58,369 nucleotides of DNA, from IMG/VR virus record IMGVR_UViG_3300028859_000024, positions 1 to 58,369 of that record, one strand, 5' to 3'. The notes below the pieces were generated by a model. It did no database searches. It was not told where the DNA came from and worked only from the letters and a program-made list of their open reading frames with translations. Below are positions 1 through 58,369 of this stretch, piece by piece (within the stretch, counting starts at the first letter, position 1; each line of letters starts with the position of its first letter). Source of the stretch: a virus. Made by a program: the position numbers and the translations under genes.

Positions 1-182
1 ATAGTATCTAATACTTGAATTAATTCGTTATTTTTTTCTCTTTTTAAAAACAAATTATATCCACCAATTTTTCCGATAGTTATGGGAGCAATTTCCATAA
101 AATCCCATTGTTTTTTCAAATCACCAAACATATATTTTTTGGTGGTTGAATTGAAACTAAATCTAAGTTCACATATCTTCAT
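1..182 (-). CDS. Unknown protein, truncated by window edge
   Basis: This leftward gene starts at 182 with MKICELRFSF and stays open for 60 codons to the left edge, so its C-terminus is missing. Its ATG overlaps the stop codon of the tape-measure-like gene as TAATG, which suggests translational coupling and a related role in tail assembly. I recognise no domain in the visible part. The first residues fit the M-K-I-x-E pattern common in the 24-40 kb island, but here, next to tail genes, that may be chance. Confidence 0.75.
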   Translation of the reverse strand, partial: MKICELRFSFNSTTKKYMFGDLKKQWDFMEIAPITIGKIGGYNLFLKREKNNELIQVLDT

Positions 183-2311
183 TATTGGCCAGCCACAGTT
201 ATTTGATGTAATTTATGAGTATTATTTGCTGTTTGTTGTATTGAATCTCTTATTTGTTGTAAAATGGCATAATGATCATCCAATTTTGATCCTATAGTTG
301 ATGAAGAGTTTTCACTTGTTATTGATTGAACATTAGTTGGTGGTTGAAAAACTGATGTATTTTCTGAAGTAGCATTTTCCATTGAAGATAGCTTTGGCAT
401 TGATGGAATTTTTGCGCTAGTAATCCCTGCAACTGATGGTAATGTTGGCATACTAATAAGCCCGATAGACGCCAACAATGCAACTAATGCAACTAACCCG
501 CCAAGAAGAGCACCAGTTATTAGTGCAGCAGGCGCAAGAGCTATACTCAATCCTACAGCAGCCAGTGTTATGCCAATAACCGCTCCTAAGAATGCTACAC
601 CCAAAACCAACAATACATCAAAAATAATTTTAATCAACCCCCAATTATTCATTACGAATGATACAATACTTCCAACAATACCAACAAATCCAACAACAAT
701 ATTAACTACTCCATCTATCAATCCTTGTAAAGATCCTTGCTTGGCTTCAAATTTTTTAACTATATTCGATATAATTGGGGCAAGTTTATACATTATTGGT
801 TGTAATATTTTTTGAAAGAAAAAATCTTGCAATAGTTTAACTGATGAATTCCACTCAGCCAATGATTTGCGAATTCCATCTTCTTTATCAGCTTGTGCTC
901 TTACAGTTGCAAGATTTTGTCTAAATAATTCTTCATTAAAAACACCATTTTTATCAAGAAATGATTGGCTATTAGCCATTAATTCACTTTGAATCTTTGC
1001 AATAGTTTCTGGTGTTCCTCCGATACCTGATGTGGCTGCTTTAAGAATTTGTTCCAATCCTTTACCAGCGCGTAAGCCTGAACCAACCATTTCAGCAATT
1101 CTTCTATCCATTTCTCCAGGAAGAAGTTTTCCTTGTGCTGCTAATTGAGACATTTCTGTAAATTGTCTATCTAATCCAGGAACAGTTGCCATTAATATTT
1201 GCATTTCTTTCCCTAATGGAACAATACCAAGAACTTTCATTTTGTATAATTCAGCAGCAGTTGCTCCCATTGTTGAATTTACTTCATTTAATGCTGCAAG
1301 TTCTTGTGTTCTTTCTGAATCGCTCATTTCAGATAATTTTAATTTCCAAGCAGCGTCAGCAGTTAATTTTTGCATATCAGCCACTTGCTGTTCACGAGTT
1401 TTTCCTGTTAATTTTGCCATTGCATCAAATTGACTGGTCAATTCAATGGCGCTAGAAGCTAATTGTTTATCACTTGCCCCATGAGCTTTCATAGATGCCC
1501 CGAAAAGAGATAATACCCCTGGTAACTCTTCTTGATACTGCGATAAAGAAATACCCATATTAGCTAATTGATCTGTATAATCTCTCATAGAAATAGTGGC
1601 TATTTTATTATAAGTATTAACTCCATTCATTATGGAACCAAAAGTAGCAAAATTATCTTTGTTTGCGATAATTATTTTGGAGTAATCTTCTAACGATAAG
1701 CCAGCATCAGCCGCACGCTGTCTCATTTCAATAAGACTATTATTAAATCCAGCACCAACAGTGTTAAGTTCATATAACTTATTATTCCAAGAATCAATAA
1801 TTTCTATTCCTTTAGAAAAAAGACCAACCAATGTGCCAATAATCAAAATATGCTGTGTTCCTGCTGCTAAAGCTTTGGTATAATCAGACAACGATGACTG
1901 GCCATCAACAAATGATTTAACCAATAATGCTGAAGTATTAACTAATCCAAAAAATGTATTTTTTGCTACGTCCAATACAGCAATAAAAGCAGTCATAACA
2001 GCCAATTCTGGAGCAATTTTAGCTATCAAGCCACCCGCACTACCAGCCTCGCCAGCCCCAACTCCTTTAATTGCATTAAATATGTGTTGAACTGTATCTG
2101 CTTTATTTTTACCAATTACTTTCCCCAGTAAGTCAAAATGCTTATCAGTATTTGTTTTTGTTTTTGTTGATTCTTTTTTAATTTCTGAAGCTCCGCCATT
2201 AATAATTTTCAATTGCTCAAGCAATGCTAACAGTGTCTCCTCAGACGCAATATTGTCGAGTTCTGACCCATCCAGCGTATTGCCCTTAGAAACTATTCTT
2301 ACTGTTGCCAT
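182..2311 (-). CDS. Tail tape-measure-like protein
   Basis: This 709-aa protein has the composition expected of a tail tape measure protein: long helical, Ala/Gln/Lys-rich stretches and several hydrophobic segments (about residues 95-130, 150-170 and a long one at about 535-640 with many Gly, Val, Leu and Ala). T4 gp29 is 590 aa, so the length suits a contractile tail. In the virion such proteins fill the tail tube, set its length and leave with the DNA. The N-terminal 80 residues are charged and lack a signal peptide. It is followed by a coupled gene at 182 and is divergent from the baseplate genes starting at 2376. Sequence alone does not exclude another membrane-active virion protein. Confidence 0.55.
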   Translation of the reverse strand: MATVRIVSKGNTLDGSELDNIASEETLLALLEQLKIINGGASEIKKESTKTKTNTDKHFDLLGKVIGKNKADTVQHIFNAIKGVGAGEAGSAGGLIAKIAPELAVMTAFIAVLDVAKNTFFGLVNTSALLVKSFVDGQSSLSDYTKALAAGTQHILIIGTLVGLFSKGIEIIDSWNNKLYELNTVGAGFNNSLIEMRQRAADAGLSLEDYSKIIIANKDNFATFGSIMNGVNTYNKIATISMRDYTDQLANMGISLSQYQEELPGVLSLFGASMKAHGASDKQLASSAIELTSQFDAMAKLTGKTREQQVADMQKLTADAAWKLKLSEMSDSERTQELAALNEVNSTMGATAAELYKMKVLGIVPLGKEMQILMATVPGLDRQFTEMSQLAAQGKLLPGEMDRRIAEMVGSGLRAGKGLEQILKAATSGIGGTPETIAKIQSELMANSQSFLDKNGVFNEELFRQNLATVRAQADKEDGIRKSLAEWNSSVKLLQDFFFQKILQPIMYKLAPIISNIVKKFEAKQGSLQGLIDGVVNIVVGFVGIVGSIVSFVMNNWGLIKIIFDVLLVLGVAFLGAVIGITLAAVGLSIALAPAALITGALLGGLVALVALLASIGLISMPTLPSVAGITSAKIPSMPKLSSMENATSENTSVFQPPTNVQSITSENSSSTIGSKLDDHYAILQQIRDSIQQTANNTHKLHQITVAGQ

Positions 2312-2352
2312 TTATCACCATTAAAAAATTATATTCTTATGTATTTAGCTCA

Positions 2353-2360
2353 CATAAATA
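2353..2360 (+). promoter_or_regulatory. T4-type late promoter, rightward
   Basis: CATAAATA matches the T4 late -10 element TATAAATA at 7 of 8 positions. Transcription would start near 2366, giving a 10-nt leader that carries a GAGGT ribosome binding site before the ATG at 2376. On the other strand GCTAAATAC at about 2342-2350 may serve the divergent tape-measure gene. Confidence 0.6.
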
Positions 2361-2375
2361 CTTCAGAGGTTTACA

Positions 2376-3332
2376 ATGAAAACAATTACTTCATCAAATA
2401 ATGAAACTCCAGAAATAAATCCGCTTACTTCTTTTTTTAGAAAAAAGAAATTATCATTATTTCTTCCAAGCAAAGGACAATGGTATCCAGAAAATAGTCT
2501 ATCTTTAGATAAAGATGGAAGTTTGTCAGTATTTGCCATGACTGCTGATGCTGATATAAAATTTAGGGCAGGAGATATTAGTCTTTCTGGAAAATCTACA
2601 TATGATCTAATCAAAGAATGCCTACCTGGAATATTGAATCCTGAAAATATACCAAATATTGATGTAGATACTATTTTGTTAGCTATAAGATTGGCCAGTT
2701 ATGGAGATGATTTTGAATTAAATGTCTCAGTACCAAATACTAAATTAGTAAGAACACTTAAAATATCATTAACAACTTTTTTGTGTGAACTTTTATCACG
2801 AAAAGATAAATGGGATGATTCTATTATCATAGAAAGCGAAGATGGGCAAAAAATATCACTTACAATTTATCCAATTTCACTAAAATATTTATTTAATATT
2901 TCTAAAGATATTAGCCAGCAGAAAAAAGCATTAACAAAAAATTTTGATTCAAATGAAAATATTAAAGATGAAAAATTATTCACTGATAGTATAAATCAAT
3001 TATCCAATACTGCAATAAATTTAGTATGTGACAGTATTAAAACTCTTGAACTAATTGATTCCAATAATAACACAATTGTTTCTCTCACATCTTCCACTCC
3101 TCAAGATGAAAAGCAAATTAATCAAATTATTCGTGGAATGGATATTGAATTTTTTAATGCTATTCGTGATCATTTGGAAGCACAAAGAAAAAAATATGCT
3201 TTTTCAATACCACTTCAACATAGCACCTTAGACGAATTAAAAGCTGGTGCGCCACCTGAATGGCAAGCTGAAATAACATTTATGGGATCTTCATTTCTTC
3301 CAGAGCAAAATGCAAAACAAAATATCATTTAA
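2376..3332 (+). CDS. T4 gp26/gp51-type baseplate hub protein
   Basis: This 318-aa protein fits the T4 bacteriophage base plate family (Pfam T4_baseplate). The typical opening LPSKGQWYP lies at about residues 31-40, followed by a segment naming the allowed deviations (SVFAMTADADIKF) and the 'SGKSTYDLIKECLPGI' helix. Members of this family help assemble the central hub of contractile-tail baseplates. The next gene overlaps its 3' end by 23 bp and is a second member, so the two are probably co-translated and may work together. The start follows a GAGGT ribosome binding site and a late promoter, consistent with a virion assembly role. Confidence 0.7.
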   Translation: MKTITSSNNETPEINPLTSFFRKKKLSLFLPSKGQWYPENSLSLDKDGSLSVFAMTADADIKFRAGDISLSGKSTYDLIKECLPGILNPENIPNIDVDTILLAIRLASYGDDFELNVSVPNTKLVRTLKISLTTFLCELLSRKDKWDDSIIIESEDGQKISLTIYPISLKYLFNISKDISQQKKALTKNFDSNENIKDEKLFTDSINQLSNTAINLVCDSIKTLELIDSNNNTIVSLTSSTPQDEKQINQIIRGMDIEFFNAIRDHLEAQRKKYAFSIPLQHSTLDELKAGAPPEWQAEITFMGSSFLPEQNAKQNII

Positions 3333-4332
3333 TCGACCAAAACTTTATACAAATTTGCTTAGTGATTCCATAACTGGAAACACTAAGCAAATTTCTGTTC
3401 ACTCGATGGTTATATTGGATGAATTTACTTTAAGAACACCAGACGCTTTATTGTCTGGAAAAGCAACTGAAGAAATAATTAAAAATTGCTGTCCTGAAAT
3501 TATTGAGCCTGAAAATTTGTTAATTTGTGATATTCAACAAATATTGGCAAATATAAAAATTGCAACAACTGGTATGAAAGTTGAATTATTAATTACTTGT
3601 CCCAAATGTTCTTTTCAAGATCCTTACGAAATTAATTTATCTTCATATATAAATTCTTTATCAGCCAACAAGTGGTTTACTCCATTAATAATGAATGATC
3701 TAATTATATATTTTAGTCCACCAACATATAAACAATTCAATATATTTTCAATTGCTGATTTTAAATTAAGAAAACAAATTTATCAAATATCCAAATTAAA
3801 TTCAATAGAAGGATATGAAGAAATATTAATTTCATTAATTGCACAACAAAAAAATTTATTGTACTCATTTCATTCACAATCTATAAATAAAATTATTATT
3901 TCTAAATCAAATAATACAGTTACTTCTCAATATCATATTCAAGAATGGTTCAAACAACTTGATATTCAATCTCAAAATGAAATTAGTAGTTATATTGCAG
4001 AATCAATTAAGCAATGCTATTTGCCAAATGTAGAAATAACTTGTTCCAAATGTCAAGAACAATTATCAGTGCCAATTGATTTAGATTTTTGTACTCAATT
4101 TAGAAATAAACTTATCACTGCGTTTGAATCTGAAATTATTGAAATGCTTGAAAAGATGAATTCAGAAACAAAAAATATTAAGGCTGAGTTATTAAAGTTA
4201 ATATGGTATATGCGTGGGAGTATTTCATATTCTGAAGCTTATTATCTTACAGCTTTTGAGAGGGAATCTATATCTAAAATCATTCAAGAAAACATAGAAA
4301 CTAGTAAAAAATTTGGAATGCCAATAATTTAA
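3310..4332 (+). CDS. Second T4_baseplate-family protein with CxxC pairs
   Basis: This 340-aa protein is a divergent relative of the preceding gene. It shares the block 'LLSGKATEEIIKNCCPEI' followed by 'DIQQILANIKIATTG'. It has two CxxC pairs, TCPKCSF near residue 98 and TCSKCQE near residue 247, which are the zinc-ribbon signature often found in this family. It is likely a baseplate hub or hub-assembly protein. Its start codon lies inside the upstream gene (23-bp overlap), which favours coupled translation and a defined ratio of the two products. A strong bidirectional terminator follows the stop. Confidence 0.65.
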   Translation: MQNKISFNRPKLYTNLLSDSITGNTKQISVHSMVILDEFTLRTPDALLSGKATEEIIKNCCPEIIEPENLLICDIQQILANIKIATTGMKVELLITCPKCSFQDPYEINLSSYINSLSANKWFTPLIMNDLIIYFSPPTYKQFNIFSIADFKLRKQIYQISKLNSIEGYEEILISLIAQQKNLLYSFHSQSINKIIISKSNNTVTSQYHIQEWFKQLDIQSQNEISSYIAESIKQCYLPNVEITCSKCQEQLSVPIDLDFCTQFRNKLITAFESEIIEMLEKMNSETKNIKAELLKLIWYMRGSISYSEAYYLTAFERESISKIIQENIETSKKFGMPII

Positions 4333-4334
4333 AT

Positions 4335-4364
4335 AAAAAGCCCAGCAAATTTGCTGGGCTTTTT
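4335..4364. terminator. Bidirectional terminator
   Basis: A perfect 30-bp palindrome (AAAAAGCCCAGCAAA and its reverse complement) ends in T-runs on both strands. It sits between the convergent baseplate gene (ends 4332) and the leftward gene ending at 4375, so it can stop transcription from both sides. Confidence 0.9.
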
Positions 4365-4374
4365 TAATTTGTGC

Positions 4375-4983
4375 TTAAATTATTTTTCGTGTTTTGGGAG
4401 CAACTGAAGCAGGTTCTGATCTGTCCCCTTTCAATTGTCTAACTTCAACAAGTAATGCTTCTACAGCACCAGTCAATTGCTTGACTTGCTCTTGCAAGGC
4501 TACCACCATCTTTTTATCAGAAATATCTAAATCACTGGGAGTGGTTGACAGCCCATTTCGTCGTTTTCTTTTATTCATTCCTTTATATAAATCTAAATCT
4601 TCTAATTTTTTCTTAGCATCCCCGCCTTCTTCAATTTTATCCATCATATCATTGAGTTCATTTAACTTAATCTTGTTAATTGAGTCAGGTGTAACAAATG
4701 TCTGATTCGTTTGAACTTTTTTAATATGCGATTCAGTGTGCAAAGCATTAAGTAAATTTCTTCCGTCAGGCAACTTTACTTCATTCAATGCATCTGCGAA
4801 ATTTTTTGCTTTTTGCCCAGCTTCACTTACCAATGTTTTATGAACCAATTCAGAATATGCTGCGGGAATCTTATCAGCGAATAGAACCAATGCCATATGA
4901 GATTCTCCAGGAACTTTATTCCATAAAATTAAAATTTTCTTGGCATTATGTAATCCAACGTGCTTGCAAATATTATTGCTCAT
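4375..4983 (-). CDS. Unknown protein with C-terminal coiled coil
   Basis: This 202-aa soluble protein has no domain I recognise. The first half contains hydrophobic patches (IILWNKVPGESHMALVLF). The middle is basic (NKRKRRNG near residue 135). Residues about 155-190 form a likely coiled coil with Leu/Val at heptad spacing (KMVVALQEQVKQLTGAVEAL). The start follows an AGGAG ribosome binding site, and a consensus-like sigma70 promoter lies 54 bp upstream, so it is probably expressed early. A DNA-binding or scaffold role is possible but unproven. Confidence 0.8.
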   Translation of the reverse strand: MSNNICKHVGLHNAKKILILWNKVPGESHMALVLFADKIPAAYSELVHKTLVSEAGQKAKNFADALNEVKLPDGRNLLNALHTESHIKKVQTNQTFVTPDSINKIKLNELNDMMDKIEEGGDAKKKLEDLDLYKGMNKRKRRNGLSTTPSDLDISDKKMVVALQEQVKQLTGAVEALLVEVRQLKGDRSEPASVAPKTRKII

Positions 4984-5036
4984 ATTGTTTTGTTTCTCCT
5001 GTGTTTATTTATCTTTTCTAAACTTGTATATCTTTA

Positions 5037-5065
5037 ATATTAGAGCATAAATTATATTTTGTCAA
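5037..5065 (-). promoter_or_regulatory. sigma70-type promoter for the 4983 gene
   Basis: TTGACA (5065-5060), a 17-bp spacer, then TAATAT (5042-5037). It drives the leftward gene starting at 4983 with a leader carrying AGGAG. It lies directly against the rightward late promoter at 5066. Confidence 0.75.
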
Positions 5066-5132
5066 GATAAATATTATTGGTCGCGGTGTTAAGATCACCC
5101 ACCAATTCTAATGTCTCATAGGACACCAGCAT
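5066..5132 (+). promoter_or_regulatory. Late promoter plus structured leader of HNH gene
   Basis: GATAAATA (5066-5073) is a T4-like late box; transcription would start near 5079. The leader can fold into two hairpins: an outer stem ATTGGT/ACCAAT (5076-5081 with 5101-5106; its first bases precede the predicted start) around GGTG/CACC (5085-5088 with 5096-5099), then TGTC/GACA (5112-5115 with 5122-5125). The AGGA ribosome binding site lies in the second hairpin. Related leaders occur at 17419 and 37868. Confidence 0.65.
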
Positions 5133-5456
5133 ATGTCTATTTATATATCTCAAATTCAAAATATTGCTATATTTAACAAATATACTAAAATTTATATCAA
5201 TATTTGTTCTAAAGCAATTTTTCGTGGAACAAATAAAAAAATTGTCAAATCCACACTTGGCTATATCGAGTCTCATCACATAATTCCAAAATCTTTCGGA
5301 TTAGTACATCCCAAAATAAAAGAAAATCAAGTTTTTCTTACTGCCAAAGAACATTTTATTTGCCATCATCTACTTACCAAAATGTTTGAAGGAAAAATTA
5401 AAGCTAAAATGTTTTCTGCCTTATTACACAACCAAGAAATAAAAAATCCACTCTAA
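5133..5456 (+). CDS. HNH homing endonuclease, short form
   Basis: This 107-aa protein carries an HNH nuclease core: 'ESHHIIPKSFG' (first His pair), an Asn in 'KENQVFLTAKEHF' and the final His pair in 'FICHHLL'. This is the order seen in free-standing phage HNH homing endonucleases, which cut unmodified alleles and spread their own gene. It is shorter than typical relatives and lacks the C-terminal DNA-binding repeats, so it may be a minimal or decaying form. It opens with MSIYISQIQ, similar to the starts at 17488 (MFIY) and 37940 (MTIY), and shares their promoter and leader. Its stop codon lies in the loop of the terminator at 5441. Confidence 0.75.
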   Translation: MSIYISQIQNIAIFNKYTKIYINICSKAIFRGTNKKIVKSTLGYIESHHIIPKSFGLVHPKIKENQVFLTAKEHFICHHLLTKMFEGKIKAKMFSALLHNQEIKNPL

Positions 5457-5473
5457 TTTAGAGTGGATTTTTT
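5441..5473. terminator. Bidirectional terminator overlapping a stop codon
   Basis: A 13-bp perfect stem, AAAAAATCCACTC with its complement, surrounds a 7-nt loop at 5454-5460. The loop contains the TAA stop of the HNH gene. T-runs follow on both strands, so it also serves the leftward gene ending at 5498. Confidence 0.88.
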
Positions 5474-5497
5474 ATTTCTAATTCAATATTTCAAAAA

Positions 5498-6874
5498 TTA
5501 GTTCATTTGATCATCCAAATAAGCTACCTGTCCAAATGGAGGAACTTCTTTACTTCCCTTGATGCACCAAATTGTCGGACAATAGAATTCATCGCCCCAG
5601 TTTCCAACATAACCATCAGTGAAAACCACAAGTTTCATTGGCTCAATTCCTTCATTTTTCAAATACTCAAAAATGCAGGAACCATCAGTTCCACCGCCGC
5701 CCATTGGAACATATGTATTAATATTTTCTCCATTATCTGAAGAATATATCTGTTGATTATAACACTTGGTATCAAAACAAAAAACCAAAATTTCATAGGA
5801 TTGGTATTGTCCCATAATTCCATTGATTTCACTCAAAAATTCAGCAGCTTCTTTCTCTCCAATACTTCCTGACATATCAATTGCAACTGCGATATTCAGC
5901 AACTGATCATTGACAATCCCAGGAAGAATTACATTGAGATGAGTACTCTTTCTACTAATTTTCATATAGTTATAGTCAATAGGAAGAATGCTATCGAGAT
6001 TGGACTGCAATAATGCTCTCCAATCCATCTTTGGTGCTGTCATTTGTTCAATAATTCTTTGAACACCAGACGGCAAATTTCCAGGATTACAAGACTTGGC
6101 CAAATTTACAATCTGGTCCGTCAACTCTGCTTTCAATTGCTTGCGTTCTTCATCTCCAAATGTCGCAGGACCATCTGCACTCGCTTTTCCATCAGACTTT
6201 GACGGTTCTCCATCTTTTCCAGCACCAGGAGAAATATGCTCATCCAGCAACTTATCAAGCAATTCGCTTAAACCCTGACCATTCATAGTTCCACTACCAT
6301 CAGAATTTTTACCCTTGCCAGAGCCATTTTTCTCCTGCTGTTGCAAAAGATCGTCATAGACTTTCTCGCTGTTCCAGTCACGATATTTTACATCATGCAA
6401 ACCAATTGGCTCTTCGACTGTTCGCATCGAACCATAAGAGTCCTTTTTCTGGATTTTATGAGTTGGAAATTTTCCAACTTTAGCCAAGATCAATTCATCA
6501 TTCACGACATAATCAGCAGCAATATTGTAAAGCTGACGGTCACGAAACTCATTTCTTCCCAAATGGTCATAAACCAAATGAAGAACTTCATGAGATACCA
6601 CAAAAATCAGCTCGTCTTGAAACAATTCATCAACAAAATTATGATTATAATACATATACTTGCCGTCAACTGCCATGGTTGGCAACCATTTATCAGCAGG
6701 CATTAGTTCCATGCGCATTGCGATTGTTCCAAAAAATTGCTGATTGAACAACATACTTACCCGAGCCTGCGTGATCTTGTCTGCAACACGAACTGCCAAC
6801 TCATGCGGAATTGGTTGATCAGTAATACGACCAAGCTTTTCTGGAGATTGATTCTTGTTTAATGTGTTTGCCAT
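5498..6874 (-). CDS. VWA-domain protein with metallopeptidase-like N-domain (MoxR partner)
   Basis: This 458-aa protein has the two-part layout of DUF2201 proteins. The N-terminal putative metallopeptidase domain has HEVLH at residues 95-99, a zinc-binding HExxH motif. A Gly/Ser/Lys-rich linker covers about 180-240. The C-terminal von Willebrand A domain has the metal site D333-M-S335-G-S337 and later GGGGTDGS. Such proteins pair with MoxR AAA+ ATPases, which remodel or metallate client proteins; the MoxR gene lies just upstream at 8323. The ATG is only 6 bp from a TAATAT -10 box, so the transcript is probably leaderless. Its phage role is unknown. Confidence 0.85.
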   Translation of the reverse strand: MANTLNKNQSPEKLGRITDQPIPHELAVRVADKITQARVSMLFNQQFFGTIAMRMELMPADKWLPTMAVDGKYMYYNHNFVDELFQDELIFVVSHEVLHLVYDHLGRNEFRDRQLYNIAADYVVNDELILAKVGKFPTHKIQKKDSYGSMRTVEEPIGLHDVKYRDWNSEKVYDDLLQQQEKNGSGKGKNSDGSGTMNGQGLSELLDKLLDEHISPGAGKDGEPSKSDGKASADGPATFGDEERKQLKAELTDQIVNLAKSCNPGNLPSGVQRIIEQMTAPKMDWRALLQSNLDSILPIDYNYMKISRKSTHLNVILPGIVNDQLLNIAVAIDMSGSIGEKEAAEFLSEINGIMGQYQSYEILVFCFDTKCYNQQIYSSDNGENINTYVPMGGGGTDGSCIFEYLKNEGIEPMKLVVFTDGYVGNWGDEFYCPTIWCIKGSKEVPPFGQVAYLDDQMN

Positions 6875-6880
6875 AGTTAA

Positions 6881-6909
6881 ATATTACTCGCTTTCAAGTT
6901 AAATGTCAA
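6881..6909 (-). promoter_or_regulatory. sigma70 promoter placed for a leaderless transcript
   Basis: TTGACA (6909-6904), 17 bp, TAATAT (6886-6881), then 6 bp to the ATG at 6874. The start codon coincides with the expected +1. No Shine-Dalgarno sequence is present. Confidence 0.75.
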
Positions 6910-7080
6910 TAAGAAAATAAGTGCTTTGCAATCAACAATTTGTAACAAACACAAAACAAAGAGCTTAAAAATGCCTTTTAAGCAATATTATTTGCTTTAT
7001 GGCACTTGGACATGTCTGAGGGGCTTAGAGCGGGTTATAGGGCAATTTAGCCAATTTTGTCCCTTTAGAATCAACAAGTT

Positions 7081-7125
7081 AAAAACCAGAAATTTGACTA
7101 TTGGACTGTCAAATTTCTGGTTTTT
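7081..7125. terminator. Strong bidirectional terminator
   Basis: An 18-bp perfect stem (7081-7098 with 7108-7125) with a 9-nt loop and flanking A/T runs lies just after the MoxR stop at 7133 (leftward). The 170 bp between it and the promoter at 6909 hold no convincing gene; the rightward ORF there of 68 codons has no start signals. Confidence 0.88.
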
Positions 7126-7132
7126 GGTTTGA

Positions 7133-8323
7133 TTAAGCAGAGAAGATAAACTTTCCCCACTGCTCTGCGATCTTGGTCCAAGACTTCAAATTGGTCATTG
7201 GCATAGACTTCATGAAATTGTAATTCTTGAAAGCCATACGAACTGCCATAATTCCAACTTCAGTCTTCACTTGCGTAAGAACAAAATTGTTAAAATTCTC
7301 AAGCATTGTAGCCCAAGTCTTCAAATATGGCTTGTCCGTGCGCCAATCACGCTTTTCAACTTGGCGATCTGCTACCTTTTCCATAACACCAGTCCCATCG
7401 CTGTGATCAAACCAAAAATTACGCAACTCGTACAACATGCTCATAATGATCTGATAATGTGCGCTGATTTCAGTTGTCTTAATCTCTGTCACTTTACCAG
7501 ACAGAATATCAGCAGGATGTGGAAGAGTCTTGCCAATCTTCATATACGCCATGAACGATGTAGCGGTACCAGAACCAACAGCAGATGCAACCAAATCTCG
7601 AATTACACTATCTGACAGAGAAGCTTCATCTTTATCAGTAGTGATAAGCTGGCTTACAAATTCCCAACTACGCGGAGTCGGAAAAGACTTATCAGCGCTC
7701 GTAGGATCAAACTCATACAACTTGTCTTTGAAGGTTGACAAAAAAGCAACAACATCAGGATTGATATTTTCGCTCAAAGCCCAATCCAACCAAGAATCAA
7801 AATCAGGCTTAACTTGAAAGTGAACAAAACGATTTGCAAGCGGAGAAGGCATACGGAAAGTTACTCCGCGGTCTGTCTCACGATTTCCAGCGGCGACAAT
7901 AACCACATTGTCAGGAAGCTTATACGTTCCAGCAGCTCGGTCTTGAACCAACTGATATGCAGAAGCTTGCACAGCAGGAGCAGCACTATTCATTTCGTCC
8001 AAAAACAAAATGACAATTGGATACTCAGCAGCAAATTCAGCAGTCGGCATACGCTCGTCAGGCGCCCAGCGCATAGCGCCAGCACCGTTATTTGCAGTTG
8101 GATTTAAATATGGAATACCAATGAGATCAGATTGCTGCATCTGACTCAAACGAAGATCAATAGAAATTCCACCAAGAAGCTTGGCAATTTGCGCTATAAC
8201 TGACGACTTGCCAATTCCAGGACCAGACCACAGAAAAAGCGGGCGCTGTTTCTTCAAGCATCGCTTGATCAGAGGAACCAATTCATTCAGCGTGTACGAT
8301 GCAGTTGTGTCAATCTTTGCCAT
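7133..8323 (-). CDS. MoxR-type AAA+ ATPase
   Basis: This 396-aa protein is a single-domain AAA+ ATPase of the MoxR/dynein-related class. Walker A is GPGIGKS (34-40) and Walker B is ILFLDE (105-110). A sensor-1 Asn follows in 'IVAAGNRETD', and 'SPLANRF' supplies the arginine finger region. The block 'RLSQMQQSDLIGIP' is typical of MoxR proteins. MoxR ATPases act with VWA-domain partners to mature or remodel other proteins, and the VWA/metallopeptidase gene is next downstream. The 258 bp between them contain a strong terminator and a separate promoter, so the two genes are controlled independently. The leader has an AAAGGAT ribosome binding site. Confidence 0.88.
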   Translation of the reverse strand: MAKIDTTASYTLNELVPLIKRCLKKQRPLFLWSGPGIGKSSVIAQIAKLLGGISIDLRLSQMQQSDLIGIPYLNPTANNGAGAMRWAPDERMPTAEFAAEYPIVILFLDEMNSAAPAVQASAYQLVQDRAAGTYKLPDNVVIVAAGNRETDRGVTFRMPSPLANRFVHFQVKPDFDSWLDWALSENINPDVVAFLSTFKDKLYEFDPTSADKSFPTPRSWEFVSQLITTDKDEASLSDSVIRDLVASAVGSGTATSFMAYMKIGKTLPHPADILSGKVTEIKTTEISAHYQIIMSMLYELRNFWFDHSDGTGVMEKVADRQVEKRDWRTDKPYLKTWATMLENFNNFVLTQVKTEVGIMAVRMAFKNYNFMKSMPMTNLKSWTKIAEQWGKFIFSA

Positions 8324-8360
8324 TTTTTGTGTTATCCTTTCGTATTTTTGCTACTCTTTA

Positions 8361-8389
8361 ATGGTATCAATGTTTGGGTTGTTTGTCAA
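8361..8389 (-). promoter_or_regulatory. sigma70 promoter for MoxR gene
   Basis: TTGACA (8389-8384), 17 bp, TACCAT (8366-8361). It yields a leader of about 30 nt with CGAAAGGA, a sequence also seen in the ClpA-like leader. A further TTGACA at 8469-8464 has a poor -10 (TCTACA). Confidence 0.65.
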
Positions 8390-8530
8390 GCTTTTCTTTT
8401 CCACAGGCTAAGTTGTTGATTTTAAAAGGATAGACTGATTTGTAGAACAGTTGGAAAAACGTTTGTCAAATACCAGACTCCAACACTGTTGTAAAGATTA
8501 CGCATTTCATGTCCTTTCGACTACAAATAT

Positions 8531-8559
8531 AGCATAACAAAGTTTGGGATGATTGTCAA
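8531..8559 (-). promoter_or_regulatory. Upstream sigma70 promoter with possible leader peptide
   Basis: TTGACA (8559-8554), 17 bp, TATGCT (8536-8531). Its -35 overlaps the last codons of the DUF4116 gene. Downstream, an AAAGGAC site precedes a possible 14-codon ORF at 8510-8466 (MKCVIFTTVL...). The ORF's stop overlaps the next TTGACA. Whether the peptide is made is unclear. Confidence 0.55.
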
Positions 8560-8795
8560 GAGTTTCTTTTTGATGCCAATTTTGCTGTTTCTGTTGGATT
8601 TTTTATATATTCAATTGCCCAACCATTTTGTTGAACAGCAGCCATTTGCACAGCTTTGCTTGGCTTGTCGATGTATTGAATTGCACGATAATTTCGTTGA
8701 ACAGCAGCCATTTGCACAGCTTTGCTTGGCTTGCTGATGTATTCAATTGCATAACCATTTTGTTGAACAGCAGCCATTTGTGCTTTTTCATTCAT
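8556..8795 (-). CDS. DUF4116-repeat protein, three repeats
   Basis: This 79-aa protein consists almost entirely of three 22-residue units of the type AVQMAAVQQNGWAIEYI..PS. These match DUF4116, a helical repeat of unknown function found in large viruses, some intracellular bacteria and protists. It ends with a short basic tail (KLASKRNS). A longer relative with eight units is immediately upstream, and five units are embedded in the 1153-aa protein at 27637. The start sits 6 bp after a TATTTT -10 box, which suggests a leaderless message. The repeats probably form a curved helical surface for protein binding; no enzyme motif is visible. Confidence 0.75.
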   Translation of the reverse strand: MNEKAQMAAVQQNGYAIEYISKPSKAVQMAAVQRNYRAIQYIDKPSKAVQMAAVQQNGWAIEYIKNPTETAKLASKRNS

Positions 8796-8801
8796 ATATA
8801 A

Positions 8802-8830
8802 AAAATATCCTAAATAAATTTATTTGTTAA
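8802..8830 (-). promoter_or_regulatory. Leaderless-type promoter of DUF4116 gene
   Basis: TTAACA (8830-8825), 17 bp, TATTTT (8807-8802), 6 bp, ATG at 8795. It is nearly identical in sequence to the promoter at 9432-9460, so gene and promoter appear to have been duplicated together. Confidence 0.6.
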
Positions 8831-8855
8831 CAATAAGTGCTTTGTTTTGAATATT

Positions 8856-9425
8856 TTAAGACAGCAATTTAGCCATTAATTTGACATTAATTGTTGGCTT
8901 TTTTATGTGTTGAATTGCCTGATAATTTCGTTGAATAGCAGCCAGTTGCACAGCTTCGCTTGGCTTGTCGATGTAGCAAATTGCCCAACCATCTTCTTGA
9001 ACAGCAGCCAGTTGCACAGCTTCGCTTGGATTCCTGATGTATTTAATTGCACAACCATTTTGTTGAACAGCAGCCAGTTGCACAGCTTCGCTTGGCTTGC
9101 TGATGTGGTAAATTGCATAACCATTTTGTTGAACAGCAGCTAGTTGCACAGCTTCGCTTGGATTTCTGATGTATTCAATTGCCCAACCATTTTGTTGAAC
9201 AGCAGCTAGTTGCACAGCTTTGCTTGGATTTCTGATGTATTCAATTGCACAACCATTTTGTTGAACAGCAGCCAGTTGCACAGCTTCGCTTGGCTTGCTG
9301 ATGTGGTAAATTGCACAACCATTTTGTTGAACAGCAGCCAGTTGCACAGCTTCGCTTGGATTTCTGATGTATTCAATTGCCCAACCATTTTGTTGAACAG
9401 CAGCTAGTTGTTCTTTTTCATTCAT
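8856..9425 (-). CDS. DUF4116-repeat protein, eight repeats
   Basis: This 189-aa protein is built from eight consecutive 22-residue DUF4116 units with consensus AVQLAAVQQNG.AI.YI..PSE, encoded by 66-bp tandem DNA repeats. The positions after QQNG (W, C, Y) and the segment YHISKP versus EYIRNP vary between units, as in binding repeats that diversify by recombination. The last unit and tail (KKPTINVKLMAK) are almost identical to the end of the DUF4116 block in the 1153-aa protein at 27637, down to the DNA level. The start sits 6 bp downstream of a TATTCT -10 box. Function unknown. Confidence 0.78.
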   Translation of the reverse strand: MNEKEQLAAVQQNGWAIEYIRNPSEAVQLAAVQQNGCAIYHISKPSEAVQLAAVQQNGCAIEYIRNPSKAVQLAAVQQNGWAIEYIRNPSEAVQLAAVQQNGYAIYHISKPSEAVQLAAVQQNGCAIKYIRNPSEAVQLAAVQEDGWAICYIDKPSEAVQLAAIQRNYQAIQHIKKPTINVKLMAKLLS

Positions 9426-9431
9426 ATATAA

Positions 9432-9460
9432 AGAATATCCTAAATAAATTTATTTGTCAA
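9432..9460 (-). promoter_or_regulatory. Leaderless-type promoter of the long DUF4116 gene
   Basis: TTGACA (9460-9455), 17 bp, TATTCT (9437-9432), then 6 bp to the ATG at 9425. Confidence 0.65.
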
Positions 9461-9468
9461 TATTTATG

Positions 9469-9496
9469 TTGATTTTATTCCAAAGTTTGATAATAT
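9469..9496 (+). promoter_or_regulatory. Leaderless-type promoter, rightward
   Basis: TTGATT (9469-9474), 16 bp, TAATAT (9491-9496), then 6 bp to an ATG at 9503. It has the same geometry as the leftward leaderless promoters and supports 9503 as the start of the frameshifted gene. Confidence 0.5.
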
Positions 9497-9502
9497 TTTT
9501 AC

Positions 9503-9932
9503 ATGCGCGAAAATCATCCAGAATTGACGAAAGCCAGCTTAACTGTATTGTTGAATCTGGTTTAAAAATGAGGTCTGTTTTAAAAATGCATATGGACCCA
9601 ATCTTGCGTCAGAATTATTCAATAATATAGATGCATGTCTAGGGGATGCATCAGGAATGGCAATGATGCGTATTCTTTGCAGAGATAATTTAAATGTAAC
9701 GTTGCGTTGGACGGTTCCAATGATTAACAAGATCAATGTAATTAAAGCAATTCGTTCATCTCAAATTATTGATAAAAATGATGGACCCACTTATAATTAC
9801 TACAAATATGGGTTGATAGAAACAAAATATATTGCTGATAGATGGAGTTGGGATGCACAAAATAGATGTGATTTTCTGTTTCTTGGGAATGCTATGGCAC
9901 AGAAGAATTGGACAATTTTCGTGAAGTATTAA
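9503..9932 (+). pseudogene. Frameshifted gene of unknown function
   Basis: The reading frame from the promoter-proximal ATG at 9503 (MRENHPELTK) stops after 20 codons at a TAA at 9563. A second frame, shifted by +1, opens after a TGA at about 9551 and runs without interruption to 9932, reading FKNEVCFKNAYGPN, then a stretch containing DACLGDASG and many aromatic residues. Joined, they would give a protein of about 142 aa. I do not recognise it. A single-base change near 9553-9563 would restore one frame, so either the gene is broken or the read has an error. It ends before a long terminator. Confidence 0.55.
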
Positions 9933-9960
9933 AAGAGAAATCAATTTACATATACTAAAT

Positions 9961-10013
9961 TGGAAGAAGAAATAAAATACCGCAAATTGTGCGGTATTTT
10001 ATTTCTTCTTCCA
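9961..10013. terminator. 24-bp perfect inverted repeat, terminator
   Basis: Arms at 9961-9984 and 9990-10013 are perfect reverse complements with a 5-nt loop. The right arm encodes the last codons and stop (WKKK) of the leftward methyltransferase, so that gene's end has an inverted copy beside it. It can terminate both converging transcripts. Confidence 0.8.
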
Positions 10014-10520
10014 AATACTTACCCAATCTTCCCAATGAGCGATATCTTCATCTGGAGCACCAATATATGTTTCAACTAATTCCAGATCATAACCATTTCT
10101 AACAGCCCATTTGGTCAATGCATTTCCTGCATCTGGATAAAATCTCCAGCAATCCACTGGATGCCGATGAACATAACCATTACTCGGCGAATTGATATAA
10201 ATATATCCACCACTTTTTACTACTCTTGCCATTTCTAAAAACATAACCCAAAAAAGTTCCATATGCTCAAATGCTGAAGACGACACTACTACATCTGCAT
10301 AATTATTTTCCAATGGCAATACATATGAATCATCTGTGACAATATCTACGCCAATTCCAGCAGAACAGTCAAGACCAATATATTTGCAATTTGGAGATGC
10401 CACTTGTCGTAACGATCCTTGTGCTGGAACCACTTCTTGGCTTCCTATTTCAACAATGGTTCCTGATTGAACGTACTTATCAAAAAACTTTTTTCCACTT
10501 ATCAATGCTGATCTGTGCAT
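9999..10520 (-). CDS. SAM-dependent methyltransferase
   Basis: This 173-aa protein has a class I methyltransferase fold. Motif I is 'VEIGSQE' near residue 23, the acidic 'GLDCSAG' follows near 49, and 'ADVVVSSSAFEHM' is the motif IV/post-motif segment of the Methyltransf_11 family. 'MARVVKSGGYIYINSP' is motif V/VI. It ends in the unusual basic tail WKKK, whose codons sit in a terminator hairpin. The substrate is unknown; a sugar, a small molecule or nucleic acid is possible. It lies downstream of a second methyltransferase and a glycosyltransferase (10530-11679), which hints at modification of a glycan or of phage DNA. Confidence 0.8.
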   Translation of the reverse strand: MHRSALISGKKFFDKYVQSGTIVEIGSQEVVPAQGSLRQVASPNCKYIGLDCSAGIGVDIVTDDSYVLPLENNYADVVVSSSAFEHMELFWVMFLEMARVVKSGGYIYINSPSNGYVHRHPVDCWRFYPDAGNALTKWAVRNGYDLELVETYIGAPDEDIAHWEDWVSIWKKK

Positions 10521-10529
10521 TATTTCCTC

Positions 10530-11024
10530 CTAATTCCATCCCAAAGCTGTGTATGGTTCTTGTCGATTGTCTACAATGATATGCTTAAATGCTTTCGCAG
10601 CAGCCGCATAAGAAGGAACTTGAAAATCGTGCATTACTACTAATGGCTGCTTAACTTTTTCTGAGATATATTTTATAGTATCACATCTACGATCACCAGA
10701 AGTAGAATTATCTACAAAAATTAGATCAAACAATTCTAAATCCAAAGAATCCAAAAATGTTTCTATTGGTTCTGGAACTACAATCATAGTATGTCTGCTA
10801 TCTTCAACTTTTGCAACAGCAGCCCAATTTGGATCATTTTCAACAGTTACCAATTTTTTCAAAAGTGGAAATAATTCACGATTCAAAAACATTCCAGTAC
10901 TATATCTGCCAGCGCCTAACTCCAAAATACTCTTTACATCATCTCCCATAGCAGATAACATATTCATATGTGTTGCATATGGATCAGATGTTTGTGTATA
11001 ATTAAATAATTTAGTGATTCTCAT
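10530..11024 (-). CDS. SAM-dependent methyltransferase-like protein
   Basis: This 164-aa protein shows a Rossmann-type SAM site: 'ILELGAGRYSTGMF' near residues 34-47, the acidic residue at 'TVENDPNWAA', and 'FDLIFVDNSTSGDRR' near 99. The latter resembles methyltransferases acting on small molecules or sugars, in which the Asp holds a metal. It is separated by 9 bp from the next gene and reads in the same direction as the neighbouring methyltransferase and glycosyltransferase, so an operon is likely. Substrate unknown. Confidence 0.75.
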   Translation of the reverse strand: MRITKLFNYTQTSDPYATHMNMLSAMGDDVKSILELGAGRYSTGMFLNRELFPLLKKLVTVENDPNWAAVAKVEDSRHTMIVVPEPIETFLDSLDLELFDLIFVDNSTSGDRRCDTIKYISEKVKQPLVVMHDFQVPSYAAAAKAFKHIIVDNRQEPYTALGWN

Positions 11025-11034
11025 TCAATCTCCG

Positions 11035-11679
11035 TTATGCATTGCTAATTCCTGGCAATGCTGTTCTTTTATAAAAATCTCGTTCTTCATTAATTGCATT
11101 GCTATCTTCATACCATGGCAAGTGCTCCATAACATATGGAAAATCAAGCCTTATGTGTGTCGCTGATGGCCAAATTCCCCATCCTGGATTATATAAAGCA
11201 AAAGTTGTATCTATAAGAGCAAAGTAAGAATCATTATCAGCAGTTTTTCTAGTCCAATAATTTACTTCACTGTCCAACATTAATTGTTTTCTATGATAAT
11301 GATCTGGAAGATTATCTATTCGTAATCCAGGGCCAACTTTTGCAGGAGCATATCTATCAGCAACTTCGTGCATTTTTCTTACCAAATCTGCTGGACAATT
11401 TGCATCTGGAACAACATCAGGATCAGTTACTATAAATCTTGTATTTTGAACTATATTAAGTTTCCAAAATGCATCATGGCCAAGATTGGAAGTTCTATTG
11501 ATAATATTCAATCCTGATGTTTTGTAATAACAAAGCAATGGTTCCCATGTTGATGCATTATCAATCACAGCAATATTTGTCATACCTGCGTCCCAAAGCC
11601 AATTAACCAATTTTCTAAATCCTCTTTCCAGATTATTAAAATTAGTTATATAAATCGGGGTTGATTTCCAATCTTCCAT
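11035..11679 (-). CDS. Family 2-like glycosyltransferase
   Basis: This 214-aa protein resembles GT-A glycosyltransferases. It has the early strand and turn 'IAVIDNAST' near residue 36, the 'NLGHDAFW' segment and a DxD-type metal site 'TDPDVVPD' near residue 86. 'TTFALYNPG' and the C-terminal 'HLPWYED' are acceptor-side features of the family. It probably transfers a sugar to phage DNA, a virion protein or a host surface glycan. It abuts the 2H phosphodiesterase-like gene (shared base at 11679) and precedes two methyltransferase genes. A cytoplasmic location is expected, since there is no membrane segment. Confidence 0.75.
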   Translation of the reverse strand: MEDWKSTPIYITNFNNLERGFRKLVNWLWDAGMTNIAVIDNASTWEPLLCYYKTSGLNIINRTSNLGHDAFWKLNIVQNTRFIVTDPDVVPDANCPADLVRKMHEVADRYAPAKVGPGLRIDNLPDHYHRKQLMLDSEVNYWTRKTADNDSYFALIDTTFALYNPGWGIWPSATHIRLDFPYVMEHLPWYEDSNAINEERDFYKRTALPGISNA

Positions 11680-12173
11680 TATTCTTTTTCATCCTCTGAA
11701 AATGAATAACTAAAATCAAAATCTAATTCTTCAACTTTAAATTCATTCAACGTAATATAAAATTTTGGATATGTCTTTGGAACTTCTCCTGTATATTTTT
11801 TGGCCACAGAAACATGAGGAATATATTCATCATAATCTGATTCTGCTCCTAATTCTATAGATTGGGAATAAATTCCAATTAATTTATCTTTTTCCAATTT
11901 TAGCACCAACAAATCACCAAAAACTTCCCAACCAATAGCTTTTACTTTTATTGGCAATTTTGGTTTTATATCATAAATTTCTGGAACAGCTTTTCGAGAA
12001 TAAGTAACTGTAACATGATATTCATCTAGATCGACCAAATTTTCTATTTTATTGGTTTCCAACCAATCATGCAATTTTTTTCTACTTTCACTATTCAACT
12101 GGAAAGAAGAGTATGTTCCTTTCTTTTTTTCTGCTGCTTCCATTATTTTATAAAAATCACTAAACGATTTCAT
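11679..12173 (-). CDS. 2H phosphodiesterase, possible anti-CBASS Acb1-like protein
   Basis: This 164-aa protein carries the two H-x-[ST] motifs of 2H phosphoesterases: H53-V-T55 in 'EYHVTVTYSRK' and H120-V-S122 in 'YIPHVSVAKK'. The spacing of 67 residues and the length are close to T4 Acb1 (152 aa), which degrades cyclic nucleotides to block CBASS defence. Similar folds also serve in RNA end repair and tRNA processing, so the assignment to Acb1 is an inference. The N-terminus 'KSFSDFYKIMEAA' is helical. It overlaps the upstream gene by 14 bp and the downstream glycosyltransferase by one base. Confidence 0.65.
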   Translation of the reverse strand: MKSFSDFYKIMEAAEKKKGTYSSFQLNSESRKKLHDWLETNKIENLVDLDEYHVTVTYSRKAVPEIYDIKPKLPIKVKAIGWEVFGDLLVLKLEKDKLIGIYSQSIELGAESDYDEYIPHVSVAKKYTGEVPKTYPKFYITLNEFKVEELDFDFSYSFSEDEKE

Positions 12174-12540
12174 TTTTAATAAATTCCTTTGTAAAAGTAT
12201 TTAAGTCCAAATCTAACATTTTCAATAAAACAGCATATTGTTGTTCGACTATATATAATAGAGAAGACTTTTGATTTTTATTATGATCACAATAATATGG
12301 GCAAGGCATTTTTGCCAATCCCAATACTATTGATCCAGACCATATAGTATTATAATCTATTTCAAATTTATAAAATTCTATTTTTACTTGATTAAATCTA
12401 AAAAATCCATCTGCTGTTAGATGCATTCCTTTTCCTTTAATCCACCAACTTAAATTATCTAAAATAGGAAGTTCCATTTTATAAATATCACGATAGTCTT
12501 GATATATTTTTACTTCCCATTGTAGTTTTGTTAGCATCAA
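12160..12540 (-). CDS. Unknown protein
   Basis: This 126-aa protein has no motif I recognise. It is rich in aromatic residues and contains a short Cys pair 'PCPYYCDHNKN' near residue 80. Its 3' end overlaps the 2H phosphodiesterase start by 14 bp, and the 5' nuclease gene ends 4 bp upstream of its start region, so it belongs to the same leftward operon. A mixed alpha/beta fold is plausible. Confidence 0.75.
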   Translation of the reverse strand: MMLTKLQWEVKIYQDYRDIYKMELPILDNLSWWIKGKGMHLTADGFFRFNQVKIEFYKFEIDYNTIWSGSIVLGLAKMPCPYYCDHNKNQKSSLLYIVEQQYAVLLKMLDLDLNTFTKEFIKNEIV

Positions 12541-12544
12541 TTAT

Positions 12545-13531
12545 TTATTCTGGATATGAAGCACTCAATAATTGCGAAAAATAATTTGCTTGATCGCTAA
12601 TTTTGGTTAGTTCGTATTTTCCGCAAAACTTTAGAAAAAATATTCCAATACTCGAACGATTCTTTGGAACGCACGCATCAGCAATAGTCTCAAATATTAA
12701 TTCTTTAATATGATCTGGTTGCATAGTAAGATTAACCAATCCAACATTCCTATTATAATCATCCAAAACTTTGTGTTCAATTCCATTATGATCTAGCCAT
12801 CTCGTCATCATCATTGAGGACCATGCAAATCCTTGTTTATATCTATCTTCAAATGCTTCTCGCAAACCAACTTTTGTTTTGCTTCCTTTTTCTCGAATTC
12901 CTGGAAAACTACTGAATATGTTATCAGTAGTACACCCACGAACTGCTTTCTCAAATACTGACCATTCTGGGTCTGGGGGAACTTTTGGAAGATTGGTCTT
13001 TTTATCTTTAACTACATTTCCTTTATAATCAAACACTCCTTGAGTTGTTATTGTTTGGTCTGCAATTCCGTTATACATAATTACATTGGGTGCAAGCAAT
13101 TGTTCAAAATCTTTATCGCTGCTTACAATAATATGATAGTCATTTGGGTGTGCCTGAATGAAACCTGAAAAATTATCGTCTGTTTCCAAAATAGGATTAT
13201 ATAATACTGTGCAGTTGGTTTTTTCTGTAATAAATTTCTGAAAAATATCAAAAGCATCAAAAAACAATTGATCTAATTCTTGCTCTTTTGGAGTACATTT
13301 TTTTTTAGCTTCTGCTCTATTTCTTTTATATGGGGGATATACACTTTTTCTCCAACTGTTGCCATCAAATGAGAACACTAAATGTGTACCAGATCGAACC
13401 CGCCAAATTTTACCAATACTCGCAAATAGCATATGTAAAGACATGCCAACTATTTCTTCTGGCGTACCTTTAATCATATGTTTTACCCGATGCAAGAGAT
13501 GATTACTATCGATCAATAAAAATTTATTCAT
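12545..13531 (-). CDS. 5'-3' exonuclease / RNase H (FEN-like)
   Basis: This 328-aa protein is a flap-endonuclease-type nuclease like T4 RNase H. The PIN/FEN core is visible: 'LLIDSNHLLHR' (first Asp), 'VFSFDGNSWRK...YPPYKRNR' (second Asp and the basic clamp), 'ETDDNFSGF' and 'IVSSDKDFEQLL' (acidic metal ligands). The helix-hairpin-helix DNA-binding part follows as 'GCTTDNIFSSFPGIREKGSKTK'. T4 RNase H is 305 aa. It removes RNA primers during lagging-strand synthesis and so belongs with the polymerase and clamp further right. The ATG overlaps the stop of a small upstream gene as ATGA. Confidence 0.85.
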   Translation of the reverse strand: MNKFLLIDSNHLLHRVKHMIKGTPEEIVGMSLHMLFASIGKIWRVRSGTHLVFSFDGNSWRKSVYPPYKRNRAEAKKKCTPKEQELDQLFFDAFDIFQKFITEKTNCTVLYNPILETDDNFSGFIQAHPNDYHIIVSSDKDFEQLLAPNVIMYNGIADQTITTQGVFDYKGNVVKDKKTNLPKVPPDPEWSVFEKAVRGCTTDNIFSSFPGIREKGSKTKVGLREAFEDRYKQGFAWSSMMMTRWLDHNGIEHKVLDDYNRNVGLVNLTMQPDHIKELIFETIADACVPKNRSSIGIFFLKFCGKYELTKISDQANYFSQLLSASYPE

Positions 13532-13653
13532 AAACTATGATCCTTTATCCTTGTCAAGAAATTAAGTCCAATTTTGCTCACAATACAAAGCAATACATCA
13601 TTTAATATCACACCTGAAAGTATTAGAACCAGCATGAATAAAATGATGTTCAT
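13528..13653 (-). CDS. Small predicted membrane protein
   Basis: This 41-aa frame starts at 13653 (MNIILFMLVL) with one strong transmembrane helix over about residues 3-27 and a short basic tail. Its TGA overlaps the ATG of the 5' nuclease gene as ATGA, a hallmark of coupled phage genes. No good Shine-Dalgarno is visible upstream. A small inner-membrane or leader-peptide role is possible. Confidence 0.5.
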   Translation of the reverse strand: MNIILFMLVLILSGVILNDVLLCIVSKIGLNFLTRIKDHSL

Positions 13654-13700
13654 GCACTTTGCACCCAAATCTTATATAAGAATAATATTTCTTAATGTAT

Positions 13701-14150
13701 TCATTGCATCTCCCATTTCGTAAATTCTGGATTTGCTCTTGTGAAATTTTCTATAAAATCTGCAAGATGTTGTATTCCTTCGTGCTCTTCATCTTTATCA
13801 CTCTTGCTGTTCCAATAAGAAGCATCATGCGGGCAAGCTCCAGCATGAAAAATTTCATGCCATAATGTATTTCTCAAATCCCTATGACCCAAAGTATATG
13901 AATATATTATTTGAAAATTTTCACAATCTGTAGCTGCTACTGCTTTTCTATCTTTTAGATGATCGAAAAATCCTTGACCTAAATCATCTACGTTCCATAT
14001 ATACCATTGTTTTCCATTTATGCTTACAATTGTTGGATTATCTGGCAATAAATCAGTTTTTTTATTTGGAATAATTCCCACATAAAATTGTATGAAAATT
14101 CCCAATGCTAAGAATAACATTATTGACATAACAATAATAATTATTTTCAT
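13701..14150 (-). CDS. Membrane-anchored metallopeptidase-like protein
   Basis: This 149-aa protein has one N-terminal transmembrane segment (about residues 2-26, IIIIVMSIMLFLALGIF) and a soluble domain outside or facing the periplasm. 'LWHEIFHAG' near residue 97 is a HExxH zinc site, and the downstream 'HEGIQHLADF' could give the third ligand. This suggests a minimal zinc peptidase or an inactive relative. It sits in a run of small genes; AAAGGA precedes the ATG. It might act at the cell envelope, but no substrate can be inferred. Confidence 0.7.
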   Translation of the reverse strand: MKIIIIVMSIMLFLALGIFIQFYVGIIPNKKTDLLPDNPTIVSINGKQWYIWNVDDLGQGFFDHLKDRKAVAATDCENFQIIYSYTLGHRDLRNTLWHEIFHAGACPHDASYWNSKSDKDEEHEGIQHLADFIENFTRANPEFTKWEMQ

Positions 14151-14158
14151 TATTTCCT

Positions 14159-14512
14159 TTATGAATGTTCAGTTCTGCCATCTTCTAATTGCTTTCTTTT
14201 GATAATTTTTCTTTTATCTGGGTCAGCAGTTTCTTGCTCATATTCTTCAGTAATAACTGATCTACAAATATCATTAAACCATTGTTCTACTATTGCATGA
14301 TCGTTTCTTCCCCTATATCCAGCTTTTACTAATTTGGCCAGAAATACATCATTCCAATCTAAATCAAATGCGCCATCCGATAAATTATTAGGATCGATAT
14401 TAAATCCAATTATATCAACCCATGGCTCATGATTTAGTGTCGCAGTTTCTTTCGCTGATTTTTGTTCTTTTCTAGATTTTCTTCTTTCAAAAAATTTCTT
14501 TATAAAATTCAT
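14159..14512 (-). CDS. Unknown protein, conserved phage type
   Basis: This 117-aa protein starts with a very basic helix (residues 3-22, KKFFERRKSRKEQKSAK), followed by a globular part: 'EPWVDIIGFNIDP', 'FDLDWNDVFLAKLVKAGYRG' and 'VEQWFNDICRSV'. Phages with T4-like replication genes often carry short proteins with this kind of PWV...LDWN...VxQWF layout, but no function is established. It starts 8 bp from a GGAGG site and reads on directly from the gene at 14513. Confidence 0.7.
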   Translation of the reverse strand: MNFIKKFFERRKSRKEQKSAKETATLNHEPWVDIIGFNIDPNNLSDGAFDLDWNDVFLAKLVKAGYRGRNDHAIVEQWFNDICRSVITEEYEQETADPDKRKIIKRKQLEDGRTEHS

Positions 14513-14719
14513 TTATTCCTCCATATCCAATACATCAATATAAGCTCTTTCTTCGCCTTCTTCAAATAAATTAAATTCTTTTGATTTTTTCTCATATGGA
14601 TTAGATTTTGATTTTAATTCACTTTCTGGCCATTCAGCTTGCATATAAAACACATAGCCTTGTGTTTTTGGGGGCATCTTGTTCCATTCTTCAAGAGTCA
14701 CTAATTTAATTTCGTCCAT
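14513..14719 (-). CDS. Unknown small acidic protein
   Basis: This 68-aa acidic protein (many Glu, few hydrophobics) contains 'LEEWNKMPPKTQGYVFYMQAEW', a short amphipathic stretch. No domain is recognised. It is first in the leftward run 14719-13528. A TATAAT-like -10 at 14753-14748 lies upstream, but its -35 is weak. A long leader carries AAGGGG about 11 bp before the ATG. Confidence 0.6.
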   Translation of the reverse strand: MDEIKLVTLEEWNKMPPKTQGYVFYMQAEWPESELKSKSNPYEKKSKEFNLFEEGEERAYIDVLDMEE

Positions 14720-14796
14720 ATTTCTATTATTTCCCCTTAGTTATTAAATTATATCCATCATCTTTTATTGTGTTCTCATTACAATGTTTGCATTAA

Positions 14797-15666
14797 TCAA
14801 AATCCCCACTTGTTATTCCACAAAGAACATTGTAATCTTGGTGAATATCTATAACCATTTTCAATTGCCATTTCTGCTACTTTTGTAGCATTATGAGAAT
14901 TATTTACATTATTTGATCCTTCTGCCATCAAATATATAGATCCTTTGAATCCAGCATCTCTATATTCTTTTTCTGCTTGTTTTACATCATTCAAATCTTC
15001 ATCATTAGAAACCACAAATTTCAAATAAACTTTACTTCCTGGAATAGTTGTATAATCCATCACTACTTCTGGTAAAATAGATGATTCCCAAGTTTCTCCA
15101 GAACAAGGCAATTTTGCACTAACTGAAAATAATGTATTTAAATGATGAAAATTATAGCAATCACATAATCCTCTTCTTAATTCACTGGAAATTTTCTTTG
15201 TTCCGTTAGTTTCAAAAGTAAGATCAGTGAGATTCATATTTCTATTATAAATTTCTTTTAATAACTCTGGATACTGCTTTTGCCATCCAAGTAAGGGTTC
15301 TCCGCCAGTTAAAATCAAATGGCAATCCTGATTGAATTTTCCATCTCTAAGCAAATTTTGAATTCTATCAACTATTTGTTCTATGGTTTGTTCTGGACTT
15401 AAATCTTTAAAACGAGGGTCCCAAGAACTGTAAGAATCGCATCCAAAATTTAATATTGGTAATTGCTTAAAATCAGTATATTTGGTTGGATCAACTTGAA
15501 ATCTTTCTGTGCTTTTTTCTCCCAGTGGCATATTAAATCCAGCACAAGTTTTGTTGCACCCAAAAACACGAACGAATACACTAGGAGTTCCACTATATCC
15601 TTCGCCTTGAATTGTTCCACCTTTTTTATTACCACCAAAAATTTCTGCTATTTTAATTGCCATCAT
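14797..15666 (-). CDS. queE: Radical SAM 7-carboxy-7-deazaguanine synthase-like protein (QueE)
   Basis: This 289-aa protein matches QueE: 'TIQGEGYSGTPSVFVRVFGCN' at the start, 'ILTGGEPLL' in the middle and 'FETNGT' later, all typical of QueE. The reaction turns carboxytetrahydropterin into the deazaguanine base. The cluster ligands are unusual: C37 and C41 follow CxxxC, but the third Cys, normally three residues on, is Phe44. A CDSY segment at C76 looks like the missing third ligand and follows an insertion of about 32 residues. QueE with altered cluster loops is known, so activity is still plausible. Its start overlaps the upstream gene by 14 bp; the second ATG at 15663 is also possible. Confidence 0.82.
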   Translation of the reverse strand: MMAIKIAEIFGGNKKGGTIQGEGYSGTPSVFVRVFGCNKTCAGFNMPLGEKSTERFQVDPTKYTDFKQLPILNFGCDSYSSWDPRFKDLSPEQTIEQIVDRIQNLLRDGKFNQDCHLILTGGEPLLGWQKQYPELLKEIYNRNMNLTDLTFETNGTKKISSELRRGLCDCYNFHHLNTLFSVSAKLPCSGETWESSILPEVVMDYTTIPGSKVYLKFVVSNDEDLNDVKQAEKEYRDAGFKGSIYLMAEGSNNVNNSHNATKVAEMAIENGYRYSPRLQCSLWNNKWGF

Positions 15667-16051
15667 ATTCCTTATGTCTATCTTCTATATCTTTAAAATA
15701 CTTGCCATCATAGTCATTGAATAATTCTTTTAATTTATCATATCCAACGTCAACTATAATTTCTTTTTTCTTTTTATGTGTCCAACACCAAGTAAATACT
15801 GGATCATGAATATAAATATGGAATAAATCACCAACTGTTCCATAATATTCTTTAATCGTGAAAACTTGGCCTTGCTCTACTATTCTTCCATATTTGGGAA
15901 GAGGAATACACATCAATAAATCGCATATTCTTCCAAGAATTTCATCACTGAACCATACAACCAATGCTAACCACCATGGTCGATCAATTAAATAAATCGA
16001 TCCTGAACGATATTTAAAGTAACAATTACCACCAAAATGCCAACTTGTCAT
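15653..16051 (-). CDS. Unknown protein with hydrophobic segment
   Basis: This 132-aa protein is rich in Trp, Tyr and Phe. It has one hydrophobic stretch at about residues 24-52 (RPWWLALVVWFSDEILGRIC), which could be a membrane segment or buried core. The C-terminal third is charged. No family is recognised. It lies directly upstream of queE with overlapping ends, but shows no QueD or QueC motif, so it is not an obvious pathway enzyme. AAAGGAT precedes the start. Confidence 0.7.
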   Translation of the reverse strand: MTSWHFGGNCYFKYRSGSIYLIDRPWWLALVVWFSDEILGRICDLLMCIPLPKYGRIVEQGQVFTIKEYYGTVGDLFHIYIHDPVFTWCWTHKKKKEIIVDVGYDKLKELFNDYDGKYFKDIEDRHKEYDGN

Positions 16052-16052
16052 A

Positions 16053-16412
16053 TTAATCCTTTAGTTGCTTCCATCCCAGCTTTAATAAATCAGTTCTAAT
16101 TTCATCAGTAACCACTTCTTCATTAACAAACTTTGGATATCGTAATTTAATAATGTCGTCAGAACCCATTCCAGAACAATAATAATTTATATAAGTTTCG
16201 CCGCAATCTCTCAATTCAGCAACCACTGATCCTGAACCTCTCCATGAAGTTGACCAATATTCACCAACTAATATAGACTCAATATCCAATGGTTGCCATT
16301 TGCATATTAATGCAGCATATAAATTTTGAGCATAATTATCATCTTTAATTTTCTCTTTTATATATGCACTATTTTTCAGATCGTTTTTTAGATTAAATTT
16401 TTCATTCAACAT
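16053..16412 (-). CDS. Unknown protein
   Basis: This 119-aa protein has no recognised domain. The N-terminal third is charged and helical; the middle reads 'ESILVGEYWSTSWRGSGSVVAELR', beta-rich. It starts after an AGGAT site and is separated by one base from the next gene, so the genes from 16580 to 14797 are likely cotranscribed. Confidence 0.7.
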   Translation of the reverse strand: MLNEKFNLKNDLKNSAYIKEKIKDDNYAQNLYAALICKWQPLDIESILVGEYWSTSWRGSGSVVAELRDCGETYINYYCSGMGSDDIIKLRYPKFVNEEVVTDEIRTDLLKLGWKQLKD

Positions 16413-16415
16413 AAT

Positions 16416-16580
16416 TTATCCTAAATCATCATTGCAATTTTTACAACGCATATCTGGTTCAAAATTGCTAGTAAACAAAATAACTCCACACGAATGCCCT
16501 TTTAAACGACACCAAAATGCAGTCCATAAACTTACTCCTTTGGCTGGTTTAGAAAACAAATAATACAAAGTATGATACAT
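16416..16580 (-). CDS. Small zinc-ribbon-like protein
   Basis: This 54-aa frame (MYHTLYYLFS...) has Cys at residues 24 and 31 and a C-terminal RCKNCN (Cys46, Cys49). This fits a small treble-clef or ribbon-type zinc site. It starts 12 bp after a GGAG. The stop overlaps nothing, but the next gene starts 4 bp downstream. Codon use resembles its neighbours, which supports a real gene. Function unknown. Confidence 0.55.
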   Translation of the reverse strand: MYHTLYYLFSKPAKGVSLWTAFWCRLKGHSCGVILFTSNFEPDMRCKNCNDDLG

Positions 16581-16598
16581 AACTATATTTTCTCCAAT

Positions 16599-16629
16599 TA
16601 AAAGGGAATGTGTTACTCATTCCCTTTTA
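16599..16629. terminator. Hairpin between folE and the queE block
   Basis: A 12-bp perfect stem (16599-16610 with 16618-16629; TAAAAGGGAATG and its complement) with a 7-nt loop lies 64 bp downstream of the folE stop. It could end the folE transcript. The next gene starts 19 bp later with no clear promoter, so read-through or attenuation is likely. Confidence 0.7.
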
Positions 16630-16692
16630 TTTAGGACATCACGATTTAATGTGATTGCCTCCACCAGATAGTCTTTGCTATCAGTCAAGCAT

Positions 16693-17367
16693 TTATTTAG
16701 AATTAAAAAATGCCATAAATTCTGCTTTAGCGCTAGGGTTCTCTTTAAATACTCCACCCAGTCTAGAAGTAATGGTACTACTATTTTGGTCACGAATACC
16801 GCGATTGCGAACACATGAATGCTCTGCATTTATTGCTACAGCAATATTGTCTGTTTCTAAAATGTAGTTAAGAGCATAAAATATTTGTTCTGTTAATCTC
16901 TCTTGAATTTGTGGTCTTCTAGAAAAGAAATCAACAATTCTAGGAAATTTACTCAATCCCAAAATCTTATTATGTGGTATATAAGCAATGGTTGCATATC
17001 CATCAAAATTTTGGAAATGATGTTCACAAACTGAATGAACTGTTATATCTTTTACTGTTACCATTTCGTCATATAGCATCCTATTTTCGACAGTTGTACA
17101 TTTTGGAAAATTATTATAGTCCAATCCCCACATTGTTTCATACACTAACATTTTAGCAAATCTTCTGGGAGTTTCTTTCAAACTATCATCAGATAAATCT
17201 AAGTTCAACATCTTCATTATATTACGAAAATTTATTTCTATTGATTCAATTTTTTGATAATCACTATTAAAAATAGAAGAATCTGACGTAGGAGTTTCCA
17301 CACCTTTTTCTTGCAGAATTTTTTTAATAATCATTCCCAACAATGGATCAGCTTTTCCTTCGCTCAT
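16693..17367 (-). CDS. folE: GTP cyclohydrolase I
   Basis: This 224-aa protein is a clear FolE. It has 'ETPRRFAKM' near 65-73, the zinc/catalytic block 'SVCEHHF' (Cys114, His116, His117) and 'AEHSCVRNRG' with the second zinc Cys185. The enzyme converts GTP to dihydroneopterin triphosphate, the first step towards 7-deazaguanines and folate. Phages that keep it usually do so to make modified guanine for DNA. QueE and a DpdA-like transglycosylase flank it, which supports this. Its promoter is TTGACT-N17-TAATAT, followed by an AAGGA site. Confidence 0.9.
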   Translation of the reverse strand: MSEGKADPLLGMIIKKILQEKGVETPTSDSSIFNSDYQKIESIEINFRNIMKMLNLDLSDDSLKETPRRFAKMLVYETMWGLDYNNFPKCTTVENRMLYDEMVTVKDITVHSVCEHHFQNFDGYATIAYIPHNKILGLSKFPRIVDFFSRRPQIQERLTEQIFYALNYILETDNIAVAINAEHSCVRNRGIRDQNSSTITSRLGGVFKENPSAKAEFMAFFNSK

Positions 17368-17388
17368 TATTATTTTTCCTTATATCTA

Positions 17389-17417
17389 ATATTATCAAAG
17401 AAACTTATCAAAGTCAA
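17389..17417 (-). promoter_or_regulatory. sigma70 promoter of folE
   Basis: TTGACT (17417-17412), 17 bp, TAATAT (17394-17389). It adjoins the rightward late promoter at 17419-17426, so two divergent transcripts of different timing start from about 40 bp. Confidence 0.7.
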
Positions 17418-17418
17418 G

Positions 17419-17487
17419 CATAAATAATGCCAGCCACGATGCGAGAACATCTACTGACTCTAACGTTCGATAGGAGAACATCAGCAT
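17419..17487 (+). promoter_or_regulatory. Late promoter plus structured leader, second copy
   Basis: CATAAATA (17419-17426) with expected start near 17432. The leader folds as GATG/CATC (17438-17441 with 17448-17451), then TCTAA, then GTTC/GAAC (17465-17468 with 17476-17479) with the AGGAG ribosome binding site in the loop and arm, ending CATCAGCATATG. It is nearly identical in plan to 5066 and 37868. Confidence 0.65.
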
Positions 17488-17616
17488 ATGTTTATTTATA
17501 CAACGGAATATTTCATAGAAAGAGCCAATAAAATTCCAATATTAATCATTTCTTATTGTAATAAAAATAAAATAGAAAAACGTATTAAGAAATTTTTTAA
17601 TAAAATATCTTATTAA
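17488..17616 (+). CDS. 42-aa remnant of a homing endonuclease (ends fused)
   Basis: The reading frame is MFIYTTEYFIERANK followed directly by IPILIISYCNK... to the stop. The first 15 residues match the start of the endonuclease locus at 37940 (MTIYTTAYFISKS). The remaining 27 match the C-terminal tail of the same family (IPLLIIPYWNKENID at 38846 and IPLLCIPYWKQKTIN at 22691). The whole middle, including all zinc repeats and the nuclease core, is gone in frame, so the product cannot be an active nuclease. It keeps the late promoter and leader. Its 3' end overlaps the DpdA-like gene's end by 20 bp (tail to tail). Confidence 0.6.
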   Translation: MFIYTTEYFIERANKIPILIISYCNKNKIEKRIKKFFNKISY

Positions 17617-19117
17617 AAGTAGTTTGTGAATTTTTAGATTTTAATCCGCACTTCCCACGACCACGAAAGCACATCCAATATCGATCATAATCATCTATTA
17701 ATTTCATAGCTTCATCATAATGACTTGTTTGAAAAATACTGTCTATGATATCACTACAAAATAATTTATCATAATAAAGAATGGACCCATTTTTTTTATT
17801 ACTGGTTAAAGTAGTCATTACTGCTGGAAAAATACCACTATCATATTTTTTATTTGCACAATGTATAGTTTCAATATGCTCCCAAACATTGTGTGCTTGA
17901 ATTAAAGCATATGAAAATGAGTCCCAACTATTTTTAGATACTTTTCCTGATTTATTTAGTGATTTTGGTCCGTGAAAACACACATCACTAATTTTAAGTC
18001 TTGCACTAATTGGGCTATCTTCAAACTTAGAATAATAACCATCTTGTTCTCCAACCTCTTTTAATGATCGATAGTCAGTTGAATATTTTTTACCTTCGAT
18101 TCCTTTAGCAACTGAAAAAGTCCAATGATCTTTATCTTTACCTATAGTATCATAATATATTCCGCCAAATCCAGCCGTTAAAAACGGCGTGGCACAATCA
18201 TAACTAATTGTTAATTTGGGATTGTGATATTTTCTAATTGATCTTTGAATATCTGACAGCAACAAAGACCATTCTAAATCAGAATTTCCAAGAAAATGCA
18301 CCCAATCATGAACTCCAGGTTCTAATAATCCATCAAATCGGCAATCAACCAATCTTTTCAATGCCAAATGCGGTTCCCAAGCATTTTGACTTGCGAACGA
18401 CCAACCATCAAAATGATTGCTATATTGTTTTGGATCGCAAAATTTCTTCATAATACCATACCAATTATCAGATTCAGTATGATTACTTCCTTGAAGAACA
18501 TTAAGTAGTTTGCATTCTCCAGTCCTATTTTTTATAAAATACTCATTATTAATCAAAGTTGCAACAGTTGCATCATTAATAGAATTAATTCCTGTTGCTT
18601 TTCTGCTTTTTTCTGAAGAGCAAGTCCATGAAGGAATATCTAAAATAATACCATAATCTGCATAAGCTTCCATCCAAGATAAAACTTTCTCTCTCTTTTC
18701 TTTAGCTTTGGGGCAGTTTATGTCCTTCCAATCTGCTTCCCAACTACCCTTTGCTATTTGGAATCCACCAGAATCTGCCAGAACAAAACTCTGTTTTTTA
18801 TCTCTATCTCGCAACATTAATTCTTTAGAATCATATTTATTAATATCTAAATTTGCATTACCAGCACTAAAAAGATTTGGTTTATAATAAAAATATCCTA
18901 AATTCTTATTAGTCCAATTAAGACCTTCAATGCCATTTTCAAAATTAATAGGAATTCTTGCTGGATCGACAAAGTGCTTTTGCATAGCTCTTTGTCGTCC
19001 AACAAATGCACTGAAATAATTACTCACTGATGGAAGATATGCTGCCCATTTACTCAATCCATTTGAATCAAGTTGTTCTTGCCACATATCATGCTGCGGT
19101 AATTTTTCCTGATTCAA
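17597..19117 (-). CDS. dpdA: DpdA-like tRNA-guanine transglycosylase (DNA deazaguanine insertion)
   Basis: This 506-aa protein belongs to the transglycosylase superfamily. The substrate-pocket motif is 'LADSGGFQ' (Asp115). A further Asp lies in 'IILDIPSW' (Asp160), and the catalytic nucleophile is probably Asp307 in 'YDCATP'. It lacks the C-terminal zinc site arrangement of bacterial Tgt and is longer, as are phage DpdA proteins, which swap guanine in DNA for a deazaguanine. FolE and QueE nearby supply the precursor path. The start is TTG, since an in-frame stop (TAG) lies just upstream and an AGGAG site is 6 bp before it. Confidence 0.75.
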   Translation of the reverse strand: MNQEKLPQHDMWQEQLDSNGLSKWAAYLPSVSNYFSAFVGRQRAMQKHFVDPARIPINFENGIEGLNWTNKNLGYFYYKPNLFSAGNANLDINKYDSKELMLRDRDKKQSFVLADSGGFQIAKGSWEADWKDINCPKAKEKREKVLSWMEAYADYGIILDIPSWTCSSEKSRKATGINSINDATVATLINNEYFIKNRTGECKLLNVLQGSNHTESDNWYGIMKKFCDPKQYSNHFDGWSFASQNAWEPHLALKRLVDCRFDGLLEPGVHDWVHFLGNSDLEWSLLLSDIQRSIRKYHNPKLTISYDCATPFLTAGFGGIYYDTIGKDKDHWTFSVAKGIEGKKYSTDYRSLKEVGEQDGYYSKFEDSPISARLKISDVCFHGPKSLNKSGKVSKNSWDSFSYALIQAHNVWEHIETIHCANKKYDSGIFPAVMTTLTSNKKNGSILYYDKLFCSDIIDSIFQTSHYDEAMKLIDDYDRYWMCFRGRGKCGLKSKNSQTTFNKIFY

Positions 19118-19177
19118 AATATTCTCCTAGTTACTATCTTTTGGATCCCAATACAAGTAGTTCCATAGTTACCTCAT

Positions 19178-19900
19178 TTACTTGCAAGATGCAAGAATTG
19201 TGTATTGATGGACTGCCAAACCGCTCGTTACTGTAATTTGCATTGCACCAGCATCTGAAATCTTCATAACTTTGTCGCCAGTGAGATTCAAAATCCCTTG
19301 AACGTGAGAAAGTGGCCAATCTCGGGGAGTATTTAGTTTTCCAGGAATACCAGAAGAAAATACAAATTCGCCAGTATGAGTACTATGATCGCCAATTGAA
19401 AAATACAAATTATTCTTGTCAACCTTAGCATTAAATGTCCCTTCTGTAGCACCTGCTGCTTGCGACTGAAATTTTAATTTCTGAATAGCATTCTGCGTCG
19501 GAACAAAAGAAACATCCCAATTGATATTCTTTCTAATTTTTGTGGGAATTTGAGTTTCAATTACTTCTTTGCTCATAAATCGATAGTCATTTCTGAAATC
19601 TCGATTAGCATTTTGAAATGAAATTCCAACTGGAACATCATTTGTTTTAGTTATCTGAATAAATGCATTTGATTTATATTCAGGAATGGATAGAATTGTG
19701 TTCAATCTACCAAGGTCATGCAACCCAAAAACACCTTCCAATTCAGAAACTGGTTTAATAAATTGTGAATTCAAAACCACTGATTGATCAGCAGCAATGC
19801 TATTTAATTCAGTTGTTGTATCAGTCCCTGTAACTTTAACTAGTTCGAGAAAACCCAAACCATTTGTATATTCCAATATTTCTTTTAATGCATCAATCAT
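19178..19900 (-). CDS. Sliding clamp (T4 gp45-like)
   Basis: This 240-aa protein resembles T4 gp45 (228 aa), the trimeric processivity clamp. It has 'FLELVKVTGTD', then 'VFGLHDLGRLNTILSI' near 79-94, then 'YFSIGDHSTHTGEF', a pattern seen in gp45 relatives. In T4 the clamp also couples replication to late transcription, by contacting the late sigma factor and coactivator; the TATAAATA promoters in this window suggest the same. The gene is next to DNA polymerase and has the only fully consensus sigma70 promoter with a normal leader here (19939). Confidence 0.8.
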   Translation of the reverse strand: MIDALKEILEYTNGLGFLELVKVTGTDTTTELNSIAADQSVVLNSQFIKPVSELEGVFGLHDLGRLNTILSIPEYKSNAFIQITKTNDVPVGISFQNANRDFRNDYRFMSKEVIETQIPTKIRKNINWDVSFVPTQNAIQKLKFQSQAAGATEGTFNAKVDKNNLYFSIGDHSTHTGEFVFSSGIPGKLNTPRDWPLSHVQGILNLTGDKVMKISDAGAMQITVTSGLAVHQYTILASCK

Positions 19901-19938
19901 AATTTTTCCTTTATTATTTATATAAATTCTATGTTTTA

Positions 19939-19967
19939 ATTATATGTTTATTTGGCAGAAATGTCAA
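19939..19967 (-). promoter_or_regulatory. Perfect consensus sigma70 promoter of the clamp gene
   Basis: TTGACA (19967-19962), 17 bp, TATAAT (19944-19939). Both boxes match consensus exactly. The promoter ends just before the polymerase stop region and gives a leader with AAAGG before the ATG at 19900. Confidence 0.85.
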
Positions 19968-19972
19968 TGAAA

Positions 19973-22642
19973 TTATGAAAAGAAATCCTCAAAAGTAGTG
20001 TGTTGCTGAGTTGCTTTTTTAATTCTTTCCCAACTTGGTAGTTTTCCAAGAAGATTTTCTATTTTTTTATCAACCACTGAAGCTAACGCAGAATCAGAAT
20101 CAATAGGAAGTTTAGTAAACCAATCAGGCAAATGAGCTTCATCAATGGGATATGCTACAGAAGTCATCCCCAAAATATTATTTTTAAGCTGAACTACCAC
20201 ACATTTCATTCCATCTGTTATGCGAGTATGGATATTATCATTATTCATTTCCCGTAAATTATTCCAATTTATCGCTGCTCTTGCATGACCTGGGACTCTG
20301 CTTCCTTTTCCTGATTTAACTTGAGCAGTATACATCGTCAAATTATTGACTCTCTTTGGTGTACCTTGTTCCCATAATGGCAAATTCTTAAATTTGTTTC
20401 TAAAATTATTAATTTTTTGAATTAGTATTTCTTCACTGCCATCTTTCAGCAAATCTAAAAGAATTTCAGTAAGAAATTTTTGGCAAATCTCTGGAGTATC
20501 GCTACGTCTTAAATCCAATCCCATTGCTTTTAGTTTAAGATGGTCATCATCATACCAGTTTCCATCTTTAAACATATTTAAAATTGCATAACGTTTTTTT
20601 GTCATATAAATTCCGCGATAACCAACAGATTCACATACTGCTTTAATTAAAGACCCATATTTTTCTGGACAATTAAATGCTTTCTCCATAAATGATTGGA
20701 ATGATTCATTTACTTTATCTCCAATTGCCAAATAAAGTTGCACTGCTATTTCTTTATTCCACTCTGTATGGCCAGCAGCAACTAATGGTTTCATTATTGG
20801 CCATGCTGAAAAATTGCTTGAATCAGTATCAGCGTAGCATATTGCATCACCTTTATAATTATACTCTCCAGTTATACATTCATTAATAAAAGAATTCATA
20901 TGTTTACAAATTGTTCTACCAGATAACGTAATACTTTGTCCAACCCTATTATCACTAAATCTAGATGCTGGGTTAGATATTGCCCCATATCCAGAATTAA
21001 GTTGAATTTTTTTTACATGTTGCAATCTATCATAATATATTTTTTCGCTTGGAACGATTGACTCTGCTTTAATTTTTTGATATTCTTTTCTAATTTTATA
21101 CCAGTGAGCGAAAAGACCTGGAACTATAGCATCTCTTTCATATGTAAAAATTGTACCATTTGCGCTTAACATCCATTTTTGATCACTATTGAAAATCAAA
21201 TCATAACATTGTTTTGCTGTTATAGTATCGCTTTTTCCTGAATCTTCCCAATCAATAGTAATATCTATTCCTGATTTTTGGTCCATTACTGCTTGATATT
21301 CCAGAGAACTAAATTGTTCTTCCCAAGCATGAGCATAGGTCATATTTGAAACTTTCTTAAATTTATCTTGAATATAATTATCTGTTATAACTGGACGTAA
21401 CTGGCCAACAATGGTTTCAATTCCCATATTCATTGCCCGCAATGCAGAGGGATACAGACTATTAATATCAATTACCCCAATCCATTCGTGCATTCCAACT
21501 TTAGGATCAGCTACATAAGCCCCAACAATTCCACGATCTTCACTTGAACCAATATATTTCCCTTTATTTGGAACAACCAATCCTAATTCATGAGCCCTAT
21601 TAACAACTGCTTGATCAAAAGTCGCAACAGTCCCCAAACAAGTTGGCAATAAAGTTGTTGTGTCATGCGCCACTTCATTTAATAATAAAATGAATTTTAA
21701 TTTTTCTTCTAATTCTGATAAAAGAATTACATCTTGCCTATTATATTCGATAAATTTTTCAAAATCATTATTATATAATGAATCCAACGAACCAGAATAA
21801 ACAGTTTTACTTTTTCCTAATTCATATTCAGCAATGGCATTTAAACTATAACTGTGGCGCTCTTCATATGTATATTTTCTATATAAATCCAAAAGATCAA
21901 TATGAACTCTTCCAACTAACTCATACGTGTTAATTTCTTTTCCATATTTTTCTACTTTTGATGCTTTGGGTTTTTCATTCCAAAAACAAAATCTTCTCGT
22001 ATCGTTGATGCTCATAATTCTGGCAACTCGATTAATCAAATACGGTAAGTCAAATCCTTCAGAATTCCAACCACTCAAAATATCAGCATCTTGAATTAAA
22101 TCCAATGTTGTGTTGAGCATTTCAATTTCAGATTCAAAAACAAAAGTATTTTCAAATTTCTCAGCTATTTTTTGTGCTTTTTCAAATGAAATTGTTTTAG
22201 GTGGAACTGCCAATGTAACTAATTGATTTAACCATTCTAATTTCAAAGTAATTGATGTTATTATATTAAAAGGATCTTCAATTGGAGCATAACCGCTTTT
22301 TTCTTGATCAAAATCGCATTCAATATCAATAAAGCAAATATTTAAATCTGGCGCTGGTTTGCTTTTATAATTAGAAGAAAGACATTTAAAAACTAAATTT
22401 AGATCGCTCTCCCAAAGTTTTTTTCCTTTTAAAATAGCAAGTTCTTTATAAAATTCACTACTAGATTTCGGAATTATCTTAGTTACAGGAGTATTATAAA
22501 TTGTTTTGTGATTTCCATTTGGATCATCTATATAAAAAGAATAATCCACAGGATATGTATTAAATATCCTTTTTCCATTAACTCTCTCCGCAACATCTAT
22601 GCAATTAGTTTTTTTGTTTTGTATTGCTGATATATATGACAT
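19973..22642 (-). CDS. Family B DNA polymerase (T4 gp43-like)
   Basis: This 889-aa protein is close in length to T4 gp43 (898). The 3'-5' exonuclease is intact: DIE at 106-108, 'GWNSEGFDLPYL' (191-202) and 'YNRQDVILL' (about 300-308). The polymerase motifs follow: 'DINSLYPSA' (Asp392), 'KIQLNSGYGAISNP' and the catalytic 'YADTDSS' near 610. The last residues form a short hydrophobic tail of the sort that binds the clamp. No intein or intron is apparent. The start is 6 bp from a TATAAT -10 box, so the transcript is probably leaderless. Confidence 0.93.
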   Translation of the reverse strand: MSYISAIQNKKTNCIDVAERVNGKRIFNTYPVDYSFYIDDPNGNHKTIYNTPVTKIIPKSSSEFYKELAILKGKKLWESDLNLVFKCLSSNYKSKPAPDLNICFIDIECDFDQEKSGYAPIEDPFNIITSITLKLEWLNQLVTLAVPPKTISFEKAQKIAEKFENTFVFESEIEMLNTTLDLIQDADILSGWNSEGFDLPYLINRVARIMSINDTRRFCFWNEKPKASKVEKYGKEINTYELVGRVHIDLLDLYRKYTYEERHSYSLNAIAEYELGKSKTVYSGSLDSLYNNDFEKFIEYNRQDVILLSELEEKLKFILLLNEVAHDTTTLLPTCLGTVATFDQAVVNRAHELGLVVPNKGKYIGSSEDRGIVGAYVADPKVGMHEWIGVIDINSLYPSALRAMNMGIETIVGQLRPVITDNYIQDKFKKVSNMTYAHAWEEQFSSLEYQAVMDQKSGIDITIDWEDSGKSDTITAKQCYDLIFNSDQKWMLSANGTIFTYERDAIVPGLFAHWYKIRKEYQKIKAESIVPSEKIYYDRLQHVKKIQLNSGYGAISNPASRFSDNRVGQSITLSGRTICKHMNSFINECITGEYNYKGDAICYADTDSSNFSAWPIMKPLVAAGHTEWNKEIAVQLYLAIGDKVNESFQSFMEKAFNCPEKYGSLIKAVCESVGYRGIYMTKKRYAILNMFKDGNWYDDDHLKLKAMGLDLRRSDTPEICQKFLTEILLDLLKDGSEEILIQKINNFRNKFKNLPLWEQGTPKRVNNLTMYTAQVKSGKGSRVPGHARAAINWNNLREMNNDNIHTRITDGMKCVVVQLKNNILGMTSVAYPIDEAHLPDWFTKLPIDSDSALASVVDKKIENLLGKLPSWERIKKATQQHTTFEDFFS

Positions 22643-22648
22643 AGTAAA

Positions 22649-22677
22649 ATTATACCTTATATTTTATTTAAAGTAAA
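22649..22677 (-). promoter_or_regulatory. Leaderless-type promoter of DNA polymerase
   Basis: TTTACT (22677-22672), 17 bp, TATAAT (22654-22649), 6 bp, then ATG at 22642. The -35 is weak, the -10 perfect. Confidence 0.65.
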
Positions 22678-22690
22678 GATAAATAAATTA

Positions 22691-23839
22691 TTAAAATTTT
22701 AAAGTTAGAATAAATTCGTCGAGTATTTTATTAATAGTCTTTTGCTTCCAATAAGGAATACATAACAAAGGAATTTTATTATTAAAACAAAAATCAAATT
22801 TTATTTGATCATTTCTTTGTTGATTTTTAAATGTTATTTCTCCACCAAACAATTCTATAGATTTGTAATGCTGGCCACCTTGAAATTCTATAAGTGCTAT
22901 TAATTTGTTATCTTTATTTCTTAAACCAAAATCAAATGGTAAACTTTTTATATTCTTGCAATCATTAAATTTTATTTGCGAATTAAAGCTAATATTATTA
23001 GTCTTTAAATAATTTCTAATCAATAATTCCCCATTAGATAATTTACAATTTTGGCACCCATTTCCAGATAAATGACTGCCAATTGTTTGAACAAAGACTC
23101 CATGATCAGGACATATTATTTTAACTTTTTGACTGAATTTTTTATATTCATTGATTAAATTATACTGATATCTGAAATTATGTACTATATTTGCTCTATT
23201 GATAATATCAACTATATTCCCTCTCAATTTATCACTAGTAGATTCTCTCCCACACTCTAAGCAATTTTCTCCAGCTAAATGATTATTAGGAGTTTGCCAG
23301 AAACTTCCATGAGTTTTACAAATAATTTCTATATTAGCTTTATCACCGAGATATATAGATTTTGAATAATCATATCTAAAATTGTGAATTTTATTTGCAT
23401 ATTTAATAAATTGTTCTAGTGTTTTTAGCCGTAAAATTCCACCAAGTTTATTAGAACATTGAATACAACCATGGCCATGTTTATGACTATCAGCAGTAAT
23501 CCAAAATTCTCCATGAATGAGGCATATTATACATACTTTATTTCTAATAATAGAATATGTTTCTGTAACTTTAGAATAATCATATTTATTGTTATATAAA
23601 GAATTACAAAAAGTAATAAATTCGTCTACTGATTTTCTGGGACGATTATTTTTAGAACATTCAAAACAGTCATGACCTTTCATATGATTTGCTGGATTAA
23701 CCAATAAATCTCCGTGAATTGGGCAAATAACGCATATATTAGTATTATTATTAATATATACTGATTTTTGATAACCAAATTTACTATTATGAGCAATATT
23801 TGATTTTTTTATAAAGATCGCTGTGGTATTTGCCCGCAT
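22691..23839 (-). CDS. Homing endonuclease with zinc-ribbon repeats and PD-(D/E)XK-type end
   Basis: This 382-aa protein has four repeats of about 65 residues, each with the pattern HNFRYDYSK ... I.C..HG.F......H..G..C..C (DUF723-like, treble-clef pairs). The C-terminal domain ends in 'LPFDFGL' and 'LIEFQGGQHY', the motif of Vsr/PD-(D/E)XK-like nucleases. It ends 'IPLLCIPYWKQ'. It is the full-length model for the truncated relatives at 17488 and 37940. It is inserted between the polymerase and the DsbA-like gene, with its own GGAA site and no late leader. Confidence 0.8.
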   Translation of the reverse strand: MRANTTAIFIKKSNIAHNSKFGYQKSVYINNNTNICVICPIHGDLLVNPANHMKGHDCFECSKNNRPRKSVDEFITFCNSLYNNKYDYSKVTETYSIIRNKVCIICLIHGEFWITADSHKHGHGCIQCSNKLGGILRLKTLEQFIKYANKIHNFRYDYSKSIYLGDKANIEIICKTHGSFWQTPNNHLAGENCLECGRESTSDKLRGNIVDIINRANIVHNFRYQYNLINEYKKFSQKVKIICPDHGVFVQTIGSHLSGNGCQNCKLSNGELLIRNYLKTNNISFNSQIKFNDCKNIKSLPFDFGLRNKDNKLIALIEFQGGQHYKSIELFGGEITFKNQQRNDQIKFDFCFNNKIPLLCIPYWKQKTINKILDEFILTLKF

Positions 23840-23854
23840 TATTAAGTTTCCGTA

Positions 23855-24115
23855 TTATTTGCGTCCAATAGCTGTAAGAATAGCTTCCAAATCTTTTAAA
23901 TCTTCTTCGTGATCTTTAAAATTACCTTTATGAGCCACTGTAATAGCAGTCTTTAACAGCTTCGCTGGAATCTGAAGTTCCTCTGAAATGGCTTTAACTG
24001 TTTCATTCATGCCTTCATTTAATGATTCCACTTCCTCTTTTACTTTAACTCCTTCATATACCAAATCTTTCAATCTTTGAATTTCTGCTGGTCCTAATGC
24101 TTGTGTCAATGCCAT
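23855..24115 (-). CDS. DsbA-like small DNA-binding protein
   Basis: This 86-aa protein (start MALTQALG) is helical and resembles T4 DsbA (89 aa), a double-stranded DNA-binding protein that enhances late transcription. The likely core is 'ISEELQIPAKLLKTAI..AHKGNFKDHEEDLKDL', comparable to the T4 region around its KLFNRL..YHK segment. The start at 24115 is chosen because AAAGGAGC lies 6 bp upstream; a longer frame to 24169 has no such signal. The assignment is by length, charge and pattern and needs a profile check. Confidence 0.55.
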   Translation of the reverse strand: MALTQALGPAEIQRLKDLVYEGVKVKEEVESLNEGMNETVKAISEELQIPAKLLKTAITVAHKGNFKDHEEDLKDLEAILTAIGRK

Positions 24116-24185
24116 ATTAATGCTCCTTTGTTTATAATTAATTGTATCATGAGTCGTGTTTAATAGCAATAATATTTATTAAAGC

Positions 24186-24193
24186 AATAAATA
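24186..24193 (+). promoter_or_regulatory. Late promoter 5 bp before a start codon
   Basis: AATAAATA (24186-24193), then CTTAT, then ATG at 24199. This is one of six copies of the box-N5-ATG arrangement in the window. Confidence 0.65.
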
Positions 24194-24198
24194 CTTAT

Positions 24199-24858
24199 AT
24201 GCTTATAAATGAATTCTACAAACCGAAAATATCTAAGAGCGCAACTTATGCTATAACGAATCATCTTTTCAATAATCCTCTTAATATTCCATATTTAAAA
24301 AATCAACTTGAAAAATTTGGTTGGAAATTGGAAGGATCCGGTGTTTATAGTTCGGTTTGGAGTAATCCCAAAAAATCATATATCCTTAAAATAAATAAAA
24401 TACCAGATCCTGGATTTGATCATTATGTTTCTGTTATTAAAGGAAGTAGAAATCCACATTTTCCAAAAATTAGTGATAGAAGACAAATATTTATTACAGG
24501 AAGAAGTTATTATGCATATTTAATTGAAAAATTAGAGGAATTTCCAAATAGAGCTACTGCTGAAGATTATGCATCTATGTTCAATTTTGTAATTAATCTT
24601 AATATGGAAGAAAAACCTTTAGAATCACTAATTGAAGAGTATGGAGCAATTCCTGAAATATTCAAAAAACAACCAAAATTAATTAAAGCATTGCGTATAG
24701 TTAGCTATGAATCTAAACCATTTTTTAGGATTGATTTGCATGACGAAAATTTTATGCAAAGAAAAGATGGAACAATTGTAATAACTGATCCATACATTGG
24801 GGGTTATAATGAAACTAGACGAATATTCAAAAACGAGAATACCAGCCAAATTTTCTAA
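24199..24858 (+). CDS. Kinase-like protein 1, tagged N-terminus
   Basis: This 219-aa protein shows a compact kinase-like fold: a glycine-rich loop 'GSGVYSSVWSN' near 51-61, the lysine strand 'SYILKINKI', and the catalytic loop 'DLHDENFMQRKDGT' with 'VITDPY' standing for the metal-binding Asp. It lacks an activation segment and ends soon after that Asp, like its paralogues at 24809, 26416 and 27015. It starts MLINEF after a leaderless late promoter. The frame runs on past the usual end into the start of the next gene (50-bp overlap), so its last 20 residues are a read-through tail. Substrate unknown; protein or small-molecule phosphotransfer are both possible. Confidence 0.7.
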   Translation: MLINEFYKPKISKSATYAITNHLFNNPLNIPYLKNQLEKFGWKLEGSGVYSSVWSNPKKSYILKINKIPDPGFDHYVSVIKGSRNPHFPKISDRRQIFITGRSYYAYLIEKLEEFPNRATAEDYASMFNFVINLNMEEKPLESLIEEYGAIPEIFKKQPKLIKALRIVSYESKPFFRIDLHDENFMQRKDGTIVITDPYIGGYNETRRIFKNENTSQIF

Positions 24859-25399
24859 AATTGTGTTTGATCGCAGTACTGATAAATATACCATAGAAGG
24901 CAAATTAAAAAAATTGGGTTGGACTCTTCTAGGGGCTGGTTATTATAGTACAGTATATTCAAATCCAAAAAAATCTTATGTGTTAAAAGTTAATGATAGA
25001 CAAGATACTGCGTATGCACAATATGTATCTTTAATAAAGAAATATAACAATAAACATTTTCCAAAAATAAGTGATTTGAAATTTATAGAAGTTAATGGTG
25101 GTCGATATTACATATATCTTATTGAGAAATTAGATGATGTACGTTCTGAAATGAAACATTTAGCTAATGTTTTTAGTGAAATAATAGATTGTCCATATTC
25201 ATCACTAACATTTTTTAATACATCTCATACGCAACTTGATTATTTAAAACAAAATCCAGAATTAGTTACAGCACTCAGAATTATTGGAAAATTTAAACAC
25301 AATATCAAAAATCCATATATTTCCAATGACATGCATGGCGGCAATATTATGCAGAGAAAAGACGGAACAATTGTTATAACTGATCCTTATGCAAGCTGA
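24809..25399 (+). CDS. Kinase-like protein 2
   Basis: This 196-aa paralogue starts MKLDEYSKTR. It has 'GAGYYSTVYSNPKKSYVLKV' as loop and lysine strand and 'NDMHGGNIMQRKDGTIVITD' as catalytic loop and metal Asp, ending DPYAS. The HGGN element resembles aminoglycoside phosphotransferase-type loops (H.GN). The start, after GGGGG, lies inside the previous gene. The ART-like gene follows 12 bp later. Together they form a short operon from the late promoter at 24186. Confidence 0.7.
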   Translation: MKLDEYSKTRIPAKFSKIVFDRSTDKYTIEGKLKKLGWTLLGAGYYSTVYSNPKKSYVLKVNDRQDTAYAQYVSLIKKYNNKHFPKISDLKFIEVNGGRYYIYLIEKLDDVRSEMKHLANVFSEIIDCPYSSLTFFNTSHTQLDYLKQNPELVTALRIIGKFKHNIKNPYISNDMHGGNIMQRKDGTIVITDPYAS

Positions 25400-25411
25400 T
25401 GGGAAAATATA

Positions 25412-26218
25412 ATGAAAATCGATGAAATAACAAAAGAGAAATTAGAAGAAGCTGTTATACATGCTGCTGAAATTCAGCATATTAGAGCCCGTGCAAATAT
25501 TGTTGCAGGTTTTTGCGATAGAATGGGAAATTATCCTTTAATATATAGAGCATTTAATGCTACAACACCAGAAACTCCTATTATCAAAGTTACCAATCAT
25601 GAAAATAAAAATTTTGAATATAACGCAAAAGGAATGTTTGCAAGTTCTCTTACAGATATAATGAAAAAATTGGACATAAAAAATCCAACTTTTTGTACTA
25701 TGATCACTCCAAGCGAATTATATTTGTTTCATGGCCAAGCTAGAATTTTTGTTCCTACAGAGAATTATAAAGTTGTTTGGAGTCCAGTAGTGGTTGATAT
25801 TGGTGGTAATACTGTCGCTGGAGAAGATGCAGACAAATATGGAATGATAATTACAGGAAATATGGGGCATATGACAGATGATAGAAGAATTCCAGCATCT
25901 ATGGCATCTACATATAGAGAAGGACTTCCCAAGAATTTTACTAAAAATGAATTAATTTTTGATTGTGATGAATATTATTTAATTAATATTGGAACTTTTC
26001 TTAAAAAATATGTTGGAAAAGCTGCCAAAGAATTGGTGTATTATAGAAAGCATAAAATTCCAGGAATGAATATAGAAGTGAACAATACATTTCCAAGCTT
26101 GAAAGAGGATTTATTTAAAACGAAATTTAGAGATTATAAAACATTGGCATGGTATATACGAAATCCTATGATGAATTATCTGGATTGGCTGGAGAAAATA
26201 AGAAATGAAAATCGATGA
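25412..26218 (+). CDS. ADP-ribosyltransferase-like protein (distant)
   Basis: This 268-aa protein starts MKIDEI. It has 'LIYRAFNA' near 42, then 'FCTMITPSELYLFHGQARIF', a Trp-containing strand 'YKVVWSPVVVDI', and near residue 186 'NELIFDCDEYYLIN'. This order (Arg, a Ser/Thr motif with the strand IF.P, then Glu) parallels the R-S-E pattern in the five ADP-ribosyltransferase-like genes at 31-34 and 50 kb, though the match is weaker. An N-acetyl or other fold is not excluded. It reads together with the kinase-like genes upstream. Confidence 0.45.
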   Translation: MKIDEITKEKLEEAVIHAAEIQHIRARANIVAGFCDRMGNYPLIYRAFNATTPETPIIKVTNHENKNFEYNAKGMFASSLTDIMKKLDIKNPTFCTMITPSELYLFHGQARIFVPTENYKVVWSPVVVDIGGNTVAGEDADKYGMIITGNMGHMTDDRRIPASMASTYREGLPKNFTKNELIFDCDEYYLINIGTFLKKYVGKAAKELVYYRKHKIPGMNIEVNNTFPSLKEDLFKTKFRDYKTLAWYIRNPMMNYLDWLEKIRNENR

Positions 26219-26366
26219 AATTCCAAAATGGAATCTCATTAGAGAATATCCAGAAAGACCGTCTGGAGAAGTTGAAATAAATTTAGAGTACATTGGTAAA
26301 CCAGACACGAGTGATCATTCATTGTGGTGGAATAATGAGAATAAACGAAATAGAACCAAAAATTGA
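26205..26366 (+). CDS. Small tagged protein
   Basis: This 53-aa frame starts MKIDEIPKWN inside the end of the previous gene, which ends MKIDE-like by overlap (14 bp). The rest is polar with two adjacent Trp (LWWNN) and no domain. It reuses the same starting sequence as its neighbour, so the duplicated tag sequence may have been created by the overlap. Real expression is uncertain. Confidence 0.45.
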   Translation: MKIDEIPKWNLIREYPERPSGEVEINLEYIGKPDTSDHSLWWNNENKRNRTKN

Positions 26367-26415
26367 TATCGATTATTATATGGAAAGTTAAAAGATATTA
26401 AAGAGTTAATAAAAA

Positions 26416-27006
26416 TTATGCATAAGGATCAGTTATAACAATTGTTCCATCTTTTCTTTGCATAATATTTCCAGAATGCATATCAATAAAATAGTTATTG
26501 TGTTCAGAACCAACTATGCATAATGCATCAACTAGTTTTGGTTGTTTTTTAAATATGGTAGGAATATGGTTATTAAACAGTTTAGAAATTGAATATTTTG
26601 GATCCGCATTAATAATTGTATTGAAAAAAGTTGAGTAATTATCACCAACAAAATGGCCAGGAATTTTAAATAATTTTTCAATTAAATAAGCACAATAAAT
26701 TTTAGGTCCAATAGCTATTTCTCTCATATCACTTATTTTTGGAAAATGAGGATTTTTACTTTTCTTAATTATATTAACATAATGATCGAATGCTCTATCA
26801 GGAACTTTATTTATTTTAAGAATATAAGATTTTTTAACATTTCCCCAAACTGAACTATAAACTCCTTCATCTAAATATATCCATCCAAATTTTTTAAGAC
26901 GATTTCTTAGTTGCTGAGTATTTCCAGCGCCATAATTGAAATGATAATTTATTTCATTATCAATATCTTTAGATATTTTCGGTTTGTATAATTCATTTAA
27001 ATTCAT
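26416..27006 (-). CDS. Kinase-like protein 3
   Basis: This 196-aa paralogue reads MNLNELYKPKISKD. It has loop 'GVYSSVWGNVKKSYILKIN', then 'HFPKISDMREI', and ends 'IDMHSGNIMQRKDGTIVITD' plus PYA. It is most like kinase-like protein 1 in its first third and lies opposite to it, so the four copies form two inverted pairs. It follows the broken copy 4 by 8 bp and has an AAGGA site. Confidence 0.7.
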   Translation of the reverse strand: MNLNELYKPKISKDIDNEINYHFNYGAGNTQQLRNRLKKFGWIYLDEGVYSSVWGNVKKSYILKINKVPDRAFDHYVNIIKKSKNPHFPKISDMREIAIGPKIYCAYLIEKLFKIPGHFVGDNYSTFFNTIINADPKYSISKLFNNHIPTIFKKQPKLVDALCIVGSEHNNYFIDMHSGNIMQRKDGTIVITDPYA

Positions 27007-27014
27007 AGTTATCC

Positions 27015-27627
27015 TTAGAAGTATGGATCAGTTATAACAATTGTTCCGTCTTTTCTCTGCATAATATTTCCAGAATGCATATCAAAAAATAATCCTGGCA
27101 CATTACTTGTTTCTTTATTTTTTCCAATAATTTGTGCAGCTTTAAATAAATCAAGATGTTTTTCAAAATATTCAAATCCTGCTTTTGTATCATATAATCT
27201 ATAATAATCTTGCTCTATTTTTTCAGAGGAATTTCATAATTATTCATAATAAAATCTAGTCTACTAGCTATTGCTACTCCATATTTTGCCTTATGTAATT
27301 TCTCAATAAGATATATGTAATATCGACCACCATTAACTTCTATAAATTTCAAATCACTTATTTTTGGAAAATGTTTATTATGCAATTTTCTTATTATTGA
27401 CACATAATAAGCATAAGCTTTATCCGGTTGTTTATTGATTTTTAGAATATATGGTTTTTTAGGATTTGTATATACTGCTGCAAAAGACCCTCCGTTAAAA
27501 AATTCCCAACCAAGTTTTTCTAATTTTTGGTCCATATTCAATGAAGATGATGAAGTACGAACTTCATCATCAACTACTTTAAAAACTTTTACAGGAACTC
27601 TTGGTTTTGAATATTCATCTAGTCTCA
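27015..27627 (-). pseudogene. Kinase-like protein 4, -1 frameshift
   Basis: The start MRLDEYSKPR is at 27627 behind AAGGA. The frame has the loop 'GGSFAAVYTNPKKPYILKIN' and stops at a TAG at 27215, right after a run of six A (27223-27218 on this strand). One base back, the frame continues as EQDYYRLYDTK to 'FDMHSGNIMQRKDGT' and VITDPYF, ending at 27015. The two halves join to a normal 200-aa kinase-like protein. Either the gene carries an A-run indel, or the ribosome shifts by -1 at the A run. Confidence 0.6.
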
Positions 27628-27636
27628 TATTTTTCC

Positions 27637-30600
27637 TTAGTGAAACATTAAGTATGTACCTTTTACTGTAGGATCTGTTGCTGAAACGTCTCCTTCTCCA
27701 GGAAGAACTGTAACATTCCATTTTGGTTTAGTGCCGAGCGTTTTATTCATCTTCTTTTCCACAAATTCATCATAACTTAAAATAGTATCAACATCTATAT
27801 CATATTTTTCAGCCAATCTATCTTTTAATTCATTCCATTCTTCTGGACCTCTAAATTGTGTGGCTCCTGCTGCATTTTTAATAAGCTTAATACCTTTGCG
27901 TGCAATTAAATCATAGAATAAATCTTTGGGCACTACTTGGCTATGTTTAACTGCACTTATATTAACTAAATTGCTTTGCGTTGAAGATGCACCAGCACTA
28001 AAATTAATTACAAAATTATCTGGCTTGTCCTCTGAATTTGCAACATCAGCTATTTTGGTGTAAGCATAAAACAAATTATTTGGGAATTCTCTAGCAACAT
28101 CCCAAGCCATATCCATATATTCAGGACTGAAGAAGTCTCCTGAATCATGCCACCTTATTGAAACTTCAACATCTCCTTTATTAAAATCTTTATCTGTAAA
28201 ATTATCCCATTTAGCGATTGCTTTTGAAATTTCACCAATTAATTCTGCTTTAAATCCTTCTGGATCATTCAATAAATAATTTAATGTTTGCGCAGACTTC
28301 ATGCTAACTCCAGGAAACATAATATAGCTTCCTTTCATTGCGAAACAATAATTTTTGCAAATACCTGCACCAGGGCAAGTATCAACAACTACAAATTCTC
28401 CTGTTTCTTCATTAACTGACAATCCTTTTAATGCTGGCAAACCAACATTATAATAAACTGTGGCAGTACCATTACTGTGTTTCATCTTCTCATTCTGTTT
28501 AAGTAAGCCACTAGGTCTTTTAGTAATAGCATCTCTTAAAGCATCAAGATCATACTTATCGCCATTTTCATCAATAATAGGAACTGAACCATCTGCATTC
28601 TTTTTTACATTGCTTGGGTGAATATATGGCATAGTGTATGGATCAAGTTTATTTTTCTTCTTGAATACTGTTCTATCAAGATAATCCTGCATTTCTTTAT
28701 GACTTGCGTTTCGATATTTAGAACCAAGACCAAATTCTCCAGCTTCTCCCAACATCTCGTCTTCCAATTCAGTTTCTTCTGGATTTTCGCCATCCAAAAA
28801 TTGATCGAGAGACATAACAGTTAGTCCATTGAGCATACCTTCAGATATTTTTGATAGTTTAATTTTCACTTCACATCCTGGAAATTGTTGTTTAAGGGCT
28901 GATATTGCTTGCTGTATATTCATATTGGGAACACTTTTCTTTCCAATATAAGTCATATCATGCCCATCTTCGTCTTGAACTCCTATGTATCCATATTCAT
29001 ATTTTGGGCCATAAAAACCACCATCTTTATAAACTGTAAATTTTCTTGATTCTTTTATTTCAGAAAATCGCATTTTATCTCCAATTTTGTTTACACATGC
29101 TTCAACAATAAATTTTTGACTATTTCTTCCAATCGAATTAAATTCTTCTGGAGTTATCCATTTAACAGCTTTTATTTCGTTACCTGGTTTATCAAAATCA
29201 ACTGGGTCTTTAACTTCTCCAATATAAATTGTCATTTCAGAAGATTCTGTGTAACCTTTTATTAAACCTTTCCACCCAAGTTTAATAAATTTAATATTTG
29301 ACTGCTTAACCCCACACTCTTCGTTTCCTTCTCGTAAAGCAGCTTGTAAATCTGTTTCTTTTCCATCGATATGCCCTTTAGCTATCATCCACTTGCTTCC
29401 GCCATAAGTTGGATCACTGCTCATAACAAACATCATTCTGAGTTTTCCAAAGTTATCAAAATAATAAGGAATAAATCCAGCTTTTCTTATTATTGATTTA
29501 TCAAACGCTTCTTGTAATTTTTTAACTGTCTCTCCTTTCACTTCACAATCCGAGGAACAATATTTTTGATTCGCTGAGTGAACATTCTTAAATTCGCTTT
29601 CACAAGTTGGGCACTTCTTATTCTTTGCTTTGCTTGCGTTTGCAAACTCTCTATATGTTAATTTTGGAGTTTCTTTTGATTCTTGCATATGAAATGCCAT
29701 AACACTTCCTGGAAGTGGAACTTTTTGTCTTGGAGTTAACCATTCTTCCAATTCTGCCATAATATATTCTTTATTTCCAGTCACATATAAATGATCATTA
29801 TTTATTCCACGAGCATCACACTCTAATTTAAATTTATTTGTTGGAGAAGTAACATATGGAATTATTTGTTTAAGTCTATAAATTGTGTCATCATCATATT
29901 TTCCAAACTCAATTATTGTATTATCTCCGCAATCCCAACCACCCTGTCTAATTCTAATTGCTCCTTCACTTAATCTACAAATATCATAACCACGTTTTGC
30001 ACGAATTTCTGAATGCCATGCTGCAATATATACTTTATTAGTGATTGTTATTAATCCTGCTCCAAATCCAAGTTTATCTTCTGGCCCCAACAAAGATAAT
30101 TTTTTTAATGATCTTGGATTTATTCTGGCAGAAATTGGATATTTGTTTACAGCTTCACTAATTCCCATACTATGTAACATATTACTATCAGCTTTGTTTA
30201 TAGTTTTCCCGTGATGAATATAGCCTCGTACATCATCAAGAACATCTAAAAGTTCTGGTTTAATATGAGTCTTTTCTGCTTCTTCTTGCGCTTCTTTATT
30301 CCACTTATCAATATATCCTTTCTTTTTTGCTTCAGCATTTAAAAGCTTTATTCTTCGATGAGCTTCTTCTCTGTCCACTCTTGGAAATTCCTCATTATTA
30401 AAAATTTCATAGGCGTAATCAATTTCATTTTTAAGCCATTCTTCATTGGATGGATTATAATCATCTTTATATTCAGAAATAATATTGCTATTGGAGCGAT
30501 CTATGGAACAACCTTGAAATTTCGTGCTCAAAACTTTTGATTTAGCCATTAATTTGACATTAATTGTTGGCTTTTTTATGAATTGAATTGCACGACCATT

Positions 30601-31098
30601 TTGTTGAACAGCAGCAAGTTGCACAGCTTCGCTTGGATTGTCGATGTATTCAATTGCCCAACCATCTTGTCGAACAGCAGCCATTTGCACAGCTTCGCTT
30701 GGTTTGTCGATGTATTCAATTGCACGATAATTTCGTTGAATAGCAGCCATTTGCACAGCTTCGCTTGGCTTGCTGATGTATCCAATTGCATAACCATTTT
30801 GTTTAACAGCAGCCATTTGCACAGCTTCGCTTGGATTGTCAATCCATTCAATTGCATAACCATCTCGTCGAACAGCAGCCAGTTGTGCTTTTTCATTTGA
30901 TGAATATTTATTATTTTCCGCAATGATATTTTTATTAGTCATATTTTTGCTGCATCCCATGAATTTTGTGCTCAAAACTTTTGATTTTTTTGGTTTTGCT
31001 CCAAGAATTGGGCCAAGATTGTCAACTTTATCTTGTGGGCCAAGCCACTTTGGATTTCTGTATGGTTTTGTTGATCCCAATAATGATTTCTTTTTCAT
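27637..31098 (-). CDS. Giant mosaic protein: DUF4116, zinc finger, Nudix, GP88-like domain
   Basis: This 1153-aa protein is a chain of separate modules. Residues about 66-185 are five DUF4116 units. C496-x2-C ... C514-x3-C518 is a zinc-finger-like site. Residues about 535-650 are a Nudix hydrolase with the box 'GHIDGKETDLQAALREGNEE'. An internal MRFSEI near 680 resembles the tag that starts neighbouring genes. Residues about 850-1150 match the GP88 family, with 'CPGAGICKNYCFA'. The C-terminus runs into the kinase-like gene 4. Late promoter TATAAATA lies 30 bp upstream with a GGAG site. Likely late, virion-associated or injected; its role is unknown. Confidence 0.75.
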   Translation of the reverse strand: MKKKSLLGSTKPYRNPKWLGPQDKVDNLGPILGAKPKKSKVLSTKFMGCSKNMTNKNIIAENNKYSSNEKAQLAAVRRDGYAIEWIDNPSEAVQMAAVKQNGYAIGYISKPSEAVQMAAIQRNYRAIEYIDKPSEAVQMAAVRQDGWAIEYIDNPSEAVQLAAVQQNGRAIQFIKKPTINVKLMAKSKVLSTKFQGCSIDRSNSNIISEYKDDYNPSNEEWLKNEIDYAYEIFNNEEFPRVDREEAHRRIKLLNAEAKKKGYIDKWNKEAQEEAEKTHIKPELLDVLDDVRGYIHHGKTINKADSNMLHSMGISEAVNKYPISARINPRSLKKLSLLGPEDKLGFGAGLITITNKVYIAAWHSEIRAKRGYDICRLSEGAIRIRQGGWDCGDNTIIEFGKYDDDTIYRLKQIIPYVTSPTNKFKLECDARGINNDHLYVTGNKEYIMAELEEWLTPRQKVPLPGSVMAFHMQESKETPKLTYREFANASKAKNKKCPTCESEFKNVHSANQKYCSSDCEVKGETVKKLQEAFDKSIIRKAGFIPYYFDNFGKLRMMFVMSSDPTYGGSKWMIAKGHIDGKETDLQAALREGNEECGVKQSNIKFIKLGWKGLIKGYTESSEMTIYIGEVKDPVDFDKPGNEIKAVKWITPEEFNSIGRNSQKFIVEACVNKIGDKMRFSEIKESRKFTVYKDGGFYGPKYEYGYIGVQDEDGHDMTYIGKKSVPNMNIQQAISALKQQFPGCEVKIKLSKISEGMLNGLTVMSLDQFLDGENPEETELEDEMLGEAGEFGLGSKYRNASHKEMQDYLDRTVFKKKNKLDPYTMPYIHPSNVKKNADGSVPIIDENGDKYDLDALRDAITKRPSGLLKQNEKMKHSNGTATVYYNVGLPALKGLSVNEETGEFVVVDTCPGAGICKNYCFAMKGSYIMFPGVSMKSAQTLNYLLNDPEGFKAELIGEISKAIAKWDNFTDKDFNKGDVEVSIRWHDSGDFFSPEYMDMAWDVAREFPNNLFYAYTKIADVANSEDKPDNFVINFSAGASSTQSNLVNISAVKHSQVVPKDLFYDLIARKGIKLIKNAAGATQFRGPEEWNELKDRLAEKYDIDVDTILSYDEFVEKKMNKTLGTKPKWNVTVLPGEGDVSATDPTVKGTYLMFH
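30524..30987. repeat. DUF4116 block flanked by direct repeats
   Basis: A perfect 20-bp direct repeat (30524-30543 and 30968-30987; GTGCTCAAAACTTTTGATTT) encloses the 66-bp tandem repeats of the DUF4116 units inside the 1153-aa gene. The repeats encode matching peptide stretches KSKVLSTKF.GCS on both sides. The unit next to 30543 (TTAGCCATTAATTTGACATT and onward) is nearly identical to the end of the free-standing gene at 8871-8910. Confidence 0.6.
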
Positions 31099-31128
31099 AT
31101 AGTTACTCCAATAATTTATTCTCTTTAG

Positions 31129-31136
31129 TATTTATA
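31129..31136 (-). promoter_or_regulatory. Late promoter of the giant mosaic gene
   Basis: TATAAATA reads leftward (31136-31129) and overlaps the stop of the gene ending at 31132. Transcription would start near 31123. The leader holds TTGGAG about 9 bp before the ATG at 31098. Confidence 0.7.
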
Positions 31137-32019
31137 GTTTTTCAAATAAATCAAAATTATGTATATATAATTCTCTGTCAATGGCAATATATGCTCCGTG
31201 AATCCACACATCATAGCTATTTTCTAAAGCCCATTTCAAATTTTTATTGGTCAATTTATTGTTTACTATGAATTTTTTAGCAATTATTTCATCTGTTCCT
31301 AACTGTTTCAATTCTCTTCCAAGATCAATAATTGCACGATCAACTACTGAACCAGATAACATAACCTTTTCGTCGTTAGTAAAAGAATTGTACGTCTTAA
31401 TAATATTTCTTATTACTGTAGTAATATTAAAATAATTTACTTTTTTGGAATAAAACTCATTAAGAGTATACCAATATTTTAAAAATTTTTTTATATTTTC
31501 TGAATATCCATGGACATCGTATTTTTTACGATTCCAAAAATCAGAAATTTGGTCTACATATGTGCGTAAATTTTCGTCAATAGCTTCTGTTGGAAATATA
31601 TAACTTGCCCCTGAACAACAAGTATGTCGTTTACTATACGCAAAAGTAAATCCATTTATAGGGAATATGACATATAATTCACCCCATGGTTCAGCCATTT
31701 CAGGATCACTATTACAAAATAAACTATTTCCTCGAAGAGCAGTAAAACCAGTCATTTGCATATATTTGTCTACTATTTTAGTAAGCTCAGTAGATATTTC
31801 TCCTTCAATACTTCTTCTATTTTTTCTTGGATATCCCATAAAAATACTTGGTGAGTTTTCTCTAACACCTCGAACGAGATCATTTGCTCCTTTCATTTTC
31901 AAAAATTCTGAACAATGATCTTTTATCCATAGAGATAAAGATTCAACATTAGCATTGATTTCTTTAACATCTCCTGAACTTAGTTTTGACATATCCAAAT
32001 CAAACTCTCGGAGTAGCAT
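31132..32019 (-). CDS. ADP-ribosyltransferase-like protein 1 (degenerate)
   Basis: The start chosen is MLLREF at 32019, 8 bp after an AGGAG; a longer frame to 32127 has no signal. The 295-aa product shares with its neighbours the run 'GFTALRGNSLFCNS', the strand 'GELYVIFPINGF' and the end 'YDVWIHGAYIAID'. In the neighbours the first strand has YRG or YHG and the last motif is EILIHG; here the Arg and the Glu of these motifs are not in place, so it may be inactive. It is longer than the others by an insertion with Cys-rich 'RHTCCSG'. The family has an ADP-ribosyltransferase-like arrangement (Arg, Ser-x-Ser, Glu). Confidence 0.6.
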   Translation of the reverse strand: MLLREFDLDMSKLSSGDVKEINANVESLSLWIKDHCSEFLKMKGANDLVRGVRENSPSIFMGYPRKNRRSIEGEISTELTKIVDKYMQMTGFTALRGNSLFCNSDPEMAEPWGELYVIFPINGFTFAYSKRHTCCSGASYIFPTEAIDENLRTYVDQISDFWNRKKYDVHGYSENIKKFLKYWYTLNEFYSKKVNYFNITTVIRNIIKTYNSFTNDEKVMLSGSVVDRAIIDLGRELKQLGTDEIIAKKFIVNNKLTNKNLKWALENSYDVWIHGAYIAIDRELYIHNFDLFEKL

Positions 32020-32815
32020 TCTTTCTTCTCCTACGATTTCTCTTAATTTTTCCATATACTGAACTATTAGGATCTCCACCAAAAAATTGCCCAGATGGAG
32101 GAGTGTTTGTTCCGTTGACAGTTGCAATCGATCCAGAACTAGTTGATCCGCACGATGCTGATTCTTCTAAATCGTTATCTTCATTAAATCTATAAAATGG
32201 TAATATTATTTCTAATAAAGAAGATTCTTCGCTAATTGCAACATAACTTCCGTGTATCAAAATTTCAAATCCATTTGTCAATGCATATTCAAATCCTTCA
32301 TTATTTTTAAAATGATATTTTTGAACAAACTCTTGTGGCAGCAATGTAATCAAATCATTGTAAAATTCATTATTCTCTCTGGAGACACTATATTTTTTTT
32401 CGCCAATATCAAACTCCATAGTTAAATCTTCAGCAAGAGCACACCACGAATAGTCAAAACCATTCAATGGAAAAATTATATATACTTTGCCATATTCCTG
32501 CGCTGTAACTTCCATAGAAGTAGTAAAAATACTATTATCTCGTCGTGCTTTAAATCCAACTTGTCTTAGAACACTATTTAATTTATTATTGATCTTGCGG
32601 TCTGTTCCCAGTGGTGCTCTATTATTAATAGGTTTGCCAAAAAATACATCACTATAAGACTCTTTCCCACTGAATAAAAAATTACTATGACTGTTTTCAT
32701 AAACTTTTACAATTTGAGAACAGTTTTTCTTAATGAACTGAACAATTTTATCTTCTGGCTCATTTGAGGGATGCATTCCAATCTTTATTTTTTTACTGAT
32801 TTCGTTTATTTTCAT
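32000..32815 (-). CDS. ADP-ribosyltransferase-like protein 2
   Basis: Start MKINEISKK at 32815, set by an ATGA overlap with the previous stop. Its 271 aa contain 'LFSGKESY', 'KARRDNSIFTTS', 'GKVYIIFPLNGF' and 'EILIHGSYVAISE', the order expected for an R-S-E class fold. The first Arg is replaced by Ser. A Ser/Gly-rich, asparagine-containing tail follows (from about 225 on: SSASCG-like, TSSG, TPPSGQF), unlike the others. The next gene overlaps its 3' end by 20 bp. Confidence 0.6.
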   Translation of the reverse strand: MKINEISKKIKIGMHPSNEPEDKIVQFIKKNCSQIVKVYENSHSNFLFSGKESYSDVFFGKPINNRAPLGTDRKINNKLNSVLRQVGFKARRDNSIFTTSMEVTAQEYGKVYIIFPLNGFDYSWCALAEDLTMEFDIGEKKYSVSRENNEFYNDLITLLPQEFVQKYHFKNNEGFEYALTNGFEILIHGSYVAISEESSLLEIILPFYRFNEDNDLEESASCGSTSSGSIATVNGTNTPPSGQFFGGDPNSSVYGKIKRNRRRRKNATPRV

Positions 32816-33411
32816 AAAGTTTTTGTCCACTGTAAATATGTATTTGAATGTCTAGTTACCATTAATTCTGATATTGCAATAAATTCTCCACCAAGATATA
32901 TTTCTTTTCCTTGTTGTAAAGCCAATGATAATCCCATATTTTCCCTAAATTCATACTTATCAGCAAAATCATTGGGACTTAAAGAATGAAGATCATACAT
33001 CATTTCTGTATATCTTATATCTGTAACTAAATCGCAAAAATCACTCCAAGTATATCTAAAACCATTCTTTGGAAAAATTTGATAAACTGCACCATACTCA
33101 GATGCTGTTGTAATATTTCCTATACAGAACAAACTATTGCCACGCAATTGATGAAATCCTGCCAATGATAATTTTTTATCTATCTCATATTGTTCTTTAT
33201 AAGTAAGCGATAATGGTTTTCTATCTGTATGTGGTTCCCCTACAAAAATATTACTTGGTGCTGATTGAAATCCATGATACATTGGTCCAGCTTCTTCATA
33301 AAATTTTAAAAATTCTGAGCATAATACTGACACTTCTTCCAAAGCTTTTTTAAGAATTAATCCTTGCTGTTCAAAAGCAGAAGCATCGATATGTAGTTCA
33401 CATATTTTCAT
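32812..33411 (-). CDS. ADP-ribosyltransferase-like protein 3
   Basis: This 199-aa copy starts MKICELHIDAS. It has 'PMYHGFQS' (first strand), 'HQLRGNSLFC', 'GAVYQIFPKNGFRYTWSDF' and 'KEIYLGGEFIAISE'. The Glu of the last motif is present (E in KEI), the first residue is His in place of Arg. It overlaps its neighbour by ATGA, and the Dps-like gene precedes it by one base, so all are in one leftward operon. Confidence 0.6.
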   Translation of the reverse strand: MKICELHIDASAFEQQGLILKKALEEVSVLCSEFLKFYEEAGPMYHGFQSAPSNIFVGEPHTDRKPLSLTYKEQYEIDKKLSLAGFHQLRGNSLFCIGNITTASEYGAVYQIFPKNGFRYTWSDFCDLVTDIRYTEMMYDLHSLSPNDFADKYEFRENMGLSLALQQGKEIYLGGEFIAISELMVTRHSNTYLQWTKTL

Positions 33412-33849
33412 TTATTTTACTGCTTGTAATGTTGCTCTTAAAAACCAACCAAACTTTTCTTGTTGATCTGCTAATCCTTCAATATAATTTTGAAGACCAA
33501 TATGATTTACTGCCAATTTATCAACTTCAGTTAGCATTTCCAATAATTTATCATTGTCAATCAATAATTCATGAATCATTTCATTTGCTGGCAATACTTC
33601 TTGAAAATCTTCTATAACTGATAAACTAAGTAATTCATTTACGGACGATGGAACAAATATATCCAATGCTCTAAGTTGCTCACCAATACTGTCAAAATTA
33701 CTTTCAAGATTTTGATATATTTTTTCAAGCAATAAATGTAACTCGAAAAATCTTGGACCAGTTATATTAAAATGCCCAATATGAAATTTAATTCCTAAAT
33801 GAAAAACAGTTGCAGTCGCCACTTTCAGACTCATTTCTAAGTTATTCAT
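33412..33849 (-). CDS. Dps/ferritin-like protein
   Basis: This 145-aa protein has the Dps core: 'FHIGHFNITGPRFFELH' (two His and the trademark FxxTGP turn), 'NFDSIGEQLRALD' and the C-terminal 'EKFGWFLRA'. Dps proteins form 12-mers that bind iron, often using DNA, and protect it from oxidation. A phage copy inside a string of ADP-ribosyltransferase-like genes is unusual. The N-terminus MNNLEMSLK lacks the I-x-E tag of its neighbours. It may protect phage DNA or be packaged. The start follows AGGAG. Confidence 0.72.
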   Translation of the reverse strand: MNNLEMSLKVATATVFHLGIKFHIGHFNITGPRFFELHLLLEKIYQNLESNFDSIGEQLRALDIFVPSSVNELLSLSVIEDFQEVLPANEMIHELLIDNDKLLEMLTEVDKLAVNHIGLQNYIEGLADQQEKFGWFLRATLQAVK

Positions 33850-34526
33850 TATATACTTCTCCTATTACTAAATATTATTTTATTTCCTAATTTCTCGCTC
33901 ATTGCGATATAGTCACCATGAATTAAAATTTCATTATTTCTAATAATTGCATGAGTTAAATCTGTATTCTTGAAACCATAATCTCTAATAAAATCAGTTG
34001 AAGAAAGCTTATATAAATTTTCTTTAAATATTTCTGCTTTATTAATATCTTCTTGTGATGGTGTCTCACCCCAAGGAGTGGGAGTCAAAGCTCTTACATA
34101 TTCGTCATATAAATCAATAGCAGTATTACACCATGTATATGAAAATCCATCCAATGGAAATATAATATGTAGGTCACCATATTTTTGCGCTGATAGTTTA
34201 GAAGAACAACAAAAAATGCTGTTTGATCTTAATGCTTCAAACCCACTTTTTTGTAATTTACTATCTATTTGCTTCTGTACTGAAGATGGTATATCTATTG
34301 GGTGTCTATCAGATGGGGATTTTCCGAAAAATACATCTCCATCTTTGAAATTATATATATTACTGCCAAAATATCGTGTGATGCCGCGATACAATACTTT
34401 TCCATATTCTCTATACAAAGACATAATTTCACTGCAATGCTTATTTAAGAATATTAAAATTTTAGTCTCATCTTCTTTTACATAAGCTGAAAAACCTTTC
34501 GATTTGTCAAATTCATTAAGCAGCAT
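33849..34526 (-). CDS. ADP-ribosyltransferase-like protein 4 (most intact)
   Basis: Start MLLNEFDKSK at 34526, 9 bp after GGAGC; it overlaps the GNAT-like gene. This 225-aa copy has the clearest motifs: 'LYRGITRYF' (Arg47), 'ALRSNSIFCCSS' (Ser101, Ser103) and 'NNEILIHGDYIAMSE' (Glu199). These correspond to the Arg, Ser-x-Ser and Glu of R-S-E ADP-ribosyltransferases such as T4 Alt, which modifies host proteins after injection. The Ser-x-Ser, strand YGDLHIIFPLDGFSYTW and Glu segments agree with the copies at 31132, 32000, 32812 and 50192. Confidence 0.65.
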   Translation of the reverse strand: MLLNEFDKSKGFSAYVKEDETKILIFLNKHCSEIMSLYREYGKVLYRGITRYFGSNIYNFKDGDVFFGKSPSDRHPIDIPSSVQKQIDSKLQKSGFEALRSNSIFCCSSKLSAQKYGDLHIIFPLDGFSYTWCNTAIDLYDEYVRALTPTPWGETPSQEDINKAEIFKENLYKLSSTDFIRDYGFKNTDLTHAIIRNNEILIHGDYIAMSEKLGNKIIFSNRRSI

Positions 34527-34785
34527 GTAATTTTGCTCCGTATTTTTTAGCAATTTCTTTCATTTTTACATACATCATATGTTTCAAATTTGTATTCTTC
34601 CAATCATTATCTACAAATACATAAAAAATTTTCCAATCATTTTTATTATTGGTTGTTAAAAACATACCAACTTCGCCATATCCTTCTCCGCTAACTCTCA
34701 ATTGATACGATTTCTTTTGAAGTTCTCCTTTCCACTTCAATTTAGTTATATCTAACGTCGAATTGTTAACTTCGCTTATTCTCAT
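34516..34785 (-). CDS. Small GNAT-like protein fragment, tagged
   Basis: This 89-aa protein starts MRISEV and ends 'YVKMKEIAKKYGAKLHAA', which resembles the acetyl-CoA binding loop and helix of GNAT acetyltransferases ('KHMMYVKMKEIAKKYG'). The segment 'SGEGYGEVGMFLTTN' would be a preceding strand. It is half the usual length, so it is likely a truncated or partner domain. The same type of domain occurs twice in the 1005-aa protein upstream, so it could be a broken-off copy. Confidence 0.55.
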   Translation of the reverse strand: MRISEVNNSTLDITKLKWKGELQKKSYQLRVSGEGYGEVGMFLTTNNKNDWKIFYVFVDNDWKNTNLKHMMYVKMKEIAKKYGAKLHAA

Positions 34786-34828
34786 ATTTTACTCAATTCA
34801 ATACTTAAATAATTTTCTCCATCATGCT

Positions 34829-37800
34829 TTAATTTTTGCACTGGATATCTTTCAGAGCTTTTCTAGCATCCACAGATAAAATATAATCACTGTCTACATA
34901 ATCAAAACCTAATTCTTTTGCAACGTTAATAAGTTTATCATATAACATTTGTCCAAGACCAGTCGATTGCCAATTATGATTAGATGTTAATTGACTTCTT
35001 GAAATTTTTAATGTTTTCTTGGTTATCTCATTAGAAGTTATAAAACCTTCTACTTCATTAGTTTCTGGATTTCTTGCCCTAATTATTATTCCTAGGTGTT
35101 CCTCATCACTATTCCAATCTTTAAATGGTCTTTTATCAATTTCCCACTTTAATTTGCTTATATCTTCATCTCTATCATTAAAACTTTTGTAGCCAAAATC
35201 TGGTGCCTCATTAATTATATTCCATAAAGCTTTTTTTAATTTATGATAATAACCTATATTTCTAAATTCTTTTTTAGTAAATCTCCAATATTTGTCATTT
35301 TCTGTTCTTGGATTAGAGTCAGACATAAAACTTCCATGTTTCCAATAAATGATCCAAGCGACAGGCATGTTGTTAACATACATCATAGCCATTTTACTTA
35401 TTTTACCTTTATTTCCTGTTTGTAATATCCAACCAAATTCTTTTTGCGCTGTAAATGTAGGAACATATAATTTATATTTTGTAGCTTCTTTGATTAATTT
35501 TATAATTTCATCATTGCTTTTACCAACTTTTATAACTTCTTGTGCAATAGATTCGCTGATAAAATAACTATCTGATTTATGTGGAGTATAACTATTTCTT
35601 ATTTCCCAAGGAGCTTTATTATAATTTAAAGATGATTGATATATTAATAAATCATTTAATTGAAATTTTACATTTGGTATTTTTACAAAATAATGTTTTT
35701 TATTATCATATCTTTCATATTTTCCAAATGGTAAGTCAATATCATAATATTTTTCTCCATTATTAAAATCTACTCTTACCCAAAAATGAAGTTCATGCAA
35801 TTTTGGATTTTTATGGCCAACCACGTATGAATCAATATTCTTTATATTTTTTAATACACAATCAGAAATTGACTCTGCAATACTATCACACAAACCAACT
35901 TCTCCTCCTTCCCATTTATCATATATTTTTTGTGCAGCTTTAATCATTTGTGGTCTAAGTTGAAATAATTTAGCTCTATAGGAATAATCAAATGATTCTT
36001 TTAATTGAACTTTACTTAGATCAATTTCATAATACCCTTTATTAAATTCTTTGCCTTCTTTGTACTTAACTGTATATCTTGCTGCCAATCTTTTCCACGC
36101 TTTTTCAGCAGCCGCTGATCTATCAGTATCTGATCGAAAATATTTATATCCTAATTGTTTGGCTTTTTTAATCGCTTTGTCATACAGAATTTGCCCAAGT
36201 CCAGTACCTTTCCATTTTAAATTAATTCTAATAAAAGAAATTACTAATGTTTTTGAATTAACTTCCACCAAATCAATATCTGCCACACTAACACCAGAGG
36301 AGTTATTTACAATTATCCAAAATCCACCAATTCCGTCATTATTACTGGGTATTACTGAATAATCAAATTTTAATCTTGAAAGCTCTTCATCTCTATTATT
36401 AAATTTTGTATAATTAAAATCAGGTTCTTCATTTATAACTGACTCATAAAAATTTGTTTTATGCAATTGTCTATCTTTGAAATCCCATTTATAATGTTGA
36501 AAATATCCATTACCTGATCCAACAGTAACATCTATTTTAACATCCACTTTTATTCTATGAATAATATTCATAATTAGCTTATAAGTACTATCACTCAATT
36601 TTTGTATTGTTTCTATATAAATTTTACCCGGAGCATAAATTGGACGGGAAACTCTTACACATCCAATTTTATATATTCCTTCATAACCATTATATCCCAA
36701 TCTTGTAGCCATTGTTTCGTGAGTTGTTCCTGGAACAAGTGGAACAAAAGTTTTATCTGGAAATAGCCAGCCACTTGAATCTATTACAGATTTTTTGTTT
36801 CCAAGTTTTAATTTATATTCTAATCCAGCTTTAGATTCATTAATTGGTTTTTTGCAAGGAACATATGCTCTAATTGTTTTATCACCACGAATTTTAGCAG
36901 AAATAGTCCTATGAAATCCATCTAATATTTCCCCTCTTTTTGTTAATACTATTGGAGGAAAAGGAGTTATTTCATCAGAATATTGGTCATCATCTTCATC
37001 TAAATCATTTATGTTATCTAATTTTTTTATAGAAACATTTTGTAACTTATACCAGACACTATCCATTCTATCCCAAATATCAGAGCCAGCATCAATCTCT
37101 TCCTGTTGGTGCAAATCATATATCATACGTTGAACATCCCCATCTAACATAAATTCTGGATATTCATTCGCTTCTATATTATAAACGTTTTTTGGTCTAT
37201 AAATCACGTCATATATATCTTCATTTATTGGAGCAAGCAAAACTTGATCAAATATTTTTTTAATCTCTCCAACTTTCATAGAATTTGGATATAATTCTCG
37301 AATAATAGTATATCTATCGCTTTCATTAGAAGAAGTATACATCTTTCTTATTTGAGAAGCAGAGGTTATCTCTTGTCCCAAAACTCTATACTTATGGACA
37401 GGAATAATTACATAATATGCATGTTTATTCAAAGTTTCTAGTGGAGTAGAAGGCCCAGGATATGGTAGTAAAAATGACAGGGTCCCATCTTTCTTTATCG
37501 TTGGTCCGAGTCTTTCTGCATCTTTTTCACTTAAACCAAATATAACAATAGTATTGTTTGAATCATATTTACTAGTTATCTCCAATGCTTTATAAGGACT
37601 TGTTACTTGTACAAATCCATTTTTAGGTATGCCAGCTTGCACTGCTAAAAATTGTTTTTGCTTAAATGAAAATGGTCGCTCACTTATATTATTAGTGGAA
37701 GCTATATAATGATGTGCATTTGGAAATTTTGAAATCAAATATTCCCAGCAATATAAATGTTGTGGAAGGAATGGGTGAAACCCACCGCTAAAAATTGTTG

Positions 37801-37846
37801 CAGTTGTTTGTTTTATTTTTTCTTCAAACAAATTTTGTAATCTCAT
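34829..37846 (-). CDS. Giant mosaic protein: nucleotidyltransferase, ParB-like and GNAT modules
   Basis: This 1005-aa protein starts MRLQNLFEEK after a late box. Residues about 15-215 are nucleotidyltransferase-like ('SGGFHPFLPQH' replaces the usual G.F.P.H.GH; 'SERPFS' follows). A ParB/sulfiredoxin-like segment 'PIVLTKRGEILDGFHRTISA' lies near 300-330. Two GNAT-like regions end in 'GTGLGQILYDKAIKKAKQLGY' and 'STGLGQMLYDKLINVAKELG'. A domain with 'WVRVDFNNGEKYYDIDLP' lies between. No transmembrane segment is seen. It looks like several accessory proteins joined, as in the 1153-aa neighbour. It is plausibly a late, packaged protein. Confidence 0.7.
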   Translation of the reverse strand: MRLQNLFEEKIKQTTATIFSGGFHPFLPQHLYCWEYLISKFPNAHHYIASTNNISERPFSFKQKQFLAVQAGIPKNGFVQVTSPYKALEITSKYDSNNTIVIFGLSEKDAERLGPTIKKDGTLSFLLPYPGPSTPLETLNKHAYYVIIPVHKYRVLGQEITSASQIRKMYTSSNESDRYTIIRELYPNSMKVGEIKKIFDQVLLAPINEDIYDVIYRPKNVYNIEANEYPEFMLDGDVQRMIYDLHQQEEIDAGSDIWDRMDSVWYKLQNVSIKKLDNINDLDEDDDQYSDEITPFPPIVLTKRGEILDGFHRTISAKIRGDKTIRAYVPCKKPINESKAGLEYKLKLGNKKSVIDSSGWLFPDKTFVPLVPGTTHETMATRLGYNGYEGIYKIGCVRVSRPIYAPGKIYIETIQKLSDSTYKLIMNIIHRIKVDVKIDVTVGSGNGYFQHYKWDFKDRQLHKTNFYESVINEEPDFNYTKFNNRDEELSRLKFDYSVIPSNNDGIGGFWIIVNNSSGVSVADIDLVEVNSKTLVISFIRINLKWKGTGLGQILYDKAIKKAKQLGYKYFRSDTDRSAAAEKAWKRLAARYTVKYKEGKEFNKGYYEIDLSKVQLKESFDYSYRAKLFQLRPQMIKAAQKIYDKWEGGEVGLCDSIAESISDCVLKNIKNIDSYVVGHKNPKLHELHFWVRVDFNNGEKYYDIDLPFGKYERYDNKKHYFVKIPNVKFQLNDLLIYQSSLNYNKAPWEIRNSYTPHKSDSYFISESIAQEVIKVGKSNDEIIKLIKEATKYKLYVPTFTAQKEFGWILQTGNKGKISKMAMMYVNNMPVAWIIYWKHGSFMSDSNPRTENDKYWRFTKKEFRNIGYYHKLKKALWNIINEAPDFGYKSFNDRDEDISKLKWEIDKRPFKDWNSDEEHLGIIIRARNPETNEVEGFITSNEITKKTLKISRSQLTSNHNWQSTGLGQMLYDKLINVAKELGFDYVDSDYILSVDARKALKDIQCKN

Positions 37847-37851
37847 ACTTA

Positions 37852-37859
37852 TATTTATT
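37852..37859 (-). promoter_or_regulatory. Late promoter 5 bp before a start codon, leftward
   Basis: AATAAATA (37859-37852), TAAGT, then ATG at 37846. It lies back to back with the late promoter at 37868. Confidence 0.65.
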
Positions 37860-37867
37860 CTTTTTCA

Positions 37868-37939
37868 TATAAATACAAATGCGAGTCACGATGATTTCGA
37901 CATCTACTCGCTCTAAAGACCACTGGAGGTCATTCAGCT
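37868..37939 (+). promoter_or_regulatory. Late promoter plus structured leader, third copy
   Basis: TATAAATA (37868-37875) with expected start near 37881. The leader folds as GCGAGT/ACTCGC (37881-37886 with 37906-37911) around GATG/CATC (37890-37893 with 37901-37904), then GACC/GGTC (37918-37921 with 37928-37931) with TGGAGG in the hairpin, ending CAGCTATG. Base pairs differ from the other two copies but pairing is kept. Confidence 0.7.
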
Positions 37940-38846
37940 ATGACTATTTATACTACTGCATATTTTATATCAAAATCAAATTCATAATTTTAAATATAAT
38001 TATAGTAAATCTATATACATTAATGCAAAAAACAAATTAATAATTATTTGCCCAATTCATGGAGAATTTTTGCAATCTTCTCATGCACATTTATCAGGAA
38101 ATGGTTGCCCAAAATGCTGTGGATTTAATAGAACATTTACAGAATTTGTTAACTCTGCAAATATTATTCATAATTTTAAATATTCTTATATTTCTAAAAC
38201 TTATTACAACGCCAAAAAGAAAATGGATATAAAATGTAAGGAACATGGAATTTTTAAACAAGCCCCCGGCGTGCATTTACAAAAAATTGGTTGTCCACAA
38301 TGTGGATTTAACAGTATTTCTAAAACAAAAACAAGCAATACAAAAGAATTTATAACAAAAGCTATTATCATACACAAAAATGAATTTATTTATGATAATG
38401 TAAATTATTTAACTTCACGCCAAAAAGTTGAAATAATATGTAAGAAGCATGGCTCTTTTTGGCAAAGCCCAAATAAACACTTAATGGGAAGAAAATGTCC
38501 AAAATGTAAAAGAAGTTCTGGAGAATTAAAAATTATAAAAACGTTGGAATCATTACCAATAGAATTTGATGAACAAATAAGAATTACATTATGCAAAAAT
38601 AAATATCCATTACCTTTTGATATAGGGATTATTAAAAATAATAAAATTATAGGATTAATTGAATACCAAGGAAAACAACATTATGAACCTATTTTTCAAA
38701 AATATTTTGAATCTACTAAGAAAAATGATTATATAAAATATAATTATTGTAATATTAATAATATTCCATTATTAATAATTCCATATTGGAATAAAGAAAA
38801 TATTGATAATTTAGTAAAATCTTTTATATCTAATTTACAACCTTAA
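37940..38846 (+). pseudogene. Homing endonuclease of the zinc-repeat family, frameshifted near its start
   Basis: The leader-linked ATG at 37940 reads MTIYTTAYFISKSNS and stops at 37987. The rest of the protein continues in another frame from about 37983 (IHNFKYNYSKSIYIN) to 38846. It has three zinc-ribbon repeats (CPIHG...C..C, CKEHG...CPQC, CKKHG...CPKC) and a C-terminal domain with 'PLPFDIGI' and 'IEYQGKQHY', like the 22691 protein. Three codons of spacing expected at the junction match its siblings if a few bases are lost, so an indel near 37975-37985 broke the frame. An internal start at 38070 would give 258 aa. Confidence 0.65.
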
Positions 38847-39348
38847 ACAATGGCCCTTTGGTTATAGGGCTATCTGTATAAGCCACTTCTCCAGAATGAT
38901 ATTCATATTCTGTATTTTGATTATAAAGTTGTTTATTTAATTGTATTATCCATTCTGGTTTTAAATGCCTGGCTCTATATTTATAAAACAATAAATGAGT
39001 TTCAACTGGCACATCAGGTTCTAATCCTTCATCTTGAAGTTCATCGAGTGCCATCATTCTATTTCTTCCTTCATGACCAATAACTATGGATGGAATAGAA
39101 TAATCATCATTCTCCCATCTATTAGGAATACTTATTTGAAGGAATGGAGCGCCAATAGTCCCACCATTTTTAATATAATTTTTTATATAGTCAACATTTC
39201 CTAAATCGTTTCGACTTCTATAATATGCTAGGCTTAAAAATGTGGATGGATACATTAGCACTCTAAGACCAAGATAATCAATTTCTTGATTATATGAAAC
39301 TCCTCCTAATCCATTTTCATTATCGATAATGACTTCATTAATCTTCAT
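38830..39348 (-). CDS. ParB-like domain protein, tagged
   Basis: This 172-aa protein starts MKINEVIIDN. It contains 'GAPFLQISIP' and 'PSIVIGHEGRNRMMALDEL', the ParB/sulfiredoxin-like signature G(H)E(G)R.R..A. Such proteins bind nucleotides or DNA, or cut DNA. It ends in KGPLFKVVN and its 3' end overlaps the frameshifted endonuclease tail-to-tail. It starts 5 bp after a perfect late box and has no Shine-Dalgarno site. Confidence 0.65.
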   Translation of the reverse strand: MKINEVIIDNENGLGGVSYNQEIDYLGLRVLMYPSTFLSLAYYRSRNDLGNVDYIKNYIKNGGTIGAPFLQISIPNRWENDDYSIPSIVIGHEGRNRMMALDELQDEGLEPDVPVETHLLFYKYRARHLKPEWIIQLNKQLYNQNTEYEYHSGEVAYTDSPITKGPLFKVVN

Positions 39349-39353
39349 ACTTA

Positions 39354-39361
39354 TATTTATA
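39354..39361 (-). promoter_or_regulatory. Perfect late promoter 5 bp before a start codon
   Basis: TATAAATA (39361-39354), TAAGT, ATG at 39348. The box matches the T4 consensus exactly. Confidence 0.75.
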
Positions 39362-39385
39362 ATTTAATTCAAAAAGAAAAACCAC

Positions 39386-39910
39386 TCAAATTGGGTGGCT
39401 TTGTAATAATTTATTCAATTTCTTAATTACATCTTCATATTTGTCATTTTTATAGAGAATTCCCACCCCACCAGCTTTATTCCACGCATCAATATTTCTA
39501 CTATCATCATCTATAAGAATATTACCATCACCAGCATATTTTTCTTTATCTCTCTCAAAAATAACAGGAATATCCAAATTATGTTTTTTCAACCATAATT
39601 TTTTACCTGCAATACAATCATTAGTATGTGGTTCTCCAACTGGTCTAGTTAAGATGGTAACTGGAATGTCTCTCTGAGTAAACCAATGATATATTTTTTT
39701 ACCATTGCTTTCCCAAGCCATATTAGTAAATTCTTTTTTAATATCTGCATGATCCACAAAATTTTTCCAATACTTATTATGATATCCAGAATCTATAAAA
39801 TCTTGAACATCAATATTATTGAAATCAGAGGCAGCTTTTACACAATCTACAAGCACTCCATCCAAATCAATGTATATTTTTTGATCTTCTTTAATTTCAT
39901 ATAGTCTCAT
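39386..39910 (-). CDS. HAD-family 5'-nucleotidase/phosphatase-like protein, tagged
   Basis: The start chosen is MRLYEIKEDQ at 39910, since the late box and 5-bp spacer fit it; the frame extends upstream to 39934 without signals. The 174-aa product has 'IDLDGVLVD' (Asp15, Asp17; nucleophile and acid), 'ILTRPVG' (motif II) and 'NILIDDDSRNIDAW' (motif IV). This is the pattern of deoxyribonucleotide phosphatases. It may hydrolyse nucleotides or a phosphoprotein. It ends near the window's other tagged genes. Confidence 0.75.
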   Translation of the reverse strand: MRLYEIKEDQKIYIDLDGVLVDCVKAASDFNNIDVQDFIDSGYHNKYWKNFVDHADIKKEFTNMAWESNGKKIYHWFTQRDIPVTILTRPVGEPHTNDCIAGKKLWLKKHNLDIPVIFERDKEKYAGDGNILIDDDSRNIDAWNKAGGVGILYKNDKYEDVIKKLNKLLQSHPI

Positions 39911-39915
39911 ATTGA

Positions 39916-39923
39916 TATTTATC
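39916..39923 (-). promoter_or_regulatory. Late promoter 5 bp before a start codon
   Basis: GATAAATA (39923-39916), TCAAT, ATG at 39910. The box overlaps the last base pairs of the GIY-YIG remnant upstream. Confidence 0.65.
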
Positions 39924-40137
39924 AATATTTCCAAGTTTTTATTTTAACTATATTTCTAACAGTTTTGGGAGAAATATTAAATTTTTTAATTTCTTTACTC
40001 GAAGTAAAATATTTTGTTCCAATATCAGATGGATGACAATTTTTTCCATATTTTGATTCATAATATCTTTTTCCTGTTGATTTTTGAGTTACAAGATAAG
40101 TAAATGGAATTTTATTACTGACAGCGCAAATATTCAT
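39922..40137 (-). CDS. GIY-YIG endonuclease remnant
   Basis: This 71-aa frame has 'TYLVTQKSTGKRYYESKYGKNC' and 'GTKYFTSSK', the first part of GIY-YIG homing endonucleases (typical form YLI...TGKRYYG..Y...C...). The catalytic helix and Glu further on are absent, and it ends with 'IRNIVKIKTWKY'-like residues. It is thus a truncated copy, probably inactive. It lies between a glycosyltransferase gene and the HAD gene, whose promoter overlaps its stop. Confidence 0.55.
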   Translation of the reverse strand: MNICAVSNKIPFTYLVTQKSTGKRYYESKYGKNCHPSDIGTKYFTSSKEIKKFNISPKTVRNIVKIKTWKY

Positions 40138-40160
40138 AAGTTATGTATCTCATAATACAA

Positions 40161-41048
40161 TTATTTAATTTCAATATTAATTTCTTTCTTTTTAGCCTCA
40201 TATTCAGTTAATGCTTCCATATTTGGTTTAATGGCTAACATAGAATCTTTGTGTTTTGTTTCGTCAGGCCTAACTGCTATTTTTGGGTTTAACTGTGGAT
40301 TTGTTTCTATTGAAAGTCCCATTGAATTATAAAGAGCAGTTGGATCACCAGGAAATGTAAATGTTCCACAGTGATTTAATCTAATTGTTGGATCAGCAAA
40401 AATTTCACCACCAATTGCTCTATACCTAGCCGAAAAAAGCCAATCCTCTGATAGATATTCCATAGTATCAGGGCTAATAGCACAATCAAACAGAGCATAA
40501 CAATATTTGTTATACTTTGGATCAAGACCAATATTGTTGGTAAATTTTGTTTGTGGATATGCAACCATCATCTTATTAAAAACTTCTCGTTTAATTAACA
40601 TGAATCCTGTTCCTAATCTACTAACTGGTATCATACCATCAGCCACTTTTATTTGTCCATTTTCATCCACACATTCTGGATTACAGTTAACTACAAAATC
40701 TGGGGGGAGAGTTTTCTTTGGGTAAAGTCCTCCAACTAAATCTTTATCATGTAATATTAATTTAAAAATATGTTCTGGTTCAAACCCAATATCGCTGTCA
40801 ATAAACATGAGCCTCGTTGCTGCGGAATTTTCCAAAAATTTTGCAACCAAATGATTTCTAGCTCGTGTAATTAATGATTCGTTTGTCATTGTGTCAATAC
40901 TAAACGGCAAACCAATTCTTTGAGCATAAATTACAAACTTAATCAAACTTGTCATTACTACTTCATGAACAAGTCCCGCAAAACATGGAATAGCAAATTG
41001 AATGTGTTCTTTGCGTAAGAACTCTATTTGTTCTTGAGTTATATTCAT
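40161..41048 (-). CDS. Glycosyltransferase-like protein
   Basis: This 295-aa protein resembles GT-A-fold glycosyltransferases of phages: 'TRARNHLVAKFL' near 62-73, the DxD-like 'LMFIDSDIGFEPEH' near 85, 'LVGGLYPKK', then 'SRLGTGFMLIKREVF' and 'LSEDWLFSARYRAIGG'. Together these suggest transfer of a sugar to an unknown acceptor. Charged C-terminal tail (YEAKKKEINIEIK). Its ATG overlaps the end of the GIY-YIG gene, so the endonuclease may have inserted next to it. Confidence 0.72.
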   Translation of the reverse strand: MNITQEQIEFLRKEHIQFAIPCFAGLVHEVVMTSLIKFVIYAQRIGLPFSIDTMTNESLITRARNHLVAKFLENSAATRLMFIDSDIGFEPEHIFKLILHDKDLVGGLYPKKTLPPDFVVNCNPECVDENGQIKVADGMIPVSRLGTGFMLIKREVFNKMMVAYPQTKFTNNIGLDPKYNKYCYALFDCAISPDTMEYLSEDWLFSARYRAIGGEIFADPTIRLNHCGTFTFPGDPTALYNSMGLSIETNPQLNPKIAVRPDETKHKDSMLAIKPNMEALTEYEAKKKEINIEIK

Positions 41049-41956
41049 TTATTTTTATCCTTATGTATCATTCCTAATTTATATCCTTTATTAATGAATT
41101 CTGGTACTAATGATTCATTAATATAAAAATTTGTAATTTCATCATTAACCCATCGTTTGGTATGCGTAATAATTGATTTCTTTTTCTTTGTATCTTCTCT
41201 CATTGCAAATCTTCCTTTAATATAACCATTCAATAAATATGTTTCATATTCAACCAAATTAACCAATTTTTCTTCTTTATCGTTTCTAACCCATCGTTTA
41301 TTTTTCTGATTATTTGATTTTTTAATAATAGTTTCTTCTGAATTTTTCAATCTACCCAACTTAAAATTATTATTTAAAAATTCTTCTTTATTTTCTGATT
41401 TAATTAATTTTTCAATATAGCCATTAGTAATCCAAAGTTGTTTTGATGTCCATATATTTTTTCCTTTTAACGCTTTAGATCGAATTTCTGAACTTTCTTT
41501 CAAATATCCAAGTTTAAATCCTCTTTGCATATATATTTTTAAATTTTCTGGTTTAATTCGTTTGCATATTTTCGTTTTTTCATTACTTATTACAATTGTT
41601 CCTAAATTGTTTTCTGAAATTAACTTTCTACATTTTGGTGAATTTATTTTTCCTTTAAACCCCATTCCTCCAGATGTTCTATTTTGTAAACAACCATTTC
41701 TTTTATCTATCCTGCCATATTTTTTAATTAATTCAATTTCTAATTGAAAAGCTGCTTCTTCAGTTAAATTTTCTGAAATTATTTGAATTCTGAATAGTTC
41801 TGTTGGAACTGAAACATTATTACCATGCACTCTTTGATATGCTCTATTATTTTTTCCTTTACCAATATAATAAGGAGTTCCAGCTAATCCATTTTTAGAA
41901 TCATTCTTTCTAATATATTGATAAACATAAAATTGATTTGTATTATTTTCTTTCAT
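41045..41956 (-). CDS. GIY-YIG homing endonuclease
   Basis: This 303-aa protein has the GIY-YIG domain at its N-terminus: 'FYVYQYIRKND' and 'GTPYYIGKGKNNRAYQR' (the Y-I-G core), then the Glu in 'EIELIKKYG'. 'LQNRTSGGMGFKG' follows the domain. The rest is made of several basic repeats with 'RWVRNDKEEKLV', 'WVNDEITNFY' and G.K.G endings, resembling NUMOD DNA-binding repeats. It should cut and copy itself into a related locus. It ends overlapping the glycosyltransferase start by 4 bp. Confidence 0.85.
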   Translation of the reverse strand: MKENNTNQFYVYQYIRKNDSKNGLAGTPYYIGKGKNNRAYQRVHGNNVSVPTELFRIQIISENLTEEAAFQLEIELIKKYGRIDKRNGCLQNRTSGGMGFKGKINSPKCRKLISENNLGTIVISNEKTKICKRIKPENLKIYMQRGFKLGYLKESSEIRSKALKGKNIWTSKQLWITNGYIEKLIKSENKEEFLNNNFKLGRLKNSEETIIKKSNNQKNKRWVRNDKEEKLVNLVEYETYLLNGYIKGRFAMREDTKKKKSIITHTKRWVNDEITNFYINESLVPEFINKGYKLGMIHKDKNK

Positions 41957-41959
41957 AAT

Positions 41960-42340
41960 TTACTTAAACAATTCTAAACTTTGCAATTCTGATTGAGATT
42001 TTGTTGCTTTAGCCCATTCTTTAGAGGCTTTAATTTTAAAGTATTTGATTATTTCTGTTTCGTGTTGGAGAATAAAATTTTCATATTTTGCAGCGATATT
42101 ACAAGGGCAATTGTAACAAACTGGATTTCCTTGAATCATGGCGACTGCCACACAATCATCTTCTGTTCCAATATATTTATCTGGATATTCTTTCTGCTTT
42201 TCCAGAAGTTCTTCCAATTCATTTTCTTCCCAATCATTATCTTCTGAATAAGAAAAATGAGTTCTCCCACAAGAACATTCAGTGGCGATACTGCCACCAT
42301 CTACAAAAGCATCCCAAAATATCTCGCTTGCTTTATTCAT
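41960..42340 (-). CDS. Unknown protein with Cys-rich segments
   Basis: This 126-aa protein has 'TECSCGRTHFSY' near residue 20 and 'PVCYNCPCNIAAKY' near 73. The spacing could bind one zinc. It is acidic in the middle (NELEELLEKQKEYPDK). Unknown function; it starts 7 bp after AAGGA and its ATG lies within the last codons of the HAD gene (8-bp overlap). Confidence 0.7.
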   Translation of the reverse strand: MNKASEIFWDAFVDGGSIATECSCGRTHFSYSEDNDWEENELEELLEKQKEYPDKYIGTEDDCVAVAMIQGNPVCYNCPCNIAAKYENFILQHETEIIKYFKIKASKEWAKATKSQSELQSLELFK

Positions 42341-42797
42341 CGTTTCCTTTCAACATTTCAATTGCTTTTTTCGCCAATTCTTTTGTTAGCCCTGTTTTAA
42401 ATTCTGTTTTAATCAAATGACACTTTAAATGATTTATATCAAAATCATCAATAATGACAAAAGATTTTACATCTTTTTTAATATCTAAAAATTGTTGAAC
42501 TTCCAAACCACGATCAACAGCATGAAATTCTTTTCCTTCTTCCCAATGTGAACTTAACTCTGGTGCCAAACCAATAACTTTACCTGTTATTCCCCAATAT
42601 TTCATTATTAGAGAAAGTTCTTGTTGACCACAATATTTCCAAGAGCTAGTGATAACTATTTTTGCTTTAGTTTCTTCTGTTATCTTATTTAATTGTTTGA
42701 TGCAATTTTCGTCAGCAACCATTGATTTGCCAACACGATCTTTAAAATCAGATGTTATAACCAAAACACCATCAATATCTAAAAATATTATTTTCAT
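42333..42797 (-). CDS. HAD-superfamily phosphatase-like protein
   Basis: This 154-aa protein has 'IFLDIDGVLV' at the N-terminus (Asp7 and Asp9, the nucleophile and acid), 'KIVITSSWKYC' (motif II) and 'SFVIIDDFDI' (motif IV). This layout is that of the small HAD domain proteins joined to RNA-repair enzymes, so a nucleic acid or nucleotide phosphatase is likely. It is separated by one base from the gene at 42797. Confidence 0.8.
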   Translation of the reverse strand: MKIIFLDIDGVLVITSDFKDRVGKSMVADENCIKQLNKITEETKAKIVITSSWKYCGQQELSLIMKYWGITGKVIGLAPELSSHWEEGKEFHAVDRGLEVQQFLDIKKDVKSFVIIDDFDINHLKCHLIKTEFKTGLTKELAKKAIEMLKGNDE

Positions 42798-43342
42798 TAT
42801 TTTCTATCTAAGAAATCACAAATTTCTTGTGCTTCTTTATATTTTGTCTTAGAACTATATGGTCTATCTAAGCATGGCCCTTCATCTCTTTCATTCTTCG
42901 GAACACCATCAACTGAATGCCATTTATAGTTCCAAACTGATATTTTATTGTACGCTACTAAGCAATCGATCAAATATTCAGCTAACATAAAATCAGGTGT
43001 GTTGGAGGTATTTTCTAAACTAAATTTATTCAGCAATCTTGATAATTGCTTATTAAATGATTCTGATTCTGTTGAAGATTGTTCCATCAATCCTATTTCA
43101 TCTTTTACTGAGTATTTGTATGTTTCTCCACAATTACAAACTGGTATACCTGATATTGGAGAATCTATATCACAGTGATAAACATGTTTATGATCTTCAT
43201 TTGTTGTAAATTCTCCACAACTCATTACTTCATCTGCATAAGTAAGAATTTTACGCCAATTATTAGGAATTAACTGTCCTGTGGTTAATTTTACAGCTAT
43301 TTCTCTAACATTTTTATATGCTTCAATTTCTTGTTTATTCAT
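42797..43342 (-). CDS. Unknown protein
   Basis: This 181-aa protein contains a Cys/His stretch 'HKHVYHCDIDSPISGIPVCNC' near 50-70, which might bind a metal. The C-terminal third has 'MLAEYLIDCLVAYNKISVW' and ends with a charged tail. No family recognised. It follows TTGAGG, 8 bp before the ATG, and reads on into the HAD gene. Confidence 0.7.
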   Translation of the reverse strand: MNKQEIEAYKNVREIAVKLTTGQLIPNNWRKILTYADEVMSCGEFTTNEDHKHVYHCDIDSPISGIPVCNCGETYKYSVKDEIGLMEQSSTESESFNKQLSRLLNKFSLENTSNTPDFMLAEYLIDCLVAYNKISVWNYKWHSVDGVPKNERDEGPCLDRPYSSKTKYKEAQEICDFLDRK

Positions 43343-43349
43343 AATTTCC

Positions 43350-43646
43350 TCAAGTTAATATAATTTTACAAATATCTTGCACTAGCTCTTCTTCAGCATC
43401 ATATTTGTTTTTTCTAGGTAATGCTTTTAAAGCTTTAAAAGCAACATGAAGCATTTCATGTATATAAAAATCATCTGGTGGATTATCATCTTTAATCCAC
43501 AGAAATAATTCTGCCACTCTTTTCTTTTCATTTATGCAAATTTGCCCAGAATATATTCCTTCATCGTTGGGAATAATAATCCAATCTTTCAAAATTCTAA
43601 ATTTATTTTTTGCTTCAGAAATTTTTTGTATGATATCAACATTCAT
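43350..43646 (-). CDS. Small metallopeptidase-like protein
   Basis: Start MNVDIIQKIS at 43646, chosen because a leaderless-type promoter ends exactly 6 bp upstream. The 98-aa protein contains 'FYIHEMLHVAF' (HExxH) near 62 and 'EELVQDICKII' further on, where the Glu could be the third zinc ligand. A second small HExxH protein lies at 13701. Short length makes activity uncertain. Confidence 0.6.
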   Translation of the reverse strand: MNVDIIQKISEAKNKFRILKDWIIIPNDEGIYSGQICINEKKRVAELFLWIKDDNPPDDFYIHEMLHVAFKALKALPRKNKYDAEEELVQDICKIILT

Positions 43647-43652
43647 ACATTT

Positions 43653-43681
43653 ATTTAAACACAAACAAAAAGATAAGTCAA
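43653..43681 (-). promoter_or_regulatory. Leaderless-type promoter, overlapping a terminator
   Basis: TTGACT (43681-43676), 17 bp, TTAAAT (43658-43653), 6 bp, then ATG at 43646. The -35 lies in the loop/left arm region of the terminator at 43668-43703. Confidence 0.6.
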
Positions 43682-43703
43682 GATTTTTCTTAACTTATCT
43701 TTT
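43668..43703. terminator. Terminator after the 44317 operon
   Basis: An 11-bp perfect stem (43668-43678 with 43693-43703; AAAAGATAAGT) has an A/T-rich 14-nt loop. It follows the leftward gene ending at 43713. It also covers the -35 region of the next promoter. Confidence 0.6.
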
Positions 43704-43712
43704 GTAAAATAA

Positions 43713-44144
43713 CTAAAAACTAAGTTTTATGCTTTGAATAATTCCATGACTCATATTGCTTACATTAGCTCTTAACCACGCATATTGGCCAGTAATTGTA
43801 AAAAACTTATTTGTGACTACAGGCTTGCCAGATTCTTGAATACCTGGAACTAATGGAGTGTAATCAAATACTAAATTACTTACAGAACTTCCATCCATCC
43901 CACTAACCAATTCTACTGGAATCCAAGGACCAATATTTGGATATTTATTTAATGTTGCTTCAATTGCAACATTTGCAGTAAGATTAGATGCAATAATTTG
44001 AATTGTGTGTTGCCCATTTGATCTATTAACTAACCCTGCACCTTTTACTGGATGAGAAATAAAATTAGATACTTTGGTGGTATTAGTACCAATACCCCCA
44101 TCATAATCCAACCCTGAAATCAACACATTGCCAAAATCCGTCAT
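43713..44144 (-). CDS. Virion-like protein of unknown role
   Basis: This 143-aa protein is rich in Gly, Asn, Ser and Thr and predicted to be beta-rich ('TIQIIASNLTANVAIEA', 'FFTITGQYAWLRANVSN'), like small tail or head-decoration proteins. No catalytic motif. It begins just after the small gene at 44147 and ends before a terminator. It could be structural, but no homologue is recognised. Confidence 0.65.
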   Translation of the reverse strand: MTDFGNVLISGLDYDGGIGTNTTKVSNFISHPVKGAGLVNRSNGQHTIQIIASNLTANVAIEATLNKYPNIGPWIPVELVSGMDGSSVSNLVFDYTPLVPGIQESGKPVVTNKFFTITGQYAWLRANVSNMSHGIIQSIKLSF

Positions 44145-44146
44145 AA

Positions 44147-44317
44147 TTATTCCGCTATCATTTCCACAATAATTTTTTGATCGTCAATTATTGCTTCAAC
44201 TGCTTCCAAAAGAGTTATCAATTTTCCAACAGATATCATTTCTTCTGGCTCTGATTCTTTATCTTTCAAAATAGTACTCAAAGATAGCACTATTTTAGTC
44301 GTATGTATTCTTGCCAT
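44147..44317 (-). CDS. Small unknown protein
   Basis: This 56-aa frame (MARIHTTKIV...) is acidic and helical ('EPEEMISVGKLITLLEAVEA'). It follows TTTAGGAGAATTT with good spacing to the ATG. It sits between ClpA-like and virion-like genes in a continuous leftward run. Short but with strong start signals. Confidence 0.65.
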   Translation of the reverse strand: MARIHTTKIVLSLSTILKDKESEPEEMISVGKLITLLEAVEAIIDDQKIIVEMIAE

Positions 44318-44325
44318 AAATTCTC

Positions 44326-46578
44326 CTAAATTGTTGGTTGGGCAACTTTTTTCATTATTTTAACAGTAGAAATAGAATGATTTACAGTTAAAACATTATT
44401 ACACCAATCCAAATGAACATTTGAATTATTAGATATATCGCCATTTAATAATTTTACGCTTAAAGGATACTTAATTGTTGAATCAACAATTTTTGCAATC
44501 TTTCGAGCACCATATTGACTATCAGTATTTAGTGAAAGAATATGATCTATTAAATTTTCACTGGGGATGAGCTTAATGCTCTTATCCTTTAATAAAGATT
44601 CAATATCTAAAATTCTTTCATTAACTATTCTACGAAGGCTAATATCGTCCAATTTGTTAAATTCAACAATACCAGTGATTCTTCCACGAAGTTCTGTTAA
44701 CATAAATGAATCAACTGCTTTTGAAGTTTCACTCTTTCCACTATTATTGGTATTGAATCCTAAATTCAATTTTTCACTTTCTTTAGAGCCAAGATTGCTG
44801 CACATTACCACAATTGAATTTCTGCAATCAGCTACTTTTCCAGTTGTTCCTGTAATTTTGCCATCATCTAATAATTGGAGAAGAATAGTAAAAATATCAG
44901 GATGTGCTTTTTCCATTTCATCGAACAAAATTACTGAATTCGGATGTTTGATAATATCATTAATAAGTTGACCTTCGCCTGTCCCGCCATCACCAAACCC
45001 TACATATCCAGGAGGTGCTCCAATCAAACGAGCAAGAGTATGCTTTTCTTGAAATTCACTCATATCATATTTAAGTAATGACATATTCATATGAGCAGCG
45101 ATTTGCTTGGCGAGAAATGTTTTTCCTACGCCAGAAGGACCAGTAAATACATAACTTCCAATTGGTTTATTTGGATCACGCAGACCAGATTGAGCAATAA
45201 TCAAGCCTTCAGATACAGAATCAATAGCGTTATCTTGATGAAATACTTTATTTTTTAATATACTTCCAATTGTCAAAATATCCATTGAAGTTTTTGTATC
45301 AGTATCTTTAATATGAATCCCAGTGATTTCTGAAACTTCAGCAACTATAGATTCTCTATTAACAATTTTATTTTTTAATGATAAAACTTGAGTTCTTGCG
45401 CACGCGCTATCAATAACATCAATTGCTTTATCTGGAAATTTTCTATCAGTTTGATATCTTCCAGTTAATTCAACGGCTGCTTTAATTGCATCTTGATTAA
45501 TTTTGCAATGATGAAATTTCTCCATGGAAAGTTTATTGCCATTAAGAATCAAAATAGTTTCTTCATGAGAAGGCTCATCGATATTCAGAACCCTAAATCT
45601 GCGCATCAAAGCAGAATCTTTTTCAAATGTTTGACGGTATCCTTCCCATGTAGTCGCTGCTAGAACTTTAATGTTTCCGCGAGAAAGTTCTGGCTTCAAC
45701 ATTGCTGAAAAACCAACACCTGATTGACTCTTTCCTTCACCAGCATCCATCTGATGAGCTTCGTCTACAAATAAAATAGCTTTTGGATTTGCAACTAATT
45801 CTGAAATAATATTTTTGATTTTTTCTTCAAAATCTCCGCGATATCTGCAACCAGCCAGCACACCACCCACATCCAAACTAAAAATAATCTTATCTTTTAG
45901 AATTTTGGGTACTTTTCCAATATTAATATTGTGTGCCAAACCTTCCACAATCTGCGACTTTCCCACTCCAGGATCGCCAATCATTAAAACATTGCTCTTC
46001 TTCTTTTTTGCCAAAGTATGAGCAATACTGAACAATTCTGTCTCTCTGCCAATAAGAACATCATAATTCTTTTTTACTTTTTCGTTAAGATTAATACAAA
46101 ATTCATCCAAAGCTGATTTATTAATATCAACAGCATCATTCATTTTTTTAATCATTTCCTCATCAATTCCATATTTTGTCATAAAATAACTGGCATATGA
46201 TTCAGTATTTTTCAAAATATTGTTAAATATATCATAATGTGAAATTTCACGATTATTTTTTCGGGCGTCAGTTGCAGCATTAACAATGATCATTTGAACT
46301 GATGCAGTAATTTGACCAGTCATAACGTCTGGATTTTCATTAAAAATTTGATTTTTCAATAAATGGGATTGAGATTTGATGTAATTAAAAATATCATTTA
46401 ATAAACTTTGAGTTTCAATACCTTGATTATTAAAAAATTCTTTTACTTTAGAATTTTGAATTGCTATATATAAAATATGTTCAGAAGTGATAGTGGTTTG
46501 ATTTAAACCAATAGCCAACTGAAAACTCATATCAATGATATTCTTAATTAAAAATGATTGATTATTAAATTCTGGCAT
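44326..46578 (-). CDS. ClpA-like AAA+ unfoldase
   Basis: This 750-aa protein has the ClpA layout (E. coli ClpA is 758 aa): an N-terminal Clp-N domain (about 1-140), D1 with Walker A 'GDPGVGKS' (201-208) and 'ILFVDEAH' (268-275), and D2 with Walker A 'GPSGVGKT' (480-487) and 'ILFDEMEKAH'. It lacks the ClpB middle coiled coil. The loop after D2 Walker B has 'LNLGFNT' (about 607-613), which resembles the [IL]G[LF] hook by which ClpA docks on ClpP. It may redirect the host's ClpP. A DnaJ-like gene is directly upstream. It has its own sigma70 promoter (46603) and a leader with CGAAAGGA. Confidence 0.85.
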   Translation of the reverse strand: MPEFNNQSFLIKNIIDMSFQLAIGLNQTTITSEHILYIAIQNSKVKEFFNNQGIETQSLLNDIFNYIKSQSHLLKNQIFNENPDVMTGQITASVQMIIVNAATDARKNNREISHYDIFNNILKNTESYASYFMTKYGIDEEMIKKMNDAVDINKSALDEFCINLNEKVKKNYDVLIGRETELFSIAHTLAKKKKSNVLMIGDPGVGKSQIVEGLAHNINIGKVPKILKDKIIFSLDVGGVLAGCRYRGDFEEKIKNIISELVANPKAILFVDEAHQMDAGEGKSQSGVGFSAMLKPELSRGNIKVLAATTWEGYRQTFEKDSALMRRFRVLNIDEPSHEETILILNGNKLSMEKFHHCKINQDAIKAAVELTGRYQTDRKFPDKAIDVIDSACARTQVLSLKNKIVNRESIVAEVSEITGIHIKDTDTKTSMDILTIGSILKNKVFHQDNAIDSVSEGLIIAQSGLRDPNKPIGSYVFTGPSGVGKTFLAKQIAAHMNMSLLKYDMSEFQEKHTLARLIGAPPGYVGFGDGGTGEGQLINDIIKHPNSVILFDEMEKAHPDIFTILLQLLDDGKITGTTGKVADCRNSIVVMCSNLGSKESEKLNLGFNTNNSGKSETSKAVDSFMLTELRGRITGIVEFNKLDDISLRRIVNERILDIESLLKDKSIKLIPSENLIDHILSLNTDSQYGARKIAKIVDSTIKYPLSVKLLNGDISNNSNVHLDWCNNVLTVNHSISTVKIMKKVAQPTI

Positions 46579-46602
46579 GTTTTGTCCTTTCGATATATTT
46601 AG

Positions 46603-46631
46603 ATATTATCATTGTTTGGCGCGATTGTCAA
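46603..46631 (-). promoter_or_regulatory. sigma70 promoter of the ClpA-like gene
   Basis: TTGACA (46631-46626), 17 bp, TAATAT (46608-46603). The leader carries CGAAAGGACA about 7 bp before the ATG. A second TTGACA lies 20 bp further upstream. Confidence 0.75.
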
Positions 46632-46649
46632 CAAAATATAGCGTGATTG

Positions 46650-47270
46650 TCAACAAAATATTGAAGATTTAATTCTAATATATAAAATTTCTCTTTTTTT
46701 GGTTAATTTATCCAGCAATCCTTCATTTGGGATATAGAATAATGTTCCAGATTTTGTTTTGGGTGGAATTACGACTCTGATTCTCGCATTATCTGGACCA
46801 TTAAAAACTTTTTCTCCACCGAAAAACAATTTCCAAAAAGGAATTGATAGAGACCTAAATAATTTTCCATTCTTATATAAGTAGTTTGGTGGAAAGTCAA
46901 CGATAACTTTAACTTCCAAAACACTTAAAGAATTTTCTTCCATCTGAATATTTCTATATTTTATAGTGTCATTGCTGATAATTCCAGGTGGAATTTTTAA
47001 TATGAATCTACGTTTTTCATCATTAGATGAAAAATATCTGTCACAACCCAAAATAGAATCTTGTAAAGATATAATAACTGTTACACAATATATTTTTTTA
47101 TTTTGAATAATGGCTTGCAAACAATCTTTATATTTTTCTTGTAATTTTTGAAATTTTTCAGTCGCTTCAGGATCATTTGGATTAACATCTGGATGGCATT
47201 CTTTGGCCAATATTCGATAAGCACTTTTTAATTGGCTATTTAATAGTGGGGTTGAATTTGAAATAGCCAT
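46650..47270 (-). CDS. DnaJ-like cochaperone
   Basis: This 206-aa protein has a J-domain with HPD at residues 26-28 ('AKECHPDVNPND'), shorter than usual since helix I is mostly missing, and a C-terminal DnaJ substrate domain ('FILKIPPGI', 'LEVKVIVDFPPN', 'GGEKVFNGPDN'). The HPD loop is what activates Hsp70 (DnaK). It lacks the zinc finger, as in CbpA. Together with the ClpA-like gene it suggests protein remodelling during infection, perhaps in capsid assembly. The start follows CGAGGT. Confidence 0.78.
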   Translation of the reverse strand: MAISNSTPLLNSQLKSAYRILAKECHPDVNPNDPEATEKFQKLQEKYKDCLQAIIQNKKIYCVTVIISLQDSILGCDRYFSSNDEKRRFILKIPPGIISNDTIKYRNIQMEENSLSVLEVKVIVDFPPNYLYKNGKLFRSLSIPFWKLFFGGEKVFNGPDNARIRVVIPPKTKSGTLFYIPNEGLLDKLTKKREILYIRIKSSIFC

Positions 47271-47286
47271 TAGAATTTACCTCGTT

Positions 47287-47748
47287 TTAATCAATTTTAT
47301 ATTCCTTTTCATTTTGGGTTTCTTCACAAATTTTAAATTTTACTGGCGGAATGATTCCGTTAAAGTACTTTGGACTCCCATCTTGTAATTTCTCTCTCAA
47401 CACATTTTCTTTAACTAATCGTTCTACTTCTCTCCATGCAAGATTTGATCGAGATTCACACAATGATTCTATTTGAAATATAAAATCTTCTTTTCCACAC
47501 TTTTCTATTTCAGATAGAAGCCACTTACACGACCCGCAATAGTTTTTCCAATTTGATTCTTTAATTATTTTTTTTCTATTTTTTTTGTTTTTGACTATTT
47601 TTCTTGTTATAGAATAAAAAAATTTTTTGCCGATATATTGTCTATTTGTAGAGATTTGAGTAATTCTATATTGAAATCCAACAAATTTATTTACATCAAA
47701 TTTCCATGGGGCAATCCAATGACCAGTATCTAATATATCTATTTCCAT
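47287..47748 (-). CDS. SegE-like GIY-YIG endonuclease
   Basis: This 153-aa protein has 'FQYRITQISTNRQYIGKKFF' (the GIY-YIG region), a basic stretch 'KNKKNRKKIIKESNWKNYCGSCKW' and 'WREVERLV', the layout of phage SegE-like GIY-YIG nucleases. These cut double-stranded DNA and may act as free-standing homing enzymes or in DNA processing. The start MEIDIL is 5 bp after a late box with no Shine-Dalgarno site, so it is leaderless. Confidence 0.75.
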   Translation of the reverse strand: MEIDILDTGHWIAPWKFDVNKFVGFQYRITQISTNRQYIGKKFFYSITRKIVKNKKNRKKIIKESNWKNYCGSCKWLLSEIEKCGKEDFIFQIESLCESRSNLAWREVERLVKENVLREKLQDGSPKYFNGIIPPVKFKICEETQNEKEYKID

Positions 47749-47753
47749 ATAAG

Positions 47754-47761
47754 TATTTATA
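47754..47761 (-). promoter_or_regulatory. Perfect late promoter 5 bp before a start codon
   Basis: TATAAATA (47761-47754), CTTAT, ATG at 47748. The box matches the T4 consensus exactly. Confidence 0.75.
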
Positions 47762-48204
47762 CAAAAAAAGAATAAACCTTTGGTTCTTCAAAAAAAGAAA
47801 TGGGGCGAAGCAAACCAATAAACGAGTTTTGACTGGCGCAGTGGAGCGGAGCGACACGAGCCCAAGGAAAAACGAGTTAATTCCTTTAGCCTTTGTCTGT
47901 ATTGCGAAGCAATACAGGGCGAAGCCGAAGTCCAAGAAAAATAATACCAACATTTATATAAACAAATATTTAATCTCTTGAATTAGAGATATAATTATGG
48001 CCAGTTCTTTCTTTTTAAGAACACTATTTATTTTTAGAGTTTATATATTTAATTTTGTCGTAGAGCGAACATTCGCTTCGCTCTGTTCGCCTACAAAAAA
48101 TACTAATTATAAATAAAATTATTTCGTGCTTACGCACTCAATAATTTTTTAATAATGATTATTTTTTAATAAAACGCTTTAAAAATTTAGATTTATTTAA
48201 AGAC

Positions 48205-48227
48205 AAGAACGCCATTGGGCGTCTTTT
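48205..48227. terminator. Hairpin with T-run
   Basis: AAG plus ACGCC pairs with GGCGT plus CTT around an ATTG loop (one bulged A), followed by TTTT. It resembles a rho-independent terminator for rightward transcription out of the preceding non-coding stretch. Confidence 0.5.
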
Positions 48228-48669
48228 GCGGAAAAATAATATATCAAAATAATATATTATATGAGAATTTTAATATTTCAAACTCCACAACGATCACTGA
48301 TATTACAACCGTCTTATAATACTATTTGCATTATAAACTGGACACTTTTTGTGTATAAACCCAGCGTATCTTCTTTGAATTTTGGGATGGCTATCCTGTA
48401 TCCCTCAAAGCCTGTATTACGACTTATATTAATAATTTTACTAACAGCGCAAAATATATAACAGTTCTCATTAACATTATATATTTTTGTGGGTTATTGA
48501 AGATTATCTTATGTTCTTTCCCACTCTATTCTGTCACTTTACTCAAGCCATGATAGCTACTATTGAAGGTTGGACCCGCCTAGTAATTCTTTACCACTGA
48601 AATCGAAACTAAAAAGACATAGTTTGAAAGTCGATTACTTTTATTACTCAAATTGTATTATTTCGCCAT

Positions 48670-48777
48670 GTTTACTTCACCATAATTTAAGCCATAAAAG
48701 TAATTGTTTACTTCACCATAATTTAAGCCATAAAAGTAATTGTTTACTTCACCATAATTTAAGCCATAAAAGTAATT
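48670..48777. repeat. Three tandem 36-bp repeats
   Basis: Three identical abutting 36-bp units lie at 48670-48705, 48706-48741 and 48742-48777; a partial fourth starts at 48778. Each unit can form a hairpin by pairing TTACTT with AAGTAA. There are no spacers, so this is not a CRISPR array. Confidence 0.9.
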
Positions 48778-48843
48778 GTTACTTGCCATGTATCTTCCAT
48801 ATTAATTCTATTTATACTACCTAAACATCAAAATTGCTATACA

Positions 48844-50151
48844 TTAAAAAAAATATTTTGCTCCCTCTATTTGTGAGACAGCAGCATTGGGAAAATATAT
48901 ATTTCTCATATTCATTGCCATTTGCTCAGTTGGAAGAAACATAATATTATTTAAAAATATATTATTCCTAATACTCGACCTAAGAAATCCTTGATATGCG
49001 TGAGATAATGCATGATGCAACTGCAATTCTTCCATATCAAAACCCAAATCTGTCATTTTTTTATTGCAAGCTGGCGGGACATTGTAAGCACCTGACTCAG
49101 CATAGTGAGCATAATTATTATATTTATTTAATCCCTTAATCTCAAAATTCATTTGAATCATATTTTTTATATGCTTAAATGGATTTCCAATATTATTTTG
49201 CACTAGTATTTCTTCTTCTCCAATGGTTAAACCAACCAACATGTCATATAATTCAAAATTAGTAACTGTGGATTCAATTTTATTTGGTTCATTATAATAA
49301 TTTTTGCTCCATGGAGAATGTGTTGTCATCCATTTAATTATAATAGGTTGATCGTGAGTTTCAAACCTTTTTGATATTAATAAATTTTCAGTTTTAATTC
49401 CTTTTAAATTTAAATATGCAGCCAATTTGCTTCTTTGAATCTCTGCTCCCATTAAATATAAATCAGCGAAATCCTCAAAAATATTAGTATCTAATTCAGC
49501 CCACATTTCTGCATTTGTGTCTCCAAAACGAAAAGCAACCATTGTTGTAGTATCGCCATATAGTGCCATATTTGGATTTAATAAATGCTGAATAAATTTT
49601 TGAAATGGAGGATATACATATGTACTATCTTTCCCGCCATATGAAATTGATTTTAAATAACCTTTATCTGATTTGGATAATGATTTGGGTTGTATTGACG
49701 TAAATCCGCCTTCATTTAAAGAGAATGTGCTTATTTTTAACATATCTTCAATTAGATCATTGCCATACCCATAATTTGCTGCATCGCAAGAATTAAAAGA
49801 CATAAAATCAAAAATTTCTGTCTCTTCGTCTATAAATACAGTCCAATTTTTTTTATTTGGAAAATGAGAAATGGATTTAAATGAAGCATGAGTAATAATT
49901 AAAATTTCATATTTTGCTGGTCGTCGCAGATATTTTTCAATTGATCCTACTACTCCTTGGCCAGCAATCGTATTTTTATAATTTATAATACGATGTGGTG
50001 TATTATTTAATCTTTTAGATATTTCATTTTGTAATTCGAGGGATGGACAAACGAAAAGAACTCTCATTTTCTTTTTAATGAGTTCTTTTGACAGATTTAA
50101 TGCAAATTCTGTCTTTCCTGATCCACACAACGCTGATACAAATTTAATCAT
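48844..50151 (-). CDS. Superfamily 2-like helicase/ATPase
   Basis: This 435-aa protein starts with Walker A 'CGSGKTEF' at residues 9-16 and has 'VLFVCPSLELQNEI' (motif Ia), a DEx-type box 'VFIDEETE' near 126 and, near the end, 'YQGFLRSSIRN' resembling motif VI (Q..R..R). The middle is unusual and does not match a standard helicase C domain. It may be a DNA or RNA helicase, or a related nucleic-acid translocase. The promoter, TTGACA-N17-TATAAT, ends exactly 6 bp before the ATG. Confidence 0.72.
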   Translation of the reverse strand: MIKFVSALCGSGKTEFALNLSKELIKKKMRVLFVCPSLELQNEISKRLNNTPHRIINYKNTIAGQGVVGSIEKYLRRPAKYEILIITHASFKSISHFPNKKNWTVFIDEETEIFDFMSFNSCDAANYGYGNDLIEDMLKISTFSLNEGGFTSIQPKSLSKSDKGYLKSISYGGKDSTYVYPPFQKFIQHLLNPNMALYGDTTTMVAFRFGDTNAEMWAELDTNIFEDFADLYLMGAEIQRSKLAAYLNLKGIKTENLLISKRFETHDQPIIIKWMTTHSPWSKNYYNEPNKIESTVTNFELYDMLVGLTIGEEEILVQNNIGNPFKHIKNMIQMNFEIKGLNKYNNYAHYAESGAYNVPPACNKKMTDLGFDMEELQLHHALSHAYQGFLRSSIRNNIFLNNIMFLPTEQMAMNMRNIYFPNAAVSQIEGAKYFF

Positions 50152-50157
50152 GCTTTA

Positions 50158-50186
50158 ATTATAGTTTATTTTTATAAAGATGTCAA
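50158..50186 (-). promoter_or_regulatory. Perfect consensus promoter, leaderless type
   Basis: TTGACA (50186-50181), 17 bp, TATAAT (50163-50158), then 6 bp (TAAAGC) to the ATG at 50151. Both boxes match consensus, and no Shine-Dalgarno site is present. Confidence 0.8.
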
Positions 50187-50191
50187 GATAA

Positions 50192-50785
50192 TTAATTGGG
50201 ATAATAATAAAAAGAGATAAATTTATTTATTTTATTTTCATATAATTCAGCGTTTACTAATAAACATTTTCCATGAATTAGTATTTCATTGGGAGTATTA
50301 CAAGCAGTTTTTAAATTTGTTGAAACAAAATCAAAAATATCAACGACTTCTTTTGGAGACATATTTTCCATATCTTTAATTGCTTTACCTGAAAACATAG
50401 ATACACTAGCATAGTCGTCATATAAATCTTTAATTTTTAAAGACCAAGTATATGAAAAACCATTGAAAGGAAAAACCATATATACTCTACCATAAAATTT
50501 GGGATTATAAGAATTTCCAAAACAAAAAATGCTGTTTGATCTTAATGCTGTAAATCCTGCTGCCTCAAGTTTCACATCTACTATATATTGAATGTTCACA
50601 GGAGTATCTACTGGTGTTCTATATTTAACAGGATTGTTAATTAAATATGGTTTATTGTTTTTTATGCCTCGATATAGCATATTTCCAGTTTCTTTATAAA
50701 ATTTAAGTATATCTGAGCAATTGATTTCTATAAATTCTTTTATCGAGTTGAAATTTAAAGGATCAATTACTTCAAATATTTTCAT
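50192..50785 (-). CDS. ADP-ribosyltransferase-like protein 5
   Basis: This 197-aa copy starts MKIFEVIDPL, and has 'MLYRGIKNN' (Arg39), 'ALRSNSIFCFG', 'GRVYMVFPFNGFSYTW' and 'NEILIHGKCLLVN'. It is closest to the copy at 33849, with the Arg, the Ser-x-Ser and the Glu all in place, so it is among the most likely to be active. It lies 15 kb from the other copies, next to tail fibre genes, and its stop lies 41 bp from the helicase start. Confidence 0.62.
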   Translation of the reverse strand: MKIFEVIDPLNFNSIKEFIEINCSDILKFYKETGNMLYRGIKNNKPYLINNPVKYRTPVDTPVNIQYIVDVKLEAAGFTALRSNSIFCFGNSYNPKFYGRVYMVFPFNGFSYTWSLKIKDLYDDYASVSMFSGKAIKDMENMSPKEVVDIFDFVSTNLKTACNTPNEILIHGKCLLVNAELYENKINKFISFYYYPN

Positions 50786-50786
50786 T

Positions 50787-52385
50787 TTAGAATCCTACTG
50801 CAAACCAATTGAAAGTCCATCCTGATATATCAGCGTCAAAATGAAGTTTAAAATTGGCCGCAGAAGAAGAATAAGAAGAAAACATCACAAATCCATCTTG
50901 ACTTGCTGATAAAATAGATCCAATTACTGATAGTACTGTATTAGGAAAAGCAATTAAATAATTAAAACTTCCGTTTGGCGTGCTGAATCCGCCACTTCCA
51001 GTAACAGTCCCCCATTGCAAAATTAATCCACCAGGTAATATTTGGTAACCTGCCACTGATCCAGTGGTATTAGTTCCAGTAAATGAAGTTGATGATGGAG
51101 ATAAAGACTTTGCTCCAGCTATATTACTCCAAGAAGTAGTTCCGTTTCCATTTGAAGTAACTGCTTGCCCAATTATACCAGCAGATGGCGGAAGAATGAA
51201 AGCATTTGCAGATGAATAATTAAATGTAACAGGATGTTGAAAAGATGCTGGTCCCACAATTGTAGCATTTCCAGTAACATCTAATGTTGATGTTGTGGTG
51301 GTTCCAGTAACATCTAATGTTGATGTTGTGGTAGTTCCAGTAACATCTAAAGTAGAAATATTTGCAGTTAGATTAACAGTCAATGTATTTGTTGTTGAAC
51401 TACCAGAAACAGATAATGGACCATTAATTATTTCGCTATTGGCATTAATATTATTTACATTTAATATAGTTGGAATATTTATACTGGATCGATCAGTTGA
51501 AGCATATAAATTTAATAAAGCATCAGTTATACCATGGTTATTGAATAATATATGGCCGTCTGCCCCAGGCACATTCCCTGATAAACTTCCAATTGCTACT
51601 AAATTATTAACATAAACAGTTCCAATTAATGAAGAAATTTCTGAAGGAGTGTTTCCATTTGTAGCAGCAATCAGAATATTGCCACCATTATTATTTTCAT
51701 TTAAAGCAAGAACCAAATTATCTTTAGAATCTAAAGTTATATCAATTTGATCAGAATCTCCAATAGTTAGTTCATTTATGTTAAAAATACCACCAGAAGC
51801 CAATCCTAAAGTTGGTGAAATTACAAAATTTAAACCAGGTCTAATATTCCCAAAACCATCAATTCCTGGTTGTAATATTTCTTCAGTTGATATAATACCT
51901 AATAATTGATTATTTGCATATAATTCAATATAATAAATTTGATTACCATTTACATTAATGGATTGAACTACCAAACCTTCAGTCCCACCACCAGATGCTC
52001 CTGGTGGGCCGACAAGAATCCATTGATTTCCAGACCAAATATAAAGTTGATTAGTTATAGTGTTAAACCATTCATCTCCTCCTATTGGACTTAGTGGAGC
52101 GGTTTCTGCGCTGGTAATCACACTAATGGAATTAAATTCGTTACCATTCCAAAAATTAATAGTATTTGAAACACTATCATACCATAATTGACCAATTAAT
52201 GGATTTGTTGGAGGAGTAGTGCTTGCAAAATTTTCTACAATATGAACCAAGTCAGTATTTAATATAGTACCGATGGCAGGATATTTGTGGCCCATTAGAG
52301 TTAATCCGCCATAAGAAGATACCAATTGACCATCTGGGATTGATGTTAATACTGTTCCATTAGTTTTTAAAATTTCATATGCCAT
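50787..52385 (-). CDS. Tail fibre protein
   Basis: This 532-aa protein has a short collagen-like 'GPPGASGGG' near 128, a Thr/Ser-rich central repeat (11-residue TSTLDVTGTTT units, 33-bp DNA repeats around 51268-51333) and a C-terminal domain beginning 'GYQILPGGLILQWGTV', which fits the gp53-like tail fibre receptor-binding tip ('FNWFAVGF' ends it). It probably binds the host surface. The repeats could make the stalk length adjustable. It is adjacent to other virion genes. Confidence 0.75.
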   Translation of the reverse strand: MAYEILKTNGTVLTSIPDGQLVSSYGGLTLMGHKYPAIGTILNTDLVHIVENFASTTPPTNPLIGQLWYDSVSNTINFWNGNEFNSISVITSAETAPLSPIGGDEWFNTITNQLYIWSGNQWILVGPPGASGGGTEGLVVQSINVNGNQIYYIELYANNQLLGIISTEEILQPGIDGFGNIRPGLNFVISPTLGLASGGIFNINELTIGDSDQIDITLDSKDNLVLALNENNNGGNILIAATNGNTPSEISSLIGTVYVNNLVAIGSLSGNVPGADGHILFNNHGITDALLNLYASTDRSSINIPTILNVNNINANSEIINGPLSVSGSSTTNTLTVNLTANISTLDVTGTTTTSTLDVTGTTTTSTLDVTGNATIVGPASFQHPVTFNYSSANAFILPPSAGIIGQAVTSNGNGTTSWSNIAGAKSLSPSSTSFTGTNTTGSVAGYQILPGGLILQWGTVTGSGGFSTPNGSFNYLIAFPNTVLSVIGSILSASQDGFVMFSSYSSSAANFKLHFDADISGWTFNWFAVGF

Positions 52386-52395
52386 ATTTAAATCC

Positions 52396-53001
52396 TTACG
52401 CGATTAATGAAGATAATGTTGAAATTCTTAGTGTGTAAGTAATATTGTATAATCTATTGGCGCTTTTTAACACAGGAGAATAAATGCAATGAGTCAACAG
52501 TTGCCCGTTAAAGCTAACAAGTCCTATTTCATCAAAAGAAAATTGACTACTATTTAAACTACTTGCATTATCAAACGCAGTTTGCCCAGATGGTTCATTA
52601 TAATCTAATTGACAAGAAACTACAATATCAGTATATGCTTTTCCAGGAATGTGATTATAAACAATGTTATTATTGATAGGATCCAAATTAGATGAAAAAT
52701 AATTATTGATAACTTTGCTATAAGTTTCATTATATAACGTTGCTGAACTTCCGATAGTATTTGGTGAATTATATATTATAATTCCTGTATTACTAACTGT
52801 TGTTCCTCCGTTTCCAAAAGCCATAGTATAAATAAATCCAGGACCAGAAGTTGCATTTAATGGTCCTGATAATAAACTTTGAGCAATAGCAACAGATAAA
52901 TTTTCAAAATTTATAGCGTTGGTTTTTTCAACTAAAATTTCATTAGTTATTGCATCTGTAATTTTAACATGACCAAAACTCATTGGTATTTGTTTATTCA
53001 T
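52396..53001 (-). CDS. Virion-like protein of unknown role
   Basis: This 201-aa protein is Asn/Ser/Gly-rich and beta-like, with 'YTMAFGNGGTTVSNTG' and a C-terminal 'RLYNITYTLRISTLSS'. It contains no enzymatic motif. Between the small gene at 52994 and the tail fibre gene, with near-contiguous ends, it is likely a tail or fibre-attachment protein. The ATG overlaps the stop of the small upstream gene. Confidence 0.65.
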   Translation of the reverse strand: MNKQIPMSFGHVKITDAITNEILVEKTNAINFENLSVAIAQSLLSGPLNATSGPGFIYTMAFGNGGTTVSNTGIIIYNSPNTIGSSATLYNETYSKVINNYFSSNLDPINNNIVYNHIPGKAYTDIVVSCQLDYNEPSGQTAFDNASSLNSSQFSFDEIGLVSFNGQLLTHCIYSPVLKSANRLYNITYTLRISTLSSLIA

Positions 53002-53128
53002 TTTTCACTCTCTTGTTAAGGCAAACTTTTTCAGTTATAATTGATGAGTTACTATTTTTTTCAGTTACTTTAATTTTTAAATGTTCAGTAACAGATATTG
53101 CTGGAAATTCATCAGGTTTCATATTCAT
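52994..53128 (-). CDS. Small late protein
   Basis: This 44-aa frame (MNMKPDEFPA...) starts 5 bp after a perfect late box. It is polar, with 'EHLKIKVTEKNSNSS'. The TAA overlaps the next ATG by 8 bp. No domain seen; an N-terminal appendage or virion small protein is possible. Confidence 0.55.
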   Translation of the reverse strand: MNMKPDEFPAISVTEHLKIKVTEKNSNSSIITEKVCLNKRVKNE

Positions 53129-53133
53129 ATATG

Positions 53134-53141
53134 TATTTATA
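53134..53141 (-). promoter_or_regulatory. Perfect late promoter 5 bp before a start codon
   Basis: TATAAATA (53141-53134), CATAT, ATG at 53128. It lies over the stop region of the 53137 gene. Confidence 0.7.
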
Positions 53142-54588
53142 CTGGAGGAATAGTCCCTTGATTAATTAAAAAATTTGAAATATTAGAATTGGTAGCAGCC
53201 AAATTTGAATTTGAATTATTATACCAAATAAATTCTCCTGGATTGCCAGGAAGTTCCCGATCATATGATGCACTTATAACTTGAATATTAGCATTGGCTA
53301 TGTATATATTTGGAACTCCTGTTCCATTAACTCCTCTTCTTAATCCTGATAAAGTATTTCCAATTCTATCAATATATAGATAAGTTATACATTCTCCATT
53401 AATAAACAATTTTCCGCGGGTGTTTGTTAAAGGGTTTGGAGTTATAAATCCAGCCACATTACTCGCTGAAATTAGAGAATCAGTTGAATATAAATTTTTA
53501 GATAACGTGGTTATGGCATTGGCACCAATACTATAATACGAAGTTGGTCCAGTTGCAATAATTTGTATATTGCTATTTAATGGAGCAGTAACATATAAAT
53601 ATAATTTATTGGCTTGTATATTCCATAGAGAAGAATCAATAATATTTCCATTTATTGATACAGTTCCAGAATCAGAAGATATCGACGACCATGGAACTGG
53701 AAAGATTCCTAGAGAATTTTCAGTGTTAAAATTATATTCTCCAATTGGTCCAATCTCTATTGTATCTTTAAATATTCTAAAACCAAGCAATACTGAATTT
53801 GCATTAAATGATGGATTTGGTGTATTTGTTGTTATTGCTTGAATATTAGCTATATTGGAACTTAAATTTGCGCAATTTGAATTTTGATACACAGATATGT
53901 TTAAAGCATCAAACATTTGCCCTGGCACCAATTCTTCTGGATAATGACTTGATATACTATCTATAAAATTTCCTCCAGCAATATTGATATCTTCTGCTCT
54001 AGTTCCTAAGACAATATCAGTAAATTCACTGGTGATTTTGTTTTGTACTTGTGATTCTCTTACATGACGCGCAATTCCATTGGTTACTCTAAAATCTCCA
54101 AAACTTCCAATGAAAGTATTTGCCCCATTTTTATCAGCACCTATTGTAATCAATGCTGAGCTGTTTATTCTTGGTAATTGCATACTATTCGAGTTATTTA
54201 TAATATATTGTGCAGGAATTGGAATAGCAGCATTAACGGGTTGACTTTGAGAAACTCCATCCAAAAACAGATAAAATTTATTGTTCTTTCTTTCTGCACT
54301 TATAAAGTGAGTAACATTTGGAGAAAATTCATTACCATTTATGGAAAATAATAAAGAATTGTTATTAGTTTGTAAAGCATAAGAATTGATATTGCCATTT
54401 TCTATAGCTGTTATAAAACGAGTTTGATTATAATTATTGGCTGCAAAAGATTCATTATTTGAAATTTCAAATAATGTCTGAGGATAGTTATTGCTTATAG
54501 TACTTGCAAAAAATTCCACAGTGAAATCATTATTTCCAAAATTATAATTTTGGTCCCCAGCAGCCCGAATATATCCTGGTGTGCTCAT
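53137..54588 (-). CDS. LamG-like virion protein
   Basis: This 483-aa protein contains a concanavalin/LamG-type domain at its start: 'FTVEFFASTISNN', 'FISAERKNNKFYLFLDG', and 'GSFGDFRVTNG' (about 22-175). Such domains bind sugars. The rest is Asn/Ser/Ile-rich and beta-like, with 'LSGLRRGVNGTG'. In a tail-gene block this fits a tail or fibre component that recognises host glycans. Starts after AGGAATAAAC at 54588. Confidence 0.7.
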   Translation of the reverse strand: MSTPGYIRAAGDQNYNFGNNDFTVEFFASTISNNYPQTLFEISNNESFAANNYNQTRFITAIENGNINSYALQTNNNSLLFSINGNEFSPNVTHFISAERKNNKFYLFLDGVSQSQPVNAAIPIPAQYIINNSNSMQLPRINSSALITIGADKNGANTFIGSFGDFRVTNGIARHVRESQVQNKITSEFTDIVLGTRAEDINIAGGNFIDSISSHYPEELVPGQMFDALNISVYQNSNCANLSSNIANIQAITTNTPNPSFNANSVLLGFRIFKDTIEIGPIGEYNFNTENSLGIFPVPWSSISSDSGTVSINGNIIDSSLWNIQANKLYLYVTAPLNSNIQIIATGPTSYYSIGANAITTLSKNLYSTDSLISASNVAGFITPNPLTNTRGKLFINGECITYLYIDRIGNTLSGLRRGVNGTGVPNIYIANANIQVISASYDRELPGNPGEFIWYNNSNSNLAATNSNISNFLINQGTIPPV

Positions 54589-54596
54589 GTTTATTC

Positions 54597-57500
54597 CTAT
54601 TGATTTAGTTTTACGGAAAAATTTTGATTGTTTATTAGAGAAGAATCTACAATAACATTTCCAGCATTATAGTTTACAAGCTCTAGAGTTTTAGTATTCC
54701 ATGATAAATCATTAATTAATGTTTGCGAATTAATTGAATTAAATGTTATTGACGCTGGACCTTCATTATTAAAAGATTCAAATCCAAACAACAAAGGAGT
54801 ATCTATTATATTAAGATATGGATCATTCTCTCTTGGAAATGGACTGGATGGAACATTAATATTTATAGCATTATAATCATAACGATTAATATTTTTGGTT
54901 AATCTGATTTCGTCCATATATCCACAACATACATTCCCTCCAATAACATCAGCACCTAAAGTTAAATTTGAATCGGAAAAATTGTAATATTGCATTATAC
55001 TATTTATTAATTGCCCATTCAAATACATGTATAGATTGCTAGAAAGATTTCCATTAATATTAGTAGTATATCCTTGTGCAGTAATAAATTGCCATTCATT
55101 TTGTGGTAATGGTGGTAAATTATATGATAACAATGGCATGGAAGTATTTGATCCCAAACAAAGATTGCCATTATTTTTATATATTACTAAGCCAGATGGG
55201 GAATAGTAATAATCTCTCGTATCTACCATAACCATGATATTGCCAGCATTTAAATTGCTGAAGTTAACGAAAAATTCCAATGTAAAATTACTAGAATTGA
55301 TACTCAGAGCAGAAATATCATCACTCATTAAATTTGCAGATATATATTGTTTAGTTTTGGTATTGAATGCTCCAGATGAGTTACCAAATCTATAAACTTC
55401 GCTGGATAATGCAGAACTGGTAATCAATCCTGGCCTCCAAGAAATATTTAATGAAGTGTTTGCTGCAAAAGAATCATCTAAATCAAACAATGAACCTGTT
55501 GGAACAGAATATGAATCAACAAAATTTTCATTTTTTACTATTACACCAGAATAATCAATACCGTCCATTAGTAATCTTGCTTGATTGGCAAACATGTTGG
55601 AAGACGGCGAATATTCTGCTGTTATTCGGTTCATTGCTGTAGAAGTTGCAATTGCCATTGAATTTGCTACTCCCCAAATATTTGCATCTATAATATTTGC
55701 GCTGTTGGCATTGGCAACTAACGATTGCATAAATATTCCAGAATTTGAATTAAATAATACTTCTTTGGCTGGATAAGATGTGTTTGCAGTTAAATATTCA
55801 ATTTCTTTATTAACTCTATCAAATCTTATTGTGGTATTGAGATGCCTAATCAACTGACTATTGTTAATATAATTATCATTCCAAGGAGCATAAATTGGTT
55901 TCTGTAAAGTTAAAGAATCAGAACTAACAGAACCATCTGGTGTTCTAATGAAATTGGCACTATTTGCTATATTAATTTGAGGCAGAGCAACTTTTCCATT
56001 TTGATAAACTGGTGTACTAATACCATTAACATATGAATATTTTAATCCATAAGGAATTCCGTAATAAGTTGGCCCAATTACATATGGATATACTGGTTTT
56101 AGAAAAATTGAATCGACAGAAATAAAGTATGCATATGTTCCTAATGGATATTCTGGTGTTGTGCAATATCTTCCATTATTTTGATCAAGACTACCAAAAC
56201 CAGGAACATATTCATAATCTTCAATATATTCTCCAGTTGGCATATTATAATTTGCCAATTGCAAACCATTAACAATTGAAAATCCAGTTTTATCTAATCT
56301 AGGAGTAGTTAATAACTTATAACTGCTAGTGTTAATAAAAATTCCGCCGTCTCCATTATTTTCTACATATCCATAAGGACCATATATAGGAACTCCGTCC
56401 CAAGCATATCCTAGTAATGGACTATGTGTTAAAACATTTTTATTATATAATAAATAAGGATCTGATAGATATTGGCAAATTCCCAATTCATTTGGTAGCC
56501 CTATACCAGTATCTATATTATTTTGTTGATCTAGCCATACAGTATTAATTGTAAATGTTTGTGAATTTATTAAGTTTCCAGTTTGGTATAATGTTTCCAT
56601 AATTCCACTATTTGCGCTGTAGAATGGCACACCGTCTATTGCAGAAGCAATAGGCCCAATGTTATTGGGAACAGTATTAAAATTAATAGAATCAGAATAC
56701 ACATGCTGTTTAAATCCAAAAATCCAATCTTGTGATATACTATCATTACTTTGAGAAATAATAGGAATGCCAGTTGATGTAATATAAAAAGAATCAAAAT
56801 CAGCAGCCATTCCAACATTTTGGCCAAATTGACTTAATTGCAATAATCCGTTTGGTTTTACATTATCGCTGTAATTTAATACAATATTGGCATAATTTTC
56901 ATCATACTGTGCTGGCAAATCAAAATCTACAGTTCCAATGTTTCCATAATCATTGGCAGTGTAAGTATCATAAAATGCTCTGATACGAGTATGAAAAGGA
57001 GTAGATTCATTTACAAAGTCTTCAATAATAGATTGATTATCAGGTTCATATGATCCTTGAATATTTAAATTTCTATTAATGTAATTGACAGTAATAAAAC
57101 TAGTTTTAAATAACCAATCAAGATTTTTATTTTCATGAATGACATATTGTAACACTGCATAAAATGCATCGTCGGCTGCTGTTGTTAAATCTTTGCTTCC
57201 AGTTAAAATATAATCATTTAGTATTTGAGTAATCATACGAAGTTCAATGTATGGATCATCATCAAAAGGAGTAGTATCAAATGCGTCAATGTCAAATCCA
57301 AAATCATAAATATTCGACAAAAATTGAATGGTTCCGTTTTGAATAAATATAGGATTTAACTCCAAAATATCAGGATTTAACTCATTGGAAAGAACTTTAT
57401 AAATTATTTTATTGTTATTTCCATTGGTATTAATCTGAATAATATCATTTATATTGTATACTATGCTTGGTAGTTCTCCAATATTATTCAAAACAAACAT

Positions 57501-58369
57501 TGGAGTAGACTTTACATAGTTTGAAGAAAACCAATCAGCATATTTCCAGTTATTGGTTAAATTATATAATTGTACTTTAAAAAATTCCCAATTTCCATTA
57601 ATAGCTTCTACTATTGACCATCCAGCAGGAGATAGAAGATCATCAGTAGTCAATAAAATTTTATAATGTTCTGGATAATCATTAATATTTAATTCATTCA
57701 AAACATCTCTGTCTGGAATTTGTTGCAAAAATCCAGTAGTTGGAATAGGATCAGATGCACTTAATAAAGAAATAACTGATGATGATGCGACTGCCAAATT
57801 TGATAAGTTCTGATTTATTACAGTAAAATATATATTTGCTGCTTGTATTCTATCAACAAAAATAGATTGTTGAGGATTTATTAATATTCCTGTTTGCTGA
57901 TTTATTGGTAAAGTAATATCTGGTACTAATTGATTTAAATCAGTCATGCCACTCAAACTATCAATGAATTTAGAATAGATTGGAGTTTTATACCAAGATT
58001 TTTTCCCATCATTGCTGATAAGGGCGAATTCATTATGTAATTGATTATTTCCATTTGCCACAACATAATCTATGTGGAGAATTGCTGTATTATTGGAAAT
58101 AAATTGATTGATATTCCAAATAGATATAACATTATTATCAATAGCAGTAATCATGGGAATTCCAGAATTTTGAATATCAGATAATGATGATATAAGCTGA
58201 TTGGTAGAAACTGTATGCAAAGAACCAGGTATGGATTTATTATAAACCCAGAAGCCATATATTTTTGTTGAATTATCAAATGTATATGGGCAATTAATAT
58301 CTATGATGAATCCATTTGTGTCATTGGATATATATGAATTGGGAGGAACAGAGCTTGTAACCCATTCAT
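54597..58369 (-). CDS. Giant tail/baseplate protein, 5' end outside the window
   Basis: The reading frame is open to the right edge, upstream of a TTG that could serve as start at 58220, so the true start is outside the window. At least 1257 residues are visible. 'PLLGYAWDGVPIYGPYGY' near the middle resembles a YHYH domain. The C-terminal half contains LamG-type features ('FTLEFFVNFSNLNAGN', 'YMYLNGQLINS', 'GYMDEIRLT'). It probably builds a tail spike, fibre or baseplate arm, in line with the adjacent LamG-like and tail fibre genes. Confidence 0.75.
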   Translation of the reverse strand, partial: EWVTSSVPPNSYISNDTNGFIIDINCPYTFDNSTKIYGFWVYNKSIPGSLHTVSTNQLISSLSDIQNSGIPMITAIDNNVISIWNINQFISNNTAILHIDYVVANGNNQLHNEFALISNDGKKSWYKTPIYSKFIDSLSGMTDLNQLVPDITLPINQQTGILINPQQSIFVDRIQAANIYFTVINQNLSNLAVASSSVISLLSASDPIPTTGFLQQIPDRDVLNELNINDYPEHYKILLTTDDLLSPAGWSIVEAINGNWEFFKVQLYNLTNNWKYADWFSSNYVKSTPMFVLNNIGELPSIVYNINDIIQINTNGNNNKIIYKVLSNELNPDILELNPIFIQNGTIQFLSNIYDFGFDIDAFDTTPFDDDPYIELRMITQILNDYILTGSKDLTTAADDAFYAVLQYVIHENKNLDWLFKTSFITVNYINRNLNIQGSYEPDNQSIIEDFVNESTPFHTRIRAFYDTYTANDYGNIGTVDFDLPAQYDENYANIVLNYSDNVKPNGLLQLSQFGQNVGMAADFDSFYITSTGIPIISQSNDSISQDWIFGFKQHVYSDSINFNTVPNNIGPIASAIDGVPFYSANSGIMETLYQTGNLINSQTFTINTVWLDQQNNIDTGIGLPNELGICQYLSDPYLLYNKNVLTHSPLLGYAWDGVPIYGPYGYVENNGDGGIFINTSSYKLLTTPRLDKTGFSIVNGLQLANYNMPTGEYIEDYEYVPGFGSLDQNNGRYCTTPEYPLGTYAYFISVDSIFLKPVYPYVIGPTYYGIPYGLKYSYVNGISTPVYQNGKVALPQINIANSANFIRTPDGSVSSDSLTLQKPIYAPWNDNYINNSQLIRHLNTTIRFDRVNKEIEYLTANTSYPAKEVLFNSNSGIFMQSLVANANSANIIDANIWGVANSMAIATSTAMNRITAEYSPSSNMFANQARLLMDGIDYSGVIVKNENFVDSYSVPTGSLFDLDDSFAANTSLNISWRPGLITSSALSSEVYRFGNSSGAFNTKTKQYISANLMSDDISALSINSSNFTLEFFVNFSNLNAGNIMVMVDTRDYYYSPSGLVIYKNNGNLCLGSNTSMPLLSYNLPPLPQNEWQFITAQGYTTNINGNLSSNLYMYLNGQLINSIMQYYNFSDSNLTLGADVIGGNVCCGYMDEIRLTKNINRYDYNAININVPSSPFPRENDPYLNIIDTPLLFGFESFNNEGPASITFNSINSQTLINDLSWNTKTLELVNYNAGNVIVDSSLINNQNFSVKLNQ

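What the first reader, a model, noticed from the sequence alone, without database searches (positions are those of the whole stretch)
24199..39910. Candidate capsid-packaged effector island sharing an N-terminal [IL]-x-E tag
At least twelve genes with unrelated domains (kinase-like, ADP-ribosyltransferase-like, GNAT-like, ParB-like, HAD) start with M-[KRLN]-[IL]-x-E-[FIVYL]: 24199 MLINEF, 24809 MKLDEY, 25412 and 26205 MKIDEI, 27006 MNLNEL, 27627 MRLDEY, 32019 MLLREF, 32815 MKINEI, 33411 MKICEL, 34526 MLLNEF, 34785 MRISEV, 39348 MKINEV, 39910 MRLYEI; 50785 MKIFEV is outside the island. The giant 1005-aa protein begins MRLQNL and the 1153-aa protein holds an internal MRFSEI. In T4, internal head proteins including the Alt ADP-ribosyltransferase carry an N-terminal capsid-targeting sequence, and prohead protease cuts after [IL]-x-E. 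The shared tag, the late promoters and the enzymatic cargo fit a set of proteins loaded into the head and injected. Island-wide tagging of this sort is, to my knowledge, undescribed for these families.
Basis: partly seen in the sequence, partly recalled or inferred. Interest (0 to 1): 0.88.

Follow-up and report, generated by a model that had tools for sequence, protein, structure and literature searches.

The report
Head-loading tag on phage effector genes
A large bacteria-infecting virus and its relatives put the same few amino acids at the front of many different enzymes, very probably an address label that loads them into the virus head, where a virus protease trims them, so that they can be injected into the host cell together with the DNA.

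Summary
14 of 64 window genes start M-x-[IL]-x-E, against 3 of 286 internal methionines; 13 of 19 island genes against 1 of 45 outside. They are not twelve unrelated genes but seven clusters: five ADP-ribosyltransferase(ART)-like paralogs, four T7-kinase-like paralogs and five further clusters.

The contig is a fragment of a jumbo T4-superfamily phage. Relatives carry the tag on these and other proteins. In 94 aligned ART-like proteins Glu5 is kept in 84, as often as the putative catalytic Arg (80), although residues 1-10 model as flexible. Where residue 5 is D/Q/N, an [LIF]-x-E often appears at residue 8, as expected if a Glu-specific prohead protease must cut there. S77 prohead protease occurs in 6 of 6 named relatives. 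On one contig four tagged genes, two of them ART-PolyVal, lie in the head gene cluster. A window ART ends in a copy of the capsid-protein cleavage junction.

Best reading: a capsid-targeting/processing tag, working like the T4 CTS but shorter, on enzymatic cargo. No virion data exist for this phage; packaging, cleavage and injection are inferred.

The parts
24187..24193 (+). T4-type late promoter core ATAAATA, 5 nt before the ATG of 24199 (possibly leaderless)
24199..24858 (+). tagged kinase-like protein, MLINEF
   Evidence: phrog_15752, T7-kinase-like; 4 of 4 paralogs
24809..25399 (+). tagged kinase-like paralog, MKLDEY
25412..26218 (+). tagged protein of unknown family, MKIDEI (the ART-like profile does not find it)
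26205..26366 (+). 53-aa tagged ORF, MKIDEI; possible remnant
26416..27006 (-). tagged kinase-like paralog, MNLNEL
27215..27628 (-). tagged kinase-like paralog, short, MRLDEY
27637..31098 (-). 1153-aa multidomain protein (DUF4116 repeats, NUDIX, GP88); internal MRFSEIKE at residue 676 (nt 29073) just after NUDIX, with GGAG upstream: fusion joint or internal start
31132..32019 (-). tagged ART-like protein, MLLREF
32000..32815 (-). tagged ART-like protein, MKINEI, with C-terminal capsid-junction tail
32003..32164 (-). C-terminal module LEE|SASCGSTSSGSIATVNG...QFFGGDP...basic tail, like the major-capsid-protein cleavage junction of relatives
32812..33411 (-). tagged ART-like protein, MKICEL
33849..34526 (-). 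tagged ART-like protein, MLLNEF
34516..34785 (-). tagged 89-aa protein, MRISEV, weak GNAT resemblance; similar to C-terminal part of the 1005-aa protein
34829..37846 (-). 1005-aa protein with GNAT domain; starts MRLQNLFE (L-F-E at 6-8, second form of the tag)
37852..37858 (-). ATAAATA 5 nt before the ATG of 37846
38830..39348 (-). tagged protein, MKINEV; no family match
39354..39360 (-). ATAAATA 5 nt before the ATG of 39348
39386..39910 (-). tagged 5'-3' deoxyribonucleotidase-like HAD protein, MRLYEI
39916..39922 (-). ATAAATA 5 nt before the ATG of 39910
50192..50785 (-). fifth tagged ART-like paralog, MKIFEV, outside the island; modelled structure

Best explanation
The N-terminal M-[KR]-[IL]-x-E-[ILVF] is a capsid-loading and processing tag. 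Late in infection these genes are made along with the head proteins. The short tag, a flexible appendage with hydrophobic residues at 3 and 6, is taken up by the prohead core. The S77 (T4 gp21-like) prohead protease then cuts after the Glu of [ILF]-x-E, at residue 5 in most tagged proteins here and at residue 8 in the D/Q5 forms, which frees the enzyme in the mature head. The enzymes (ADP-ribosyltransferase-like, T7-kinase-like, nucleotidase, others) enter the next host with the DNA and act on it before any phage gene is expressed. Shown: the tag, its enrichment, its conservation, its covariation, its presence on non-homologous proteins, its place in the head gene cluster of a relative, the protease in relatives, the ART-like model. 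Inferred: uptake, cleavage, injection and target.
For: Enrichment in the window and in relatives: G009 20 of 258 starts, G017 9 of 69, G004 17 of 370, Atu_ph07 18 of 554, each Fisher <= 3e-4 against internal Met. Pooled IMG/VR loci (fetched as ART-like or kinase-like relatives, or by the polymerase) plus window: 150 of 1178 proteins tagged against 47 of 4465 internal Met; one protein per cluster, 25.3 of 608 against 6.9. In all 94 eligible ART-like rows the residue aligned with Glu5 is E in 84, D 3, Q 2, gap 5; putative catalytic R39 is kept in 80, S85 in 91, E167 in 89; residues 1-10 of the model have pLDDT 63. Glu5 loss goes with Glu8: of proteins with hydrophobic 3 and 6, E8 in 16 of 23 without E5, 16 of 109 with E5, p 3.4e-7; without Atu_ph07 7 of 14, p 0.005. 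Over nine record sets, D/Q/N5 starts have [hydrophobic]-x-E at 8-10 in 33 of 49, internal Met 6 of 41, p 5e-7. In T4, gp21 cuts after L/I-x-E, and Asp at the cut position still targets but blocks processing (PMC9026906, passages). Context: the G009 head gene cluster holds four tagged genes (two ART-PolyVal) beside the tagged ~75-aa protein, protease, scaffold and MCP. The MCP junctions of the eight relatives in which I read it have L-x-E, and the same junction stands near the C-terminus of one window ART and of the last Atu_ph07 array gene. S77 protease in 6 of 6 named relatives and on 6 of 15 contigs searched for it, 3 of 3 over 300 kb. Atu_ph07: 11 tandem tagged genes (CDS 53-63) lie in CDS 31-76, where 29 of 46 products were found in virions (PMC6102473 section 29; numbering checked). 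CBB_299 (MRFSQITE) is in the CBB virion list, 2 peptides (PMC5259590 Table 4).
Against: No virion or cleavage data for this phage; no S77 or gp23 match in the window or its 80-kb twin, which are fragments. Not all family members are tagged: of 134 deduplicated ART-like proteins 71 are strict, 27 near forms, 4 have another early site and 32 have none (some are fragments or wrong starts, some look like real starts such as MPAKKTN); of 34 kinase-like 26, 2, 2 and 4. In CBB, virion proteins at large are not enriched for an early [ILVFM]-x-E (7 of 31 detected, 10 of 64 not detected, residues 5-12). Phosso and the searched part of 121Q show no enrichment (6 of 547; 3 of 373). The genome-wide Glu5/Glu8 result rests mainly on Atu_ph07 (16 of 17) and G005 (9 of 11); the other records give 8 of 21. 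A 5-residue prepeptide is shorter than the 7-65 residues told for T4. Tagged proteins still hold [IL]-x-E sites and are only mildly depleted (0.96 against 1.16 per 100 aa). The Atu_ph07 MS list itself could not be read. PDB matches of the ART-like model are weak (best Z 7.2 to a protein of unknown function; known ARTs Z 4.4 and below).
Confidence: 0.75

Rival explanations
1. The tag is a binding or addressing signal but is not cut, or it addresses something other than the prohead core (tail, membrane, a phage compartment, a chaperone, protein turnover).
For: The i,i+3 hydrophobic pattern alone would suit a docking helix; CBB virion proteins at large lack the site; no cleavage data.
Against: Glu is kept in 84 of 94 aligned ART-like rows and its loss goes with a new [LIF]-x-E at 8: a docking motif would accept D/Q without that. 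Tagged ARTs sit in a head gene cluster, and a tagged ~75-aa protein lies near the protease in relatives.
Confidence: 0.16
2. The shared start is inherited by paralogy or is a mark of N-terminal exchange between neighbouring genes, without function.
For: 9 of 14 tagged window genes belong to two paralog families; tandem arrays are common.
Against: 7 of 52 window clusters and about 25 of 608 pooled clusters carry it; the Glu stays conserved while residues 8-21 of the same proteins diverge; HAD proteins of three phages each have a tagged extension before the first strand.
Confidence: 0.05
3. It is a DNA or mRNA signal at the start codon, for instance of leaderless late mRNAs or AT-rich translation starts.
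For: Many tagged genes have ATAAATA exactly 5 nt before the ATG (11 of 25 tagged genes that have the motif).
Against: Synonymous codons vary at residues 2, 3, 5 and 6, also in a 57% G+C genome; tagged genes behind ribosome-site-like sequences carry the same residues; untagged genes share the 5-nt spacing (16 cases).
Confidence: 0.02
4. Chance or wrong start-codon choice.
For: My gene caller covered only 60-85% of the DNA of the record sets, and a few starts are wrong.
Against: Fisher 5.7e-9 in the window and <= 3e-4 in four relatives.
Confidence: 0.02

Closest known systems
T4 capsid targeting sequence (CTS) of internal proteins IPI-III, processed by gp21
   Same: Short N-terminal sequence shared by otherwise unrelated proteins, [LI]-x-E site, T4-type head genes and S77 protease in relatives, late-promoter motif at several tagged genes
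   Different: Five to nine residues instead of ten; M-[KR]-[IL]-x-E-[ILVF] instead of the T4 leader; cargo is large families of enzymes rather than small internal proteins; uptake and cleavage not shown here
T4 Alt (head-packaged ADP-ribosyltransferase, N-terminal prepeptide)
   Same: ART-like cargo; Alt starts MELITELF, with I-T-E at 4-6 followed by L-F, the same layout shifted by one; Alt is also C-terminally processed (PMC9026906, passages), as the capsid-junction tail here would predict
   Different: No family match that links the window proteins to Alt; many tandem paralogs; about 200-300 aa instead of 682
ART-PolyVal and polyvalent proteins; virion-packaged NAD/ADPr systems (PMC9503650 section 27; PMC5512222 seen as search listing only)
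   Same: Two tagged head-cluster proteins of G009 are ART-PolyVal; the giant proteins at 27637 and 34829 are multidomain or likely so
   Different: There packaging was inferred from fusions and neighbourhood; here from a short tag and a cleavage-site pattern
P1 DarB N-terminal packaging signal (PMC9024508, passages)
   Same: N-terminal signal that sends a restriction-countering protein into the head
   Different: Signal shown within the first 30 residues of one protein; no shared short motif told in the passages

Membership tests
T4-type CTS / gp21-processed internal head proteins | Short N-terminal motif shared by non-homologous proteins | tested here: met
   7 of 52 window clusters; 25.3 of 608 pooled against 6.9
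T4-type CTS / gp21-processed internal head proteins | [LI]-x-E cleavage site close to the N-terminus | tested here: met
   Sequence only: 14 of 64 window genes by definition of the motif; independent support from Glu5/Glu8 replacement. That it is cut was not tested
T4-type CTS / gp21-processed internal head proteins | S77 prohead protease in the same genome | tested here: inconclusive
   None in the 58-kb fragment or its 80-kb twin; 6 of 6 named relatives, 6 of 15 contigs
T4-type CTS / gp21-processed internal head proteins | Late expression with head genes | tested here: inconclusive
   Four window genes with ATAAATA 5 nt before ATG; enrichment not significant in the window, G017 and Vibrio 2.275.O, significant in G009, G004, Atu_ph07; pooled 25 of 82 against 143 of 1652
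T4-type CTS / gp21-processed internal head proteins | Found in virions with the prepeptide removed | not testable with these tools
   Only indirect: Atu_ph07 cluster, CBB_299
T4-type CTS / gp21-processed internal head proteins | Injected into the host | not testable with these tools
   -
ADP-ribosyltransferase superfamily (five window paralogs) | ART fold with R / S / E-type conserved residues | tested here: inconclusive
   R39 80, S85 91, E167 89 of 94; pLDDT 90.9; best known ART match Arr Z 4.4, 85 residues; top hit 2aua Z 7.2, function unknown; no Pfam family over cut-off
T4 Alt/VIP2 family | Sequence-family membership | tested here: inconclusive
   No Alt-type Pfam match in 5 of 5; no direct comparison with Alt was run
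T7-type phage protein kinase | Profile match | tested here: met
   phrog_15752 in 4 of 4 paralogs, best 2.5e-16; activity not tested
Polyvalent proteins | Several unrelated effector domains in one chain, virion-embedded | tested here: inconclusive
   DUF4116, NUDIX, GP88 in 27637; virion presence unknown

The most novel reading that the evidence does not exclude
Many jumbo phages of the Atu_ph07/RaK2 side of the T4 superfamily use a common, modular head-loading code: an N-terminal hydrophobic-x-[E/D/Q]-hydrophobic tag with a Glu cleavage site at residue 5 or 8, and in some proteins a second, C-terminal or tag-adjacent copy of the capsid-protein cleavage junction. It marks some ten to thirty proteins per genome, many of them ARTs and kinases, as an injected effector set that can be read straight from sequence.
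Probability: 0.5. Interest if true: 0.87.

Novelty: new variant of a known kind. Interest (0 to 1): 0.76.

Why it matters
Most genes of jumbo phages have no known role, and which of them are injected is largely unknown. A tag that can be read from sequence would turn that into a testable list, would explain large tandem arrays of ART-like and kinase-like genes as first-strike effectors against the host, and would give a set of natural, short head-loading signals.

Tried and rejected
Chance and start-site artefact: disfavoured by internal-methionine controls. Pure paralogy: disfavoured by cluster counts. DNA-level signal: disfavoured by codon diversity. 'Present in virion proteins of the clade in general': tested with the CBB virion list and not met (95 annotated genes, 93 from two 50-kb regions plus 2 MS-listed ones from a third; 31 of the 55 listed MS proteins were examined, the other 24 lie in regions I did not fetch or did not read; two genes were cut by a region's end). 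25412 as a diverged ART: the 52-row profile does not find it at E <= 10. Kinase profile against PDB sequences: only E >= 0.23, not used. Nucleotide search of 27-45 kb in named phages: no match. Foldseek in PDB: no hit at E <= 0.001. phAPEC6 proteomics: its table was seen in passages but gene numbers were not mapped. Prior description: the listings showed none that describes this tag in these phages; only that open-access library was searched.

Rows dropped: the 52-row alignment A3 used for the model was picked by hand. Of 94 eligible ART-like rows the first 60 were printed; I used 5 window rows and 47 of the other 55, leaving out 8 (3 without tag, 5 with).

Capsid junction: my patterns found it in Atu_ph07, Phosso, Vibrio 2.275.O, GAP32, CBB, G004, G009 and G017, not in RaK2, 121Q or G005, whose capsid N-termini I did not read otherwise. 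The cut position itself is inferred.

Depletion of internal [IL]-x-E in tagged proteins: lower in 6 of 6 record sets but small (0.96 against 1.16 per 100 aa, Poisson 0.004); may be composition.

Full report
WHAT THE WINDOW IS. The window is a complete IMG/VR record of 58,369 bases, a fragment. Its family-B DNA polymerase is nearest to Sinorhizobium phage Phosso (44.6%), Agrobacterium phage Atu_ph07 (42.7%), Vibrio phage 2.275.O and the 121Q/GAP32/CBB/RaK2 group, i.e. jumbo phages of the T4 superfamily. An 80-kb contig with the identical polymerase exists. No S77 protease or gp23 capsid match was found in the window or in that contig.

THE OBSERVATION. 13 of 14 listed starts are exact and one is off by one. 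14 of 64 called genes start M-x-[IL]-x-E, 3 of 286 internal methionines do (p 5.7e-9); 13 of 19 in 24.0-40.2 kb, 1 of 45 outside. Without their first 8 residues the tagged genes fall into 7 of 52 clusters: five ART-like paralogs, four kinase-like paralogs, and five more clusters. 34829 (MRLQNLFE) carries the second form described below.

THE CARGO. Over 94 ART-like rows R39, S85 and E167 are kept in 80, 91 and 89. The model, made from a hand-picked 52-row alignment, has mean pLDDT 90.9, but only 63 for residues 1-10. Of the nine PDB rows shown with Z >= 2, the best is a protein of unknown function (Z 7.2); the others, Z 2.1-4.4, include rifampin ADP-ribosyltransferase, diphtheria toxin and pertussis toxin S1, and further effectors that I recall as ARTs or related. 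So the ART assignment is likely, not proven. In viral model space several of the best hits are the Atu_ph07 array proteins. The four kinase-like proteins match the T7-kinase-type family phrog_15752 in 4 of 4. 39910 is a deoxyribonucleotidase-like HAD protein.

THE TAG IN RELATIVES. ART-like and kinase-like relatives were drawn from IMG/VR (the first list kept the best 80 of 95). Of 134 deduplicated ART-like proteins 71 start with the strict motif, 27 with a near form that has an early cleavable Glu, 4 have another early site, 32 none; of 34 kinase-like 26, 2, 2 and 4. In 94 eligible aligned ART-like rows the residue at the Glu5 column is E in 84. In pooled loci 150 of 1178 proteins are tagged against 47 of 4465 internal Met; one per cluster, 25.3 of 608 against 6.9. 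Record sets: G009 20 of 258, G017 9 of 69, G004 17 of 370, G005 14 of 733, Atu_ph07 18 of 554, Vibrio 2.275.O 11 of 419; Phosso 6 of 547, part of 121Q 3 of 373 and the 30-kb stretch of G001 1 of 16 are not enriched. Of 20 tagged proteins of G004, G005, G009 and G017 scanned with Pfam, 10 had a match at E <= 0.01, three of them over the curated cut-off (ART-PolyVal twice, GP88); the seven weak ones include ART-PolyVal, nucleotidase, GNAT, metallopeptidase and AAA.

TWO FORMS, ONE RULE. In Atu_ph07, 11 tandem genes (CDS 53-63) start M[RK]W.[QD]L.E or alike: residue 5 is Q or D, but residue 8 is E. Across ART-like and kinase-like proteins with hydrophobic residues at 3 and 6, E8 is present in 16 of 23 that lack E5 and in 16 of 109 that have it (p 3.4e-7; without Atu_ph07 7 of 14, p 0.005). 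Over nine record sets, starts with D/Q/N at 5 have [hydrophobic]-x-E ending at 8-10 in 33 of 49; starts with E5 24 of 69; other starts of the shape 6 of 78; internal methionines with D/Q/N 6 of 41 (p 5e-7; the internal control also held the G001 stretch). Without Atu_ph07 it is 17 of 32 (p 8e-4); by record Atu_ph07 16 of 17, G005 9 of 11, the others together 8 of 21. So what is kept is not Glu5 as such but one Glu two residues after a hydrophobic residue, close to the N-terminus. That is the cleavage rule of T4 gp21 (L/I-x-E), and in T4 an Asp at the cut position allows targeting but blocks processing (PMC9026906, passages seen). These sequences are related by descent, so the p values overstate the independence.

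LINKS TO THE HEAD. (a) In relatives a ~75-80-aa protein near the protease, in the place where T4 has gp67 (place recalled), starts with the tag: Atu_ph07 MKLTELF, Vibrio MKLVELF, G009 MVLNELF, G017 MQLKEMF, G005 MTLNEF, G004 MNITEMF; Phosso MRYNEF and CBB MLDEIF are near forms, so 6 of the 8 that I read are strict. (b) In G009 four consecutive tagged genes, two of them ART-PolyVal, stand next to that gene on the same strand, with protease, scaffold and capsid genes further along the cluster. (c) In eight relatives the capsid protein has L-x-E followed by a .A..G[AST]T[ST][AS]GN[IV]A stretch. The same junction is found near the C-terminus of the window ART at 32815 (LEE|SASCGSTSSGSIA), near the C-terminus of the last Atu_ph07 array gene, in small proteins of Phosso, Vibrio 2.275.O, 121Q and CBB, and in similar form right behind the N-terminal tag in G009 (MRLKEFCGTSSGSIS) and G004 (MRLSQIKETASAGATGAGAI). 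(d) S77 protease in 6 of 6 named relatives and on 6 of 15 contigs searched for it, chosen among those with ART-like or kinase-like relatives or the twin polymerase.

VIRION DATA. For Atu_ph07 the authors found 131 proteins in virions and name CDS 31-76 as a cluster with 29 identified (PMC6102473 section 29). I checked the numbering: the 36th CDS ends at 29,080 and the primase-helicase called gp70 is the 70th. 13 of those 46 CDS carry the tag. Which 29 were seen is in a supplement I could not open, so this is context only. In CBB the one clearly tagged protein among the 95 genes I read, CBB_299 (MRFSQITE), is in the virion list (PMC5259590 Table 4), but CBB virion proteins as a whole do not show the site more often (7 of 31 against 10 of 64).

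EXPRESSION. Tagged genes have ATAAATA within 60 bp more often than others in G009, G004 and Atu_ph07 (p about 1e-3 or less each), not in the window, G017 or Vibrio 2.275.O; pooled 25 of 82 against 143 of 1652. The CBB authors took ATAAATA as a probable late promoter (PMC5259590, passage).

KNOWN AND NEW. Shared-leader internal proteins of T-even phages, injected and active against type IV restriction, are established (PMC12373910, passages), and phage ARTs were predicted to be virion-packaged from context (PMC9503650 section 27). New here, as far as the searches show, are the short tag itself, its spread over ART-like and kinase-like families of jumbo phages, the Glu5/Glu8 replacement and the capsid-junction module on effectors.

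Noticed in passing
24187-24199, 37846-37858, 39348-39360, 39910-39922; many loci: ATAAATA lies exactly 5 nt before the ATG in many late genes (11 of 25 tagged genes that have the motif, 16 untagged cases), which would put the transcription start at or next to the ATG: possible leaderless late mRNAs.
   Followed up: partly
window 29073 (minus), inside 27637-31098: The internal MRFSEIKE of the 1153-aa protein follows the NUDIX domain and has GGAG a few bases upstream: either the scar of a fusion with a tagged GP88 protein or an internal start giving a tagged 478-aa product.
   Followed up: partly
motif at L054 11532, L062 16477, L080 18248; CBB gp293 (L193 33937): Small proteins (52-65 aa) built around the capsid-protein cleavage junction (E.AS.G.T.AG.IA) in Phosso, Vibrio 2.275.O, 121Q and CBB; no family search was run.
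   Followed up: partly
window 14797-15666, 16693-17367, 17597-19117: By eye (no family search): QueE-like, GTP cyclohydrolase I-like and TGT/DpdA-like genes, suggesting 7-deazaguanine DNA modification.
   Followed up: no
window 8556-8795, 8856-9425, 27637-31098: Three genes share short repeats, DUF4116 in the third.
   Followed up: no
window 33412-33849: A Dps-like gene (by eye) in the middle of the tagged gene row has no tag (MNNLEMSL).
   Followed up: no
window 22691-23839 and 38070-38846: Two related genes (41% over 204 aa) with zinc-finger-like repeats, perhaps homing endonucleases (by eye), one of them inside the island.
   Followed up: no
L246 14535 (G004) and L116 12704: Two tagged proteins of different phages share a VD[VC]QPGY stretch soon after the tag, an unassigned family (no Pfam match for the first).
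   Followed up: no
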